NCBI GenBank assembly: GCA_022509025.1 | Contig: JAFLUB010000013.1 | Location: 1-59,486, forward strand | Origin: Oscillospiraceae bacterium | Lineage (GTDB): Bacteria > Bacillota > Clostridia > UBA1381 | Length of the DNA stretch: 59,486 nt | Direction: 5' to 3' | Part shown: piece after piece, positions 1-59,486 of the stretch | Position numbering within the stretch: the first letter of the stretch is position 1 | Layout: each line of letters opens with the position of its first letter | Made by a program: the position numbers and the translations under genes | The notes under the pieces: model-generated | Told to the model about the DNA's origin: nothing | The model's input: only the letters and a program-made list of their open reading frames with translations | Database searches by the model: none

Positions 1-675
<675 letters not shown>

Positions 676-702
676 TCGAAAATATGCTTATATAATAAAA
701 CG

Positions 703-730
703 GGCACCGCTTCAAAGCGGTGCCTATTTT
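703..730 (+). terminator. Rho-independent terminator of the PFOR gene
   Basis: GGCACCGC and GCGGTGCC form an 8-bp stem with a 6-base loop, followed by TATTTT, 27 bases after the stop codon. Confidence 0.85.
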
Positions 731-764
731 GTTGATGCGTCGCAGTACTAAATCAAAACGGCGC

Positions 765-796
765 AAAAAACGCATCGCCGAAGCAATGCGTTTTTT
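765..796 (-). terminator. Terminator of lepA
   Basis: AAAAAACGCAT and ATGCGTTTTTT are perfect arms around a 10-base loop just past the lepA stop. The A and T tracts let it work in both directions, so it can also back up the PFOR terminator. Confidence 0.8.
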
Positions 797-798
797 AA

Positions 799-2607
799 TT
801 AATCCAGCTTCAATACCGACATAAACGCCTCCTGCGGCACCTCTACGCTGCCGACCTGACGCATACGTTTCTTTCCTTCCTTCTGTTTTTCCAGAAGTTT
901 CTTCTTACGCGTAATATCGCCGCCATAGCACTTGGCAAGCACGTCCTTGCGCATTGCCCTTACAGTTTCGCGCGCGATAATCTTTGAGCCAATTGCCGCC
1001 TGAATAGGTACTTCAAAAAGCTGTCTTGGGATTGCTTCTTTAAGCTTCTCCGCCATCTTTCTGCCGCGTGAATATGCGCTGTCTTTATGAACTATAAACG
1101 AAAGCGCGTCGACCATCTCGCCGTTAAGCAGAATATCAAGTTTAACAAGGCTTGAACGGTTATAACCGCACAACTCATAGTCAAATGAAGCATAGCCCTT
1201 TGTGCGTGATTTAAGAGCGTCAAAGAAGTCGTATATAATCTCATTAAGCGGCAGGTCATAGAAAATCTCCGCTCTTGTTTCGTCCATATACGTCATATCC
1301 TTATAGATACCGCGTCTTTCCTGACAAAGCTCCATAACGTTGCCGACATAATCCTTCGGAACCATTATATTAGCCTTTACCATCGGCTCCTCCATATAGT
1401 CTATCTCAGCGCCGTCAGGAAGATTAGCGGGATTATCCACCCACACCATCTCACCGCTTGTCTTATATACCTTATAAATAACGCTCGGCGCGGTTGTGAC
1501 AAGGTCAAGATTGTATTCTCTTTCAAGTCTTTCCTGTATGATTTCCATATGAAGAAGTCCCAAAAAACCGCATCTGAAACCGAAGCCCAACGCAACCGAT
1601 GTTTCCGCTTCAAACATGAGCGCGGCATCGTTAAGCTGCAGCTTTGAAAGAGCGTCCTTTAAATCCTCATATTGCGCTCCGTCCGCAGGATAAATACCGC
1701 AATACACCATCGGATTAACCTTTTTATAGCCCGGGAGCGGTTCTTTTGCAGCGTTCTTTACCGTTGTAACGGTATCACCTACTCGCGTATCCTGAATATT
1801 TTTAATACTTGCCGCGATATATCCTACATCTCCGGCGGACAGTGTTTTTGTAGGAATAAGCCCTGACGGGTGCATATATCCGACCTCAACAACATCAAAC
1901 TGCGCGCCCGTGGCCATCATCTTTATCCTGTCTCCCACCTTTACGGAGCCTTCTTTAATTCTTACATAAACAATTACGCCCTTATAACTATCATAATAGG
2001 AATCAAATATCAGCGCCTGCAGCGGCGCGTTTTCGTCGCCCTCGGGAGCCGGTATATTATTTACAATTTCTTCAAGCACGCTTTCCACATTGAGTCCTGT
2101 CTTTGCGGAAACCTTCGGCGCGTCCTCTGCCGGTATTCCGATTACGTCCTCAATCTCACGTATAACAACCTCCGGCTGTGCGGAAGGCAGGTCAATCTTA
2201 TTTATAACCGGCACAACCTCAAGATTATGGTCAATCGCAAGGTATGTGTTTGCCAGAGTCTGTGCCTCTATTCCCTGTGACGCGTCAACTATCAGGATTG
2301 CGCCCTCGCACGCGGCAAGAGAACGTGAAACCTCATAATTGAAGTCAACGTGTCCCGGAGTATCAATAAGATTAAGCGTGTACAATTCTCCGTTATCTCG
2401 CTTATATTTCAGCGTTACAGCGTGAGCCTTTATAGTTATTCCTCTCTCCCGCTCAAGATCCATATTATCGAGAAGCTGCTCCTCCATGTCCCGCGCCTCT
2501 ACTTCTCCGGTAAGCTCCAGAAGTCTGTCAGCAAGCGTGGATTTGCCGTGGTCTATATGCGCTATAATACAAAAATTTCTTATTTTTTCCTGTCTTTCAT
2601 TTGGCAT
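799..2607 (-). CDS. lepA: Elongation factor 4 (LepA), translational GTPase
   Basis: 602 residues, the usual LepA length. It is a ribosome-binding GTPase that acts on stalled or mistranslocated ribosomes and contributes to 30S biogenesis. The N-terminal G domain shows AHIDHGKS (G1), DTPGH (G3) and NKID (G4). EF-G-like domains II, III and V follow, then the LepA-specific C-terminal domain ending in [23 protein letters not shown]. The start at MPNERQEK is chosen because AGGAGAG sits just upstream; an in-frame start 17 codons earlier lacks a ribosome site and family similarity. It is transcribed from its own promoter in the gap after spoIIP, on the same strand. Confidence 0.97.
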
Positions 2608-2648
2608 TATTTTCTCTCCTAAGTTTATCCGATATTTATCTATTATAT

Positions 2649-2677
2649 ATTTTACCACATTTTTTCTTTATGTGCAA
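2649..2677 (-). promoter_or_regulatory. Sigma-A promoter of lepA
   Basis: On the minus strand TTGCAC is followed after 17 bases by TAAAAT with an extended -10 TGG. It lies between the spoIIP stop and the lepA start. Confidence 0.7.
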
Positions 2678-2680
2678 CGG

Positions 2681-3829
2681 TTATTTTGCCGTCAATACAG
2701 CGGCAATGGCTCTTGCTGCATATCTTCCGCCAATCTTCGCCTCCGATAGCGTGTTACCGTTACTTCCCACCTCAAGAATGAGGCTTCCCATTGTAGCATG
2801 TTCGTTAAATCTTTCCGTGCGTAGATTTATCGGACGCATAAGTCCCGGATACATTATTCCGGCAGCATTCTGTATCTTCGCAGCAAATTTCAGATTTTCA
2901 CGCCAGTTATTATGCCAGAGCCCCATGCTGTCTGTGCCTGCCACTATCATAACCTGTGCCGTACTCACACCGTTTTGCTCACACGCCACTCTTAATTTTG
3001 AGCCGTCAGGATATATAAACGCGTCACGGTGAACATCAAGCACAATCTTTATAGATGGATTATTTTTAAGCTGATTCTCTATTGTACCGAGGGCTCTTGT
3101 GTATGATCCCTGATACGATGGGTAATCATGATATGTTGTATCATGTATTGTCTTTATACCGTTTTCCTCAAGCACCGCGCATATCTCGTTTCCTACTGCT
3201 ATGACATTAAATTCTTCATTTGTATTGCGCTCTGTTTCACCGTTCGCCTGATCGCCATCGTAGCATTCTGTTGTGTGGGTATGCATCACAAGCACCTGCG
3301 GTCCGTCTGTATCAGTATCAAACGCTAACTCCTCCGCGCATAGAGCGTTTAAATCTACACTGTATTTTGTTGCATTGCTCATCTGCAGTCCCGATGCTGA
3401 CGCTATCCGGGCACTGTCCGGAAACGGCGGTTCAGATGTGTTTCCATCTTCTTCTGTGTCTGTTGTTTTATGTCTGTCTGTATTTTCTTCTGTTTCCGGG
3501 CTATCTTCTCTATCTCTGTTCTCTTCCGGCAATATTTCATCGGTTGTCCCATCAAAAACTGACATATACTCGCTTATTATGGTTTCACCTCTGTCAATAT
3601 CGAAACCGAGAATAGCATTTATGACAGCTTTTAAATCCGGACTTTTTTTACCGTTATCAGGCAATCCCTCAGATAGTATTTCCTTATATATATCATCGTT
3701 TACTTTAAACACGGCAACAGGTCGTTTTGCAACTATAAAGGCGACAGCCGCACATATTGCAAAACTGAGAAGCACGGAAAAACACAGGCGTATTTTTTTT
3801 CTTGTAATTACTATTGTTTTGAATTTCAT
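2681..3829 (-). CDS. spoIIP: Stage II sporulation protein P-like cell-wall hydrolase
   Basis: 382 residues. SpoIIP is the membrane-anchored amidase/endopeptidase that works with SpoIID and SpoIIM during forespore engulfment. An N-terminal membrane anchor (about residues 13-33) is followed by an acidic Thr/Glu-rich linker (about 90-140). The catalytic domain carries VLVMHTHTTECYD (metal-ligand His and Glu), VLDVHRDA and LILEVGSNGNTLSEA, the family signature. The start at MKFKTIVITRKK follows GAAGGGG; an in-frame ATG 21 codons upstream has no such site. Sporulation-specific promoter elements were not convincingly recognised. It ends just before the lepA promoter. Confidence 0.9.
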   Translation of the reverse strand: MKFKTIVITRKKIRLCFSVLLSFAICAAVAFIVAKRPVAVFKVNDDIYKEILSEGLPDNGKKSPDLKAVINAILGFDIDRGETIISEYMSVFDGTTDEILPEENRDREDSPETEENTDRHKTTDTEEDGNTSEPPFPDSARIASASGLQMSNATKYSVDLNALCAEELAFDTDTDGPQVLVMHTHTTECYDGDQANGETERNTNEEFNVIAVGNEICAVLEENGIKTIHDTTYHDYPSYQGSYTRALGTIENQLKNNPSIKIVLDVHRDAFIYPDGSKLRVACEQNGVSTAQVMIVAGTDSMGLWHNNWRENLKFAAKIQNAAGIMYPGLMRPINLRTERFNEHATMGSLILEVGSNGNTLSEAKIGGRYAARAIAAVLTAK

Positions 3830-3910
3830 GATTTTGTCCCCTTCTATCTGCGCTATATTATAAATACGCACAAGTTTCTCAAATATGTTCAAAAAAAATA
3901 TAAAAAAAGC

Positions 3911-3939
3911 TTGCTTTTTTATTTTGACTATGGTATAAT
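3911..3939 (+). promoter_or_regulatory. Sigma-A promoter of rplS
   Basis: TTGCTT, 17 bases, TATAAT with an extended -10 TGG. Transcription would start near 3946 and give a leader of about 65 nt. Confidence 0.75.
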
Positions 3940-3958
3940 TTTGTAGTTATTACGGATA

Positions 3959-4003
3959 GTCCTCTGCCTTGGTCGGCACGAATGTCCCAGATTATAAGGA
4001 GGA
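3959..4003 (+). promoter_or_regulatory. Candidate rplS leader structure masking the ribosome-binding site
   Basis: TCCTC (3960-3964) can pair with GAGGA (3999-4003), which is part of the rplS Shine-Dalgarno. Inside, TGCC and GGCA (3965-3978) make a small hairpin. Autoregulatory L19 leaders are known in Firmicutes; whether this matches a described class is not established here. Confidence 0.35.
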
Positions 4004-4010
4004 TTTAATG

Positions 4011-4361
4011 ATGAATACACAAGAAATCATTAACGCTTTGACAAAAGACCAAATAAGAACTGATTTACCGGAACTTGTTGTTGGTAACAACGTTAAGGTT
4101 TATCAGAAAATCGTCGAGGGTTCACGTACAAGAACTCAGATGTTTGAAGGTACCATTATAAAGGTACAAGGCGGCGGCATCGCTAAGACTTTTACCGTAA
4201 GACGTATTTCTTACGGCGTAGGAGTAGAGAAAACATGGCCTGTTAACTCACCTAACATTGAAAAAATTGAGATTTCAAGAAAAGGTAAGGTAAGACGTGC
4301 CAGACTTTATTATCTGCGTGACAGAGTCGGTAAAGCAGCGAAGGTTAAGGAAAAGATTTGA
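4011..4361 (+). CDS. rplS: 50S ribosomal protein L19
   Basis: 116 residues, typical L19, a large-subunit protein at the 30S-50S interface. Recognised by [44 protein letters not shown] and the C-terminal [21 protein letters not shown]. Two adjacent ATGs exist (4008 and 4011); AAGGAGG at 3996-4002 is 8 bases from the second, the better spacing. In Bacillus and many Clostridia rplS follows trmD. Here trmD lies about 27 kb away, and rplS has its own promoter and terminator. The following lepB and rbgA keep the usual downstream order. Confidence 0.97.
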
Positions 4362-4376
4362 TTTCCTTACGCATAT

Positions 4377-4406
4377 AAAAGGGACATGTCTGTGTCCCTT
4401 TTTTTA
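4377..4406 (+). terminator. Terminator of rplS
   Basis: GGGACA, a 6-base loop and TGTCCC, followed by seven T; preceded by AAAA. Confidence 0.85.
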
Positions 4407-4449
4407 TAATCAGCAAATCAAATTTAATATTTTATTAACCATTTATTAA

Positions 4450-4477
4450 TTGCAAATTCATATATATGCATTATAAT
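4450..4477 (+). promoter_or_regulatory. Probable sigma-A promoter of lepB
   Basis: TTGCAA, 16 bases, TATAAT, about 31 bases before the lepB start codon. Confidence 0.6.
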
Positions 4478-4508
4478 AATCACAAAATTAATTATGGAGG
4501 GAAATACT

Positions 4509-5189
4509 GTGAGCGAACATGAAGAAGTAACAGAAACAATAACGGAAGAAAAAAAGAATACAAAGAAAAGCATCGGAAAAGAAATCTGGGAATGGGTTTA
4601 TACTCTTGCAATCGCTATTATAGTAGCAATGCTTATAAAAGGATTTCTTTTTGACATTGTAAGAGTTGACGGTTCAAGTATGTTTCCTACACTCGTGAAC
4701 AATGACAGACTTATTGTCACAAAGCTTGGATATAAGCCGCATCAGGGTGATATTATTATTCTTGACAGTGAGTATAAGAACAGAGAGGAATATTATCACA
4801 GGCTGGCAGTATCAGAAGACAAGGACGGTCTCTCTTTCATAGATAAACTTTTAGCATCGAGAAATATGCCGGATAATCTCAAAAAGAAATACTACGTAAA
4901 ACGCATCATTGCAATGCCCGGCCAGACAATTGATCTTGCAGACGGAAACGTATATGTAGACGGTGTACAGCTTGATGAGCCGTATTATGACGGAACGACA
5001 TCATCTATAGACCCCACTGTGGAATATCCGATTACCGTCGAAGAAGGCTGCGTGTTTGTAATGGGAGACAACAGAAATCACAGTAAGGACAGCCGTTCAT
5101 CAGAACTCGGTCAGGTTCCTTATGAGGCAATTTTAGGAAAATCACAAATAAGACTCTGGCCTCTCACAGAAATAGGCCGGACAAAATAA
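4509..5189 (+). CDS. lepB: Signal peptidase I
   Basis: 226 residues. It cleaves signal peptides of exported proteins on the outer face of the membrane. A charged N-terminus is followed by one membrane segment (about residues 31-48). The catalytic serine lies in DGSSMFPTL (Ser57), the general-base lysine in YVKRIIAMPGQ (Lys131), and the GDNR box is MGDNRNHSKDSR, so the Ser/Lys dyad is complete. A GTG start is chosen because the only upstream ATG (4494) overlaps GGAGG at 4496-4500, which is 8 bases from the GTG. An insertion of roughly 25 residues precedes the Lys motif. rbgA follows after 25 bases, probably co-transcribed. Confidence 0.93.
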   Translation: MSEHEEVTETITEEKKNTKKSIGKEIWEWVYTLAIAIIVAMLIKGFLFDIVRVDGSSMFPTLVNNDRLIVTKLGYKPHQGDIIILDSEYKNREEYYHRLAVSEDKDGLSFIDKLLASRNMPDNLKKKYYVKRIIAMPGQTIDLADGNVYVDGVQLDEPYYDGTTSSIDPTVEYPITVEEGCVFVMGDNRNHSKDSRSSELGQVPYEAILGKSQIRLWPLTEIGRTK

Positions 5190-5214
5190 AAGCAGAAAGG
5201 CTACGTATATTTTT

Positions 5215-6084
5215 ATGCAGAATTTACAATGGTATCCCGGACACATGGCGAAAACCCGCCGTCTTATTGAGGATAACCTTAAGCTTATAGATGTGGTTGT
5301 TGAAATACTGGACGCGCGTATTCCTTTTTCAGGGCGTAATCCGAGTTTTGATGATATTATACGAAATAAACCACGCCTTCTTGTACTGAACAAGTCTGAT
5401 TTAGCAGATAAAAATCGTACAGGCCAATGGATTAAATGGTATGCGCAGAAAGGACTAAAGGTAATCCCCATAAGTTGCGCTACCGGCGCAGGTATAAATA
5501 CTGTCCTGAACGAAGCAAGAGCGCTTATTCAGGATAAAATAGACCGCGAAAAGGAAAAAGGCAGAAACCGCACTCTGAAAATTATGATGGTCGGTATTCC
5601 GAACGTTGGTAAGTCAAGTCTGATTAACCGCCTTATCGGAAAAGCAAGCACTAAAACAGGTGATAAACCGGGTGTAACACGCGGTAAACAGTGGCTTCGC
5701 ATAAAGGGCGATGCCGAGCTTCTCGATACTCCCGGTATTCTTCCGCCAAAGTTTGAGGATCAATCGGTGGCTGTACGTCTCGCATACACAGGCGCGATAA
5801 AAGATGAAATCATGAACACTGAACTTCTCGCCTATTCCCTATGCGATTACCTTCGCGATAATTATTCCACAGACCTTTGCGCGCGCTATAAGCTTCAAAG
5901 TGTGGACGGCTTAGAGGGATATGAAATATTAGAAAATATAGGCAGAAAGCGCGGATTTGTTATATCCGGCGGAGAGATAGATATGGAACGCGCCGCAAAT
6001 ATGGTTCTTGATGAACTACGAGGCGCAAAAATAGGAAATATCACATTAGAAGTTCCTCAGGATACGGAAAACATTTCAGAGTAA
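5215..6084 (+). CDS. rbgA: Ribosome biogenesis GTPase YlqF/RbgA
   Basis: 289 residues. RbgA is a circularly permuted GTPase needed for late assembly of the 50S subunit. The permuted order is visible: NKSD (G4) near residue 62 comes before GIPNVGKSS (G1) near residue 126, then DTPGILPPKF (G3). The start MQNLQWYPGHMAKTRR matches the conserved RbgA N-terminus WYPGHMAK, so ATG 5215 is accepted although the nearest purine-rich site (AGAAAGG) is unusually far, about 16 bases. The next bases hold a bidirectional terminator. Confidence 0.95.
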   Translation: MQNLQWYPGHMAKTRRLIEDNLKLIDVVVEILDARIPFSGRNPSFDDIIRNKPRLLVLNKSDLADKNRTGQWIKWYAQKGLKVIPISCATGAGINTVLNEARALIQDKIDREKEKGRNRTLKIMMVGIPNVGKSSLINRLIGKASTKTGDKPGVTRGKQWLRIKGDAELLDTPGILPPKFEDQSVAVRLAYTGAIKDEIMNTELLAYSLCDYLRDNYSTDLCARYKLQSVDGLEGYEILENIGRKRGFVISGGEIDMERAANMVLDELRGAKIGNITLEVPQDTENISE

Positions 6085-6085
6085 C

Positions 6086-6118
6086 AAAAAAACCGAAGCA
6101 TAAGCTTCGGATTTTTTG
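6086..6118 (+). terminator. Bidirectional terminator between rbgA and the HPr-like gene
   Basis: CCGAAGC, loop ATAA, GCTTCGG, with seven A before and ATTTTTT after; it serves both converging genes. Confidence 0.85.
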
Positions 6119-6131
6119 TTTACTCGAAAAA

Positions 6132-6362
6132 TTATTTAACGATGAACTTATCAAGCTCTGCCATGAACTTATCGCAATCATCAGAATGTACTTCAACCTT
6201 AATAGGCTTAGAAAGATCCAAACTGAATATACCCATGATAGACTTAGCATCAACAACATATCTACCTGATGTCAGATCCACGTCGAAATCATACTTACTT
6301 ACGGTATTCACGAAGTCTTTTACATCGTTAATAGAGCTTAATAATAACTCAAATGTTTTCAT
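6132..6362 (-). CDS. HPr-family protein lacking the phospho-accepting histidine (Crh-like)
   Basis: 76 residues, HPr length. Alignment by eye puts INDV (residues 11-14) where HPr has its active-site IHARPA, so His15 is absent (Asn/Asp there). The Ser46 region is kept as VDAKSIMGIFSLDL (Ser41). A protein like this cannot pass phosphate along the PTS but could be phosphorylated on serine by HPr kinase, as Crh is in Bacillus, and act in carbon-catabolite control; that role is inference. The start at MKTFELLL follows AAGGAGGAG. It is monocistronic, divergent from mtaB with back-to-back promoters. Confidence 0.8.
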   Translation of the reverse strand: MKTFELLLSSINDVKDFVNTVSKYDFDVDLTSGRYVVDAKSIMGIFSLDLSKPIKVEVHSDDCDKFMAELDKFIVK

Positions 6363-6422
6363 AATACTACTCCTCCTTATTCGTGCGTGTAGCCTATTTA
6401 TTTGTAATCTCTTACAGATACT

Positions 6423-6451
6423 ATAATACAACTTTTTCCTTAATTAGTCAA
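6423..6451 (-). promoter_or_regulatory. Sigma-A promoter of the HPr-like gene
   Basis: On the minus strand TTGACT, 17 bases, TATTAT. Its -35 is separated by only 6 bases from the -35 of the divergent mtaB promoter. Confidence 0.7.
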
Positions 6452-6457
6452 TAGGTA

Positions 6458-6486
6458 TTGCGTTTTAATTAAAATTTTTATATAAT
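6458..6486 (+). promoter_or_regulatory. Sigma-A promoter of mtaB
   Basis: TTGCGT, 17 bases, TATAAT, about 70 bases before the mtaB start. Confidence 0.7.
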
Positions 6487-6554
6487 AATACTAATGCAAA
6501 TAAATTTTTTATCATCTTTTGTGGTAAAACTGATATATCGGAAAGGTAGTTAAT

Positions 6555-7850
6555 ATGAAAACAGCAGCATTATATACTCTTGGATGCAAGGTTAATCAAT
6601 ATGAAACAGAAGCTATGGCTGAACTTTTCAGCGCCGCCGGATATGAAATAGTGGATTTCAGCGAAAAATCGGATATATATGTTATAAACACTTGTTCTGT
6701 TACTAACATGAGTGACAGGAAATCAAGGCAGATAATACGCCGCGCTAAAAAGACAAATCCTGATTCTCTGATAGCCGTTACCGGCTGCTATGCGCAGACC
6801 GCGCCCGACGAAGTGCTTTCAATTGACGGAGTGAATATAGTAATAGGCACTAAAGACAGAAAAAACATAGTAAATCTTATAGAAACTCTTGAAACAACAT
6901 CAAGCATAAATCACGTATCGGATATCATGAGTAACCATGAATTTGAGGAGTTACAGATTAAGAACTATTCAGACAGAACACGCGCATTTATTAAAATTCA
7001 GGAGGGATGCAATCAGTTTTGCTCTTACTGCGTTATCCCCTATGCGCGCGGTCCTGTTAGAAGCCGTCCTATGAAAGAAGTAATCAGGGAAATACAAGAA
7101 CTTGCCTCAAACAGCTTTAAGGAAATTATTCTGGTTGGTATTCACGTCGCTTCATACGGTGTTGATATAGAAAACACGTCACTGGAGACATTGATAACTG
7201 AGATTGATAAAATTGAAGGAATCGAACGCATACGCTTGTCTTCAATAGAACCTATGACACTAAACAGCGCATTCATAGACAAAATAAAGGATTCAAAAAA
7301 GCTATGCCATCACTTTCATATATCACTTCAATCCGGCTGTGATGCAACCTTAAAGCGTATGAACAGAAAATATACGGCGCTACAATTTAAAGAAATCGTG
7401 GACGGTTTAAGAGCCGCATTCCCTGACTCGGCAATTACAACGGATATAATGGTAGGCTTCCCGGGCGAAAGTGATGAAGAATTTACTGAATCGCTTAATT
7501 TTATACGTGAAGTAGAGTTTGCAGACGCGCATATTTTCCAGTATTCAAGGCGCAAGGGAACGCCTGCGGCAAAGCGACCGGATCAGATTCCTCCTGAAAT
7601 TAAAGAAAAACGAAGTAAAATTATCATATCCGAAACAGAAAAATCGAGAGATGCATTTTTAGAAAAATTCATCGGAAAGTCAATGCGTGTTTTATTTGAA
7701 AGACGCACAAAAGACGGACTTTTTGAGGGAAAAACGGATAATTATATAACGGTTCATGTTCCATCGGATATTGACCTGAATGATCAATTCAAAGATGTAC
7801 TGCTTGAAAGAAACGAAAACGGCATTATGATTGGAAAGATTACAGAATGA
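6555..7850 (+). CDS. mtaB: tRNA (t6A37) methylthiotransferase MtaB
   Basis: 431 residues. MtaB is a radical-SAM enzyme that converts t6A to ms2t6A at position 37 of tRNAs. The N-terminal UPF0004 domain (LGCKVNQYETEAM, INTCSVTN, VTGCYAQ) supplies the cysteines for the second Fe-S cluster. The radical-SAM cluster motif is GCNQFCSYCVIPYARGP. A C-terminal TRAM domain (about 365-431) ends the protein. The N-terminal LGCKVNQYE pattern separates MtaB from MiaB and RimO. GAAAGG precedes the ATG. It stands alone between its own promoter and terminator. Confidence 0.95.
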   Translation: MKTAALYTLGCKVNQYETEAMAELFSAAGYEIVDFSEKSDIYVINTCSVTNMSDRKSRQIIRRAKKTNPDSLIAVTGCYAQTAPDEVLSIDGVNIVIGTKDRKNIVNLIETLETTSSINHVSDIMSNHEFEELQIKNYSDRTRAFIKIQEGCNQFCSYCVIPYARGPVRSRPMKEVIREIQELASNSFKEIILVGIHVASYGVDIENTSLETLITEIDKIEGIERIRLSSIEPMTLNSAFIDKIKDSKKLCHHFHISLQSGCDATLKRMNRKYTALQFKEIVDGLRAAFPDSAITTDIMVGFPGESDEEFTESLNFIREVEFADAHIFQYSRRKGTPAAKRPDQIPPEIKEKRSKIIISETEKSRDAFLEKFIGKSMRVLFERRTKDGLFEGKTDNYITVHVPSDIDLNDQFKDVLLERNENGIMIGKITE

Positions 7851-7891
7851 AAAAACGGTGTTCGCCTCCTTCGAAGCGACACCGATTTTTA
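7851..7891 (+). terminator. Terminator of mtaB
   Basis: CGGTGT(T)CGC and GCG(A)CACCG arms with a short loop, five A before and ATTTTT after; it is also placed to end the converging minus-strand gene. Confidence 0.75.
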
Positions 7892-7892
7892 A

Positions 7893-8189
7893 TTAGCCCA
7901 TCATCTGAATTGCGTCCTGAAGCCACCATTCACCTATATCAAGAGCCTTATACAGATTTTCTCTCTCACCCTTGCGGTAAACCTGACCCTTTCCGAATTC
8001 ACCGGTATTATCCATTACCTGTACCTTTATTTTGCATGAAGACTTTATATCATTATTATCCTTTGCTTCGACAATATCAAGCGCAAGTATACATTTATCC
8101 TCAAGATTTCCGTAATATATCCTGTCTCCGCACTTTATAAGCGGTTTACCTTTATAGGTTAAAAGCTTTTTCTTTTTAGGTGCTGCCAT
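7893..8189 (-). CDS. Conserved small protein of unknown function (98 aa)
   Basis: I do not recognise a named family. The protein begins MAAPKKKKLLTYKGKPLIKCGDRIYYGN, carries a predicted small beta-rich fold (CILALDIVEAKDNNDIKSSCKIKVQVMDNTGEFGKGQVYRKGERENLYKAL) and ends WLQDAIQMMG. It has no signal peptide or membrane segment. The start follows GAGAGGAG, whereas the longer in-frame start has no ribosome site. It has its own promoter and shares the mtaB terminator region. The regular composition and good start suggest a real, conserved gene. Confidence 0.75.
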   Translation of the reverse strand: MAAPKKKKLLTYKGKPLIKCGDRIYYGNLEDKCILALDIVEAKDNNDIKSSCKIKVQVMDNTGEFGKGQVYRKGERENLYKALDIGEWWLQDAIQMMG

Positions 8190-8236
8190 ACTATATTCTC
8201 CTCTCAAATACAAGTCCATAGTTACCATATAATAAT

Positions 8237-8265
8237 ATTCTAACATATAAATTAGCAAAAATCAA
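8237..8265 (-). promoter_or_regulatory. Sigma-A promoter of the 98-aa protein gene
   Basis: On the minus strand TTGATT, 17 bases, TAGAAT with an extended -10 TGT. Confidence 0.6.
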
Positions 8266-8282
8266 CTTTTTATTTAAATTTT

Positions 8283-8852
8283 TCAATCATTATCCTTCTC
8301 ATATATAAATTTATCCATTTTTTCTGTTATATCAAATTTTTTCAATCCGGCTATATAGCCTGCCAGAGTTGCAGACACCGGCACAACCACCATAGCAATA
8401 ACAGAATATACTGTTAAATATCCATTTGACATATTCATTATACCGTTATATGGGAAAGACCAGCAATAGAAAAGAATATTTAAAATAGTTGGAATAACAC
8501 CCGACAATCCGGTGTCTGCTGCATATTTAATCCATATCACTTTATATACAGCCACAAAAACAAGATTAACCAAAACAATAAGGCATCCGAAAAGCACAGC
8601 CTTTATCTTGCTCGGCTTAAGTGGTGTATAAGGCTTATTGTCAAGAGTGGCAAACCTTTTGGAAGAGGTATACAACAAAACAAAATTAACCAACATAAAT
8701 ATAAGCGAAAGAATTTCCTTTGCCACACTAATATTGGTGAAATACCAGAAGGCAATCATCCCGAACACAAATGCAATCCCCGATGCCGCCAGCTGAACAA
8801 ACAGCATATACAGAAATTGATACCGCACTGTTATTTTCATTGAATCTCTCAT
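8283..8852 (-). CDS. Integral membrane protein of unknown function (189 aa)
   Basis: The sequence has about five hydrophobic spans (roughly residues 10-35, 40-58, 80-103, 120-135, 140-168) with a charged C-terminus (KKFDITEKMDKFIYEKDND). No catalytic or transport motif is recognised. The start at 8852 follows GGAGG with 7-8 bases spacing. The gene lies directly downstream of repeat copy A and could be co-transcribed with the flavoprotein gene before it. Confidence 0.7.
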   Translation of the reverse strand: MRDSMKITVRYQFLYMLFVQLAASGIAFVFGMIAFWYFTNISVAKEILSLIFMLVNFVLLYTSSKRFATLDNKPYTPLKPSKIKAVLFGCLIVLVNLVFVAVYKVIWIKYAADTGLSGVIPTILNILFYCWSFPYNGIMNMSNGYLTVYSVIAMVVVPVSATLAGYIAGLKKFDITEKMDKFIYEKDND

Positions 8853-8877
8853 ATTTAAACCTCCAATTAATATGTTA

Positions 8878-9012
8878 ATAAATGGTGAGATGCGCAGTCT
8901 ATTGCATCACAATCCCAACGCGGGGAAAGAGACAAGCAGATTGCCATTTTGAGGAGTGCAGACGTATGTTGATACTTCAAGCTCCGATAAATGGTGAGAT
9001 GCGCAGTCTATT
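8878..9012 (-). repeat. Dispersed structured repeat, copy A (diverged, with 26-bp flanking direct repeats)
   Basis: Shares the core of copies B (23383-23504) and C (35867-35990): AAGCAGATTGCC, TTTTGAGGA, CAGACGTAT, GATACTTCAAG, CTCCGATAAA and GAGATGCGC in the same order. A perfect 26-bp direct repeat (8878-8903 and 8987-9012) brackets the core, and its second copy contains the stop codon of the flavoprotein gene. The 5' third seen in B and C is not conserved here. Confidence 0.75.
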
Positions 9013-10219
9013 TCGCCGCGTTCAAGCCGGCAAGATAGCCTGACGCCCATGCCCATTGCAAATTATACCCTCCGCAGTCACCGTCAATGTCGAGAACCTC
9101 ACCGACAGCATACAGATTATTGACTAATTTTGATTCCATGGTGGCAGGATTAAACTCACTTGTCACAGCGCCGCCCTTAGTCACCTGAGCGTTATTCCAG
9201 GACATTGTTCCTGTTATATTAAAATCCCATTTCTTTATCGTATCGCAAATACGATTGATTTCATTTTCGGTAAGAGTGATAGCATATCTGGAAAGCGGCT
9301 CTATGAGCGCGCATTTCAGAACTGTCTGCCCTACGCGCTTAGGAAACATTCCGACAAAGAAGTTCTCAAGCGTTATTTTGGGTCTTTGAGCAATACGTTT
9401 CAGTATTTCATTATATAATTCTTCACGTGTAAATCTATCCATAATATCAAGCGATACAACTTTGTTATCGTAAAGTCTCGACGACAGCGAGAATATCGCA
9501 GGTCCGGAAATGCCGTACTCAGTGAATAAGACTTCGCCGAACTCACTTGATTTTCCCAGCGTCACATTAGCGTCAAGCTTGATACCCTTTAGCTTTTTAA
9601 CAACATCCGTTTCCGTTTTCAGTTGAACTAAAGACGGAGTGAGCGCAGTTATTTTGTGTCCAAATGATTTCAGTATCTCATATCCCATTCCTTTTGAGCC
9701 GAGATTGGGAGCGGCTTTTCCACCAGTCGCAATGATAACTTTATCGGCTCTTTCCGCCCGGCCATCATATGACTTTACAAGAAAGCCGTCTTCCTTTTTT
9801 GAAACAGAACTCACTTCAAAAGAGGTGACAACCTTGATATTCTCCATTTCTTCTATCTTAAAACGGAGAACGTCCAGTACCGATGAGGCCTGATTTGAAT
9901 AAGGGTACACCTTGCCGTCCTGTTCAATATTTATCACTATACCCAGCTTTTCAAAAAATTCTATCGTTTCATCAATCCAGAATCTGTTTTTCGCGCCCAG
10001 AATAAACTTAGGATTTTCCCCGTGATAGTTCTCTAAGCCGGCATTCATATTTGTCATATTACAGCGTCCGTTTCCGGTAGCAAGTATTTTTCTGCCTATC
10101 CTCTCGCTGCTCTCATATACTGTAACAAGAGCTTCTTTGTTTTCCGCTGCCGCTATAGCAGCAACAAGGCCTGAAGCGCCACCGCCTATAATAGCAACAC
10201 TATTCGTCATTGTTTTCAT
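9008..10219 (-). CDS. BaiN/YhiN (HI0933)-family FAD-dependent oxidoreductase
   Basis: 403 residues. The N-terminal dinucleotide-binding motif VAIIGGGASGLVAAIAAAE, then RIGRKILATGNGRCNMTN, the IIATGGKAAPNLGSKGMGYEI segment and the C-terminal NLYAVGEVLDIDGDCGGYNLQWAWASG are the family signature. Members are flavoproteins of mostly unknown physiological substrate; one homologue, BaiN, acts in bile-acid dehydroxylation, but that should not be transferred here. Two starts (10219, 10210) both overlap the end of the preceding AI-2E gene, so translation is probably coupled. The stop codon sits at the edge of repeat copy A. Confidence 0.9.
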   Translation of the reverse strand: MKTMTNSVAIIGGGASGLVAAIAAAENKEALVTVYESSERIGRKILATGNGRCNMTNMNAGLENYHGENPKFILGAKNRFWIDETIEFFEKLGIVINIEQDGKVYPYSNQASSVLDVLRFKIEEMENIKVVTSFEVSSVSKKEDGFLVKSYDGRAERADKVIIATGGKAAPNLGSKGMGYEILKSFGHKITALTPSLVQLKTETDVVKKLKGIKLDANVTLGKSSEFGEVLFTEYGISGPAIFSLSSRLYDNKVVSLDIMDRFTREELYNEILKRIAQRPKITLENFFVGMFPKRVGQTVLKCALIEPLSRYAITLTENEINRICDTIKKWDFNITGTMSWNNAQVTKGGAVTSEFNPATMESKLVNNLYAVGEVLDIDGDCGGYNLQWAWASGYLAGLNAAK

Positions 10220-11342
10220 TTTCCTCTGAAATATCTTTCTTTGTCTCTCTTGTTTTTATATACTCTGACGCAACAGCGCGTATAATAGCAACAACAGGTA
10301 CCGAAATAAGCATTCCTACAAATCCGAACAGCGTACCGCCTACCGATACGGCAAATATAATCCATAACGGTCTTATTTCAAGAGTCTGTCCCATAATTTT
10401 GGGTCCCAAGAGATTTCCGTCAATCTGTTGCAGAATAAGCAATATAATACCTGTCCATATTCCCTTCCATAGTCCTCCTGTGATAAAGGTTACTCCTATC
10501 GCAACCACACAGGATATTATAGAACCAAAATACGGTATCATATCCATAGCTCCTATAAACAAGCCCAGGATAAGCGCGTATCTGACCTTAAGAACAGCCA
10601 GCACAATACTTGAAATTATAGCCATTATAATGCTGCAAGTCAGGCGGCTGTAAATATAATTGGTAAAAATATCATTTACACGTTTTGCATGATTTATAAC
10701 CGCATCCACCGTTTTTTGCTTCAGGAATACTCCAATAAGGTATATCAGGGAATTCTGCAAACGCTCTTTGTCTATAAGCATATATATAGACGCAACAATA
10801 GCAACAAACGTATCAAATACACCGCTCGTTGCGCTGAACACGCCTTGCGCGTACTTGCCGAACTGGGTCATATCTATGGAATCAAACAGCCTTTCAATGC
10901 CGTAATTAAAATCCAGATTTGCAAGATTAAATCTATTGGCAATTTCAAAACCTGACAGATAATTCTTAAATGCTTCAATATACCCCGGAGCGCTGTTATA
11001 TAAATCAGTAATGTTATTATACAATGCCGGAATAAGCATCCTCAGTATAAGCAGCACTATCGCAAAAGCAGTAAGGTATATAATTATGATACTGATTCCC
11101 AAAACATGTTTTGATATGAACGGATTATTTATTTTTCCAAGAAGCTTTTGAAGTCTTTTAGCCGGCATATTGAGTATATACGCTATTATAAACGCCAGCA
11201 TAAATGGCTTCATCGCACGCAAAACCGTGCCGATATACCCGGTTATATGACTGAAATTATCAAAAGTTTTATAAACCGCTATAACTGCTACACAAAATAC
11301 AAAAGCAACTATCCACCCGTAATATTTCTCAAATTTTTTCAT
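10200..11342 (-). CDS. AI-2E transporter family (YtvI/PerM-like) membrane protein
   Basis: 380 residues with about eight membrane spans: a pair of N-terminal helices, a large soluble loop (about residues 130-215), then the conserved C-terminal bundle with ILGLFIGAMDMIPYFGSIIS and LLILQQIDGNLLGPKIMGQTLEIRPLWIIFAV, which is diagnostic. The family includes transporters and Na+/H+ antiporters; the substrate cannot be read from sequence. GCGAGGGA precedes the ATG. The gene overlaps the following flavoprotein gene by 11-20 bases. Confidence 0.9.
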   Translation of the reverse strand: MKKFEKYYGWIVAFVFCVAVIAVYKTFDNFSHITGYIGTVLRAMKPFMLAFIIAYILNMPAKRLQKLLGKINNPFISKHVLGISIIIIYLTAFAIVLLILRMLIPALYNNITDLYNSAPGYIEAFKNYLSGFEIANRFNLANLDFNYGIERLFDSIDMTQFGKYAQGVFSATSGVFDTFVAIVASIYMLIDKERLQNSLIYLIGVFLKQKTVDAVINHAKRVNDIFTNYIYSRLTCSIIMAIISSIVLAVLKVRYALILGLFIGAMDMIPYFGSIISCVVAIGVTFITGGLWKGIWTGIILLILQQIDGNLLGPKIMGQTLEIRPLWIIFAVSVGGTLFGFVGMLISVPVVAIIRAVASEYIKTRETKKDISEENENNDE

Positions 11343-11381
11343 TTTTTCCCTCGCAGTTCATTATATATTTAAGCACAAAGA

Positions 11382-11409
11382 GCGGAAAAGATTTCCGCCC
11401 TTATGTATT
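11382..11409 (-). terminator. Weak terminator after the SLH-domain gene
   Basis: GCGGAAA/TTTCCGC stem with a 3-base loop, followed on the minus strand only by TCTTTG. It may attenuate rather than end transcription into the AI-2E gene. Confidence 0.4.
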
Positions 11410-11428
11410 CTTTATGAAGATAAAATTT

Positions 11429-13276
11429 TTATTCAGCAACAATTGTAAACAGCTTACCTACAAACACACCATTTGATACAGTACCGTCCACGCGAACAGT
11501 CTGTCCAACCTTCACGTCTTTCATCTTCTTTGACTTACCGTCTACTGATACAAATGTTGTAGTTTCATCCTTACAGTATACATTTCTCGCCTCTCCGTCA
11601 GTAACGCCTTCCGGCATTATGCTAACTACACCAAATGATGTATTTATCGCAGTGACAACGCCTTTCATGCTTCCCGATGACTCCTGAGTTGATGTTGCAA
11701 CTATCTTTATTATTGCATCGCTTTCAACCGTTATCTTAACAAGATCTCCAATTCTGAAATCATATAGACTGCCTTCATCACCGTTTATAAGAATCTCAAC
11801 ATCTCTGGGAATCTCGTATTCTTTATCTTCACTGTCTACTCTTACAGTCATCGTTGAATTCGGTGACGCTATCGTCAGCGCTTTGATGGTTCCCTCGACC
11901 GTCTTTTTAGACGAAGTAGCGGATATTTTCGTTATTACTCCGTATTGAAGCGTAAGTGTTACTCTGTCGCCCGTATAAATACTGTCTAATCCTGTAGTTG
12001 CGTCATTTTTCTTTACAGTAACATCCTCACTCACTTCATAAGTCTGTCCGTCGTAAACGCTGTTGCCGTGGCTTATTGTCATTTTAACACCGTTTGCTAT
12101 ATCAAGCTTTTCAACTATAGCTCCGGAAATTGTTGATGTTTTCGTTTCGCCTGTTATTGCTGCTACTTTCCCGTCTACAAGACTTAAGATTATAATGTCA
12201 CCTTTAGTAAAGCTTCTTACGGTGGCAGGACTTCCGTCATATGTCACAACGATATTGCCGGCGCACTCATAACTTTGGGTCTCTCCCTCTTCATCTGTAA
12301 CTCTTATCGTTGTCTTACCTGAAGTGGTTACGTAGCTCACATACTGACCCCTGACGGTTTTATCAGGAACAGCTGAAATTACCTCAACTCCGACAAGTGT
12401 TTTGTCTGAGAATACGAAAATAGCATCCAGATTTGTGTCAAGGTCTTTGGGTTGAGTTTCATCTCCCATTCTTCTCATAACGGTATCATCAGTATATACA
12501 TACTTATTCTCTTCCCCGTCTTCATCAATTACGGTGATTTCTCTTTTGTCCGAATTTACATTCATAAGCTTCATTCGTCTGAACGAATAACCGGTCTTGT
12601 CTACAGTTCGCGAAAGCATAACAGACATCTGGCTTCTCTTAACCTCAGTATTAGGCGAGAAAGAACCTTCTCCCATACCTTCCATTATACCGGCCTCACT
12701 GGCATAAGCAACATACTGAATAGCGTTAGACGGTACTTCTCTTGAGTCTGTATAATCAAGGGCAACGCCAAGGTCGGAAAGAGCCTTTTCCTCTCCGCCC
12801 ATTGCCTTTGTTATTATTATAGCCGCCTCATAACGCTTCATAGGCGTGTCTTTCTCATTGCCTTTAAGGTATGTGTCAAGATCCGCTCTTTTCAAAGCGC
12901 CTCTGTACATAAGATAAGCTATTTCATTTGTACCCCATCTGAGATTATATCCATCAATAATGCTGTCGTATTTTTCATGAGCAATTTTAATTATCGGCTC
13001 ATTTACCGGATCAACAGAACCCATTGCTCTTGCAAACAGGGACAAAGCTTCCAGTCTTGTCACATCATTATCCGGACGGAATGTTCCGTCCTCATATCCT
13101 GTAATAAGGCCTTTCTCAGCCATTGCTTCTATATAGCCTCTTGCCCAACTGAAATTATCTGTATTTATATCACTGAATCTCGAAAGCGCTTCAGTGTTTG
13201 CCGGCTCAGCGAACACAGGTATCGCCATAGCCAAAGTGACTAATCCGGCAATTGCCGCTCTTATACATTTTTTCAT
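11429..13276 (-). CDS. S-layer homology (SLH) domain surface protein
   Basis: 615 residues. The signal peptide (1-23, ending VFA) is followed by three SLH repeats: about 33-85 (FSDINTDNFSWARGYIEAMAEKGLITGYEDGTFRPDNDVTR), a diverged one about 90-155, and about 160-220 (YVAYASEAGIMEGMGEGSFSPNTEVKRSQM). The rest is a series of beta-rich modules of about 65-80 residues with GD(I/R)V(T/K)(I/L)T-like strands. SLH domains bind pyruvylated secondary cell-wall polysaccharide, which the CsaB-containing operon at 21-29 kb could supply. GAAGGGAG precedes the start MKKCIRAAIAG. It has its own promoter. Confidence 0.9.
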   Translation of the reverse strand: MKKCIRAAIAGLVTLAMAIPVFAEPANTEALSRFSDINTDNFSWARGYIEAMAEKGLITGYEDGTFRPDNDVTRLEALSLFARAMGSVDPVNEPIIKIAHEKYDSIIDGYNLRWGTNEIAYLMYRGALKRADLDTYLKGNEKDTPMKRYEAAIIITKAMGGEEKALSDLGVALDYTDSREVPSNAIQYVAYASEAGIMEGMGEGSFSPNTEVKRSQMSVMLSRTVDKTGYSFRRMKLMNVNSDKREITVIDEDGEENKYVYTDDTVMRRMGDETQPKDLDTNLDAIFVFSDKTLVGVEVISAVPDKTVRGQYVSYVTTSGKTTIRVTDEEGETQSYECAGNIVVTYDGSPATVRSFTKGDIIILSLVDGKVAAITGETKTSTISGAIVEKLDIANGVKMTISHGNSVYDGQTYEVSEDVTVKKNDATTGLDSIYTGDRVTLTLQYGVITKISATSSKKTVEGTIKALTIASPNSTMTVRVDSEDKEYEIPRDVEILINGDEGSLYDFRIGDLVKITVESDAIIKIVATSTQESSGSMKGVVTAINTSFGVVSIMPEGVTDGEARNVYCKDETTTFVSVDGKSKKMKDVKVGQTVRVDGTVSNGVFVGKLFTIVAE

Positions 13277-13315
13277 AACAATTCTCCCTTCACTATACAC
13301 ATAAGCTATGATATA

Positions 13316-13344
13316 ATTTTAACATAAACACTTATTTTCTGCAA
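13316..13344 (-). promoter_or_regulatory. Sigma-A promoter of the SLH-domain gene
   Basis: On the minus strand TTGCAG, 17 bases, TAAAAT with extended -10 TGT. Confidence 0.65.
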
Positions 13345-13422
13345 TAGATTTTTATCGTTTTCTGTAACATTCAGATTAAATTAACTTTGCAAAACGATTT
13401 CAGTTTACGTTATTCCTTTCTA

Positions 13423-13451
13423 TTGATTTTTCACTTATAATAGTGTATACT
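13423..13451 (+). promoter_or_regulatory. Promoter of the DUF5107-GH2 unit
   Basis: TTGATT, 17 bases, TATACT, about 37 bases before the start codon. A TATAAT at 13436 lacks a -35 partner. Confidence 0.6.
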
Positions 13452-13487
13452 TTAACTGTAATTATTCCGGAGAAAGGAAGGATGAAT

Positions 13488-16400
13488 ATGGATAAGGTTA
13501 AAATATGGATAGATGATGTTACCATTCCCACTTATGAAGCTGGAGAATACAGTAAAATCCCAATGTTCCTTGAAAAAAGAGTGTATCAGGGAAGTTCTGG
13601 ACGCGTATACCCGCATCCTGTATGCGAGAGCGTTTCAGACGAAAAAAAAGATAAGACATACACAGCTGTTTATATGGAAAATGAATACCTTTTTGTTATG
13701 GTACTGCCGGAAATAGGCGGCAGAATACAGCGTATACTCGATAAAACAAATAATTATGATGCGGTATACTACAACGAAGTAATAAAACCCGCGCTTGTCG
13801 GCTTAGCCGGTCCGTGGATTTCCGGCGGTATAGAATTTAACTGGCCGCAGCATCACAGACCGTCTACATTTGACCCTGTTGATTTTACAACCCGCGAAAA
13901 CGAAGACGGTTCAGCTACAATCTATGTAAGCGAAATAGAAAAAATGCACCGCACAAAGGGCATGGCAAAATATACTCTTTATCCGGGCAAAGCATATCTT
14001 GAAATAAAGGGACAGCTTTATAATCAGACGGACAGACCGCAGACATTTCTATGGTGGGCAAATCCCGCTGTGCCGGTAAACGACTATACAAAGTCAATTT
14101 TCCCGCCGGATGTTCATGCTGTCATGGATCACGGCAAGCGTGACGTTTCACGATTCCCTGTTTCCACAAGTACATATTATAAAATGGATTACAGCGAGGG
14201 CGTGGATATATCACGATATAAAAATATACCTGTTCCCACCTCCTATATGGCTTATCACTCCGACTATGACTTTATCGGAAATTACGATTATAATAAAGAG
14301 GCGGGGCTTCTGCATATCGCCGACCATCATATTTCTCCCGGCAAAAAACAATGGACATGGGGATGTGGTGATTTCGGGCAGGCATGGGACAGAAATCTTA
14401 CAGACAAAAACGGTCCGTATATAGAGCTTATGACAGGAATGTTTACCGATAATCAGCCCGACTTCACATTCATAGCGCCGTACGAGGAAAAGACATTTAC
14501 ACAATATTTCCTGCCTTATAAAAATGTCGGAGCCGTCAAGAACGCTACTCTTGACGCGGCAATAAACCTTGAGGTTATGGATGGAACAGCGTTTGTGAGC
14601 GTGTATTCTCCGGATAAAAAAGAAGTGACTGTTTCACTTTCCGGAAAAATAGAAAAATACATAAACGAAAAATTTGAAATTTCTCCCGTAAAACCATATA
14701 CGGCAGCAGCCATACTCATTGACGATAATGAGACAGATTTAACTCTCACAGTAAAAGATAATGCCGGCAATGAAATCTGTTCATATTCTCCGCTGCCTGA
14801 AACATACGAGAAAACTCCCGCGCCGGCTGAGCCTTGCGCTAAGCCGAAGGATATACATTCTCTTGAGGAATTGTATCTGACGGCGTTGCACCTTGAGCAA
14901 TACCGTCACGCAACCTATAACCCCGAGGATTATTATCTTGAAGGGCTTCGCCGCGACAAAACAGATATACGTCTGAATAACGCATACGGAAGATATCTTT
15001 ACAGTCACGGAGAATTTGAAAAAGCGGAGAAGCATTTCAGAGCGGCTATCGAAAAATCCATATGGAAGAACCCAAATCCCTACGACTGTGAGCCGTATTA
15101 TAATCTTGGTCTTGCACTCAGAAAGCAGGGCAGATTTAACGAAGCGTTTGACGCGTTCTATAAATCCATCTGGTCCGGGAGTATGCAGGATAAAGGTTTT
15201 TATCAGCTTGCCTGCATAAGCGCTCTCAGAGGCGACTTTAAAGCGGCGCTTGAATTTGTTGAGCAGTCTCTTATAAAAGGCTCTCATAATTTAAAGGCGC
15301 GCAATCTGAAAACCACTTTGCTACGTCTGTCAGGCAAGCTTGTGGACGCCAAGACTATGGCGCTTAAAACAATGGCGATAGATCCTTTAAATTACGGCTG
15401 CCGCTATGAGCTCTACCGCGTAACCGATGATTTCACAGTTCTTAATGAGTTGACAGTTATAATGCGCAACGACGTGGATAACTATATTGAGCTTTCTCTG
15501 GACTATAACGAATTCGGACTGTACGACGAGGCGGCAAAGATTCTCGCGCTTATTTCCGAGGCGGATAAAGCAATGCTCCACTATTATATGGCGTATTACT
15601 CAAAGAGCGAGATTGACCTTGAGGTAGCCGCAAAATGCAGCGTTGACTACTGCTTCCCTGTTCGTCTTAACGATATTCTTGTTTTAGAATATGCTATGGA
15701 GCATAACAAGGAAGATGCGCACGCGCCATATCTTCTCGGCAATCTGCTGTATGATAAAGGACAATGGGTGAAGGCTTTCAGATGCTGGACGGTTTCGAAT
15801 AATCTTGACAGCTCTAATCCTATTGTACACAGGAACCTGTCTCTTGCGTATTTCAATAAACTGAAGGACAAGGACAAAGCTGTTTCGGAAATGGAAAGAG
15901 CCTTCCGTCTCGCACCTGATAACGCACGTATTCTATACGAGCTTGACCAGCTTTATAAACAAACCAATATGCCTGTAAAAAAACGGCTTAAAATACTTGC
16001 AGATAATCAGGAGCTTATATCGGAACGCGACGATCTCTATACGGAATACGTAACGCTCCTTAACAGCTTAGGATATTATGACAAGGCTTTAAAGGCTATA
16101 ACATCACGCTCCTTCCATCCCTGGGAGGGCGGCGAGGGAAAAATCCCCGCGCAGTATAAAAAAGCCCTGATTGGACTCGCATCAGAATGTATTGAAAACA
16201 GGGATTATGATACTGCAGTTGAATATCTCAACCAAGCACTTGTTTATCCCGAAAATATCGGTGAGGGCAAGCTCTATGGAACTCTTGACAATGATATATA
16301 TTATATGCTCGGAATGGCATACAAAAATACAGATCACATAAAGTCAGACGAATGTTTCAGAATGGCTTTGTGCGGAGGCAGTGACCTGTCATCTGCCGTT

Positions 16401-16757
16401 TATTATAACGACCAGCCGCCTGAAATGTTCTTCTATCAGGCCCTTGCCGCAAAGGCGATTGGCAACACAAGAGAGGCAAAAGGCAAGTTTAACACTCTCA
16501 TTTCTTACGGACTTGAGCATAGAAATGACCATGTGGAAATAGATTATTTTGCAGTCTCTCTTCCCGATTTTCTGATTTTTGACGCTGACCTCGACAGAAA
16601 GAACCGTGTAGGCTGCGCCTATCTAACAGCCTTGGGATATATAGGTCTGGACGATATGGAAAATGCAAAGAAATACATAGAGTCAGGACTGAAAGATGAT
16701 GTCTCACATCAGGGACTTATTGAAATATCAAAGCTTATTGAAGGGAAAAATAAATAA
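13488..16757 (+). CDS. DUF5107 domain protein with long TPR-repeat region
   Basis: 1089 residues, no signal peptide, so probably cytoplasmic. The N-terminal part (about 20-350) is DUF5107, a galactose-mutarotase-like beta-sandwich found beside glycoside hydrolases: LFVMVLPEIGGRIQRILDKTN, GPWISGGIEFNWPQHHRPST and WWANPAVPV are recognisable. The region from about 475 to the end is built of tetratricopeptide-type helical repeats (for example NNAYGRYLYSHGEFEKAEKHFRAAIE and PYYNLGLALRKQGRFNEAFDAFYKSI). The start at 13488 is chosen because AAGGAAGG lies 6 bases upstream; ATG 13482 abuts it. The stop overlaps the next start (TAATG), so the two proteins are translationally coupled and likely act on the same sugar. 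Confidence 0.85.
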   Translation: MDKVKIWIDDVTIPTYEAGEYSKIPMFLEKRVYQGSSGRVYPHPVCESVSDEKKDKTYTAVYMENEYLFVMVLPEIGGRIQRILDKTNNYDAVYYNEVIKPALVGLAGPWISGGIEFNWPQHHRPSTFDPVDFTTRENEDGSATIYVSEIEKMHRTKGMAKYTLYPGKAYLEIKGQLYNQTDRPQTFLWWANPAVPVNDYTKSIFPPDVHAVMDHGKRDVSRFPVSTSTYYKMDYSEGVDISRYKNIPVPTSYMAYHSDYDFIGNYDYNKEAGLLHIADHHISPGKKQWTWGCGDFGQAWDRNLTDKNGPYIELMTGMFTDNQPDFTFIAPYEEKTFTQYFLPYKNVGAVKNATLDAAINLEVMDGTAFVSVYSPDKKEVTVSLSGKIEKYINEKFEISPVKPYTAAAILIDDNETDLTLTVKDNAGNEICSYSPLPETYEKTPAPAEPCAKPKDIHSLEELYLTALHLEQYRHATYNPEDYYLEGLRRDKTDIRLNNAYGRYLYSHGEFEKAEKHFRAAIEKSIWKNPNPYDCEPYYNLGLALRKQGRFNEAFDAFYKSIWSGSMQDKGFYQLACISALRGDFKAALEFVEQSLIKGSHNLKARNLKTTLLRLSGKLVDAKTMALKTMAIDPLNYGCRYELYRVTDDFTVLNELTVIMRNDVDNYIELSLDYNEFGLYDEAAKILALISEADKAMLHYYMAYYSKSEIDLEVAAKCSVDYCFPVRLNDILVLEYAMEHNKEDAHAPYLLGNLLYDKGQWVKAFRCWTVSNNLDSSNPIVHRNLSLAYFNKLKDKDKAVSEMERAFRLAPDNARILYELDQLYKQTNMPVKKRLKILADNQELISERDDLYTEYVTLLNSLGYYDKALKAITSRSFHPWEGGEGKIPAQYKKALIGLASECIENRDYDTAVEYLNQALVYPENIGEGKLYGTLDNDIYYMLGMAYKNTDHIKSDECFRMALCGGSDLSSAVYYNDQPPEMFFYQALAAKAIGNTREAKGKFNTLISYGLEHRNDHVEIDYFAVSLPDFLIFDADLDRKNRVGCAYLTALGYIGLDDMENAKKYIESGLKDDVSHQGLIEISKLIEGKNK

Positions 16758-19387
16758 TGTATACTATTGATTTGTCAGGACAATGGCGTTATGAAACAGA
16801 CGCGGAGGACAAAGGAATAAGAGAAAAATTTTATGAGCGCCGGTTAAGACACGAAAACTTCACTCTGCCGGGCGATGCATGCCTTAATAAGGTGGGACGG
16901 GAGTTTGCTCCCATAGACGAATACTCTTATGAAGCGGTGCGCGCGCTCCGCCCTAAGTATGAATATATAGGTGTACTCTGGCTCCAGCGCGACTTTATTC
17001 TTCCTGATAAATTTGAGGATAAGTATATTACTCTGTTCCTGGAACGCGTTAATATAGCATCGGATTTATGGATTGACGGTATTAAGATTGACAGGCAGAT
17101 TATCGGGATCAGCACGCCTCATATATATAACCTGACAAACAGACTGAGGAGCGGAAAACATACAATCACATTAAGAACAGACAACAGAAATCTCCTGAAT
17201 ATAGACGGAATGGCAAGCGGGTATTCTGTTGACACACAGTCTATCTGGAATGGGATTATCGGTAAAATCGAAATACAATGTGAAGAAATATTTCATCTTT
17301 CCAATATTCAGATTTTCCCGCAGAAAGAATCCGTTCATATAAAGCTGACTGCGCATTCCGACTGTTTAAGACCTGCTGACAGACGTGACATCACGCTTGA
17401 AGCATATGCCATTACCCCCGACGGCAGCGCGCTCAGAGCTGAGAAATATACGTTCACTCTTTATAATAAAAAACAGGTACTCCATTTTGATTATCCAATC
17501 AAAAATCCAGATTACTGGAGCGAGTTCAATCCTGCTTTGTATACTATGAATATCAGAATGACGCATGAGAGCAGCGCAAGCGAGCATAGCGTAAGCTTCG
17601 GAATGAGGACTATAGAAACAAAGGGACACGATTTTATTCTGAACGGTAAAAAAATAGCTTTAAGAGGCACTCTTGACTGCGGGATTTATCCGCTTACAGG
17701 ATATCCTCCGACAGATATTGAAACATGGCTTAAAACCTTTCGCGCCTTAAAAGAATACGGACTGAATCACGTGCGTTTCCATGCGTGGTGTCCGCCCAAT
17801 ATAGCTTTTACCGCGGCGGATATGACGGGGGTATACGTTCTTGCTGAGATGCCGTTATGGCTTAATACTGATACTTGCGCTCTGTCTACAGGCGATGACC
17901 CGATTCACAAGACATATTTCCTTAACGAGGCAATGAATATATCCGAGCATTTCGGAAATCATCCGTCATTTATTCTGTTTTCAAACGGAAACGAGCTTTT
18001 GGGTGACCATGAAATGCTGGAAAATATCACAACACAGATAAAAGCGTTGGATCCGAGACGTCTTTACACACTCACATCCAACTTTGACCGTCCCGTGACA
18101 CCTGCGGATGACTATTTCCTGGCTGTTGCGGCTTTAGGTAACAGAATGCGTGTTCAGGTCTTTCATGACGTGGTATCTGAGCATACATGTCTTGAATATT
18201 CTGATGCAGTAAAGGCAATCGACATACCTGCTGTTTCTTTTGAAATAGGTCAGTACTGCGTATATCCCGATGTAGACAATGTATCAGGCTATACAGGAAA
18301 TCTTTTGCCGGCAAACCTTAATCGGATAAAAAAAGATATGATAGAAAATAACGTTTATCATATGCTTGACGAGTATAAAAAAGCATCGGGCAGCATGGCG
18401 GCTATGATGTATAAGGAGGATATAGAGGCATCGCTCCGTACTCATCATATAGGAGGCTTTCAGCTTTTAGGGCTTGCGGATCACACAGGGCAGGGTACTG
18501 CTACCATAGGACTTCTGGACGTGTTCTGGAACAGCAAAAATATAATCACACCGGAGGAATTCCGCAATTTCTGTTCACCTGTTGTACCGCTCATGAAGGC
18601 TCAGCGTTTTTTCTATAATACGGATAACTTCAACGCAGACTTTGATATTTATAACTACAGCGAAGAAAAAATATCCTCCCCCGTTTTCAGACTGTCATTA
18701 TTTAACGGTGACAATAAAGTATACGAAACAGAAACACGTTCGAAATCTGTTTCGTTTCCGCTGGATTTCGTGTCAAAGTCAGTAATGCTCACAGCCGTTC
18801 TTACTGTCGGCAAATATAAAAATTCATGGAATATATTTATTTTTGTGAAAGAAGAAAGCGACTATTCTGTACCTGTTTATTATGAAATCAACGATGAATT
18901 TGAAAGCGCAACTGAAAACGGCGGCAGAATGATTGTTATGATGACGGAGGAAAATCTGAATAATCCTATTAAGGGATTGTTTAAACCGGCGTTCTGGTCA
19001 CCCGCGTATTTCCCGTCAGAGCGCGCATGCGGACTTATTATGAATAGTTCTCATGCTGTTTTTAACAGCTTCCCGACAGGTAAATACGCCGGTTATCAAT
19101 GGAAGCATCCTATAGATAATTCCGTCAGTGCAGATGTCTCACATCTCGGGAATGACTTTGATTATATTGTTGAGCCTGTGCCGAACTTCCGCCATAATAT
19201 ACGGCGCTCGCCGCTATTTGAAGCTAAGGTAAATAACGCAAACGTACTCTTTTGCGGTATAGACCTTAGCGCAAAAGACAAATGTACTGAGGCTCTGCGT
19301 AACAGTATTTTCAAATATACGGCATCTGACGATTTTAATCCTACCGGGATAATTACGCATGATGATATGAATAAACTCTTTAAATAA
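16757..19387 (+). CDS. Glycoside hydrolase family 2 protein
   Basis: 876 residues, no signal peptide. Domain order is GH2: N-terminal jelly-roll sugar-binding domain (IDLSGQWRYETD), Ig-like domain (about 180-290), then a TIM barrel beginning LNGKKIALRGTLDCGIYP and HVRFHAWCPPNIAF. The acid/base candidate is Glu413 in LFSNGNELLG and the nucleophile candidate Glu496 in VSFEIGQYC, so the retaining machinery looks complete. Substrate (beta-galactoside, glucuronide, mannoside) cannot be decided from sequence. The start overlaps the DUF5107-TPR stop by one base, and a strong terminator follows, making a closed two-gene unit. Confidence 0.88.
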   Translation: MYTIDLSGQWRYETDAEDKGIREKFYERRLRHENFTLPGDACLNKVGREFAPIDEYSYEAVRALRPKYEYIGVLWLQRDFILPDKFEDKYITLFLERVNIASDLWIDGIKIDRQIIGISTPHIYNLTNRLRSGKHTITLRTDNRNLLNIDGMASGYSVDTQSIWNGIIGKIEIQCEEIFHLSNIQIFPQKESVHIKLTAHSDCLRPADRRDITLEAYAITPDGSALRAEKYTFTLYNKKQVLHFDYPIKNPDYWSEFNPALYTMNIRMTHESSASEHSVSFGMRTIETKGHDFILNGKKIALRGTLDCGIYPLTGYPPTDIETWLKTFRALKEYGLNHVRFHAWCPPNIAFTAADMTGVYVLAEMPLWLNTDTCALSTGDDPIHKTYFLNEAMNISEHFGNHPSFILFSNGNELLGDHEMLENITTQIKALDPRRLYTLTSNFDRPVTPADDYFLAVAALGNRMRVQVFHDVVSEHTCLEYSDAVKAIDIPAVSFEIGQYCVYPDVDNVSGYTGNLLPANLNRIKKDMIENNVYHMLDEYKKASGSMAAMMYKEDIEASLRTHHIGGFQLLGLADHTGQGTATIGLLDVFWNSKNIITPEEFRNFCSPVVPLMKAQRFFYNTDNFNADFDIYNYSEEKISSPVFRLSLFNGDNKVYETETRSKSVSFPLDFVSKSVMLTAVLTVGKYKNSWNIFIFVKEESDYSVPVYYEINDEFESATENGGRMIVMMTEENLNNPIKGLFKPAFWSPAYFPSERACGLIMNSSHAVFNSFPTGKYAGYQWKHPIDNSVSADVSHLGNDFDYIVEPVPNFRHNIRRSPLFEAKVNNANVLFCGIDLSAKDKCTEALRNSIFKYTASDDFNPTGIITHDDMNKLFK

Positions 19388-19403
19388 ACCGATATATACG
19401 GGA

Positions 19404-19447
19404 AAAGCTGACAGAACCAGCAAATCGTTCTGTCAGCTTTATTTTTT
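19404..19447 (+). terminator. Strong terminator of the DUF5107-GH2 unit
   Basis: AAAGCTGACAGAAC and GTTCTGTCAGCTTT form a perfect 14-bp stem around a 9-base loop, followed by ATTTTTT. Confidence 0.95.
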
Positions 19448-19530
19448 ACTTCCCTTTTATCCTATTAATTCCTACAACTACATTATACAACATAATTTTG
19501 CCTAAATCAACAAAATTACAGCATGTAAAT

Positions 19531-19557
19531 AAAATGTAAGCATTATACATTTTGTTT
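19531..19557 (-). terminator. Possible terminator of the superoxide reductase gene
   Basis: AAAATGTA and TACATTTT arms with a 7-base loop lie about 40 bases past the stop; on the minus strand TATTTAC follows. The stem is AT-only, so weak. Confidence 0.4.
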
Positions 19558-19593
19558 GTAACCAACGCGAAACATTGCCGTGTCTGTCACGCT

Positions 19594-19980
19594 TCACGCA
19601 GTTATTTTCCAAAGACCGTGCAGGTTGCAGTATGAATATATCTTAACCTTTTCATTTTCCGGTATTTCAAATACTGCAATCGGGTCATCTCCTTTCCGGA
19701 ACGTAAACCTCTGCTCGTGATATTTACTTTTTACCTCCACCCATAAAATGCTATGTTCCTCACTCATCGGATGAAGCACACGTCCTACATATACCGTCAG
19801 GTTCTTACCGTTTCTTTTTACAACCGGTATATGTTTTTCCTCAGATGTATCTAATTCATTAGCTCTGAGAAGATCCATTGATTTCCCGCAACAGTTAAGT
19901 TCATCACAGCATTGCGGTGTTATAGCTTCAAGAATAGAACCGCATTTTTCACATTTGTAGAATTTAGGCTCGTATACCAA
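19594..19980 (-). CDS. dfx: Desulfoferrodoxin (two-iron superoxide reductase)
   Basis: 128 residues, standard 2Fe-SOR length. It reduces superoxide to hydrogen peroxide without making oxygen, a typical anaerobe defence. The N-terminal desulforedoxin domain has CEKCG (Cys9 and Cys12) and the cysteine pair in LNCCGK for centre I. The catalytic centre II ligands are visible in KHIPVV, VLHPMSEEHSI and YCNLHGLW (four His and one Cys), and the glutamate next to KHIPV is present. The start is TTG, preceded by GGAGG at about 10 bases; no ATG or GTG fits. A perfect 10-bp inverted repeat lies upstream. Confidence 0.95.
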   Translation of the reverse strand: MVYEPKFYKCEKCGSILEAITPQCCDELNCCGKSMDLLRANELDTSEEKHIPVVKRNGKNLTVYVGRVLHPMSEEHSILWVEVKSKYHEQRFTFRKGDDPIAVFEIPENEKVKIYSYCNLHGLWKITA

Positions 19981-20021
19981 TTAAAACCTACCTCCGTAAG
20001 GCGCTTATTCTTCCTGTTCTC

Positions 20022-20061
20022 CAGGAAAATAAACACATTCTTTTTATATAGTATTTTCCTG
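20022..20061 (-). promoter_or_regulatory. Perfect 10-bp inverted repeat upstream of the superoxide reductase gene
   Basis: CAGGAAAATA (20022-20031) and TATTTTCCTG (20052-20061) are exact inverted arms 20 bases apart, 42-81 bases before the TTG start. A possible TATATA -10 lies between them. It could be an operator or a leader hairpin. Confidence 0.45.
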
Positions 20062-20098
20062 TTTTGGCTTAATTTATACTACCGTTATGCACAAATTA

Positions 20099-20413
20099 CT
20101 AAAACCACTCTGAAAAGAAAATAAACGCCAACGCGATAAGTAACAGTTTATCGTCGCAATCGTCCATTAAAAGCACAATCGCGACTATAATCAGGATAAT
20201 ATCGTCCGCTTCAAGGTTATCAAATATACCGCCTAAAAATCCGCCGTCCTTTTTATCTTCACATTTCTTCGGCGGACACGGCGGCGGACAATGAGAAGCG
20301 CTTATCTCCCTATGCTCATCTCTTCTTTCCTCTCTTTTTTCTTCTCTCTTTTCATCTCTGCGCCTGTTATGTACCGGCTGCGGCATATCATTATAGCTAT
20401 ATGTTCTATACAT
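20099..20413 (-). CDS. Small membrane protein with charged head (104 aa, unknown)
   Basis: Not recognised as a named family. The N-terminal half is very hydrophilic (RRRDEKREEKREERRDEHRE), followed by a Cys/Pro stretch (CPPPCPPKKC) and Gly-rich GGFLGGIFDN. The C-terminal half has two short hydrophobic runs separated by MDDCDDK (DDIILIIVAIVLLMDDCDDKLLLIALAFIFF). GGGGGTGG precedes the ATG. It is last of three small leftward genes that probably form one transcript. Confidence 0.7.
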   Translation of the reverse strand: MYRTYSYNDMPQPVHNRRRDEKREEKREERRDEHREISASHCPPPCPPKKCEDKKDGGFLGGIFDNLEADDIILIIVAIVLLMDDCDDKLLLIALAFIFFSEWF

Positions 20414-20437
20414 CACACCACCCCCACAAAGAAAGCA

Positions 20438-20749
20438 TTATTTTCTAAGCAATCTTGTAATACTGCCAAGACCTAAAAGCCTTACCGCTGAATCAATAGA
20501 GCGCTGTCTTCCGCTGCGCATATATGGTTTTAATGACATAAGCAGGTTAGCTCTCGGGTCATTTCTGTTCATTGTCAGACTTTGCATAATATCTTTCATC
20601 TGCATGAGCTGATTGAGACTGTCAGCACTGTTAAAGTCAGGAATATTCCCTTCTCCTGACGCAGATGAGAGCGAACTCATAACATTTTTTATTTTATCCT
20701 CAGCATCGTCGCCTAAGATATTTTTTAAAGTATCCATTGCGTCTGCCAT
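20438..20749 (-). CDS. Small helical protein (103 aa, unknown)
   Basis: MADAMDTLKNILGDDAEDKIKNVMSSLSS followed by a Met/Gln-rich helix (LNQLMQMKDIMQSLTMNR) and a basic C-terminus (RSGRQRSIDSAVRLLGLGSITRLLRK). No signal peptide, no recognised family. GGTGGTGGGA precedes the ATG. The middle gene of the small-protein trio, 14 bases after the 74-residue gene and 24 bases before the membrane protein. Confidence 0.7.
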   Translation of the reverse strand: MADAMDTLKNILGDDAEDKIKNVMSSLSSASGEGNIPDFNSADSLNQLMQMKDIMQSLTMNRNDPRANLLMSLKPYMRSGRQRSIDSAVRLLGLGSITRLLRK

Positions 20750-20763
20750 GTTCCCACCACCTA

Positions 20764-20988
20764 TTACAGATTCTTCATTATTTTCGTAAGCTCCGCTGTG
20801 CTTAATCCGGATATTCTTTTTCTTACCTCATTCGGATCCAGCTTTGAAAACTCCCTTATAAGACGATCCTTATCAGCAGAATTTATCTGATTTTTAAGTC
20901 TCCTTCCATCAGCAGAGTTGAGAAACTTATTTATCTCCCTGAGCTGATTTTCATCAAAATCCTTTAAAATCCTTTCCAGCTTATTCAT
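20764..20988 (-). CDS. Small helical protein (74 aa, unknown)
   Basis: MNKLERILKDFDENQLREINKFLNSADGRRLKNQINSADKDRLIREFSKLDPNEVRKRISGLSTAELTKIMKNL: charged, all-helical composition with two NSAD turns, suggesting two similar helical hairpins. No recognised family. GAGAGGATAGG precedes the start. First gene of the trio, with a possible sporulation-type promoter upstream. Confidence 0.7.
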   Translation of the reverse strand: MNKLERILKDFDENQLREINKFLNSADGRRLKNQINSADKDRLIREFSKLDPNEVRKRISGLSTAELTKIMKNL

Positions 20989-21013
20989 AACTGCACCTAT
21001 CCTCTCTGAAATA

Positions 21014-21042
21014 TATTATGTTAACCTATTCCAGTATATTCC
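21014..21042 (-). promoter_or_regulatory. Possible forespore-type (sigma-G/F-like) promoter of the small-protein trio
   Basis: On the minus strand GGAATA, 16 bases, CATAATA resembles the sigma-G pattern TGnATA and CATACTA with two mismatches. No sigma-A promoter is visible at this place. Confidence 0.25.
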
Positions 21043-21130
21043 ACACAGGTGTAAAATGAGTATGTCCGTTATTCAGATTTTTGTTTATCTGTATAATTTA
21101 CAAGGGGCTGAATGGATTCAGACACTCAAC

Positions 21131-21178
21131 AAAAAAAACTCACCCGACAGCGTACCATGGGTACACCGAGTGGTGAGC
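21131..21178 (-). terminator. Terminator of the envelope-polysaccharide operon
   Basis: On the minus strand GCTCACC is followed by a branched loop containing GTACC-CAT-GGTAC, then GGGTGAG and eight T. It lies 65 bases past the last DUF4330 gene. Confidence 0.75.
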
Positions 21179-21187
21179 TTTGTCTGT

Positions 21188-21216
21188 AGTTTAAAGTTTT
21201 TTAACATCTTTAAACT
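21188..21216. repeat. Perfect 9-bp inverted repeat beside the operon terminator
   Basis: AGTTTAAAG (21188-21196) and CTTTAAACT (21208-21216) with an 11-base T-rich loop, between the last operon gene and its terminator. Confidence 0.5.
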
Positions 21217-21242
21217 GTCTGCGCTGAATTAGCCAGTCCCTT

Positions 21243-21728
21243 TTATTCAACAACTTTTACGCTTTCAATATCTCCTGATGTTTTCACATACTTTGAATAT
21301 AAATCTATGTTTCTGCCAACAGACAATTCCGTTGTGTCGTTTAATATATAGTTATCATCAGACTCTTTACCGTTACCCAAAATTGTCACAAAGCATGTAT
21401 ATCTGTCCGGAAGTTCACTGAACAGCACCGCACCTGACGCCGTAACTGTCTGCATTTCAGCATTTTCGACACGTACATCGATGATTTCACCTAAATCCTT
21501 TTCAGATTTTTTATCCGTAATTTTACCCTTTCTCTCAAGCGCATTAACTGTGTATTGTCTTACATTCTCCACCTTCAGAACATATTCAAACTGTTTATCT
21601 GACTTTACCGAATTTGTTATACGGCTTCCGTATCGCGCTGCTATACCCGCTATTACAACAATAATAAGAAGAATAACGAGAATATCTATAATGCTTACCT
21701 TACCTTTGATTTTTCCGTTCTTATCCAT
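21243..21728 (-). CDS. DUF4330 family membrane-anchored protein (161 aa)
   Basis: MDKNGKIKGKVSIIDILVILLIIVVIAGIAARYGSR gives one N-terminal membrane helix after a short basic stretch, then an extracellular beta-rich domain with YVLKVENVRQYTVNALERKGKI and YTCFVTILGNGKESDDNYILNDTTELSVGRNI. This matches the DUF4330 pattern. Function unknown. The preceding gene encodes a paralogue; both end the polysaccharide operon, suggesting an accessory role in export or assembly of wall polymer. Confidence 0.75.
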   Translation of the reverse strand: MDKNGKIKGKVSIIDILVILLIIVVIAGIAARYGSRITNSVKSDKQFEYVLKVENVRQYTVNALERKGKITDKKSEKDLGEIIDVRVENAEMQTVTASGAVLFSELPDRYTCFVTILGNGKESDDNYILNDTTELSVGRNIDLYSKYVKTSGDIESVKVVE

Positions 21729-21742
21729 ATTCTCTTTCCTCC

Positions 21743-22210
21743 TTAATCGTTGATTTCTATGACATAACCCATAGAAGCATAACCTTTACCACGCACAGGC
21801 ACTTCTGCTCCGACCTTTACAGCTGTTCCGCCTGTTTTTAAAGCGAGGTCGTTAATGTCCATCTCAGCCTCAATAGTAACATACACATCATACTTCCCCT
21901 CTATTGTTTCACTTGCATACGTACCGTCTATACTGTTATACGCAAGCGTTACAGCCGGTTTGGTTTCTACGTTCTTTACTATTCCGCCGTCTTTTTCCGT
22001 AAGACTTATTGTCACTCTGTCACCCACGGTAATAGCATCGGCAAAGTTCTCTCCCTCATTCTGGATAAGTACAGTGAAATCTACCTTTTCATTTTCTGCG
22101 CCCATCATAATCGATGGCATGATTTTTTTTATGCCGACTATCAGCGCCGCCAGGACAACTACAATTATCACAGCGTCAATTACTGTAAATTTTACTTTCT
22201 TTTCTGACAT
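21743..22210 (-). CDS. DUF4330 family membrane-anchored protein (155 aa)
   Basis: MSEKKVKFTVIDAVIIVVVLAALIVGIKKIMPS is a single N-terminal anchor, followed by a beta-rich outer domain (VDFTVLIQNEGENFADAITVGDRVTIS and the closing PVRGKGYASMGYVIEIND). Same architecture and length as the downstream gene, which begins 14 bases later, pointing to an old tandem duplication. GGAGGG precedes the start. Confidence 0.75.
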   Translation of the reverse strand: MSEKKVKFTVIDAVIIVVVLAALIVGIKKIMPSIMMGAENEKVDFTVLIQNEGENFADAITVGDRVTISLTEKDGGIVKNVETKPAVTLAYNSIDGTYASETIEGKYDVYVTIEAEMDINDLALKTGGTAVKVGAEVPVRGKGYASMGYVIEIND

Positions 22211-22223
22211 TTAAACACCCTCC

Positions 22224-23336
22224 TTAATTTATCAAATCATAATATACTTCTTCTGTTTGTCTGGTCATCGCAGACGCGGTAAAAGTTTTTTTGAATATCT
22301 TTTTTGAATTTTCAGAAATCTCCCTGTAAAGACTTTCATCATTTAAAAGTTCCTCTATTTTGTCCGCTATCGCTTTGGCATTTTGCTTTGGTACGACAAA
22401 GCCGTTCACACCGTCTTTTATAACTCCGGGATTACCTCCGAAATCAGATACTACCGCTGGAATACCCAGACTCATTCCCTCAAGCAGCGCAAGAGAGGTT
22501 GCCTCTGTTCCGTAGGAGGCATTTACCTGGATATCCGTAACCGCCATCAGCTTTTGCACGTCATGGATAAATCCGGTGAATATAATCTGCTCCTGTCTGT
22601 TCAGACTCCTGACTTTTTCCTTTAACTGCTTTTCATAAGAGCCTGTTCCCGCTATATAAAATTTCAACTTGTATCCTTTGCGAAGCAGCCGGTCAGCTGC
22701 GTCTATAAAATATTCATGTCCCTTTATATCCTCAAGCCGCGCGATTATTGATATGGCTCTGAATGGTTCATACAGGTCGAAACGTTCTTTAATAATACGC
22801 GTTTCATCTGCGGAGACGGGAGAAAGTCCCTCCACGCCGTTCAGGACAACCTTTATCTTACTTTCTTTAATTCCCGTATCAGTAAGATTATCCTTAGCGG
22901 CCTCAGCCACGGCGATTATGCTGTCTGCAAAATAATTGTTTATCATGCCGTTTATGCATTTCCCTAATCCTTTAGAAATCCGCTTTGACGGAGGGAACAC
23001 GCTATGGCGCGTGTAAACCACCTTCGCGCCCGCAAATCTTGCCGCGATACGCGCTGACATGCTCGCGTGTGTATGAACTATATCAGGCTTTTCACGTTTA
23101 AATATTCCCTTAAGCGCCTTTATCGCTCCCTTATCAAGTGATTTATCCGCTATTCCGTCAACTTCTATAACTTTAATTCCCATTTTGTCTATATGCGGCT
23201 TCAAAAGACTGTTATACGGAAGCACAACCTTAACGTCAAATTTATCGTAATTAAAATTCTCAAGCAGCGTCAACAGGCATTTCCCCGCTCCGCCTATATT
23301 TGTATCCGATGACACCTCTATAACTTTTATTTTCAT
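22224..23336 (-). CDS. Glycosyltransferase family 4
   Basis: 370 residues, GT-B fold. The N-terminus IEVSSDTNIGGAGKCLLTLLENF is the acceptor-domain glycine loop. The C-terminal nucleotide-sugar site is ISIIARLEDIKGHEYFIDAA, IFTGFIHDV and the EX7E motif TEATSLALLEGMSLGIPAVVSDFGG. It transfers a sugar from an activated donor during wall-polysaccharide synthesis; donor and acceptor are unknown. The start MKIKVIEVS follows GGAGGG; a longer frame starting at 23399 would run through repeat copy B and is rejected. Confidence 0.9.
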   Translation of the reverse strand: MKIKVIEVSSDTNIGGAGKCLLTLLENFNYDKFDVKVVLPYNSLLKPHIDKMGIKVIEVDGIADKSLDKGAIKALKGIFKREKPDIVHTHASMSARIAARFAGAKVVYTRHSVFPPSKRISKGLGKCINGMINNYFADSIIAVAEAAKDNLTDTGIKESKIKVVLNGVEGLSPVSADETRIIKERFDLYEPFRAISIIARLEDIKGHEYFIDAADRLLRKGYKLKFYIAGTGSYEKQLKEKVRSLNRQEQIIFTGFIHDVQKLMAVTDIQVNASYGTEATSLALLEGMSLGIPAVVSDFGGNPGVIKDGVNGFVVPKQNAKAIADKIEELLNDESLYREISENSKKIFKKTFTASAMTRQTEEVYYDLIN

Positions 23337-23382
23337 TTTATCCCTCCATTTCATAAATATATAAGGGCGCACATTGTAATGT

Positions 23383-23504
23383 GGAAAAGCCGGTCGCAAA
23401 TTGCATTTGCTGCTCGCCCATGCGACCCGGAATCAAGCAGATTGCTCTTTTGAGGAACACAGACGTATATGGATACTTCAAGTTCCGATAAAGGGTTAGA
23501 TGCA
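23383..23504 (-). repeat. Dispersed structured repeat, copy B
   Basis: About 122 bp, near-identical through most of its length to copy C (35867-35990). Shared blocks in order include GGAAAAG, CAAATTGCATTTGCTGCTCG, CCCATGC, GGAATCAAGCAGATTGC, CTTTTGAGGAAC, GACGTATAT, GATACTTCAAGTTCCGA and AGATGC. It lies between two leftward genes; its right end supplies the last two codons and stop of the upstream Wzy-like gene. Confidence 0.85.
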
Positions 23505-25376
23505 CTGCTGATTTTTCACATTACCGGTTATGTGCTTTAATGACATACCTAGCGCCATGAGCATAAAGAAGATTGCCATTACTCTGTAGTTATAGAACGT
23601 ATAGTCAAACATACTCTGTATAAGAAATCCCATAACTCCGCTTGCGATTGCAAGAGATAACATAGAATTCAACTGTTTTTTATCCTCACTTCTGTATACC
23701 ACAGACATCTTTTTAAGAAATACTCCCTGTGTGACAAGGAATATTCCAAGCCCGCCTATTCCTGCCTCTACAAGGAGCTGCAAGAACAGGTTGTGCGAAT
23801 GCGGTGCGATAATTGCGTTATATGAGAAGAACGGATAAACATGCGAGAACGCCGCCTCACCCATTCCTATTCCGCCGAGCCAATAATGCTTCATCATTCC
23901 AAGAGTACCCATCCATATATACACTCTATAAGACGTGGATGAATCCTCCATATTTCCGACACTCATTATACGGTCAACAATCGTCTGAGGCACAATAAAC
24001 GGCAAAATACATATCACTATAGGAACTATTCCCCACCATTTACCTTCATAGAAGGTGACAAAGATTACCACGCTTAACATAAAGCCTATCCAGCAGCCTC
24101 TTGACTGCGTAAGTATAAGACACAGAGCAAGGACAAGGAACATTAGTCCGTATGTCCACTTTGAAAGTCCCCTCCATTTTTCCTTCAGCATAAACACTGC
24201 CGCAACAGGCAGAACAAGTAATAGATATTCTCCAAGCACATTCGGATTGCCGAGAGTCGAGTAGACACGCATTACAGAATCTTCAAACATTTCCTCGTCA
24301 ATCCATGCATTTGAGGTTGTCCAGCCGAACAGATACTGCATAATTCCATATAACGCGACAAGCGCGCCTGATATTACAAGTAGTTTAAACAGCCCATATA
24401 ACTGTTCTTTAGTCTCCACAGAGTTTATAACCGTGAAATAGAACATAACAAACACAAAGTACATTGCCCAGACTTTAAGGCTATCCCCTCTTGCAAATGA
24501 CGTAAAAGATGAGACAAGCAATACCAGTAAAAAGAGAATTATGCATATGCCTACTCCGTCAAAACGCCATTTAAAATCACGTTCCTTTATCGATTTGATG
24601 ATAAGAGAAAGCGTGGTCCATATACAAAGCCCCGCAAGAATCATGGTCGGCACAAACGGTGCCAGAAAAACAGCCGCATATACACCTGTAACAGGCGCAT
24701 ACATCACCAGTACAAGTCCGAACACGGCAAACGGTATAACCGCTCCGTAAAGTATATTAACACTCATTGCCGCGCCTGTTATAATTCCTGCCGCAAGCGC
24801 TAGCAGGAGACGAAGCACACCATGTGTTTCTTCCTCATTAAAGAACTCAAAATCAAGATTTTTAAACCCTGCCATACTTTTTATTATTCCAACGAATTTA
24901 CTCGGATTAAGGAATGACATAAGGTTATAGTTAAAGATACAAAGTATCGCTCCGACGGCGCCTACGATAAGCGCTATCTTTGAAATATGTCTGCCCATAA
25001 CGCAATAACCCAGAGCCATAGAAATAAGCATAATACCGAAAAATCTGGTATTGACAGCCATAAAGTTCTGTATATAAGTCTTTGCCCAGGTACATATAAA
25101 GCTTCGTGAAATATTTTTTTCAAAGAAGTCACCGGCTTTATTCTTTAAAGCATTTAGAAACGCAAAGGGACTGAAAACTACCCTTTTAGTAATACTGCCT
25201 TCCCCCGCGCCCTCTGTTTTGCTGCCGTGAAGCCAATTCATTATTGCGCTTCCGTTCCATGAGGATAACACAGCATTATAAATACACATAAGTAATGCAT
25301 ATACCGCGCTTTTCTTAAACCATTCTGCTAATGTCTTAAAAAACGAAGCCAAAGACGATAAGATAACACTGTTCAT
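23496..25376 (-). CDS. O-antigen ligase / Wzy-like polymerase family membrane protein
   Basis: 626 residues with about twelve or more membrane helices. The Wzy_C-type region is recognisable by LVLALCLILTQSRGCWIGFMLSVVIF, YRVYIWMGTLGMMKHYWLGGIGMGEAAF and the conserved periplasmic-loop HSHNLFLQLLVEAGIGGLGIFLV. Such proteins polymerise or ligate lipid-linked polysaccharide on the outer side of the membrane. An N-terminal extension of about 90 residues (from MNSVILSSLASFFKTLAEWFKKSA) is unusual for the family. AGAGGTG precedes the ATG. It follows murJ closely in the same operon. The last residues QQCI arise from repeat copy B. Confidence 0.88.
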   Translation of the reverse strand: MNSVILSSLASFFKTLAEWFKKSAVYALLMCIYNAVLSSWNGSAIMNWLHGSKTEGAGEGSITKRVVFSPFAFLNALKNKAGDFFEKNISRSFICTWAKTYIQNFMAVNTRFFGIMLISMALGYCVMGRHISKIALIVGAVGAILCIFNYNLMSFLNPSKFVGIIKSMAGFKNLDFEFFNEEETHGVLRLLLALAAGIITGAAMSVNILYGAVIPFAVFGLVLVMYAPVTGVYAAVFLAPFVPTMILAGLCIWTTLSLIIKSIKERDFKWRFDGVGICIILFLLVLLVSSFTSFARGDSLKVWAMYFVFVMFYFTVINSVETKEQLYGLFKLLVISGALVALYGIMQYLFGWTTSNAWIDEEMFEDSVMRVYSTLGNPNVLGEYLLLVLPVAAVFMLKEKWRGLSKWTYGLMFLVLALCLILTQSRGCWIGFMLSVVIFVTFYEGKWWGIVPIVICILPFIVPQTIVDRIMSVGNMEDSSTSYRVYIWMGTLGMMKHYWLGGIGMGEAAFSHVYPFFSYNAIIAPHSHNLFLQLLVEAGIGGLGIFLVTQGVFLKKMSVVYRSEDKKQLNSMLSLAIASGVMGFLIQSMFDYTFYNYRVMAIFFMLMALGMSLKHITGNVKNQQCI

Positions 25377-25380
25377 GTTT

Positions 25381-26919
25381 TCACCTCTTCTTTCTTATAA
25401 TATTTTTCACATCTTCCTCACCTGTGATGAGGAGTAATATTCCGTATACAATAATTCCGCATATGCCGCAGATTACGCATATTATAAAGCTTCCCGTCCA
25501 GCCTGTAAAACGGTTCTTTATAAGCATATATACAAGCGCCATTGCTACACCCATAATAAACGCGGACAAAACGGATTTAAGCATATTAACTACATCGTTC
25601 TTACCTATAATTCCTTTGTTTCTCCGCGTCATGCAGTACCAGTTCAGTGCGGCATTTACTATTGAACCGAACGCAGCCGCAAGAGCCAGTCCGTTCGTAG
25701 ACATCAGTCTGTACAGAAGATATGCAAGCATGATATTAATCACCATGCTGATAACGGAGTTACGCATAGGCGTTTTACTGTCGTTCATTGAGAAAAACGC
25801 CTTTGAAAGTATCTCATTAAGTCCAAGTCCCAGCATACCTATAGCGTAGAATTTCAACAATGCACCAATCGCCGCTATGCTTTCGCTGTCCATCTTTCCG
25901 AAGCCGAAAATCAGGTTGGATATGTGATTATGCAAAACCATAAAAATTGCCATCAGCGGCGCAATCACCAGAACTATCGAACGCATTGATGTCACGGTGA
26001 GATTTCTTGCCTCATTGTCATTCCCTTCCGCAACAGCCTTTGCAAGCTTGGGGAATATAAGATTTGTCACAACAAAGCTGAAAACTCCGACAACTATTAT
26101 ATAAAGTCTGTTCGACTGCTGAATATAAGTAACAGCAGATTCTATATTAGAGGCAAATCTTTGATTTATCACCGTATAAAGGGGCTGAACCCATGTTGAT
26201 ATAAGCATCGGTCCCGCAAGCGTGAGAGCCTGTTTTATATAAGGGTCTTTAAACCTGAAATCAGGACGGAATTTTACACCGAATTTTTTTATCCACGGCA
26301 CAAGAATGAGAAATTGCAAGCTCCATGCTATTACCATTGTTACAGACAGACCGTATACTCCGAAGCGTTTTGCAAACAGCGGATAATACAGTATAATTGC
26401 CGTATTCGACACAAGGCTTATAATAGCCGGGATTTTATACTCACCGAATGACTGCAAAAGTCCCACAAATGAAAACGCTAAACCGGTAAAAATAATCATA
26501 GGAAACATTATAGCTGTAAGCTGCGCGGTCAGCGCGTGTTTTTCTCCTACATAATTTGTCTGTATGCTTACCAGTGTTCCGCGAAACAATATACCAAGCG
26601 CGACAATTACGACACTTATTGATACTATCATTGTGACAAATTTATTGACGAATTTCATCGCTTCTTCTTTGCCGTGCTTTGACATTATATCATTAAAAAC
26701 CGGAATAAATGTTGCCGATATTACTCCGCCTATAATCACGTCAAAAAACGTTGTCGGAATTGTTGAGGCTGTCAGGAATGCGTCCGAAATCACTCCTGAT
26801 CCGAAATACGCGGTAAGTATTGAATCGCGCGCCTGTCCAAGCACCTTTGAAAGCAGCGTTGCAACAGCCATAAATACCGCTGTCAGGAGTATTTTCTGTC
26901 CCGTTTCCTTTTTGCTCAA
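25381..26919 (-). CDS. murJ: MurJ/MviN-family lipid flippase
   Basis: 512 residues, about 14 membrane helices, MOP-superfamily exporter. Signature segments: ATLLSKVLGQARDSILTAYFGSGVISDAFLTASTIPTTFFDVI near the N-terminus, SFVGLLQSFGEYKIPAI, and ILSKAFFSMNDSKTPMRNSVISM. MurJ flips lipid II; members inside polysaccharide operons may instead flip wall-polymer intermediates, which the context makes plausible. The start is TTG, overlapping the upstream stop, with GGGGAG at about 9 bases. It is followed after 4 bases by the Wzy-like gene. Confidence 0.9.
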   Translation of the reverse strand: MSKKETGQKILLTAVFMAVATLLSKVLGQARDSILTAYFGSGVISDAFLTASTIPTTFFDVIIGGVISATFIPVFNDIMSKHGKEEAMKFVNKFVTMIVSISVVIVALGILFRGTLVSIQTNYVGEKHALTAQLTAIMFPMIIFTGLAFSFVGLLQSFGEYKIPAIISLVSNTAIILYYPLFAKRFGVYGLSVTMVIAWSLQFLILVPWIKKFGVKFRPDFRFKDPYIKQALTLAGPMLISTWVQPLYTVINQRFASNIESAVTYIQQSNRLYIIVVGVFSFVVTNLIFPKLAKAVAEGNDNEARNLTVTSMRSIVLVIAPLMAIFMVLHNHISNLIFGFGKMDSESIAAIGALLKFYAIGMLGLGLNEILSKAFFSMNDSKTPMRNSVISMVINIMLAYLLYRLMSTNGLALAAAFGSIVNAALNWYCMTRRNKGIIGKNDVVNMLKSVLSAFIMGVAMALVYMLIKNRFTGWTGSFIICVICGICGIIVYGILLLITGEEDVKNIIRKKR

Positions 26920-29162
26920 ATCGTAACACTCCCCTTTTCATAAAGTTCAATCGCATATTTACCGTTAAGACGCGCCTGTTCTTTAAGAGCGGCATAATTT
27001 TCGCCCAGATCACGCTTGATTTCGTCGTAATTATCAACACATTCCTCAAACAAAGTTCTGAGATTATCAAAGGTAATGTTTTCAACGTCAATATAATGCG
27101 TCTGATGTGTATATTCCATGAAACTGCTGATTTTCGGGTCATATGCGATACCAATGAGCGGCACAGAGTTTATAACGGCATATATAAGCGTGTGCAATCT
27201 CATACCAAGGCACAAGTCAAAGCACTTCATGACAGACATCATATCCTCAACGCTGTAGCGTTTTTCAATTATAGCAGAGCCGTTTTTCATTTTGCGCCTT
27301 ATACTTTGCAGAATTGCCATATCACGGCTCGACTGCATCGGCATAAACACGGTGTAATATCCGTATTTTTCATATGCGTAATCGCAAAAATCAGCAATTA
27401 TATTTTCAAAATCATTCCCTAATGTCTGCCAGCGCCTTATTGACACTCCAAGAATCTTTTCATCTGTATGAACGCCCTCTGCTTTCAGAATATCGCGTCC
27501 GCGGTTTTCATCTGCTATATCAAGTTCAAGCGCGGGGTCTGCGGTTACTATAACATTTTCATTCTCGACCCCTGTCTCTCTGAGTGTTTCATATGAACGC
27601 TCATCTCTGAGTGTTATAAGCTGAACCTTATCAAGTATTTTCTTGGTTTTTGCTATATTCCTTTTCTTTTCCAAAGGACCTATTCCGTTTGAATACAGCA
27701 TTACCTTAACCTTATTCCTTAACGCGAGCGAAATTATCATCAGATAATACCACAAAGATTTTGTGCTTGTCCTATCCTGAATCAAAGTACCTCCGCCCGA
27801 AATGAGCATCTCGGAATTCTTCATATGCTTTATTATATTTGGTATATTAAGCCTGTTGATGGATTTTACCCTGTAAGTCTCCATGGTTTCTTTAGGATTG
27901 GCGCTGAGAACTACAATGTTCGGGCTTTCCTTATACATTTTTAAATCCTGTATTATAGCTTTTAACAGCGCGTCATCACCGCTGTTTCTGAAACCATAAT
28001 ATCCGGAAATCAGTATTTCCTTATTTTTCTCCATCGCCCAATCGTATATTTTTATGCTGTCGTCAGCCATACGGCTTACCGAATACTCCTTCTTTATCAG
28101 CTCCCGTCCATAATCGCCAAGTTCCCGCTGTTCTTCAGATTTCAGATTAAAATATTTCAATATATCATTTTTCAGTAATTCCTCTGAAGACATCACACAG
28201 CCGCGGCAGCAAAAATTAGTGTCAATACCGACTTTCAGTTTGCTTTCGTCAAACAAACCTATATATCCTTCGTTACCTGCTATAACCACGCTTTTACCTG
28301 CCGACATAGCTTCAAGAGCCGCACGGCTTACGCCTACAAATAATTCACACGGAGCTATAAGTTTATTTATATCTGTTCTTGCTCCGGTGATTATAACGAC
28401 CTCTCTTTGAAGCTCAGAATTTACCTTCTGTGCCATTGATTTAACATTATTAAAGTCGTCGCCTGAGCCTACAAGTATTATTTTTAGATTATCTATTTTT
28501 TCACAAAGCTCAGGAACAATATTAATCAGCTGTTTTGCAACAAGGCTTCTTGACTCGTCAAGACGGCTGACGTAAGTTATAACCGTGTCTCTTCTCTCTA
28601 TTTTAAGCTCTTGTTTTATATCTGTACAGTCTGTAAATGGAGAAAATTTATCAGTGTCAATTCCATTTATGGTTACGTTTATGTCTCCTTCCGGAATATG
28701 ATAATTATCCATAAGATATTCCTTGATATCCTCGGAGACAGCAACGGTCTTCTCACCCCAGTCCGTTATATATTTCAGACCGTAACTTGTGTTAAACACC
28801 CAATGCGCTGTTGTTACAAACGGAAATTTCATTCGTTTATGAAGCTTTCCAAGTATAAAAGATGGTATCCTCGCATGAGAATGCACTATATCTATTTTTT
28901 CATCTTCAATTATTTTTTTCAGAAGTCTCGTCGCTTTTATCATATTCAGGGGATTTTTATTTTGAAGCGGAACCCTGTAATGCTTTATTCCATAATCCTC
29001 GAGTTCTTTCACGTAAACACCGCCATTTGATGTTACAACGATATTTAATCCTTTGCGCTTGAGTTCTTTGGCAAGCTCAACCACATGAGTTTCAGCTCCG
29101 CCTATATTCAGCTGCATAAGTGATAAAAGGATATTACTTCCTTTTTTCAAAGCAATCACCAT
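26916..29162 (-). CDS. csaB: Fusion of GT4 glycosyltransferase and CsaB-type polysaccharide pyruvyl transferase
   Basis: 748 residues, two enzymes in one chain. Residues about 1-370 are GT4: LMQLNIGGAETHVVELAKEL, HSHARIPSF, TYVSRLDESRSLVAKQL and the VSRAALEAMSAGKSVVIAG donor motif. Residues about 375-748 are CsaB: ILISGYYGFRNSGDDALLKAIIQDL, ISGGGTLIQDRTSTKSLWYYL, ISIRRW-like VSIRRWQTL, and GMRLHTLIYAVINSVPLIGIAYDPKISSFM. CsaB adds pyruvate ketals to secondary wall polysaccharide, the ligand of SLH domains. The ATG at 29162 is uncertain (AGAAAGG only two bases away; GTG 29159 is possible). First gene of the operon. Confidence 0.88.
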   Translation of the reverse strand: MVIALKKGSNILLSLMQLNIGGAETHVVELAKELKRKGLNIVVTSNGGVYVKELEDYGIKHYRVPLQNKNPLNMIKATRLLKKIIEDEKIDIVHSHARIPSFILGKLHKRMKFPFVTTAHWVFNTSYGLKYITDWGEKTVAVSEDIKEYLMDNYHIPEGDINVTINGIDTDKFSPFTDCTDIKQELKIERRDTVITYVSRLDESRSLVAKQLINIVPELCEKIDNLKIILVGSGDDFNNVKSMAQKVNSELQREVVIITGARTDINKLIAPCELFVGVSRAALEAMSAGKSVVIAGNEGYIGLFDESKLKVGIDTNFCCRGCVMSSEELLKNDILKYFNLKSEEQRELGDYGRELIKKEYSVSRMADDSIKIYDWAMEKNKEILISGYYGFRNSGDDALLKAIIQDLKMYKESPNIVVLSANPKETMETYRVKSINRLNIPNIIKHMKNSEMLISGGGTLIQDRTSTKSLWYYLMIISLALRNKVKVMLYSNGIGPLEKKRNIAKTKKILDKVQLITLRDERSYETLRETGVENENVIVTADPALELDIADENRGRDILKAEGVHTDEKILGVSIRRWQTLGNDFENIIADFCDYAYEKYGYYTVFMPMQSSRDMAILQSIRRKMKNGSAIIEKRYSVEDMMSVMKCFDLCLGMRLHTLIYAVINSVPLIGIAYDPKISSFMEYTHQTHYIDVENITFDNLRTLFEECVDNYDEIKRDLGENYAALKEQARLNGKYAIELYEKGSVTI

Positions 29163-29245
29163 AGCCTTTCTGCCCACAACAGGCAATTAAATCCGATTAA
29201 TGTGATTTATCACGTTAATAACCTGCTTTTAATTATATTACTCCT

Positions 29246-29274
29246 ATTTTACCATATAATTTAAAAAATGTAAA
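29246..29274 (-). promoter_or_regulatory. Promoter of the envelope-polysaccharide operon
   Basis: On the minus strand TTTACA, 17 bases, TAAAAT with extended -10 TGG, leaving a leader of about 75 nt. Confidence 0.6.
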
Positions 29275-29320
29275 TATTGCAGGCTAATATTGTTAAAAGT
29301 AATTAATTATTACGTAGAAA

Positions 29321-29354
29321 ATCGGCAGTCTGCCCTTCAGGTAAAACTGCCGAT
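29321..29354 (-). terminator. Terminator of the zinc-ribbon/YARHG gene
   Basis: ATCGGCAGT and ACTGCCGAT arms around a 16-base loop, followed on the minus strand by TTTTC. Confidence 0.7.
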
Positions 29355-29362
29355 ATAAAATT

Positions 29363-30634
29363 TTATCTTCTCTCTGCCGCTAAAATAAAATCAACATTCT
29401 TTATTTCTGTTTCGTTCAGATTGCTGTTATCATCGCTATAATTATAATTCGGGTTAATCTTATACCACGATTTAGAACTGAAGTATGCGCTATACTCAGC
29501 TGTCTGGAATTTACGTCCATGACGAGCATATATTTCATTACGCGCAAGCGCAAGGTCATATTTGGATAATCCATTTATGTCACTGTTAGTAAGAAGCCTT
29601 GTTCCTGAATCCGCAATAATATAGTCCCCTTCATAATTTGTGAGAGATGATATCTCATAAATCGTATTTCCGCCGTAACTTTCACCGGTAGGCTTAGCTG
29701 TTATTGTGTACGGCTTGTTTTTAATCTGATCTGTAGTACTGCCTTCTGATACATTAGCATAATATCTTGTGTTACCCACAGTAAATGTCATAAGATGTTT
29801 ACCGGTTGACTGATTATATATAACCTCTCCACCCGTAGCAAGCTGAGATGATATATTATTTGATGAATATCCGCTGTCGCTAACTGAAGCCTGAGAAGCT
29901 TGTCCTGTACTTCCTCCTCCTGATGATGAGCTTTGAGAAGATGAACCTGATTTAGAAGAAGTTCCTGACGATGAGGTTCCTGATGATTTATTAGACGACG
30001 ATGTACCCGATGACGAAGAACTGCCGGATGATGAACTGCTGCTTCCCGATGATGAAGAACTGCCGGATGATGAACCACCGCTTCCCGATGATGAAGAACT
30101 GCCGGATGATGTACTATTAGCTGAGGCTGTATTTGGAGCCGGTGACATATATATTGCCGGAGTCGGTCCGACTGTAGGCTGCGTGACGGGTGCCGCAGTA
30201 GGAATTATTGCTGCAATTGTCGGAACTGGCGTTACATCTATCGTATCACCGTTTCCTATATTCTGAGCGACATGGTATGCTCCCACCCCCGCGCCTGCAA
30301 CAACAAGCGCGCATATAGCTCCAACAAGCAAGACACGGTTACGTCTCTGCTTCTGTCTTTTTTCAATACGGCGTTGTTCAATTTCAGAAAGCTGCTGTTT
30401 TCTGTCTTCGAGCATTCTCTGCATTTGTTTACGACGTCTTCTTTCGTTATCGTCAAATATTTCCTCGTTGACTTCCTTCTGCTTTTCTTCCGCTCCGTCA
30501 TCAAAAAAACCATTTTCATCAGTATTTTGCGCGGAGATATTCTCATCATTCAAATCATCATTTGTCTTAGCGCCGCAAAATTCACATGCCTCCGAATTGT
30601 CCGGAATTTGCGCGCCGCACACTTTACATATCAT
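29363..30634 (-). CDS. Zinc-ribbon membrane protein with Ser-rich linker and YARHG domain
   Basis: 423 residues. A zinc ribbon at the N-terminus (Cys3, Cys6, Cys18, Cys21 in CKVCGAQIPDNSEACEFCG) is followed by an acidic region, a Glu/Arg/Gln coiled coil (about 55-98), one membrane helix (about 102-125), a Ser/Gly linker (about 165-250) and an outer domain ending in YARHG (LALARNEIYARHGRKFQTAEYSAYFSSKSWYK). The ribbon is cytoplasmic and YARHG external if the helix is inserted in the usual way. YARHG is an extracellular module of unknown ligand. GGAGGG precedes MICKVCG. Monocistronic. Confidence 0.85.
   Translation of the reverse strand: MICKVCGAQIPDNSEACEFCGAKTNDDLNDENISAQNTDENGFFDDGAEEKQKEVNEEIFDDNERRRRKQMQRMLEDRKQQLSEIEQRRIEKRQKQRRNRVLLVGAICALVVAGAGVGAYHVAQNIGNGDTIDVTPVPTIAAIIPTAAPVTQPTVGPTPAIYMSPAPNTASANSTSSGSSSSSGSGGSSSGSSSSSGSSSSSSGSSSSSGTSSSNKSSGTSSSGTSSKSGSSSQSSSSGGGSTGQASQASVSDSGYSSNNISSQLATGGEVIYNQSTGKHLMTFTVGNTRYYANVSEGSTTDQIKNKPYTITAKPTGESYGGNTIYEISSLTNYEGDYIIADSGTRLLTNSDINGLSKYDLALARNEIYARHGRKFQTAEYSAYFSSKSWYKINPNYNYSDDNSNLNETEIKNVDFILAAERR
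30007..30111 (-). repeat. 39-bp tandem repeats coding the Ser/Gly linker
   Basis: A 39-bp unit (13 residues, GSSSSSGS type) is present nearly three times; a 31-base stretch is identical at 30042-30072 and 30081-30111, and a diverged copy starts near 30007. Such units expand by slippage and make linker length variable. Confidence 0.75.
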
Positions 30635-30675
30635 ATATTCTACCCTCCGTTTATTTTTGTTCCTACACATTTTAT

Positions 30676-30704
30676 ATTATATATTGTTCTGCATTTCAAA
30701 TCAA
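30676..30704 (-). promoter_or_regulatory. Sigma-A promoter of the zinc-ribbon/YARHG gene
   Basis: On the minus strand TTGATT, 17 bases, TATAAT. Confidence 0.65.
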
Positions 30705-30866
30705 TATCAAGCGCATTATATATCTGTTACAATAAAAAGACAAATTACACCAACATAATTTTATCTTACCCATTTATTCCCTTTTGTATAACAAAAATAA
30801 GGACAGCGGGATATGCAAAGTGTATCTTGTACCCGGCATATTATATTAATGGGAGGATGATGTGGT

Positions 30867-31550
30867 ATGTTCGGCATATTATTTGAATGGATACAAACAG
30901 TGCTTATTCTGGCGGGATATGTGAGCGGCAGCGCTACGTTTCCTAAACCTTTAAGCGCCGCAGAAGAGCAGAAATATATCGATGAGTATGCTGAGGGAAA
31001 TGAGGACGCAAAGAATATACTGATTGAGCATAATCTTCGTCTGGTTGCTCATATAGCAAAAAAATACACTGACGAAAAAAATCTTGAGGATTTGATTTCT
31101 ATAGGTACAATCGGGCTTATAAAAGGCATAAACACGTTTAACCCGAAAAAAAACAATAAACTCTCCACATACATATCCCGCTGTATCGAAAACGAGGTAC
31201 TCATGTTTATGCGGAGTTCAAAAAAACTTCAGAATGAGATATCAATAGACGAAAGTATAGGCACAGACCGCGAGGGAAACAACATGACCTTTTCCGATGT
31301 GCTTACCACCGACAGCGCGGATATATCCGATATTATCTCAGGAAAACTTGAAGCGCAAAAACTCTATAAAGCTATGAAAAAGACGCTCAACACTAATGAA
31401 ATAAACATTATATGCTGGAGATACGGACTTGGAAATCAGAAAAAGAAAACCCAAAAAGAAATTGCGGATATTCTCGGCATAAGCCGAAGCTATGTCAGCA
31501 GAATTGAGAAAAAATGCCTTGAACGTCTCGCGCAGGAGCTTAAACAATGA
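30867..31550 (+). CDS. sigK: RNA polymerase sporulation sigma factor SigK (uninterrupted)
   Basis: 227 residues. SigK directs late mother-cell transcription during sporulation. A hydrophobic pro-sequence (FEWIQTVLILAGYVSGSA, residues 6-23) precedes FPKPLSAAEEQKY, as in pro-SigK, so activation by SpoIVFB-type cleavage is expected. Region 2 is NILIEHNLRLVAHIAKKY, DLISIGTIGLIKGI and YISRCIENEVLMFMR; region 4 ends KTQKEIADILGISRSYVSRIEKKCLERL. The gene is continuous, with no skin element splitting it, unlike in Bacillus subtilis and some Clostridioides difficile strains. GGGAGG lies 10 bases upstream. It converges on trmD. Confidence 0.93.
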   Translation: MFGILFEWIQTVLILAGYVSGSATFPKPLSAAEEQKYIDEYAEGNEDAKNILIEHNLRLVAHIAKKYTDEKNLEDLISIGTIGLIKGINTFNPKKNNKLSTYISRCIENEVLMFMRSSKKLQNEISIDESIGTDREGNNMTFSDVLTTDSADISDIISGKLEAQKLYKAMKKTLNTNEINIICWRYGLGNQKKKTQKEIADILGISRSYVSRIEKKCLERLAQELKQ

Positions 31551-31578
31551 AATCCCCGCTTCATGAGCAGGGATTTTT
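31550..31578 (+). terminator. Shared terminator between sigK and trmD
   Basis: AAATCCC and GGGATTT arms with an inner GCT/AGC pairing. It overlaps the last base of the sigK stop and the trmD stop codon, ending both converging genes in very little space. Confidence 0.7.
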
Positions 31579-32304
31579 CTTATATTCCTCTAAAAACTTT
31601 ATATCCTCTTTTGTAAGCTCTGCTTTTTCGAGCATATCGGGACGTTTTTTTAGCGTGTTAATAAGAGACTGTTCACGCTTCCATTTTTCCACGTTAGCGT
31701 GATGTCCCGATATAAGCACATCAGGAATTGAAACGCCGTGCCACTCGGCAGGGCGCGTATACTGCGGATACTCCAGAAGTCCGTTAAAATGCGACTCATT
31801 TTCATACGACTGCTCCGAAGCAAGAACTCCGGGAAGAAGCCTTGAAACAGTGTCGATAACAGCCATTGCCGGAATTTCGCCGCCTGTCAGAACAAAGTCG
31901 CCTATAGACAGTTCCATGTCCACAATCTCGTCAATAACTCTCTGGTCAATGCCCTCATAATGCCCGCAAAGAAGTACTATATGCTCCTTTTCTGACAAAT
32001 CAACCGCAACAGACTGACTAAAAATCTTACCCTGCGGCGACATATATACAGTGAACGGCTTATATGAAAGTCCCTCCGCAACAGACATATACGCGTCATA
32101 TACCGGCTGCGCTGTCATAAGCATTCCACCGCCGCCGCTATAAGGATAATCATCGGTCTTTCGGTGCTTATTAGCAGAAAAATCACGTATATCTATAAAA
32201 TTCATTTCTACAAGACCGTTTTCGCGCGCGCGTCCGATTATGCTGTCGCCTAAAACAGCATCAAACATATGAGGGAACAGTGTCAGCACATCAAATCTAA
32301 TCAT
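31561..32304 (-). CDS. trmD: tRNA (guanine-N1)-methyltransferase TrmD
   Basis: 247 residues. TrmD makes m1G37 in tRNAs reading CNN codons and prevents +1 frameshifting. The SPOUT trefoil-knot segment [38 protein letters not shown] is intact, as are [26 protein letters not shown]-like residues (here [10 protein letters not shown]) and the catalytic Asp region ([14 protein letters not shown]). The start overlaps the rimM stop (ATGA). Last gene of the ylxM operon; the usual next gene, rplS, is elsewhere in the window. Confidence 0.97.
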   Translation of the reverse strand: [247 protein letters not shown]

Positions 32305-32810
32305 AATTCGTCAAGCCCTTCCATCATGTGTACAGTAACTTTCTTAGAATCTATATCTATGCTAAGCACTACCTCGTCTATAACCGGTAATAACAGATTC
32401 TTCTTGCCCTCGCGCTTCACATCATATATATCATTGCTGCCGGTGTTAAAAACATCAGCTATCACACCGATTTTTTCACCTTCGTCGGTTACAACCTCAA
32501 GACCGATAAGGTCGGCAATATAATACACACCCTCAGGAAGCTCACCGAGCATTTCGCGCTCAGCATAAATAACCTGATTTTTATACTTCTGCGCTTCATC
32601 GATATCCTTTATCTCTTCAAACTTTATTATGAGATTGTTCTTCTGGTATTTTATTCCCTTTATGTTAAGGCGTTCACTCTCATTTCTGCGCTTAATATAC
32701 ACATATTCTATATCTTCAAAAACCTCGGGATAGTCTGTCCATGGTACGACCTTAACCTCTCCGCGAAGTCCGTGCGTATTCACAATTTTACCTACTTCAA
32801 GTAATTCCAT
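32301..32810 (-). CDS. rimM: 16S rRNA processing/30S maturation factor RimM
   Basis: 169 residues. RimM binds S19 and assists maturation of the 30S head. The N-terminal domain begins LLEVGKIVNTHGLRGEVKVVPWTDYPEVF; the C-terminal PRC-barrel contains YYIADLIGLEVVTDEGEKIGVIADVFNTGSNDIYDVKREGKKNLLLPVIDEVV. The start MELLEV follows GAAAGGA; a longer in-frame reading would overlap khpA and is rejected. Its stop overlaps the trmD start by four bases. Confidence 0.96.
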   Translation of the reverse strand: MELLEVGKIVNTHGLRGEVKVVPWTDYPEVFEDIEYVYIKRRNESERLNIKGIKYQKNNLIIKFEEIKDIDEAQKYKNQVIYAEREMLGELPEGVYYIADLIGLEVVTDEGEKIGVIADVFNTGSNDIYDVKREGKKNLLLPVIDEVVLSIDIDSKKVTVHMMEGLDEL

Positions 32811-32874
32811 ATCTTTTCCTTTCATTTTACGGGATATATGCAAAAAGGGCTTACAGATGCAAGCCCCTTCTATC

Positions 32875-33108
32875 CTATTGTAAGATTTCAACCGCGGCCT
32901 TTTTATTTTCACGGCTTGCGGCAGCTTTAACAACAGTTCTTATTGCTTTCGCAATTCTGCCCTGTTTACCAATCACCTTACCCATATCACTGTCGGCAAC
33001 TCTGAGTTCAAGAGTAACCGTCTGGTCATCGTTAAGAACCTCTTTAACGTCAACCTCATCAGGATAGTCAACAAGTGATCTGGCGATTATCTCCAATACT
33101 TCTTTCAT
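32875..33108 (-). CDS. khpA: KH-domain RNA-binding protein KhpA (YlqC)
   Basis: 77 residues with a single type-II KH domain; the RNA-binding GXXG loop is GKQGR in DMGKVIGKQGRIAKAIRTVVKAA. KhpA pairs with KhpB and influences sRNA use, cell elongation and division in Firmicutes. It sits 16 bases after rpsP, its canonical place. AGGAGGGTAGG-type site upstream. Confidence 0.95.
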   Translation of the reverse strand: MKEVLEIIARSLVDYPDEVDVKEVLNDDQTVTLELRVADSDMGKVIGKQGRIAKAIRTVVKAAASRENKKAAVEILQ

Positions 33109-33124
33109 TAGCCTACCCTCCTAA

Positions 33125-33367
33125 TTAGATAATGTTAGACTTCTTCAAAAGAGCCTTAACAGTATCTGTCGGCTGTGCACCATTAGAAATCCACTTCTTT
33201 ACAGCGTCTGCATCAATATTAACAGTAGCCGGATCGGTCAGCGGGTTATATGTGCCTACTTCCTCGATAAATCTTCCGTTTCTTGGGTATCTTGAATCTG
33301 CAACTACTACTCTATAAAAAGGAGCCTTCTTTGCACCCATTCTTCTGAGTCTGATTTTTACTGCCAT
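33125..33367 (-). CDS. rpsP: 30S ribosomal protein S16
   Basis: 80 residues, standard S16. Recognised by [46 protein letters not shown] and the C-terminal [32 protein letters not shown] precedes the ATG. Follows ffh after 61 bases in which I see no further signal. Confidence 0.98.
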
Positions 33368-33428
33368 TGTTTTTCACCTCCCGTAAATTTCAATAATATA
33401 TCATAAAGTATAAAATACCTTATTAGCT

Positions 33429-34772
33429 TTATCTGTGTTTCCTCAGGCGTTTGAGCATTCTTGACTGCTTTCCGCCGGTAAATTGCTTCATCATCTTCTG
33501 CATATCGGCAAACTGCTTTAAAAGCTGATTTACGTCCTGAACCCGCGTGCCGCTTCCCTTGGCAATACGCACCTTACGGCTTGCGCCGATAATATTCGGC
33601 TTTCTGCGTTCTTCTTCCGTCATGGACTGTATTATAGCTTCTATGTGAAGCAGTCTCTTAGCGTTTTCCTCAGTATCAACCGATTCAAGCATTTTCTTAT
33701 CAATACCGGGCAGCATACCAAGTATCTGTGAAAATGAACCCATTTTCTTTATCTGCCTGAACTGTTCAAGAAAATCGTTCAAATCAAACTGCTGTTTGCG
33801 TATCTTTTCCTCTAATTCCTGAGCTTTTTTCTCGTCAATAGCTTCCTGCGCCTTATCTATAAGTGTCAGCACGTCACCCATTCCGAGAATTCTTGACGCC
33901 ATTCTGTCCGGATGGAACTGTTCAAGGTCGCTCAGTTTTTCACCGACAGACGCGTACTTTATCGGCTTTCCTGTCACCTGCTTTACCGAGAGTGCCGCGC
34001 CGCCGCGTGTGTCACCGTCAAGCTTTGAAAGGATAACACCTGTTACGTCAAGCTCTTCGTTAAACGACTTTGCGACGTTTACCGCGTCCTGACCTGTCAT
34101 TGCGTCAACAACGAGAAGTATCTCGGTCGGATTCACCTCCGCTTTGATATTCTTAAGCTCGTCCATAAGCTCAGTATCTATATGAAGACGTCCCGCCGTA
34201 TCAAGAATAACCGGGTCGTTTCCATGCTTTATTGCATGCGCTATCGCTTCCTTAGCGATTGTCACAGGACTTACATTATCACCCATAGAGAACACAGGAA
34301 TCTGCACCTGTTTTCCCAGAACCTCCAACTGCTTTATAGCCGCCGGACGATACACGTCGCAGGCTACCATAAGCGGTCGTTTGTTCATTTGCTTCATCAG
34401 ATTAAGCGATAATTTTCCAGTCGCGGTTGTTTTACCCGCGCCCTGCAAGCCGCACATCATGATAACTGTAGGCGGCTTTGCCGAAAACTCAAGGCGGGCA
34501 GTATCACCGCCTATCATCTGAGTAAGTTCATCATTTACTATCTTTACAAGCTGCTGAGCGGGAGTTAATGATTCCATTATTTCCTGTCCCAGCGCTTTTT
34601 CAGATACTACATTTACAAATTCCTTAACAACCTTAAAGTTAACGTCAGCTTCCAATAGAGCCAGTTTTATTTCGCGCATGGCATCTTTAATATCTTTTTC
34701 GTTAAGCTTGCCTTTGCCGCGAAGCTTTTTAAAAACGCCCTGCAGCTTGTCGCCTAAACTTTCAAATGCCAT
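33429..34772 (-). CDS. ffh: Signal recognition particle protein Ffh
   Basis: 447 residues. Ffh binds signal sequences and SRP RNA and, with FtsY, delivers ribosomes to the Sec translocon. The NG domain shows MMCGLQGAGKTTATGKLS (G1), DTAGRLHID (G3) and SKLDGDTRGGAALS (G4). The Met-rich M domain (about 325-447) contains GSFSQILGMLPGI and RIAKGSGTRVQDVNQLLKQFADMQKMMKQF. The SRP RNA partner is encoded in the same window at about 42.7 kb. Confidence 0.98.
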   Translation of the reverse strand: MAFESLGDKLQGVFKKLRGKGKLNEKDIKDAMREIKLALLEADVNFKVVKEFVNVVSEKALGQEIMESLTPAQQLVKIVNDELTQMIGGDTARLEFSAKPPTVIMMCGLQGAGKTTATGKLSLNLMKQMNKRPLMVACDVYRPAAIKQLEVLGKQVQIPVFSMGDNVSPVTIAKEAIAHAIKHGNDPVILDTAGRLHIDTELMDELKNIKAEVNPTEILLVVDAMTGQDAVNVAKSFNEELDVTGVILSKLDGDTRGGAALSVKQVTGKPIKYASVGEKLSDLEQFHPDRMASRILGMGDVLTLIDKAQEAIDEKKAQELEEKIRKQQFDLNDFLEQFRQIKKMGSFSQILGMLPGIDKKMLESVDTEENAKRLLHIEAIIQSMTEEERRKPNIIGASRKVRIAKGSGTRVQDVNQLLKQFADMQKMMKQFTGGKQSRMLKRLRKHR

Positions 34773-34801
34773 AAACCCTGACTCCTTTCTATAAATTCAA
34801 T

Positions 34802-35134
34802 CTATATTTCTTCGGATATTCTTTTAAGAATTTCCTCTGCCTCTTCTATTTCTTTAAATCCACACTTATTAAGCAGTTCCCGAAGTTTTCCGATATGTGA
34901 GTTTATATTATGAAAACGCTTCACAATCCCAAGCTGTTCCTCGTATTCCACAAGATGCTTTTCACCCTGCTTTATCGAGTCTCTCACACCCTGACGGCTT
35001 ATATCTATTTCTTCCGCAATTTCAGCCAGAGACAAATCCTCGTTATAATACATATCAATCGCAAAACGCTGCTTTTCTGTAAGAAGTTGTCCGTAGACGT
35101 CAAGTAAAATAGTTATATTCAAATCTTTCGGCAT
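34802..35134 (-). CDS. ylxM: YlxM-family helix-turn-helix protein
   Basis: 110 residues. The sigma-70-region-4-like HTH is LLTEKQRFAIDMYYNEDLSLAEIAEEIDISRQGVRDSIKQGEKHLVEYEEQLG. YlxM is always next to ffh in Firmicutes and affects SRP function by an unclear route. First gene of the ylxM-ffh-rpsP-khpA-rimM-trmD operon, with a consensus promoter just upstream. Confidence 0.95.
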   Translation of the reverse strand: MPKDLNITILLDVYGQLLTEKQRFAIDMYYNEDLSLAEIAEEIDISRQGVRDSIKQGEKHLVEYEEQLGIVKRFHNINSHIGKLRELLNKCGFKEIEEAEEILKRISEEI

Positions 35135-35172
35135 TTACATCACCTGTAAAGCATTTTTATTTTACACCCAAT

Positions 35173-35201
35173 AGTTTACACGATATATCATGCTTTGTCA
35201 A
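35173..35201 (-). promoter_or_regulatory. Promoter of the ylxM-ffh-rpsP-khpA-rimM-trmD operon
   Basis: On the minus strand TTGACA, 17 bases, TAAACT, about 38 bases before the ylxM start codon. Confidence 0.75.
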
Positions 35202-35218
35202 TATATTTTTTATCAAAT

Positions 35219-35824
35219 TTATTCTTTTTGTTCATCAATGTTTTGTACAATTTCACAAAACTCCTCATAGCTCAGCAATCTATTAAGCACATCCAAAAGC
35301 ATATTGGCTGATATTTTCATAGGAATGCCAAGAGAAGCCGCTACGGCACATCGCTTTTCACGGCTTCTCTCTCCTCCCGAAAGACCGAGCTTAAAAAGAT
35401 CGGTCTTTGTTATTGTCCGTCCCTCTTTTCGCGTATCAGCGGTGCCGTCAATGGAGCAGCCCGCTTTCTTAAGCGAATCAAGAATTATATCATCTTTTAT
35501 ACCTTCCACTCCCAGAAGTCCTTCTTTTCCCGCTTCGCTCTTTCTTTTTTCTTTCCCGAAAACTTCAGGAACATACGCGTGTTTTACCCTGTCCTCCGGA
35601 ATTGACTGCTTTATGTAATTTCTTATCCTGAACCCGGCAGTATCAGAATCTGTCAGTATTACAATACCTGTTTTCTCAGCCATTTTCTGTATACTCTCAA
35701 GTATCCTTCCGTCCGTGAACACACCAAAACCGTTCGTTGCTATTATGACAGTATCAACAAGTCTCGACAGCTTTATTTTATCATATATTCCTTCAACTAC
35801 TATTGTTTCTTTAATCTTGTACAT
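35219..35824 (-). CDS. Toprim/DUF4093 protein, RNase M5-like
   Basis: 201 residues. The N-terminal Toprim domain (about 3-100) has the catalytic glutamate in ETIVVEGIYDKIKLS and the DxD-type motif in GIVILTDSDTAGFRIRNYI, as in RNase M5, which matures 5S rRNA. The C-terminal half (DUF4093) includes TKTDLFKLGLSGGERSREKRCAVAASLGIP. Whether it truly processes 5S rRNA is inference. The start MYKIKETIV follows GGAG at 8 bases; the longer frame enters repeat copy C. Confidence 0.8.
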   Translation of the reverse strand: MYKIKETIVVEGIYDKIKLSRLVDTVIIATNGFGVFTDGRILESIQKMAEKTGIVILTDSDTAGFRIRNYIKQSIPEDRVKHAYVPEVFGKEKRKSEAGKEGLLGVEGIKDDIILDSLKKAGCSIDGTADTRKEGRTITKTDLFKLGLSGGERSREKRCAVAASLGIPMKISANMLLDVLNRLLSYEEFCEIVQNIDEQKE

Positions 35825-35866
35825 AAAAAAACTCCATTTCATCGTCCTGCCGCATAAATTTAACAC

Positions 35867-35990
35867 GGAAAAGGCTGGTCACAAATTGCATTTGCTGCTC
35901 GCCCATGCAATCTGGAATCAAGCAGATTGCCCTTTTGAGGAACGGCGACGTATATAGATACTTCAAGTTCCGAAAAAGAGCGAGATGCGC
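35867..35990 (-). repeat. Dispersed structured repeat, copy C
   Basis: About 124 bp and close to copy B, with one single-base indel near the left end. It contains the nested hairpin GGAAC ... GTAT-CTAT-ATAC ... GTTCC (read on the minus strand) and an extra perfect hairpin GCAATCTG/CAGATTGC. It lies between two leftward genes, 24 bases beyond the stop of the upstream one. Confidence 0.85.
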
Positions 35991-36013
35991 CGTTTATTTT
36001 TTTGTGTTATGTT

Positions 36014-36337
36014 TTATGCGCTTTCTTTTGCCTTATCTATACTTTCCACGATATAATTTTCAACTACTTCCCTGAGTCTTACAGGCTCTGTGCGTCGTAA
36101 TATAATTCTTTTAATAAATTCCAGCACATCGTCATATCTGTAAAAAACATTGTTTATCTGCTTGCTTTCGACTATTTTTCCTCCACCCTCATATATTGCT
36201 GTCTTTTGTATTTTTATACCGTAGCATTTAAGGTCACAGTAATCAGCCGATATATTTTCGGTTATAATATAGTAGTCAAGAAATATAAGGGGGTGTTCCT
36301 CAGTCTGTATTCTCTCGTACAAAACTTCACCGTTCAT
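36014..36337 (-). CDS. Small conserved protein of unknown function (107 aa)
   Basis: MNGEVLYERIQTEEHPLIFLDYYIITENISADYCDLKCYGIKIQKTAIYEGGGKIVESKQINNVFYRYDDVLEFIKRIILRRTEPVRLREVVENYI. The pattern (beta-rich N-terminus with YYIITE, YGIKI, helical C-terminus with EPVRLREVVEDY) resembles small Clostridia proteins annotated DUF6514, a name I give with low confidence. GGAGG-type site (AAGGAGG) upstream of the ATG. No signal peptide. Confidence 0.65.
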   Translation of the reverse strand: MNGEVLYERIQTEEHPLIFLDYYIITENISADYCDLKCYGIKIQKTAIYEGGGKIVESKQINNVFYRYDDVLEFIKRIILRRTEPVRLREVVENYIVESIDKAKESA

Positions 36338-36430
36338 ACATATGAAACCTCCTTCTGTATAAATCCTGATTTCAAGCCACCCAACATTATATGAAGAAAA
36401 ATTCCAATATATTCCGGTTACGTCCCATTT

Positions 36431-37570
36431 TTACGTTAAAACATAATACTCAGCAAGAAGCAGAGCAAGAAATATAATATTTGACACGGTAAAATATATT
36501 AAATATTTGCCTCTTAACGACTTATCCTCATGTCCTAACAGCTTAAATGATATAAGACTTGCCATTGACGCGATAAGCGTTCCCAGCCCGCCAAGATTAA
36601 CTCCGATAATAAGCGGTCTGAAATTATCTGTAAAACCCGAAAGCAGCAGCGCCGCGGGAACATTACTTATAAACTGACTTGATATAATCCCTGTCAGGCA
36701 TTCATGGCCATCTATAACACTCTTTATATAGTCGCTGAACATTGGAATACGCCCCATATTTCCGATAAACACAAAGAATGCTGTAAATGTCACTAACAGC
36801 GTATAGTCAACTTTGCCAAAAATCCTGTAGTCCGCCGCCGCAACCAGCGCTATGACAATCAATAGAGTTATTTTATAATCAATAACCCTTGCTACAGTCA
36901 ACAGACAGACAACAAATGAAATGAGATAAATCACTATTTTTTTCTTTTCTTCAATCTTCGTCCCTGTACCGAAGTTTATTTTTATGACACCTTTTCCGCC
37001 ATTAATGAAAATCCAGACAGATAAAATCAGGAATGACACAGCCGCGTACGGCAGCATTAATAAGATGAAATTACCAACGCTCAGCCCTGAAACACCGTGA
37101 AGATACAAATTCTGCGGATTGCCTATAGGTGTCAGCATACTTCCGAGATTTGCCGCTATTGTCTGCAATACTATAACAGGAATAATAAGTCTCTTTTTCT
37201 CAGCATCATCAAGCATGTTGAGAACCGTAAATGCGAACGGCACAAATGTTATCAACGCCACATCGTTAGTTATCAGCATACTGAAGAAAAAGCACAGCAT
37301 CACAAGTATAAAAGTCAGGCTTTTTATTCCATGTACCTTTTTTAGCATATTTTCAGCCAGCAGATTAAACACGCCCGTTTTCTGCAATCCCGCCATGACC
37401 GCCATCAGACAGAACAGCAGAGATAGTGTTCTGAAATCTATATAATCAAAGTATTCTATATCAGGTTTCACAAAAAACGAAGATATAATGGCAAGAACTA
37501 CCGCGATACTCAGTACTGTTTCATTTTTTATAAAGTGATATATTTTTTTCATAATGTTTTTTATTATCAT
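36431..37570 (-). CDS. SLC13/ArsB-NhaD superfamily permease
   Basis: 379 residues with about eleven membrane helices. The duplicated inverted repeat of the ion-transporter superfamily is visible: FFFSMLITNDVALITFVPFAF with AANLGSMLTPIGNPQNLYLHGVSG in the first half and SNVPAALLLSGFT with GVNLGGLGTLIASMASLISF in the second. Relatives carry arsenite, Na+/H+, citrate or dicarboxylates; the substrate is not decidable. The ATG at 37570 has only a weak GGG site. No obvious partner genes. Confidence 0.85.
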   Translation of the reverse strand: MIIKNIMKKIYHFIKNETVLSIAVVLAIISSFFVKPDIEYFDYIDFRTLSLLFCLMAVMAGLQKTGVFNLLAENMLKKVHGIKSLTFILVMLCFFFSMLITNDVALITFVPFAFTVLNMLDDAEKKRLIIPVIVLQTIAANLGSMLTPIGNPQNLYLHGVSGLSVGNFILLMLPYAAVSFLILSVWIFINGGKGVIKINFGTGTKIEEKKKIVIYLISFVVCLLTVARVIDYKITLLIVIALVAAADYRIFGKVDYTLLVTFTAFFVFIGNMGRIPMFSDYIKSVIDGHECLTGIISSQFISNVPAALLLSGFTDNFRPLIIGVNLGGLGTLIASMASLISFKLLGHEDKSLRGKYLIYFTVSNIIFLALLLAEYYVLT

Positions 37571-37591
37571 AACTTACCCGTCCATATTTCA

Positions 37592-37627
37592 TAAAAGCGG
37601 ACGTTCAAAACAGGTTTGAACGTCCCC
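37592..37627 (-). terminator. Terminator of the GH127 gene
   Basis: GGACGTTCAAA and TTTGAACGTCC form a perfect 11-bp stem with a 5-base loop, followed on the minus strand by GCTTTTAT. Confidence 0.85.
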
Positions 37628-37634
37628 TTTAAGA

Positions 37635-40600
37635 TTATTCGCTTTTTACAAATGTTATTGTGTATGTTTCTGATGTTTCATAATCCTCAGCATAAACTGT
37701 GATTGTAACAGGTGTTTCCAAAACGCTTACAGTCTTTGCAACCGTATCATTTATCAGAACATTGTTCACATATACCAGTCCGTATTTCTCAGCAGGGGTT
37801 GCCTTAAGACTTACGCTTATCGTATCCGCAGGAACAGTAAGTGTATACTCCGTCACATCAGGAGCAAATGCCGGTGACAATGTTCCTACGTCAAAGGTCA
37901 ATGCCTTAAGTGACGAATCTGTGCCGTAGTCTGTTACTATCCTCACCTCACCGCAGAGCTTCGGCGCGTCTGTGCCGGCGTCGGCTCTGAATATGATATG
38001 CAGCGCATCCTTACCCTTAATTGTATCCGCAGTTGACGGAGTTGCCGCTGTCACAACCTCTGTCGGTATCTCGTAACGGATTGTTTCGTCCTTCCCGCTT
38101 GCGGTCACATCAGCTATCTTTATTTCACCCGCATAGATACTCATCTTTCTGCCCGCGTCACCTGAATGATATGTGACTGTCAGATAATTCTTAACACCCT
38201 TCTTAACAGCCATCTGATAATCAACATACCCGCCGTTTTTAATTTCACGGTAGTTTGTCATTGTGCCTGTGCCCTCAACGCCGGTTGAATTATCCTGGCT
38301 GTAGCCGTGTCCGTTCTCCTGTTGGTCGTGTGACGGCTCGATTGAATCTATAATGATATTCTCATCGCGTCCCTTCTGCTTGTCGGCAAGTACCTGAGCC
38401 TGCTGCTCCTCCTCTGTCATGCCTGATACATACCAATAAATGCCATAGCGTTCGCCATGACGCTTATAATGCGGCGTAAATACAAGAGACTGGTCTGTAT
38501 TCTGCATTGTGAATTCAAGCTTACCATCTGTTTTTACCAGGTTCTCATTGAGATTGCCAAGCCAATCCTCACGCGTTCCGTAATCTGAATCTATTATCAC
38601 ATACTCATTGACATTAGCCTTATTCTTCGGTTTTCTTACAGCCATGCCATGACTTTCCTCCTGAAAGTCAGTTGTCGGAATCCCAACGCTCAGCACAGTC
38701 GGACCGTACTTGAACGCTGTTATTGTTTCGTTGTCGGGAAGTCCGTAAGAGCGCATTTCCATAGGCATTGTGATTTCAATTGTATCACCTGATTTCCATT
38801 CACGCTCGATTGTTATATAACCTGCTGACTGCGTATAATTTTCTTCCGTTCCGTTCACCTTAACAGTCGGCGCTGATGCGCACCATTCCGGCACACGGAG
38901 CGATATTGCAGTGATAGTATCATCAGTTGTGTCCTCAGACAGATTAATCGATGAAGCAAGCGGAGTCATTTCCTTATCCCAAAGGAATACCTTGATTTTA
39001 TCAGCATTGTCTAATCCTGTTTCAAACCCCTTACTCTCTCCATTATTGACAGTATAATCAAGCTTCCTTAAAGCAATCAAAGCACCTTTTGTATAAGCCG
39101 CCGCATATACAGACACATCACCGCTTTTCCCGCTGTTATTTGCAACTGTTCCTCTGACAATTGTCATTTCGTCTTTGACAGACTGTTCAGCTGCCAAGGT
39201 CCAACCGCTTTCAATTACATCTATTGTAAATTTCGCCGTTTCACCATCAGGAAGCTGAGATTCCTGCGTCAGCTTTATTCCGTTATCTCTGTCAGTTAGT
39301 ATAGAGCTTATATACTGATTAACGACAATCATGTTGTCTTTCTTATAATAAATGCTGTCGGTAAGTTTCGTAAAGTTCTCCATTCCTGAGCCGGTGCAAC
39401 ACCAGAAATCATCCCAGCGCGACGAATATACCTTGAAATAACCGGTAGACATAGGTTGGAAGTACATAGTCATACCCGTTTCGGGGTTCTGGCTTGATAT
39501 AATCGCGTTTAAGAATGTACCCTCATAATAATCCTTATACTTCTTCTCACCCGTTATTTTATAAAGCTCACGAGAGAGTTTGAGCATATTATATGTGTTA
39601 CAGGTCTCGCAATTTACGTTGTTTCGGAATGCGTTCTCAGTATGTGCCGCACGGAAATGCTCATTTTCGCTGTTGCCGCCCGTGATATACGAGTGGTCAT
39701 TTACAACTATATCCCAGAAATTCTCGGCAACCGTCAGATAATACTCTCTGTTATGAGTATTATCCGGCGCGTCCTTTTCAACCTGTCCGTTTGTTTCATC
39801 AATTGTTCTTACCCGGTTCAAAGCTCCGATAATCTTCGGGATTGTCGTGTTGGCATGTTTGTTCGCAAGAACATCATTATGGTTATAAATACTGTCAAAT
39901 AAGCTTATTTCATCAAACATATGCGCCGCTTTAGCATGATTCGGGTTACCCGTAATTTTATAAAGCTCATAAAGCGCGTCATTCATGCCGCCGTATTCTA
40001 TATTCAATACGCGATTTTGCATTGTCGGATTATAATTTCCTACTCTGTTATACACCCACGTTCCAAGCATATCAGCCATTTCAAGCGCTTTTTCATTGCC
40101 GGTGAGTTTATATGTGTCAACAAGTCCGGCAAGAATTTTGTGCATCGTGTACCACGGTACCCAAGCCTGAGTTGTTATATTGGTTTTATTGTTTTCAACA
40201 TTATCAAACTGTCCCTCTCCCGAAACGACACTGCCGCGGCTCCATGCGTTGGTTGTCGCGAAAAGATAGCCCTTTTTCACGGTCTGTCCGTTCACAGTTT
40301 TGTCCTCTTTAATCTGCGCTTCATACAGCGCGTCAATTAAGTCATTTGACATTTTAAGCAGTTCCTCAGCGCCCGTGTTATTATACCCTTGGGCAACTGC
40401 CGTCATATAATGCCCTACCGCGTGACCTGCTATAAGGCTTGTTTCCCATCCGCCGTATGTATTTGATGTTGATGAAAGTCCCGCGGTGCGACGAAAACCT
40501 GACGCTAATTTATCAACATCAAAATCACTCAGGTAATCAGCCATTTTTTCCGTGCCGTTTATAAGATAATCGTCCTTCATTTCAACATCAGTCATGCTGT

Positions 40601-42518
40601 ATTCAGACAGTCCGGTTATAGATGGAGCAGCAAGGATTGTCACTTTAAATTCCTTTGTGTATACTGTTTCCCCGTTTTTAACGGTAGCTGTGAGCGTCAC
40701 GCGTTTGTCACTTTCGCCCGCCGCCGGCGCATTTATTGTCATATCCTCGTTGATTACGCTGCTGTCGCTGCCTGACCACACAATATCACTGCCGTTACCG
40801 CCTTTTGCCGGCAGGTTTGTACCGCCGGTGAGTTCGGTTGTCCCGAAATCAAGCGCGGTATAGTCCTTATATGCCGCGTCCGCACTGAGTTTTACCGCAT
40901 ATTCATCATATGTCATTTTTATTTCCTCCGCTGAGCAGATTTTATTGTAAATCTTTATTTCATCCATCGAACCGCAGAAATACGCGTCTGATGCCCAATG
41001 CGATTTGCCTATATAGTTTGTTGTTTCGGTTATTCCGGTTACGGCATTTGAACAATCCTTTTCACTGACCAGCTCACCGTTTCTGTAAAGCCGGACATGA
41101 TTTGCCGTTCTTGTCACAGCGTAATGCTCCCATATTCCTGTATTGGCAAAGGCTGTAACATTCATGGTATCTGCAGTACCGTTCACAACTGACTCAACTC
41201 GTCCGCCTGATGGAGAGTAAAAAAAGTTGTTTGAGGTATCAGTACCAAAGTCAAAAAATCTTGCCCATTCCTTAACCTCGCTTGTTTTAACCCATGCCAT
41301 AATTGTCATATTGTCGGTCATAATTCCATTCGGCAGCTGCATATATCCGTTTACACCGTCAAATGTAAGACCATTGCCGGAAATACCTTTTCCGCTCTCA
41401 ACCGACGCGCCGCCAAAGATAAGCGATGCAGCATCTGCAGGATTTTCAAAGTCATAGAAAAGCGATAAATTTTCGTCTCTTATTTTTGTCACCCGGAACT
41501 CATCTGCAAGGCGCGTTCCGTTATCAAGCAGCGAAACTTTGATTATGTCATTATCCGATGCTTCAAGAGTCAGTTCCGTCTTTGTTACGGCATTTGCGGA
41601 AACAGTTAATGTAGTATCGGCAGTTTCTGAAACGGCTTCTCCGCTTTCGTCATATGCCGCAGCCAAAACAGTTACTTCTTTATCCGCGTCCGTAAAGTTT
41701 GAAACTGAAACATATACAGTAACTTTCCCATCAGATGCTTTTGACCTTTCTCCGTCTATAGCCCACTGAACACCGGAGCTTGCAAGAGTTACGGTTCTTG
41801 TGCCAGCATTAGCGGTAAGTTTAACCGATACCGGCGGAATAAGAGAAGTGAGCGTTTTATATTTATCCGCGTCGCCCGCTGTTATTGTTATATCGCAGTT
41901 CTTTGTAAGACCTGATATATCTATTGAGCCTCCCGCATAGTAAACGCCCGCTTTTGTGCCGCCCGAAAGATGCAGTGTTCCGCCGTCTATGTACACGTCC
42001 GGCGCGACAATTGCCGCAGCAGCATTTTCGTTGTCGGTAAATGTAGCGTTATGCAATGTCATATTTGCGGTGCTGTTACAGTTTATCGCATAGCGGCTTG
42101 CGGTTGACGTTTTGAAGTTCTGAATTGTCACGTTATCGAATTTTATCGTTCCCGCCATGTACCAAAGCGCCGCATCCGTGAATGTGCCTGTGGACTTGTT
42201 TCCGTCTATTGTCACATCCGAGAACATCCAGTCGCTTCCTTCGATATTTTGATACAAAACCGCGTCGTTCCATTTATCGTTGCCTTTTATAATCTTATGA
42301 CCGTTTCCCGTAAGCGTTCCTGTTGACGCTTTAGCGTTTATTCCCGCATTGACCGCCGTAATGTCCGCGGTCAATTCATAATTACCGCCATTGGTGAGTG
42401 CGCTTGCAAGTCCGCTTTCATTTGATACAGCCGTCGCCGCTGATACCGGCACAGCTGCAAACGCTGATACCGCTATCGACAGCGCGGATACCACGGCCGC
42501 TATTTTTTGGGTTTTCAT
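37635..42518 (-). CDS. Secreted multidomain GH127 (DUF1680) glycoside hydrolase, probable beta-L-arabinofuranosidase
   Basis: 1627 residues. Signal peptide 1-28 (ending VSA), a beta-helix-like N-terminal region (about 30-230), an Ig-like stretch, a LamG/concanavalin domain (about 355-545), a bacterial Ig-like module, then the GH127 (alpha/alpha)6 catalytic region from about 635 (GLSEYSMTDVEM, GGWETSLIAGHAVGHYM). The zinc and nucleophile residues known from HypBA1 are present: Glu971 and Cys973 in CETCN, and Cys1040-Cys1041 in FWCCTGSGMEN. A DUF4986/CBM-like region and a C-terminal cadherin-like beta-sandwich (LKALTFDVGTLSPAFAPDVTEYTLTVP) follow. GH127 removes beta-L-arabinofuranose from plant cell-wall polymers. 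GAGGAGTGAG precedes the ATG. No SLH or sortase motif. Confidence 0.9.
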   Translation of the reverse strand: MKTQKIAAVVSALSIAVSAFAAVPVSAATAVSNESGLASALTNGGNYELTADITAVNAGINAKASTGTLTGNGHKIIKGNDKWNDAVLYQNIEGSDWMFSDVTIDGNKSTGTFTDAALWYMAGTIKFDNVTIQNFKTSTASRYAINCNSTANMTLHNATFTDNENAAAAIVAPDVYIDGGTLHLSGGTKAGVYYAGGSIDISGLTKNCDITITAGDADKYKTLTSLIPPVSVKLTANAGTRTVTLASSGVQWAIDGERSKASDGKVTVYVSVSNFTDADKEVTVLAAAYDESGEAVSETADTTLTVSANAVTKTELTLEASDNDIIKVSLLDNGTRLADEFRVTKIRDENLSLFYDFENPADAASLIFGGASVESGKGISGNGLTFDGVNGYMQLPNGIMTDNMTIMAWVKTSEVKEWARFFDFGTDTSNNFFYSPSGGRVESVVNGTADTMNVTAFANTGIWEHYAVTRTANHVRLYRNGELVSEKDCSNAVTGITETTNYIGKSHWASDAYFCGSMDEIKIYNKICSAEEIKMTYDEYAVKLSADAAYKDYTALDFGTTELTGGTNLPAKGGNGSDIVWSGSDSSVINEDMTINAPAAGESDKRVTLTATVKNGETVYTKEFKVTILAAPSITGLSEYSMTDVEMKDDYLINGTEKMADYLSDFDVDKLASGFRRTAGLSSTSNTYGGWETSLIAGHAVGHYMTAVAQGYNNTGAEELLKMSNDLIDALYEAQIKEDKTVNGQTVKKGYLFATTNAWSRGSVVSGEGQFDNVENNKTNITTQAWVPWYTMHKILAGLVDTYKLTGNEKALEMADMLGTWVYNRVGNYNPTMQNRVLNIEYGGMNDALYELYKITGNPNHAKAAHMFDEISLFDSIYNHNDVLANKHANTTIPKIIGALNRVRTIDETNGQVEKDAPDNTHNREYYLTVAENFWDIVVNDHSYITGGNSENEHFRAAHTENAFRNNVNCETCNTYNMLKLSRELYKITGEKKYKDYYEGTFLNAIISSQNPETGMTMYFQPMSTGYFKVYSSRWDDFWCCTGSGMENFTKLTDSIYYKKDNMIVVNQYISSILTDRDNGIKLTQESQLPDGETAKFTIDVIESGWTLAAEQSVKDEMTIVRGTVANNSGKSGDVSVYAAAYTKGALIALRKLDYTVNNGESKGFETGLDNADKIKVFLWDKEMTPLASSINLSEDTTDDTITAISLRVPEWCASAPTVKVNGTEENYTQSAGYITIEREWKSGDTIEITMPMEMRSYGLPDNETITAFKYGPTVLSVGIPTTDFQEESHGMAVRKPKNKANVNEYVIIDSDYGTREDWLGNLNENLVKTDGKLEFTMQNTDQSLVFTPHYKRHGERYGIYWYVSGMTEEEQQAQVLADKQKGRDENIIIDSIEPSHDQQENGHGYSQDNSTGVEGTGTMTNYREIKNGGYVDYQMAVKKGVKNYLTVTYHSGDAGRKMSIYAGEIKIADVTASGKDETIRYEIPTEVVTAATPSTADTIKGKDALHIIFRADAGTDAPKLCGEVRIVTDYGTDSSLKALTFDVGTLSPAFAPDVTEYTLTVPADTISVSLKATPAEKYGLVYVNNVLINDTVAKTVSVLETPVTITVYAEDYETSETYTITFVKSE

Positions 42519-42652
42519 CTATCTCACTCCTCAAAACTGATATTGACATTTTCCTATATATGTATTATAATCTAAACAAATAAGAAAAGCAATATATTAT
42601 ACCTAACAAAAATATTATAAGAATTATTTTATATAAAGTTTATTATAAACTC

Positions 42653-42681
42653 TTGAAGTTTTGTAAAAAATGTATTATAAT
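42653..42681 (+). promoter_or_regulatory. Promoter of the SRP RNA gene
   Basis: TTGAAG, 17 bases, TATAAT, placing the transcription start near 42688, about 30 bases before the folded RNA. Confidence 0.6.
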
Positions 42682-42717
42682 AGACAAGTAAGTTTTTTTG
42701 ACATAATATATTGACAC

Positions 42718-42832
42718 TTCGGCGATGACGACCGAGCCCGCGCGACCGGAACCCGTGAACCTTGTCAGATGGGGAACCAAGCAGCAATAAGCGGTGCTTC
42801 CGGTGTGTTGCGGTAAACTCGGTCTGAGCCTT
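42718..42832 (+). ncRNA. ffs: Bacterial signal recognition particle RNA (small type)
   Basis: The core GTCAGATGGGGAACCAAGCAGC (in two parts: GTCAGATGGGG at 42764-42774 and AACCAAGCAGC at 42775-42785) is the Ffh-binding tip of SRP RNA. The long hairpin is supported by GACCGAG (42730-42736) pairing with CTCGGTC (42818-42824), GCG with CGC, and ACCGGAA with TTCCGGT. No Alu-domain extension is evident, so it is the small 4.5S-like form. It lies directly upstream of dnaX, the same place as scr in Bacillus. Ends are approximate. Confidence 0.9.
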
Positions 42833-42847
42833 ATTTATAGCTAATTT

Positions 42848-42869
42848 AACGCCTTTCACGGCGTTTTTT
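42848..42869 (+). terminator. Terminator of the SRP RNA gene
   Basis: AACGCC, loop TTTCAC, GGCGTT, followed by TTTTC. Confidence 0.8.
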
Positions 42870-42910
42870 CATGTATAGGCAAAATCCTAAGAGGGTATGA
42901 ATTATTTAGC

Positions 42911-42975
42911 GCCTTGTCTGCCCACGATAAGAACGTTGAATTTTTCATTTACAGTTAACAGGTGGGCAGAAAGGC
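42911..42975 (+). promoter_or_regulatory. Inverted repeat in the dnaX 5' region
   Basis: The arms at 42911-42925 (GCCTTGTCTGCCCAC) and 42962-42975 (GTGGGCAGAAAGGC) pair over 14 bp with one bulge, 36-base loop. The right arm holds AGAAAGG and lies 12 bases before the dnaX start. Upstream, TAGG/CCTA (42876-42889) may add a small hairpin. Confidence 0.45.
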
Positions 42976-42987
42976 TATGGGGATTTC

Positions 42988-44835
42988 ATGGCGCATCAGG
43001 CTATATACAGAAAATGGCGTCCCATGGTATTCGAGGATATCATCGGACAGGGGCATATAACCCGGACTCTGGAAAATCAGATTCTGAACGGCAAAATAGG
43101 TCATGCATACCTCTTCTGCGGCACTCGCGGAACGGGAAAAACAACCTGCGCAAAGGTATTTTCGCGTGCCGTTAACTGTCTTAACCCGCAAAACGGAAGT
43201 CCTTGTAATGAATGTGACGTTTGCAAGGGCATAATAGACGGAAGTATTCTTGACGTAAAGGAAATTGACGCGGCATCAAACAACGGAGTGGATAATATCC
43301 GTGAAATCCGCGATGATGTGCGGTATGTGTCAACAAACACCAAATATACAGTGTATATAATAGACGAGGTTCATATGCTTTCCTCAGGCGCTTTTAACGC
43401 ACTGTTAAAAACACTTGAAGAGCCGCCTGAGTACGTTATATTTATTCTTGCCACAACAGAAGCGCACAAGGTACCCCAAACGATACTGTCGCGCTGCCAG
43501 AGATTTGATTTCAAGCGCATCAAACCATCTGACATTATACTGCGCATGAAAGAAATCGCGCACGGCGATGGTCTGACAATTTCAGATGACGCGTATGACC
43601 TGCTTGCAAGGCTTGCAGACGGTTCTATGCGTGACGGACTGAGCATTCTCGAAAGAGTAGTTTCCGCATGCGGAAATGAAATAACAGCAAAGGACATAAC
43701 CGATACACTCGGCATCTCAGCCACAGAGTCGGTTTTCAATATTACTAATTCGATAATTGACGGAGATATAAACGGCGTTATATCCGTTATTGATACACTT
43801 CTCTCAGACGGAAAGGATTTAAGAGTATTCATTGACTCTCTTATAAAAAACTTTCGTGATATGCTTATATGCAAAGTGTCAGACAATCCGGGAGCAATAC
43901 TTGACTATGCACCGGAGGATATGGTAAAATTAAATGCGCTTTCCCAAAAGCTGTCTTTCGAAAAAATATCTCACGCAGCGGCTGTTCTTTCAGATGCACA
44001 GGCGGATACAAAATGGGTTAAATCACCGCGTATCATATATGAACTTGCTCTGATAAAGCTGGCAAAACCTGAATTTGACGATTCCACCTCGGCGGTGCTC
44101 GACAGGCTCACGTCACTTGAAAATAAAGTTGCAAACGGCGCTGTGACTGATACATCATCACTTTCGGACAGAATAAAGAGAATAGAAGATAAGATAAAAA
44201 ACGGAGTTAAGGTAAGCGCCCCCGAACCAAAGAAAGAGGAAGCAAAAAAAGACAAACCTGCCACCTCTGTAAGGCTCTACAGACCGATTCCCGAATATGA
44301 GCTTACGGCAGATAATCCCATTGTGAAAGCGGCAAAAAACTGGAATAACATCTCACGCACAATGGCCAACAGCGCGGCATATTTAAAGCCGTGTCTTATG
44401 AACAGGGCTATCACTATTGACGCGGACGGAATTATAATGCTATATAAGCGCGCAGAAAAAGGCGCTCACGATATTGGAGTCAGTTTTATAGATAGACTCA
44501 GGCAGGCATTCAAGCGCGCGTCAGGTACTGATTTCAATTTAAAAATAGCTTATGAGGACGAAATCCAGGAGGACCTTGTTGACTTCTGGGCGCTCACCTC
44601 GTCAGGTGCTAATCCTGAAAATGAAAATGACAGCAATAATTCAGCTGTATCCGTAGACCCTCTCGAAAATCTCATTGAAAACTTCGGCGAGATTATTGAG
44701 GATGCGGATGAAAGTGAATTTATCGAATATGATTCATCCAGGGATGCGTTTTCTCAGTCATCATTTGACGATGACGAAGACAGAGAAGAATTCCTTGAAG
44801 GAAACGAAATTCCCGAGGATGATGAAAACATTTAA
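42988..44835 (+). CDS. dnaX: DNA polymerase III subunits gamma/tau
   Basis: 615 residues. DnaX is the clamp-loader ATPase. AAA+ domain: Walker A LFCGTRGTGKTTCAK, zinc-binding cysteines in CLNPQNGSPCNECDVCKG, Walker B VYIIDEVHML, sensor 1 FILATTEAHKVPQTILSRCQRF. The collar domain runs to about 360; a Lys/Glu-rich linker precedes the tau-type C-terminal part (about 435-560) and a very acidic tail. An A-AAA-AAA heptamer at 44244-44250 with SD-like and hairpin neighbours could give a shorter gamma-type product. GGGGATTTC precedes the ATG. Followed by ybaB and recR as in Bacillus. Confidence 0.96.
   Translation: MAHQAIYRKWRPMVFEDIIGQGHITRTLENQILNGKIGHAYLFCGTRGTGKTTCAKVFSRAVNCLNPQNGSPCNECDVCKGIIDGSILDVKEIDAASNNGVDNIREIRDDVRYVSTNTKYTVYIIDEVHMLSSGAFNALLKTLEEPPEYVIFILATTEAHKVPQTILSRCQRFDFKRIKPSDIILRMKEIAHGDGLTISDDAYDLLARLADGSMRDGLSILERVVSACGNEITAKDITDTLGISATESVFNITNSIIDGDINGVISVIDTLLSDGKDLRVFIDSLIKNFRDMLICKVSDNPGAILDYAPEDMVKLNALSQKLSFEKISHAAAVLSDAQADTKWVKSPRIIYELALIKLAKPEFDDSTSAVLDRLTSLENKVANGAVTDTSSLSDRIKRIEDKIKNGVKVSAPEPKKEEAKKDKPATSVRLYRPIPEYELTADNPIVKAAKNWNNISRTMANSAAYLKPCLMNRAITIDADGIIMLYKRAEKGAHDIGVSFIDRLRQAFKRASGTDFNLKIAYEDEIQEDLVDFWALTSSGANPENENDSNNSAVSVDPLENLIENFGEIIEDADESEFIEYDSSRDAFSQSSFDDDEDREEFLEGNEIPEDDENI
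44244..44300 (+). promoter_or_regulatory. Candidate -1 programmed frameshift site in dnaX
   Basis: In-frame codons GCA AAA AAA GAC contain the slippery heptamer A-AAA-AAA (44244-44250). AGAGGA a few bases upstream resembles the stimulating Shine-Dalgarno of Escherichia coli dnaX, and TCTGTA/TACAGA (44266-44283) can form a stem downstream. The -1 frame stops at TGA 44298-44300, giving 437 residues. Confidence 0.45.
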
Positions 44836-44859
44836 AAGAAAGAAGAGAGGTAAAAGGAT

Positions 44860-45213
44860 ATGGGAAAATACAAAGGATTTGCAGGCGCAGGCATGAACAC
44901 TAACAAGAACGTCAGCAATGTAATCAAGCAGGCGCAGAAGATGCAGGAGGAAATGGAAAAGGTTCAGGAGGAACTTGAGGATAAAACAGTTGAAGCAAGT
45001 TCAGGCGGCGGCGCTGTAAACGTAGTCGCAAACGGAAAAAAGGAGATTGTTTCTATAAAGATTTCTCCCGAAGCTGTTGACCCTGATGATGTTGAGACTT
45101 TAGAGGATCTCGTCACGGTAGCTGTAAATGACGCTATTAAGAAAGCTGACGATATGATGGCTGAAGGTATGAGCGCTGTTACGGGCGGAATTAACATTCC
45201 GGGATTATTCTGA
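44860..45213 (+). CDS. ybaB: YbaB/EbfC family nucleoid-associated protein
   Basis: 117 residues. Small dimeric DNA-binding protein. Recognised by [58 protein letters not shown] and the closing [14 protein letters not shown]. The N-terminal [15 protein letters not shown] is a short extension. AGAGAGGTAAAAGGA precedes the ATG. Standard position between dnaX and recR. Confidence 0.96.
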
Positions 45214-45217
45214 GACA

Positions 45218-45814
45218 ATGCACGCGACGATAATAGAAACACTCATTGAAAAGTTTGAGCAGCTTCCCGGTATAGGCAGAAAAAGCGCGGAACGTATCGC
45301 GTTTCATATTCTCGAGCATATGTCAAGCGAAGAGGTTTCATCTATGGCTCTGTGTCTCAATGAGGCAAAGGAGAAAATTCTTCTGTGCCCCGTATGCCAG
45401 AATCTCACAGACTCTTCACCCTGTAAGATATGCGAGTCAGCAAAGCGCGATAAATCGCTTGTATGCGTTGTGGAAAGTCCCGAGGACGTTTCCGCGATTG
45501 AGGCTACAAATGAGTTTAACGGGCTTTATCACGTTCTTCACGGCGCACTCTCGCCTATGGACGGAATAACGCCGGACGATATAAAAATAAACGAGCTTTT
45601 GCTGCGTCTCAGCGACGGTACGGTAAAAGAAGTTATTATGGCAACCAATCCGACCGTTAACGGTACGGCAACAGCTGTGTATATTTCAAAGCTGTTAGCG
45701 CCGTTTGACGTTAAAGTGACGCGTATCGCGCACGGAATACCAATAGGCAGCGACCTTGAATACGCTGATAAGATGACTCTTATCAAAGCGCTTGAAGGAC
45801 GGCAGATTATGTAG
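45218..45814 (+). CDS. recR: Recombination mediator RecR
   Basis: 198 residues. RecR forms a ring clamp with RecO/RecF and loads RecA on gapped DNA. N-terminal helix-hairpin-helix IEKFEQLPGIGRKSAERIAFHIL, Cys4 zinc finger CPVCQNLTDSSPCKIC, Toprim CVVESPEDVSAIEATNEFNGLYHVLHG, and the C-terminal TRIAHGIPIGSDLEYADKMTL Walker-B-like motif are all intact. Its start lies 4 bases after the ybaB stop. Confidence 0.98.
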   Translation: MHATIIETLIEKFEQLPGIGRKSAERIAFHILEHMSSEEVSSMALCLNEAKEKILLCPVCQNLTDSSPCKICESAKRDKSLVCVVESPEDVSAIEATNEFNGLYHVLHGALSPMDGITPDDIKINELLLRLSDGTVKEVIMATNPTVNGTATAVYISKLLAPFDVKVTRIAHGIPIGSDLEYADKMTLIKALEGRQIM

Positions 45815-45817
45815 TTT

Positions 45818-45858
45818 AAAAGAGCCGGTCTGACAAAATTGTCAGACCGGTTCTTTTT
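45818..45858 (+). terminator. Strong bidirectional terminator after recR
   Basis: AAAGAGCCGGTCTGACAA and TTGTCAGACCGGTTCTTT form an 18-position stem with a single G-T mismatch, flanked by A and T tracts. Confidence 0.95.
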
Positions 45859-45880
45859 AAACACTGTTCTGTAGTATCTG

Positions 45881-45930
45881 CCTGCAAATCCGTGCGAGAG
45901 AGAAATAACACGGATTTGCAGGTGAATTTT
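45881..45930. terminator. Second hairpin between recR and the giant esterase gene
   Basis: CCTGCAAATCCGTG and CACGGATTTGCAGG are perfect 14-bp arms with a 14-base loop; on the plus strand TGAATTTTT follows. It may act as a second terminator for the converging genes. Confidence 0.6.
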
Positions 45931-46003
45931 TATTTGCTATTTTGGTATTGCAATTTATTTCAACGTAACCTTATCTCTTGACGACTTGAATTGATTACCT
46001 TAT

Positions 46004-49000
46004 TTACGGCTTTACTATCGTTCCATCCGACACAAACGTCTTTGCCGCAGCCGTGCCGTACACGCGCTGATTATCGTTTTTCTCACCGCGGAGATTTCCT
46101 TCAAGCACGGCTGATATGTCGCTGTATGTATATGAATAATCCGAGGTTTCATATCCCATTTCTTCCATCGCTGCCGCTATAAACGATGCTGCCAAGAGTG
46201 CACTGTGCTGTGTTAAATGAAGGTCGTCGGAAACCTGATAATTATTTGTTCTCCAGCTCGCATCTCCTGTTTCCTCGATTGCCTTATTCACATAAAGCTG
46301 CGTCCATTTGTTAAGGTCAATGTAATCTATGCCTGTTTCCTCAGCGAATGCGTACATAGCATTTGTCTGAGTTGCCGCGTCATAGGTAAAATATGACCTG
46401 TGCTGGTATTTGCCGTTATAAACCGGACTTACCAGAATAGGCGTTACACCATTTTCTTTTGCCGCGTCAATTATAAGCTTCATATGCTCCTGCATTTGTT
46501 CCTTTGTAAGTTTATTTGAACTCGAAGCCACCTCGTTAATTCCGAAGTCAATCAAAATCGTGTCGCCTGACTGCATAAGATTGTTTACCGATTCAAAGCA
46601 TTCGTCATACCACGTTTTAACCGTTGCGCTCGGCTGTCCGTAATTTGAAATCGCGTATTTATCCGACAGTACCTTTGAAAGTTGCTGACCGAAACCGGTA
46701 ATCATAATCTTATCGCTGTCCAAATCATCTCCGTCAATGTCAAACGGATAGTAATCCGAAGATTCACTATCCCCCGCAATCCAGATTACAGGTTTTCTAT
46801 ACTTCTCCGGTACACGCACGATTTTAAGTGATGCAATTCTTTCATTGTTTCCTGACAGATTGCCAAATGTAATATCCGCGCTTCCATCGGAGAGCTTTAC
46901 AGCCGGAATTTCCATAAGCGCCGACGCACCGCCTCGGTTCTGCGCTGTTGCGGAGGTTGTATTGTTTGCAATTAACTGTCCTTTACTGTAAATATCAGCT
47001 CGTCCTCCGCCTAAACGGTACACCGTAACATCGTAAAAACCGTCCGCTAAAATCACCTTTATAGGATTACTGTCCGCCTTACAGCCGTTTGCGTTTATAC
47101 TGTAGTTCTCGGAAGTAAGACCGTATCCTTTTTCAGCAGTATATGAACCCTGCGCTACTTTTACATATCCTGCGATGTTTTCGTCTGTCGGGTTGGTCTG
47201 ATTAGTAAATTCAAACTTATATTCCGGCACGATTGTTACCTCGCCGCCTGTATTATTTGCAATAACACTGTTCGCAGCCGTTACCGTTTCATAGCTGCCG
47301 TCCGGTTTATACATTCGATATGTTGAACTGTCATATGTCTTTAATGATGACACGTCAACCGACGCTTCCGACGATGTTATCTCAAACACACCCTTGGCAG
47401 GCTCCGGTGTTATAACACTTCCGTCCGGCTCCGGATATGCCGTCCATGCACCCTTGCCGTACAGCGTGTATGCCGTATTGTTACCGGCAATCGTACCAAC
47501 CGAATTATATACCGGCTGATGATAGTGGTACGCGTCACGCATCTGCGCAAAATACTCGTCTGTATAGAGTGACGCTACAGCAGTTATACCATCAGTTTCA
47601 TCGGCAAGCGCTTTCTGGGCGAGATTAAACTTCTTATACTTTGCGTCCTCGGTATCATTTCCGTTTCTGTGACCTATTCTCACAATGAACATATCCGTAA
47701 TGCCAACGCTATTCTTTAATGTAGTATAGATGGATTTTGTGTCAGCCTTATATGTGTCAAGATTTGTGTCCTTGTCAGCGTCCGAACAGCCCTGACACCA
47801 TACAATGAATTTCTTACCTATTGTATAACCGTTGTCAGTAAGATATTTTTCCGCTTCACTATATCTGGCAATCATTTCATCAGTTCTGGCTGTAAAGTAC
47901 GATACTCTCTCACCGCCGCGTGAACACTGAACGCCGACAATCGGCACGCCTGAATTCTGATAATAGCTTTCCATAAATGATGAAACCATATCTCCCGCGC
48001 GTCTATCTAAACCGTCACCGCCATTATCGTTCACAGTATCATTATTCTCATATTTTCCGAACGGCTCCGAAAGTGTCGAGAGTACGCCCGGTTCTGTTAC
48101 AGAGTGATATTCAAAGCCGTGTCCTGGAGGGCACTCAATTGCTTCATCGTACTCGCCGCGTCCAGCCATATTGGACTGACCGGCGAACAGAACGAGATCA
48201 ACGACTTTCTTCTCCGATTTTTCTGCCGCATTAGCCGTAAGCGACTGCGAAAGCAGCCAATCAACAAGTCCTGTTGTTTCAGCCGCCGCCTTTGCAATGT
48301 TGCTTTGCGCAAACGGATATTCCGTATACATAGTGTCAACTATTCCCGCAGACTGTAATCCGTTTACGGTTTTTCTTACGTTCTCTATATCCACACTCAC
48401 GTATTCCGCAAATATGTACGACGCAGTATTAGCCCTTCCCATCGCCGCAATATCTTCGTCTGTCATAGCCGCCGTCGGTGCTGCCGCGATAACCGCCGCA
48501 AATTTATCCGGACACGCCGCCGCAATTGCAAGAGCCGCATCTGCGCCGTCACCCTGACCGGCAAGATAAATTTTATCTGTATTTATGCGTTTTTCGCCGG
48601 TTGCATTGTCTGACAGGGTGAATACGTCAGATAACGGCTTCATGCCATCGGCTGAATCCCATACATATACTCTTTCATTTTCCAAAATTTCTATATTATT
48701 TACAACAACAGTCTTATCAGCGAAATTTACAGGATAGAGTTTTACGCCGGTCATGGCATTGTCATTATATGCCGCCTTTATAACAACGGCTGAATTTAAT
48801 TCCTCGTCAGGCGCGGTGAGCGTAAGCGTATTGCTATTCGCATCATAGACTAATCCAACCCTTCCACCTGACAGTTCCGGCTTTTCGTCTTCCTGCTCAG
48901 ACAGTATAAGGCTGTCAATCAAGCCCGCCACATCATTCGCGTTCCATGTATCCGCTGTCTGCGGTGTAACAAGAATTGCTTTGTCCTTGAGCTGATTAAA

Positions 49001-52000
49001 CAAATACTGTGCCTGATAAAGCTGCGAATAATTATCATTGCCGTTTCTTGCACTGCTGTGTAGATATACCACAAGCGGATACTCGCCTGCCGTCTTTGGT
49101 CTTGACATACGATACGGCATACCGTTATATTCGCCCTCACTATAACCGTTTGCTATCTGTGGTGCAGGCGCGGGTGATGCTGTTGAGTCGAACTCTGAAA
49201 TTTTCAGATTATCAACATATATATCTCTTCCTGTTTTTGAACGTGTTGATTCTATTTTCACGATGTCAACATCCTTAGTCGTTTCCTCCGGCAAAGAAGC
49301 GGTATATGATTTGCTTCCGATATCTATTACAGCATTCAGCGCGTAAAAGTCAAGAGTTATGCCAAAACGCGTTGCAGCTGCACCCATTCCGTCGCCCCTG
49401 TTGGAACTTATCGCGCTTGCGAAATCTCCTGCTTCCGCTACTTTAATTCCGCCGACACGAAGCTCACCCGATTTATTGTATTGGTCAAATGTGCAGTAAA
49501 CAAGTTCGTTACCCTCGCTGTCCTTTACGCTATATATAAAGTTCTGCTGACCAAGTTCCGCCATGTGAGTATCAAACTCAATTTTTACATTGTTTTTTAC
49601 AGGCTTATCAAAATCAACCGTAAGAGCGCCTGATGTTGTGTTAGCCGAGTTGAATTTAATATTCTTGTTTGCGCGGTCATATTCTGCCGTACCGGAGATT
49701 ACCGGCTTGTTATAACCTTCCGTTGCCGGACCTTTCTCATCAAAATCCCACATAGTCTCTTTAGCCACACGGTCATACTCATCTACCTCTTCATATACCG
49801 GAGGCGCTGCTGTCGGTTCAAACGTAAGCGAGTCTATATATGTCGTACCTTTTCTGTATCCAAAGTAATAGGTCACTCCCTCTACTACATCGCTGATTGT
49901 TATGGTAGCGCCGCTTCCTCCGTAGTTGTTATCCTTATACCAACCCAAATCGGCTCCTGTTACAACAAGCGTACCGCTTGACGGGGCAGTAAAGGCGATA
50001 TATGAACCCTTGTTGGCATGACCGCTGCCGTTGGTTATCGTACCGCTTTTTAAATACACCTTGCCGTCCGCGTCAACATATGTTCCCTCGTATGTAAGAT
50101 ACGCGGTTGTGTAATCATCAATCTTTATAATATCGCCCGCATTACCGTAATCCGTTTTAGCATTGTTTTTAACAAGTTTAGTAAAGTCACAGCTGTACGG
50201 TCCTATTGGCTCATTTGTAGGCTCAGGGCTTGCACTTGCCGTTGCCGTCGGACTCGGACTTGCTGTTACTGTTGCCGTTGCTGTCGGACTCGCACTCGGC
50301 TCAGCCGACGGAGATAGCGAAGGACTTTCGCTCGGCTCAGGGCTTGCGCTTGCGGTCGGACTTGCGCTCGGTTCCTGACTTGGACTCGCGCTTGCTGTCG
50401 GTTCAGCCGACTGAGATGGTGAAGGACTTTCGCTTGGCTCGGGACTTGCGCTCGGCTCCGGTTCTTCCGTTTCTTCCGGTGTTATTACCACATTGTCGAT
50501 ATACACACCGCCCATGCTTCCGGTTGGAGCTTGCAATATAATTGAACCTAAGCCGGTAATTCCGGTATCCACGAATGACAGTGTTTTATTTTCATATACA
50601 GTAGTGTTATCCGACATACGGGTAAGAGTTATATCCGCGGTATTGTTCTCAAAGTCAGGAACAAGCTCCATATGAATCCAACCGCTGCCGTTTCGGCTTC
50701 CACTGTTAGCGTCATAACGTTCTCCCGCAACCAACATTTTTTCTGCGATGTCAACATCATTTAACGTGACTACATCTGCAACCATGTTAGTTCCGCTATT
50801 GGTTGTCATTTTAATATCAATAAGTTTTTTCGACGCATTACCTGAAGTACAATCCTCGCCTATTATAAACTCTGTGGTGCCGCCCTTACCTGCTGCGTCC
50901 AGTCTGAAATCAAGCGAAAGCGTAGCTTTTTCCTTTATGGTTTCGCTGGCTGTCCAGTACGCATAAGCATTAGTGCCGGCTTTAATACCGTATATTTTTG
51001 TTTCGTTTTTATTCTTCGGCGAGGTATCCTCATCCCAAACGGCAGTACCGTTAGCCGTAAAGCTGTGCGACGTGCCTTCAAAATCCTCTGAAAGCAATGT
51101 TGACGCTTCCGCAAACTCGGCTCTCAGTGATATATCCTCATGCGCTCTTACTTTGAGCGGCGATACGCTTGATACCGCTGTTTCCGTTTCGGTATCAATC
51201 CACTGTGAGAATCTGTAGCCTTCTGCCGGTGTCGCCACCAATGTAAGAGTGCTGTTCATCGGAACCGCTACGCTATTTGAGGTTTCGCCCTGTATTGAAG
51301 CTGAGCCGTTATCGCCCGCAGTAACCGAAACGGTTTTCGTTCCAAGCTCTTCCGGTACATACTTCTTAACCGCAAGGTTATCAAGTCTTGCTCCCGCGAG
51401 AGAGTTGGTCGGAATGTTTATTAAAATACTGCCAACTGTCGAGGGCTGGAAACTGTCTACCAAGATAGTGTCAAGCTTATCAACATTATATGTCTGAGCC
51501 TCAGCGTTGCCCACTTTCAATTCAGCCTCGGCTGTATCGTAATTAAGCGAATATGTAATATGCGTCCAAGTATTCGGAGTTATGCCAAATGATACGCCGC
51601 CATCAGATGTGACAGCATTATTGCCTACTGTAAAGCACTTGACAGACGCGTTATCCGCCATAGACCTCTTTCCGTCTGAATACCAGAACTCCATACTGCC
51701 GCTTTCATAGTATATATCCGTGTCAAAGACAATTTTTCCGTCGCCTGCTTTTGTCGGAAATGCCTTGTACAAATAATATGAGCCGCCGGTGGCAGTCTTG
51801 GAAATTTTCAGATACGAAGAATGCTCACCGTTCTGACCGTCATTTTCTAACGTTGTTGTCTGCTGCGTGGAGCTTCCCTCGTAGAGCCAGTCGTTATTTC
51901 CTTTGATATCTGAACCTGTTTTTACTCCGTAATACTCGAATGTATCGGGAATTTCAACATCGTCATAATCACCGATAAGGTATTCTTCTATATCCGATAC

Positions 52001-53890
52001 ATCATCTTGTGTAAATTTCTCCGAGAAACGATAGTTGTCGCTCGTCTCCACCTGCTGTGTATCATCATTAAGTCCCTGAAGCCATACTGTATATGTGCCG
52101 TCAGTAAGCGCAACGGGTTCGTCAAACGACAGAGTAAATGTTCCGTTACCGTTAGTTACGTCGTATTTACTGCTTAACGATGACGATGTCTGTGTTCCGT
52201 AAACCTCCGCAACTGCGAGCGCGTAGGTTGTACCAACCGATGATAATCCGGTGTAATGCTCCATTTTAACGGTTATGCTCTCAATTTTATCATCAACGAT
52301 ATTTACTTTCTTTACCGCTGCCGGTTTGCCGTCAAAATTCTCAGTAACCACTGCGGGATAATATACATTCTCTAATTTTTTATTTATTACATTGCCGCCC
52401 TTTAAAATTGTTTCGGGAACTGTATACGGTGTATTTCCCCTCATGCCCGTCACGATTCCTTTAAGAACAGCCGCCTGCGCCTTTTCTGCTTCTGTTGCTC
52501 CGGCAGCCTCGCCTGCCGCAACAGCATTTTTCGCCTCTGTGAAGAATATATCAGCCGCATTATCCGCGCCTGCGTCGTTTTCGTGCGAGTTTTCAACCAA
52601 GCCGGATTTATCGGACTTGTAATAGAACTTAACCGACTGGAAGTCATTTGCGCTACCCGTTACTGTTTCAAATCTGTCGGTTGCATTGTCGAGAAAATCA
52701 ATCCAACCCGCGTTTATATCTACAAACGCAATATTTTTTGCGCCCTCAGCTAATTTTTCGTCAACAAATTTCTTACCTGCCTCAGAATACGCATTCAGAG
52801 TTGAACTCCACTTTCCTGTTTCTTTGTTAAACTGTTTATCTCCGCTTCTGTCAATCGGTCCTACGACAATAAGATTTGCGCCCTTCTCAACGCAATCCTT
52901 GTAGTATCTCTCCATATTGGAAACATAATTTTCCGGACTTTTTTCATTGTGTCCCCATTCTGCATAGAGATAATCACCCGGCTTTATATTTGCCTTTACA
53001 TTCTTGTAGTGGTTGTTATCACCGGAGTAAATGCCGCCGTCGCCGTGATTTGAAAGAGCAATGTCTTTAGGGAGATACTTTGTAAGTCCCTGTCCCGTTC
53101 CGGCATAGTTCTGAAGTGGGAAATACGGATAACCCGCGTTCTGGTCGCATCCGGTCGAGTCGCCCATAAGCCACAGGGTTGTTCCAGTTTCAAGCTTCTC
53201 AACTTCCATTGAAGCGATAGCCGCGTTCACGCCTGTCACCTCAATACTGATTGAATCGTCCGTATAGTTTCCGTTCAGGCTTTTGAAATATACCGTTTCC
53301 ACATCGACGTTAAATTCATATGTGAGCGTACCGCCGGCTTCAATTTCAGCATCCGTTAAAAGCTGATGACGTCTTTCCGCAAAGAGCGATACTTTCGCCT
53401 TTTCTGTCGCACTCGAATTTGCAAGCGTCACCTTGACATGGTAATATCCGCCGTTTTCCGCAGCCATTGAAAAGCGTATTGGATTGGCGGTTGTGTAATT
53501 ATAGAAGTCTGTCGGCGTTGTTACCTCTGTTCCCTTTTTCGCCGCAACAAAGTCGCTGTTTGCCCCCGCACCATTGCCGGTGCCGTTTTCAAGCTCTATT
53601 TTCTGTCCTTGCACTGTGGTGAAGCTGTCCATATACGAGCCTGCCTTAAACTTGTAATCGTCCTCGGTTATTCCGATAAATCCATAGTCCAAACCGTCAG
53701 TGTAGCGTTTGTCTGCACTTACGCCTATGTATCCGGCCTCTACTTCTCCGCTGCCGAAGTCAAACTTCCACGTCCCCGCTTTTGGATTGTATTCGGTCTC
53801 CGCGGATACCGGCGCAGGCGATATTGCATATGCCGTGAGCATCGCAAATGACATTACCAATGCCGTAATCTTTTTTGCAAATCCTTTCAT
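46004..53890 (-). CDS. Giant secreted multi-esterase (SGNH and CE6-like domains), probable pectin deacetylase
   Basis: 2628 residues. Signal peptide 1-29 (ending VSA), then a galactose-binding-like domain and a CE12/rhamnogalacturonan-acetylesterase-type SGNH domain (Ser245 in LWLMGDSTGCDQN; AEWGHNEKS). Beta-sandwich carbohydrate-binding-like modules and a B-repeat-like module (VTAGDNGSASI) follow. A Ser/Pro/Glu linker (about 1140-1225) leads to further beta modules, an alpha/beta-hydrolase fold whose nucleophile elbow reads GQGDG (Gly1780 where Ser is expected), a CE6/sialate-esterase-like domain (Ser1906 in LFAGQSNMAG) and a C-terminal SGNH domain (Ser2375 in IAGDSESSDYY; DDLHLTQHSA). Likely removes acetyl groups from several positions of pectin. 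Start follows AAGGAGAGG. Divergent from an AraC regulator. No anchor motif. Confidence 0.85.
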   Translation of the reverse strand: MKGFAKKITALVMSFAMLTAYAISPAPVSAETEYNPKAGTWKFDFGSGEVEAGYIGVSADKRYTDGLDYGFIGITEDDYKFKAGSYMDSFTTVQGQKIELENGTGNGAGANSDFVAAKKGTEVTTPTDFYNYTTANPIRFSMAAENGGYYHVKVTLANSSATEKAKVSLFAERRHQLLTDAEIEAGGTLTYEFNVDVETVYFKSLNGNYTDDSISIEVTGVNAAIASMEVEKLETGTTLWLMGDSTGCDQNAGYPYFPLQNYAGTGQGLTKYLPKDIALSNHGDGGIYSGDNNHYKNVKANIKPGDYLYAEWGHNEKSPENYVSNMERYYKDCVEKGANLIVVGPIDRSGDKQFNKETGKWSSTLNAYSEAGKKFVDEKLAEGAKNIAFVDINAGWIDFLDNATDRFETVTGSANDFQSVKFYYKSDKSGLVENSHENDAGADNAADIFFTEAKNAVAAGEAAGATEAEKAQAAVLKGIVTGMRGNTPYTVPETILKGGNVINKKLENVYYPAVVTENFDGKPAAVKKVNIVDDKIESITVKMEHYTGLSSVGTTYALAVAEVYGTQTSSSLSSKYDVTNGNGTFTLSFDEPVALTDGTYTVWLQGLNDDTQQVETSDNYRFSEKFTQDDVSDIEEYLIGDYDDVEIPDTFEYYGVKTGSDIKGNNDWLYEGSSTQQTTTLENDGQNGEHSSYLKISKTATGGSYYLYKAFPTKAGDGKIVFDTDIYYESGSMEFWYSDGKRSMADNASVKCFTVGNNAVTSDGGVSFGITPNTWTHITYSLNYDTAEAELKVGNAEAQTYNVDKLDTILVDSFQPSTVGSILINIPTNSLAGARLDNLAVKKYVPEELGTKTVSVTAGDNGSASIQGETSNSVAVPMNSTLTLVATPAEGYRFSQWIDTETETAVSSVSPLKVRAHEDISLRAEFAEASTLLSEDFEGTSHSFTANGTAVWDEDTSPKNKNETKIYGIKAGTNAYAYWTASETIKEKATLSLDFRLDAAGKGGTTEFIIGEDCTSGNASKKLIDIKMTTNSGTNMVADVVTLNDVDIAEKMLVAGERYDANSGSRNGSGWIHMELVPDFENNTADITLTRMSDNTTVYENKTLSFVDTGITGLGSIILQAPTGSMGGVYIDNVVITPEETEEPEPSASPEPSESPSPSQSAEPTASASPSQEPSASPTASASPEPSESPSLSPSAEPSASPTATATVTASPSPTATASASPEPTNEPIGPYSCDFTKLVKNNAKTDYGNAGDIIKIDDYTTAYLTYEGTYVDADGKVYLKSGTITNGSGHANKGSYIAFTAPSSGTLVVTGADLGWYKDNNYGGSGATITISDVVEGVTYYFGYRKGTTYIDSLTFEPTAAPPVYEEVDEYDRVAKETMWDFDEKGPATEGYNKPVISGTAEYDRANKNIKFNSANTTSGALTVDFDKPVKNNVKIEFDTHMAELGQQNFIYSVKDSEGNELVYCTFDQYNKSGELRVGGIKVAEAGDFASAISSNRGDGMGAAATRFGITLDFYALNAVIDIGSKSYTASLPEETTKDVDIVKIESTRSKTGRDIYVDNLKISEFDSTASPAPAPQIANGYSEGEYNGMPYRMSRPKTAGEYPLVVYLHSSARNGNDNYSQLYQAQYLFNQLKDKAILVTPQTADTWNANDVAGLIDSLILSEQEDEKPELSGGRVGLVYDANSNTLTLTAPDEELNSAVVIKAAYNDNAMTGVKLYPVNFADKTVVVNNIEILENERVYVWDSADGMKPLSDVFTLSDNATGEKRINTDKIYLAGQGDGADAALAIAAACPDKFAAVIAAAPTAAMTDEDIAAMGRANTASYIFAEYVSVDIENVRKTVNGLQSAGIVDTMYTEYPFAQSNIAKAAAETTGLVDWLLSQSLTANAAEKSEKKVVDLVLFAGQSNMAGRGEYDEAIECPPGHGFEYHSVTEPGVLSTLSEPFGKYENNDTVNDNGGDGLDRRAGDMVSSFMESYYQNSGVPIVGVQCSRGGERVSYFTARTDEMIARYSEAEKYLTDNGYTIGKKFIVWCQGCSDADKDTNLDTYKADTKSIYTTLKNSVGITDMFIVRIGHRNGNDTEDAKYKKFNLAQKALADETDGITAVASLYTDEYFAQMRDAYHYHQPVYNSVGTIAGNNTAYTLYGKGAWTAYPEPDGSVITPEPAKGVFEITSSEASVDVSSLKTYDSSTYRMYKPDGSYETVTAANSVIANNTGGEVTIVPEYKFEFTNQTNPTDENIAGYVKVAQGSYTAEKGYGLTSENYSINANGCKADSNPIKVILADGFYDVTVYRLGGGRADIYSKGQLIANNTTSATAQNRGGASALMEIPAVKLSDGSADITFGNLSGNNERIASLKIVRVPEKYRKPVIWIAGDSESSDYYPFDIDGDDLDSDKIMITGFGQQLSKVLSDKYAISNYGQPSATVKTWYDECFESVNNLMQSGDTILIDFGINEVASSSNKLTKEQMQEHMKLIIDAAKENGVTPILVSPVYNGKYQHRSYFTYDAATQTNAMYAFAEETGIDYIDLNKWTQLYVNKAIEETGDASWRTNNYQVSDDLHLTQHSALLAASFIAAAMEEMGYETSDYSYTYSDISAVLEGNLRGEKNDNQRVYGTAAAKTFVSDGTIVKP
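50222..50465 (-). repeat. Repetitive Ser/Pro/Glu linker-coding region
   Basis: Short units coding (A/P)SPEPSES-, ASPSQEPSASPT- and TATASASPEP-type sequence repeat about ten times. The DNA is built of variants of GCTTGCGCTCGGCTC and related blocks. A flexible extracellular linker; the copy number is likely to vary between strains. Confidence 0.8.
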
Positions 53891-53935
53891 AATTAACCCC
53901 TCTCCTTGTTTTACTAAATGTCCTATATTATATTT

Positions 53936-53964
53936 AGTATACATTATTTCCGCTTTTTTTTGAA
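53936..53964 (-). promoter_or_regulatory. Probable promoter of the giant esterase gene
   Basis: On the minus strand TTCAAA, 17 bases, TATACT. Its -35 adjoins the first of two direct repeats that may bind the AraC regulator. Confidence 0.5.
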
Positions 53965-53995
53965 TTGCATTTCCAACAAAAAAGTTTGCATTTTC
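53965..53995. promoter_or_regulatory. Two direct repeats in the araC/esterase divergent region, candidate operator
   Basis: TTGCATTTCC (53965-53974) and TTGCATTTTC (53986-53995) match at 9 of 10 bases and are 21 bp apart, two helical turns, the arrangement AraC/XylS-type regulators use. The second overlaps the -35 of the araC promoter. Confidence 0.45.
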
Positions 53996-54014
53996 TGACA
54001 TGATATGATATTAT
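53986..54014 (+). promoter_or_regulatory. Promoter of the AraC-family regulator gene
   Basis: TTGCAT, 17 bases, TATTAT, about 32 bases before the start codon. Confidence 0.6.
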
Positions 54015-54045
54015 ATAAACAGATATATCGAGGGAGGCAGATTGC

Positions 54046-54903
54046 ATGGATACTAAGTACATCAGACACGGTACACATATGATAAACAACGACCGTGACG
54101 GATATATGTATAGCTTTAACACAACTCCGGGCTATACTTTCGCTTCTCATCTGCATAAATGTCACGAAATCATTCATATTATCCGCGGGAAAATGTTATA
54201 TACCGTTGAAGGAAATGAGTATATGCTTTCCGACGGTGATATTATAATGACAACTCCCGATGAACTTCATTCCTTCAGCTTTCCTAACGAACTCGAGTAT
54301 CACCGTGAATTTATACATCTTTATCCAGGATTTTTTGATAAAATACCTGACATTGCCGCAATGCTTGAAGCAAGAGAACCGGGCAGATACAATCATATAC
54401 CCGCAGAGAAAGCAAAAAAATACGGACTTGATAAGATTTTTGAGGATATACGCGAAAGCTGCAAAAATCCAACAGAAGAAACTGATACTATAGTCATTGC
54501 GAACGTCATGCTGTTTGCTGCAAAAGTACACCGTATGCTTGCTGAGGATGCGCCTAAGTATCAGCATGCAACCTCAAGCTCAAAAGCAAATTTTATTTAC
54601 CGTTATATAGACCAACACTTTATGGAAGATGTATCAGTAGCCTCCATTGCAGAAACAATGACTATGGCGCCGACCAGCGCACAGAGGCTATTCAGAAACG
54701 AAACAGGAATGTCTATAAAATCATATCTTACACTCAGACGCGTTACATCTGCAAAAAATCTGATAATGCAGGGGCAAAACGCAGCGAGTATTTTTTCAGA
54801 ATGCGGTTTCAAGGACTATTCAACCTTTTACCGCGCGTTCAGAAAATATGTAGGCATGACGCCGAATGAATTTAAACATATTTATGATGACAAAAAAAGA
54901 TAA
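54046..54903 (+). CDS. AraC-family transcriptional regulator
   Basis: 285 residues. The N-terminal cupin sensor domain shows FASHLHKCHEIIHIIRGKMLYTVEGNEYMLSDGDIIMTTPDELHSF, the usual sugar-responsive fold. The C-terminal double helix-turn-helix is DVSVASIAETMTMAPTSAQRLFRNETGMSIKSYLTLRRVTSAKNLI followed by SIFSECGFKDYSTFYRAFRKYVGMTPNEFK, with the family signature intact. GGGAGG precedes the ATG. Divergent position suggests control of the giant esterase gene, probably by a pectin-derived sugar; the effector is not known. Confidence 0.93.
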   Translation: MDTKYIRHGTHMINNDRDGYMYSFNTTPGYTFASHLHKCHEIIHIIRGKMLYTVEGNEYMLSDGDIIMTTPDELHSFSFPNELEYHREFIHLYPGFFDKIPDIAAMLEAREPGRYNHIPAEKAKKYGLDKIFEDIRESCKNPTEETDTIVIANVMLFAAKVHRMLAEDAPKYQHATSSSKANFIYRYIDQHFMEDVSVASIAETMTMAPTSAQRLFRNETGMSIKSYLTLRRVTSAKNLIMQGQNAASIFSECGFKDYSTFYRAFRKYVGMTPNEFKHIYDDKKR

Positions 54904-54948
54904 CTCAAACGCTGGTTTCATCTTAAACCGCGTCTGTGTTATCTTTTT
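54893..54948 (+). terminator. Terminator of the AraC regulator gene (bidirectional)
   Basis: AAAAAAGATAAC and GTTATCTTTTT outer arms with an inner GGTTT/AAACC stem. It overlaps the stop codon and ends close to the rlmL-like stop on the other strand. Confidence 0.7.
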
Positions 54949-54956
54949 CTTATTTT

Positions 54957-56099
54957 CTAATTTATTGCCTTTTTCGGCGGACGTTCGCCGAAAAACTGAT
55001 AAAGGTTGCATTTTATCATACCGTTATAAAGCTTGCGTTTTTTATCCGCGTGTTTGCCAAACAGCATTTCAAAGTTTTCGTTTGAAGTTATTATATAGTA
55101 AGACCACTTATCAAGATTTTTGAAGCTCTTTCCAATCTCACGATAAAGCTGTTCGCATTCCTTTATCTCGCCTATACGCTCACCATACGGAGGATTACAT
55201 ATAACGCTTCCGTACGGCATACTTAAATCCAGTTTTCTCGCGTCGCCCTGCTTTGGGATAACAAACTTCCCTACTCCCGCTTTTACCGCGTTACTTTTCG
55301 CCAGTTCCACTGTGTCCGTATCAATATCATACGCGTATATTTCAAGCGGAACATCGCGTTCAAGCGATTTGGCTTCCTCTAAAACTTTATCCTGCAACTC
55401 TGAGCTTATCTGCGGAAAAGAGCTACACGCGAATGTTCTTGATATCCCGGGCGCAATATTGCGCTTTATCATTGCAGCCTCTATCGGTATCGTTCCGCTG
55501 CCGCAGAACGGATCGCACAAAGGATACTCAAATCTCCAATGACTTATCTCCACCATTGCCGCCGCGAGCGTTTCTTTCAGTGGAGCGACATTTGAAATCT
55601 GTCTGTATCCGCGTTTATGGAGTCCCTCGCCTGATGTGTCTATCATAAGCGTAACCTTATCCTTGAATACGGAGAAATTTATCTGATACGTAACTCCGTC
55701 TTCGGGAAGCCATGATATACCGTATGCCTGTGACAGCTTATCAGCAGCCGCTTTTTTTATTATAGCCTGACAGTCTCTTACGCTTGCAAGCGTGGATTTC
55801 AGGGAATATCCTTTTACCGGGAAAGCGTCATTCCGACCTATAATCAACTGCCAGTCAACAGCCTTTGTTCCCTCAAAAAGCTCGTCGAACGTGACAGCGT
55901 TAAATTCCGCTATCTTTATAAGTACTCTTTCACCTGTTCTTATCCACATATTAGCGCGGCATACCGCCTCCCAGTCACCAAAAAATGTAACGCGTCCGTC
56001 CTCTACAGAGGTCGTTTCGTATCCCAGACGCTGAACCTCTCTTTTCACAAGTGATTCCAGTCCGAATAAAGTCGTTATAATAATCTCAAACTTTTCCAT
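54957..56099 (-). CDS. THUMP-domain rRNA guanine-N2 methyltransferase (RlmL/YcbY N-terminal type)
   Basis: 380 residues. The N-terminal ferredoxin-like/THUMP region (FEIIITTLFGLESLVKREVQRLGYETTSVEDGRVTFFGDW and GYSLKSTLASVRDCQAIIKKAAADKL) binds RNA. The Rossmann methylase has the SAM motif CDPFCGSGTIPIEAA and the N-methylase motif ICNPPYGERIGE. It corresponds to the m2G2445-forming half of RlmKL without the RlmK half, as usual in Firmicutes. Its start is 3 bases after the rnr stop, so the two are co-transcribed. Confidence 0.92.
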   Translation of the reverse strand: MEKFEIIITTLFGLESLVKREVQRLGYETTSVEDGRVTFFGDWEAVCRANMWIRTGERVLIKIAEFNAVTFDELFEGTKAVDWQLIIGRNDAFPVKGYSLKSTLASVRDCQAIIKKAAADKLSQAYGISWLPEDGVTYQINFSVFKDKVTLMIDTSGEGLHKRGYRQISNVAPLKETLAAAMVEISHWRFEYPLCDPFCGSGTIPIEAAMIKRNIAPGISRTFACSSFPQISSELQDKVLEEAKSLERDVPLEIYAYDIDTDTVELAKSNAVKAGVGKFVIPKQGDARKLDLSMPYGSVICNPPYGERIGEIKECEQLYREIGKSFKNLDKWSYYIITSNENFEMLFGKHADKKRKLYNGMIKCNLYQFFGERPPKKAIN

Positions 56100-56101
56100 A
56101 A

Positions 56102-58363
56102 TTATTTTTTCTTCCTCTTATGCTTAAACTTAATTTTCTTCTTTGGCTTATATCTTTTCTTTATCTTCTTTTCAGATTTTCTTTGCTCCGGTACTTTTTC
56201 AAAGCTTTTAAGAAGATTTTCCGTCACGTCATGTTCAAGAACAAAGTCAATCTGTCCCAAAAGGATATCTGCTTTAGCAAGCACTACTTTCACATTGTCA
56301 CCGCTTGAATAGACTTTTCTTGTTCTTTTTCCCGTAAGCGTTCCGGCTTTTTCGTCAAATTCATAGTAATCATCAGTCATATGTTCAAGCCGGATAAGCC
56401 CCTCTATGGAATTTTCCAATTCAACAAACATTCCGAAGCTTGTGACATTCGCTACAACAGCGTTAAAGCTCTCACCTATAAATCCGCTCATATATGCCGT
56501 TTTCATTAAATCGTCCACGTCACGTTCCGTGTTTTCAGCGTTAATCTCACAGTCGCTTGACTGCCTTCCCGCATTTGCCGTGTATCCATTAAGATACCGT
56601 ATTTTATCCACCGTAAGCTTGCCGTCAAGGAAACCCTTCAATATGCGATGTATCGCAAGGTCGGGATAGCGTCTTATCGGAGATGTGAAATGACAGTAAT
56701 ATTTTGCCGCAAGTCCAAAATGCCCGAGATTTTCCTCGCTGTATTTCGCTTTCATAAGCGAGCGGAGCATCGTCATTGATACAATTCTCTCCTCAGGCGT
56801 ATCCTTTACCGCGTCCACAATCTGCTGCAGAGCCTTTGGATGAACAGGATTATCACTGTCTATCTTTCCTTTTACGCATAATCCGTAAGGTCTTATAAAA
56901 TCGTTAAAGCTCTTTATTTTCTCTTCTGACGGCGCTTCATGGTTACGATAAATAAAAGGAATTTCTGACCAGAAAGCGTATTCCGCCACCGTTTCGTTCG
57001 CGGCAAGCATAAATTCCTCTATCATTTTATTCGATACGCCTCTTATTTCCTTTACCACATCCACCGGTTCACCGTCTTCGTTAACAATTACGCGGCTCTC
57101 AGGGAAATCGAACTGTATCGCCCCTTTTTTCACGCGCCTTTCTCTTAATGCTTCCGCCAGTCTTTCCATCATTCTGAGAGTCGGAAGCATATATTCATAA
57201 CGCTCACAAAGCTCAGAGTCATCCTCTTCGAGTATTTTGTTTACATTATTATAGGTCATTCGTTCCTTTGAACATATAACCGACTTACTGAGTCTGTGAC
57301 TTAAGACATTTCCATCTGCTGATATCTCCATAAACACAGATAACGTAAGCCTGTCCACCTTCGGATTCAGACTGCATATGCCGTTTGAAAGAGCCTCCGG
57401 CAGCATTGGAATTACTCTGTCTGCCAAGTATACGCTTGTGCCCCTTTCGTACGCTTCTCTGTCAAGCGCCGAGTCTGCCCCGACGTATTCCGAAACGTCA
57501 GCTATGTGTACTCCTAATGAGTAATTACCGTTATCAGTGAGAGTAAGAGAAACAGCATCGTCAAAATCACGCGCGTCATCGCCGTCTATAGTGAAGATAA
57601 GCATGTCCCTCAAATCTTCTCTTCCCTGTATCTTGGTATTATCAACCGACTCAGGTATTTTACCGGCTTCTATGAGCGTTTCACTGTCAAATTCCTGCTT
57701 GATATTATTGCTGATGATTATTCCCTCAATACAGCTTTTAAGCGAATCTTCCTCACCCAGAACGCTTATTACTTCTCCGAAAACCTTTCCGTCTTCGGTA
57801 TATTCTGTTATGCTTACCGCAGTCCTGTCCCCTGTTTTCGCGTCCATAGCATATTCCGGATTTATGCATATTTTCGTATATATCCTTCTATTATCAGGGC
57901 GAAGGCATAGGTACCCGTCCTTTTCCTTATATATGACGCCGACCACCGTCTTATTACCGCGTTCAAGCACCTTTATGACATGTCCCTGCCGGTGATGTAT
58001 GCCTTTGTTGTCAGTATTATCAATACGCACAAGCACTCTGTCACCGTTCAGGGCATTCATCATATCATCGCCCTGAACAAAAATATCCTCTTCATCTTCA
58101 TCGTCACATATAATAAATCCGAAGTATCCCTTCGCATTGCATACAAGCTTTCCCGCGACACAAAGCTCTTCAGCATTGACAGAAACAAATCTGCCTCTTT
58201 TACTCTGATATATCTTTCCCTCGCTGCAAAGCTCGTTCAGTATTTCATAAAACTCATCATGAGCCTCGCCGGGAACATCCAGCACTGTCATAAGTTCATT
58301 TCCCTTAAGAGGTATATATTCTTTTGAATTTATAAATGCAAGTATACGTTCTTTTCTATCCAT
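56102..58363 (-). CDS. rnr: Ribonuclease R
   Basis: 753 residues. 3'-to-5' exoribonuclease of the RNB family, degrading structured RNA and defective rRNA. Domain order: N-terminal winged helix (about 1-65), two cold-shock domains, the RNB domain with the Mg-binding cluster TIDGDDARDFDDAVSLTL, and a C-terminal S1 domain (about 640-720) followed by a Lys/Arg-rich tail (KKIKKRYKPKKKIKFKHKRKKK) that is typical of RNase R. AAGGAAGAG precedes the ATG. The smpB and secG genes often next to rnr are not in this window. Confidence 0.96.
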   Translation of the reverse strand: MDRKERILAFINSKEYIPLKGNELMTVLDVPGEAHDEFYEILNELCSEGKIYQSKRGRFVSVNAEELCVAGKLVCNAKGYFGFIICDDEDEEDIFVQGDDMMNALNGDRVLVRIDNTDNKGIHHRQGHVIKVLERGNKTVVGVIYKEKDGYLCLRPDNRRIYTKICINPEYAMDAKTGDRTAVSITEYTEDGKVFGEVISVLGEEDSLKSCIEGIIISNNIKQEFDSETLIEAGKIPESVDNTKIQGREDLRDMLIFTIDGDDARDFDDAVSLTLTDNGNYSLGVHIADVSEYVGADSALDREAYERGTSVYLADRVIPMLPEALSNGICSLNPKVDRLTLSVFMEISADGNVLSHRLSKSVICSKERMTYNNVNKILEEDDSELCERYEYMLPTLRMMERLAEALRERRVKKGAIQFDFPESRVIVNEDGEPVDVVKEIRGVSNKMIEEFMLAANETVAEYAFWSEIPFIYRNHEAPSEEKIKSFNDFIRPYGLCVKGKIDSDNPVHPKALQQIVDAVKDTPEERIVSMTMLRSLMKAKYSEENLGHFGLAAKYYCHFTSPIRRYPDLAIHRILKGFLDGKLTVDKIRYLNGYTANAGRQSSDCEINAENTERDVDDLMKTAYMSGFIGESFNAVVANVTSFGMFVELENSIEGLIRLEHMTDDYYEFDEKAGTLTGKRTRKVYSSGDNVKVVLAKADILLGQIDFVLEHDVTENLLKSFEKVPEQRKSEKKIKKRYKPKKKIKFKHKRKKK

Positions 58364-58544
58364 ACTCTTCCTTTACTTATCTAAATATAAACTATACTGA
58401 TTTGATTACCTATCTCAATAATATATTTTATATTAAATACCCGATATGTCAAGACTGAATTTGACCCTATTCTGTTGATACTGACATATTTTTTTTATAA
58501 TATATATGTATGTTATGTAGAAATTACGCAAATAATCAGAATTG

Positions 58545-58580
58545 TAATCTTTTTGTTACATAATAGTAACAAAAAGATTA
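58545..58580. promoter_or_regulatory. Perfect 15-bp inverted repeat just upstream of the secD promoter
   Basis: TAATCTTTTTGTTAC (58545-58559) and GTAACAAAAAGATTA (58566-58580) are exact inverted arms with a 6-base centre. The right arm abuts the -35 box. No T tract follows, so it is a better operator or cruciform than terminator. The rest of the 315-base gap (58364-58678) is AT-rich; I see only a second weak TTGATA/TATAAT pair at 58475-58501. Confidence 0.55.
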
Positions 58581-58609
58581 TTGACGAACTTTGAATATAG
58601 AGTTATAAT
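58581..58609 (+). promoter_or_regulatory. Sigma-A promoter of secD
   Basis: TTGACG, 17 bases, TATAAT. The leader holds a 7-bp hairpin TGGGTTT/AAACCCA (58632-58655) before the ribosome site. Confidence 0.75.
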
Positions 58610-58678
58610 ACCCTTATGCTATTTTATAAACTGGGTTTTTTATGAAATAAACCCATAAAGAAAGGAATGGATACGCTA

Positions 58679-59486
58679 ATGAAAAAAAAGAGTATCGTTA
58701 CTCTTTGCTTCGTTGTAGCGCTCGCGCTTATCCTCAACTATGTTGCTTTCATAGGCTTTAACTTAGCAGGATATTCTTATGACGGCGCTTTCGGAGAAAA
58801 GGGTATCAGAAGGGGCATCGACATCGCCGGAGGTTCAGTAATTACCTTCCAGGCTGAGACAGATTCGCCCACAGACGACCAGATGAAGGTCGTAGAATCA
58901 ATCTTCCAGGCCCGTATGACAAACGCCGGATATACAGAAGCACGTATATCACAGGGCGAGGGTGGAAAAATCACTGTCGAAATACCTTCAGTGACAAACA
59001 CAGACGAGGCTGCAAACCTCTTGGGAAACGTTGCTAAGCTGACATTCAATGATGCTGACGGCAATGTTGTGCTGGATGGCGCTACTGATATTAAAGATGC
59101 GTCATATCAGTTCGGACCCGTTGACCAGAATGGTCCGTCAATTGCTTACGTAAAGGTTGAGTTTAACTCAGAAGCAAGAGAAAAGTTTGCCAACGCTACC
59201 AGAGCCGCAGCAGCGCGCAGCGCTGACGGAACTAACTTCATCCAGATTCAGATGGATGGCGAAGCTATTTCAAGTCCGTCAGTTAAAGAGGAAATCAACT
59301 CTGATTCATGTGTAATTTCAGGAAGCTTCACTCCTGAAACAGCTCAGACTCTTGCTAACCAGATTAAGTCCGGTCAGCTTCCGTTTGACTTGTCAGTTGC
59401 TTCAAAGGAAACTGTAGGAGCAGAGCTTGGTCCTAACGCGCTTAAAACAAGTCTTATTGCTGCTGCAATCGGTATTCTTCTTATAA
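58679..59486 (+). CDS. secD: Protein translocase subunit SecD (3' partial)
   Basis: 269 residues to the window edge, frame still open. SecD, with SecF, uses proton motive force to aid protein export. An N-terminal membrane helix (about 6-26) is followed by GIRRGIDIAGGSVITFQAE, the D1 motif (family GLDLxGG, here GIDIAGG). The periplasmic P1 domain follows (IFQARMTNAGYTEARISQGEGGKITVEIP and SGSFTPETAQTLANQIKSGQLPFDLSVASKETVGAELGPNALKTSLIAA), which begins the second membrane segment. The ATG at 58679 has AAAGGA about 11 bases upstream. Fusion to SecF cannot be judged because the end is missing. Confidence 0.93.
   Translation, partial: MKKKSIVTLCFVVALALILNYVAFIGFNLAGYSYDGAFGEKGIRRGIDIAGGSVITFQAETDSPTDDQMKVVESIFQARMTNAGYTEARISQGEGGKITVEIPSVTNTDEAANLLGNVAKLTFNDADGNVVLDGATDIKDASYQFGPVDQNGPSIAYVKVEFNSEAREKFANATRAAAARSADGTNFIQIQMDGEAISSPSVKEEINSDSCVISGSFTPETAQTLANQIKSGQLPFDLSVASKETVGAELGPNALKTSLIAAAIGILLI

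Follow-up and report, generated by a model that had tools for sequence, protein, structure and literature searches.

The question raised by this locus is whether a foldable sequence that recurs three times between genes is a non-autonomous mobile repeat or a shared cis-acting RNA, the two readings between which the earlier note on this DNA had left the choice. The window, that is the whole stretch of DNA analysed, comprises 59,486 nucleotides of an Oscillospiraceae genome of 2.49 Mb. Copies A, B, and C were present on the minus strand where they had been placed, each between two leftward genes and in the same orientation as these, and the motifs GGAAC/GTTCC in B and C, GGAG/CTCC in A, and GTAT-N4-ATAC were all found as claimed. 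The resemblance among the three copies far exceeds chance, copy A matching B and C at E 5e-17 and copy C matching B at 2e-37. The shared blocks within about 80-124 bp were confirmed; the limits were not, since the outer stem TAACGYG..CRCGTTA closes a larger unit, which is a 106-nt imperfect hairpin in type I (copy A) and a form of about 147 nt with an additional hairpin in type II (copies B and C). Some copies also carry a tail with a Shine-Dalgarno (SD) sequence. The features in the window are as follows:

8916..9023, minus strand: copy A, type I hairpin, 108 nt (E 2e-24 with model R1)
8873..8905, minus strand: incomplete second copy that consists solely of the 5′ arm and immediately follows copy A
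23377..23523, minus strand: copy B, type II hairpin, 147 nt
23392..23428, minus strand: extra type II hairpin of copy B
23334..23376, minus strand: tail of copy B, degenerate, containing the SD AATGGAGG and the glycosyltransferase start codon
35861..36009, minus strand: copy C, type II hairpin, 149 nt, flanked by a DUF6514 gene and a Toprim/DUF4093 gene
35877..35913, minus strand: extra type II hairpin of copy C
35822..35860, minus strand: tail of copy C, likewise degenerate, containing the SD AATGGAG and a start codon

The 37-nt hairpin carried by B and C has no counterpart in A, and the incomplete second copy next to A accounts for the direct repeat that bounds copy A, as first delimited, on either side. 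Upstream of copy A lies an HI0933-like flavoprotein gene (9008-10219, minus strand) whose stop codon is inside the copy; likewise, the stop codon of the Wzy_C (O-antigen ligase) gene upstream of copy B falls within copy B. Measured from the end of the unit, the next start codon is 63 bases away for A, 40 for B, and 36 for C, compared with the 25-50 bases proposed earlier.

The apical loop, CTTGAAGTAT-N4-ATACG, is conserved, while the lower stems are re-paired. Most copies end in TAACGYG/CRCGTTA, and in two copies (L103 and L110) the ends differ yet still pair. The 5′ edge supplies TAA, and its GTG form, TAACGTGA, is a stop in two of the three frames. The tail, about 40 nt long and composed of a small hairpin and an SD with the consensus GGAATGGAGGATTA, lies outside the terminal inverted repeats and stops at the next gene's start codon; it was present in 56/121 copies examined (76 of 77 own copies, one being at a contig end, plus 45 copies of relatives from 11 genomes). 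A second, otherwise different hairpin class, type III, has the apical loop in common with the unit; it includes L138 and L139 of the 77 own matches, and three genomes retain it ahead of the same fabG-like gene. Neither the complete hairpin, nor the SD-bearing tail, nor the second hairpin class had been noticed earlier. Matches are mostly 100-150 bp long and maintain no ORF. Since the ORFs of some downstream genes extend into the unit, a long open frame crossing it drew attention; this was rejected because loop variants such as GTATAAAC place a stop in that frame. A terminator role was discarded as well, a T run being absent after the hairpin, as judged by reading the sequences rather than by a terminator scan.

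Sequence searches of the genome with copies A and C returned 45 (best E 2e-27) and 46 places (best E 9e-43), respectively, besides the query itself. The covariance-model search that the earlier note had recommended located at least 78 sense places, a lower bound because 150 of 1486 first-look candidates were scored. A second model search gave 118 matches, of which 41 were antisense shadows at identical coordinates, leaving 77; with two tandem copies (C12:7017 and C36:23188), the genome holds 79 sense matches in all, two of them later assigned to type III. One of the 77, L140 on contig C24, is outside the 78. The copies are scattered over the genome, and both tandem and nested copies occur. Matches were found in 28/37 genomes of one family versus 0/24 genomes of other families, with 9/37 family genomes lacking a match under strict filters. 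Carriage by phages was dismissed, with 0 matches to two exact patterns in a viral contig collection. In keeping with the view that this is not a recognised class, the Rfam 15 covariance models gave 0 matches over the copies at the gathering threshold, seven loci searched up to E 5 gave four chance-level matches to unrelated families, and no description of the unit was found in the literature searched. The Rfam intron models had no match to a group II intron in the window or the seven loci, and SD-start insertion is not mentioned in the portion of the group II intron literature consulted (PMC2882425).

The pairing of the main unit is well supported. Among 24 own copies, 18/38 pairs changed on both sides; in 88 copies drawn from 13 genomes, which score E 1e-16 or better in 86 of the loci collected, the figure rose to 27/38 and was reached in 0/500 shuffles. 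The compensatory change proposed for the outer stem stands, and it is in the outer stems that the informative changes sit. The inner GTAT/ATAC arms, described as identical, were invariant in the first 24 own copies aligned and are uninformative on pairing there because they never vary; they are exact in 66/77 own copies, and the last pair of the inner stem is C-G instead of U-A in 13 of the 88 aligned copies. Thus neither an absence of further copies nor stems broken as often as kept, either of which had been named as refuting the idea, was observed. For the tail hairpin pairing support is only modest: with 16 tails of one length, picked from 61 candidates, the covariation score was equalled by 2/500 shuffles and the number of pairs changed on both sides by 140/500.

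Selection on RNA structure had been suggested from such changes; the pairing is indeed conserved, and it fits RNA and DNA structure alike. Hairpin-templated repair or template switching can make two hairpin arms match, and the paired changes could have such a DNA origin instead. The lower-stem triplets are hypervariable but complementary, as if each came from one templated event, and the opposite strand folds too, as the antisense shadows indicate. We nevertheless regard this origin as rather unlikely, considering that conservation is uneven, with the apical loop nearly constant and the lower stems free to change, and that the position before genes is strand-specific.

Comparison with relatives demonstrates the mobility of the unit: they lack it at four junctions that it occupies in this genome, namely RecG, TlyA, ZnuA-ZnuC, and ZnuB-Fur. 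A motif check that took in all 80 loci (25/30 RecG, 25/30 TlyA, and 15/20 ZnuC loci were also listed) detected the unit in none of the fetched loci of relatives (29 RecG, 29 TlyA, 19 ZnuC, and the same 19 for Fur); two loose motif matches in the relatives' Fur stretch proved to be unrelated sequence. At the TlyA, ZnuC, and Fur sites, three of the four, the tail with its SD arrived together with the hairpin. For tail copies, three empty sites were checked; in each case the hairpin separates the native SD from the native start, and the carried SD therefore occupies the place of the native one. In a tree, copies cluster by genome, with own copies on one side of a branch of weak support (76). The unit has TA at both ends, the TA..TA belonging to the stem, and the RecG junction fits TA insertion; no target-site duplication was demonstrated, the empty sites other than RecG being too diverged.

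The copies are also strongly oriented. We scored 60/77 own copies on both sides using ORFs of >=100 aa, which gave 50 ++, 6 -+, 3 --, and 1 +-. In co-directional gaps, 50 copies were sense and 3 antisense (p = 5.5e-12), divided into 30:3 without the tail and 20:0 with it. The choice between a mobile repeat and a cis-RNA hence does not hold as posed, the copies being both mobile and strongly sense before genes, and the earlier interpretation is on the whole partly supported. The strong sense bias of tailless copies is not predicted by simple tolerance.

An ordinary MITE, with a TA target, TAACGYG/CRCGTTA inverted repeats, random orientation through a DDE transposase, and purifying selection leaving the harmless sense copies, appears rather unlikely. 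The unit is short, non-coding, and multi-copy, with sites empty in relatives, and its length, copy number, tandem and nested copies, terminal TA, and RecG junction are all MITE-like. However, the ends do not appear to be fixed (L103 and L110), the tail is outside the inverted repeats but arrives with the hairpin at three sites, and even tailless copies are sense-biased. Moreover, DDE_3 (IS630), the sole DDE family searched, was found in 2/37 genomes, neither this one nor a copy-rich one, and IS630 was rejected as mobiliser on this count.

Still less probable, and unlikely in our judgement, is a cis-acting RNA regulator, that is a protein- or ligand-binding leader or a processing site spread by its usefulness, with mobility being old. 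Sense bias both with and without the tail, strong pairing support, an apical loop conserved and common to type III, and the maintenance of type III ahead of the same fabG-like gene all argue for it. Against this, the four junctions checked lack the unit in relatives, 9/37 family genomes have no match, and the flanking genes have no common function, neither at those junctions (RecG, TlyA, ZnuC, Fur) nor, as had been noted, in the window (HI0933-like, Wzy_C, glycosyltransferase, DUF6514, Toprim).

Placement relative to stop codons and SDs was then scored. The stop codon of the upstream ORF was inside the unit in 24/58 cases, <=12 nt before it in 18/58, and farther away in 16/58. An SD-like tetramer lay within 14 nt left of the unit in 28/56 tail copies versus 13/65 tailless ones (p = 9e-4), in addition to the tail's own SD; the remaining 28/56 tail copies had none on the left. 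Four windows further upstream of tail copies gave 1, 4, 4, and 5 of 56; these windows often overlap coding regions, in which such tetramers may be less frequent. Among the best-scoring copies of relatives, which are not a random sample, 43 of the 45 were used: 38/43 had a sense SD and start downstream, in 24 of the 38 at 37-43 nt after the hairpin, and 5/43 had no downstream start found. Of the 38, five have a further start on the opposite side, and for one (L237) the start is the GTG of a second unit. Exposure of the SD by the unit was not supported, single-sequence folds giving a mean unpaired value for the SD of 0.44 with the unit and 0.57 without it.

We consider the unit to be probably a non-autonomous mobile repeat living in translation-initiation regions and gene-gene junctions. 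It may be tolerated because it restores both stop and SD; it would be moved in trans by some enzyme that recognises the apical hairpin in its folded state, whether of RNA or of single-stranded DNA, and the tail form would either target the SD-start spacer or be favoured there by selection. More tentatively, the SD itself could be the integration target, with fixed-orientation insertion into the SD-start spacer leaving the native SD on the left and a replacement SD on the right, and with a process of movement that acts on a folded strand, of RNA or of single-stranded DNA, by way of the apical hairpin common to the second class. Selfish repeats usually harm their insertion sites, and the SD-to-start gap is a gene's most sensitive spot. 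If true, this would give mobile DNA a new means of being tolerated within operons, supply new 5′ UTRs naturally, and provide a test case for insertion that is orientation-specific and possibly guided by RNA; the common apical hairpin is a concrete bait for a protein that moves or binds the unit.

A leader peptide encoded by the unit (native SD, GTG, VKNKRRISPFFGT and a stop), its translation controlling the downstream gene, is very improbable. Copies with the 5′-box GTG do have an SD in front more often (32/56 versus 9/65 without it; p = 8e-7), but this GTG is missing in 65/121 copies, and some of the 32 stop at once, frameshift, or pass the usual TGA (e.g., L111, L269, L005, L119, and the six of genome G021). 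The proposal was rejected, the reading frame not being maintained among copies.

Among known systems, other short repeats resemble the unit most closely. The bcr1 repeats of the Bacillus cereus group, lineage-restricted and with mobile-element traits, are similar, and we know of no SD-start placement or carried SD in bcr1. Integron attC sites have RYYYAAC...GTTRRRY ends, a cassette array, and an integrase; relative to this consensus, the bases of the unit outside TAAC/GTTA are not conserved and its copies are scattered. A title on bcr1 is among the references of PMC2267715. BOX and RUP of Streptococcus pneumoniae have terminal inverted repeats and target duplications, RUP being linked to IS630-Spn1. 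Like RUP, BOX, and SPRITE, the unit is short, multi-copy, intergenic, and foldable; BOX is modular, SPRITE lies near CDS ends, and these elements are thought to be moved in trans (PMC3049150). It differs from them in ends that can change with pairing kept, in that no IS630 gene was found here, in its strong sense bias, and in the carried SD. The TAACTGA repeats of marine Beggiatoaceae, 7-bp direct repeats with little SD character, are also mostly forward, just 5′ of start codons, and before genes without a functional theme (PMC4679880), whereas the unit forms a long hairpin, carries an SD of its own, and shows visible insertion.

REP sequences are palindromic repeats that fold and may be moved by a Y1 transposase (RAYT) acting on single strands, and a RAYT-like gene is present in this genome; the unit is much longer, has no GTAG/CGTC tag, and was not seen flanking that gene (compared with the excerpts consulted of PMC3733652). 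An untagged 106-nt hairpin is accordingly outside the REP/REPIN definition of a 20-40 bp palindrome with a GTAG or CGTC tag. Any Y1 transposase was found in 3/6 copy-rich versus 12/17 copy-poor family genomes, and RAYT-length Y1 genes in 2/6 versus 2/17 (p = 0.27). Their presence does not follow copy number, and a Y1/RAYT transposase was rejected as mobiliser. Copies were absent from the 2.4 kb around one RAYT-like gene, which ends with its contig (L318), and a single copy was located about 1.3 kb after the RAYT-like gene of genome G021 (L319).

The three copies of an intergenic structured repeat described in the earlier note lie in the window as reported; their folded units span:
8916-9023, minus strand, copy A (type I)
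23377-23523, minus strand, copy B (type II)
35861-36009, minus strand, copy C (type II)

BLAST searches of the genome from which the window comes (the own genome) gave 46 matches to copy A and 47 to copy C, the query itself counted in each. A covariance model, built from 24 aligned type I copies with one structure, returned 99 rows in this genome; 21 were set aside as lower-scoring rows with identical coordinates on the opposite strand, shadows of a near-palindrome, leaving 78 places. One more copy, on contig C24, came from BLAST and a further model search and brought the total to at least 79 places in the own genome, a lower bound since scoring covered only 150 of the 1486 first-look candidates. 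Under strict filters the repeat had matches in 28 of 61 genomes, all in one family (28 of 37) and none in the 24 genomes from other families of the order; copy number within the genus ranged from none to dozens. An exact pattern search found ten stretches, at least five of them no more than 200 bases from the end of a contig, in five uncultured Firmicutes/Clostridia/Oscillospiraceae/Ruminococcus assemblies, and viral contigs gave no match. We studied 77 own copies with their flanks, two of which (loci L138 and L139) proved to be a second hairpin class, type III.

The type I unit, as in copy A, is about 106 nt long. Its outer stem, TAACGYG/CRCGTTA, is followed by an A/T stretch, a triplet that is hypervariable yet complementary, with a constant C-G, then GCA/TGC and an internal loop; the fold goes on with CCCTTTT/AAAAGGG and then GGAAC/GTTCC, up to the apical TTGAAGTAT-N4-ATACGTCGG. 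Type II units (copies B and C) are ~147 nt long and carry an extra hairpin, GGTTGCATGGGCGAGCAGCAAATGCAATTTGCGACC, in place of the 3' lower arm. By a scripted call, the hairpin is followed by a tail in 29 of the 76 own copies scored and in 27 of the 45 from relatives, running from YRATTTGTG through a small GC hairpin and GGAATGGAGGATTA to the start codon. Five of 11 pattern matches had a tail with no hairpin, and three of these look like remnants of a deleted hairpin. At L105 (C27:23799), a hairpin and Shine-Dalgarno (SD) sequence, GCCGCAAGTCGGCAGAAGGAGAGA, flanks the element on both sides, as though an older tail had been joined by a new unit.

Changes on both sides were seen at 18 of 38 pairs among the 24 own copies, which none of 500 shuffles equalled; the paired cells fell from 92% to 38-49% when the partner was shifted by 1-3 columns. 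Across 88 copies from 13 genomes, 27 of 38 pairs had changed on both sides (0/500 shuffles) and 321 of 3339 cells did so compared to a shuffled mean of 69.5 (0/500), in an alignment that was fitted to the model and is thereby biased towards structure. The GTAT/ATAC stem of the earlier note is exact in 66 of 77 own copies; it is invariant in the 24 and hence uninformative on pairing there. At L103 and L110 the outermost stems are quite different and pairing is kept. Selection on RNA is one reading of the paired changes; another is hairpin-templated DNA correction.

Comparison with relatives revealed sites occupied in the own genome and empty in relatives at four junctions, whose gene names are our reading of the translations. 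At RecG, the own genome has GTAGAG-[unit]-GGTAAGATGTAATATG and two relatives of the same genus have GTAGAATAGGAGTATAATG. The other three sites carry the unit with its tail between a left flank and ATG, the left flank and the relatives' empty site being CAGGAATTA versus CAGGAGTTATGTAATG at TlyA, TAAGGAGA versus TTAAGGAGAAAAAATG at ZnuA-ZnuC, and AAGAAGGTGAT versus AAGGTGATAGAATG and similar at ZnuB-Fur; at all three, the hairpin separates the native SD from the native start. By motif check, the unit was absent from all the relatives' loci retrieved (29 RecG, 29 TlyA, 19 ZnuC and the same 19 for Fur), in some of which the upstream gene differs; two loose matches in the relatives' Fur stretch were unrelated sequence. 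All 43 own copies in a tree of the 88 lay to the same side of one branch (support 76); labels clustered by genome (19 changes versus a shuffled mean of 43.3); single forks are weak because columns are few, and copies from genomes G002 and G006 formed no groups. Tandem copies occur at L008, L091 and L048.

A second repeat of ~70 bp, AAGAACCCGACCCGC...TTGTTGTTTCACAAT, lies inside or beside element copies:
L011 (C78), L065 (C9) and L067 (C3), inserted inside the unit
L124, L131, L133 and L140, also present, with several consecutive copies at L131

In co-directional gaps between ORFs of at least 100 aa, 50 copies were sense and 3 antisense (p = 5.5e-12), or 20:0 with tail and 30:3 without. The stop codon of the upstream sense gene fell inside the unit in 24 of 58 copies (in 11 of these exactly at the TAA of TAACG), at most 12 nt before it in 18 and further away in 16. 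In a set of 121 copies drawn from 12 genomes, 28 of the 56 with tail and 13 of the 65 without had an SD-like tetramer (GGAG, GAGG or AGGA) within 14 nt to the left of the unit. For the tail copies, four windows lying further upstream gave 1, 4, 4 and 5 of 56, a contrast for which composition may partly account since these windows often lie in coding sequence. Of 43 relatives' copies, 38 had an SD and a start codon downstream in sense, at 37-43 nt past the hairpin in 24 of these, and none was found in the other five; 5 of the 38 had both on the other side too, none only there, and one start (L237) was the GTG of a second unit.

Both edges of the unit may render insertion tolerable: TAACG supplies a stop to the upstream gene, TAACGTGA stops two of three frames, and the tail supplies an SD to the downstream gene. 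Simple tolerance accounts for tail copies in SD-start spacers, but leaves the 30:3 sense bias of tail-less copies unexplained; either the sense hairpin has a useful function as RNA, or orientation is set during insertion. Folding did not show an SD freed by the unit.

Among the 37 genomes searched for DDE_3 (IS630), it was absent from the own and other copy-rich genomes. Y1 genes did not track copy number. RAYT-like Y1 transposase genes of ~250 aa were found in two copy-rich genomes:
L318, about 1590-2342 (G000:C18, own genome)
L319 (G021:C3), one element copy ~1.3 kb after the gene

No Rfam family matched, and no description of this repeat family was found in the open literature searched. The closest systems there are the pneumococcal RUP/BOX/SPRITE repeats (PMC3049150), TAACTGA repeats (PMC4679880) and REP/RAYT systems (PMC3733652); unlike in REP systems, the own RAYT-like gene comes without the defining tag. 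In its behaviour the unit resembles a small mobile interspersed repeat; it is only a possible member of the IS-derived MITE class, because the analysis showed neither fixed ends nor a target duplication nor a cognate transposase.

Type III is a different long hairpin crowned by the same apical hairpin, lying sense before genes that we read as rplK, fabG-like, aroH and others:
L138 (C34:41885)
L283 (C3:6867)
L285 (C47:3703)
L286 (C6:36407)
L288 (C25:19114)

With four sequences only, 12 of 36 pairs had changed on both sides (0/500 shuffles), and 32 of 500 shuffles equalled the further pair types. The type III model gave strong matches at low copy within the family, and many of its weaker rows were type I copies. 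The class looks older, since in three genomes, G001 and G008 among them, it stands before one and the same fabG-like gene. The most promising candidate for what a common protein would recognise is the apical hairpin that both classes share. Weak matches to the type III model (E = 5e-4) with a different apical loop occurred at L314 (G043:C395:4367) and L315 (G007:C10:71606), one in another family and one before a gene read as rplF; they are possibly a wider superfamily or possibly chance matches.

The window also contains:
42729-42827, plus strand, bacterial small SRP RNA (RF00169, 63.3 bits)
46004-54001, minus strand, very long ORF of 2665 aa
37635-42518, minus strand, very long ORF of 1627 aa
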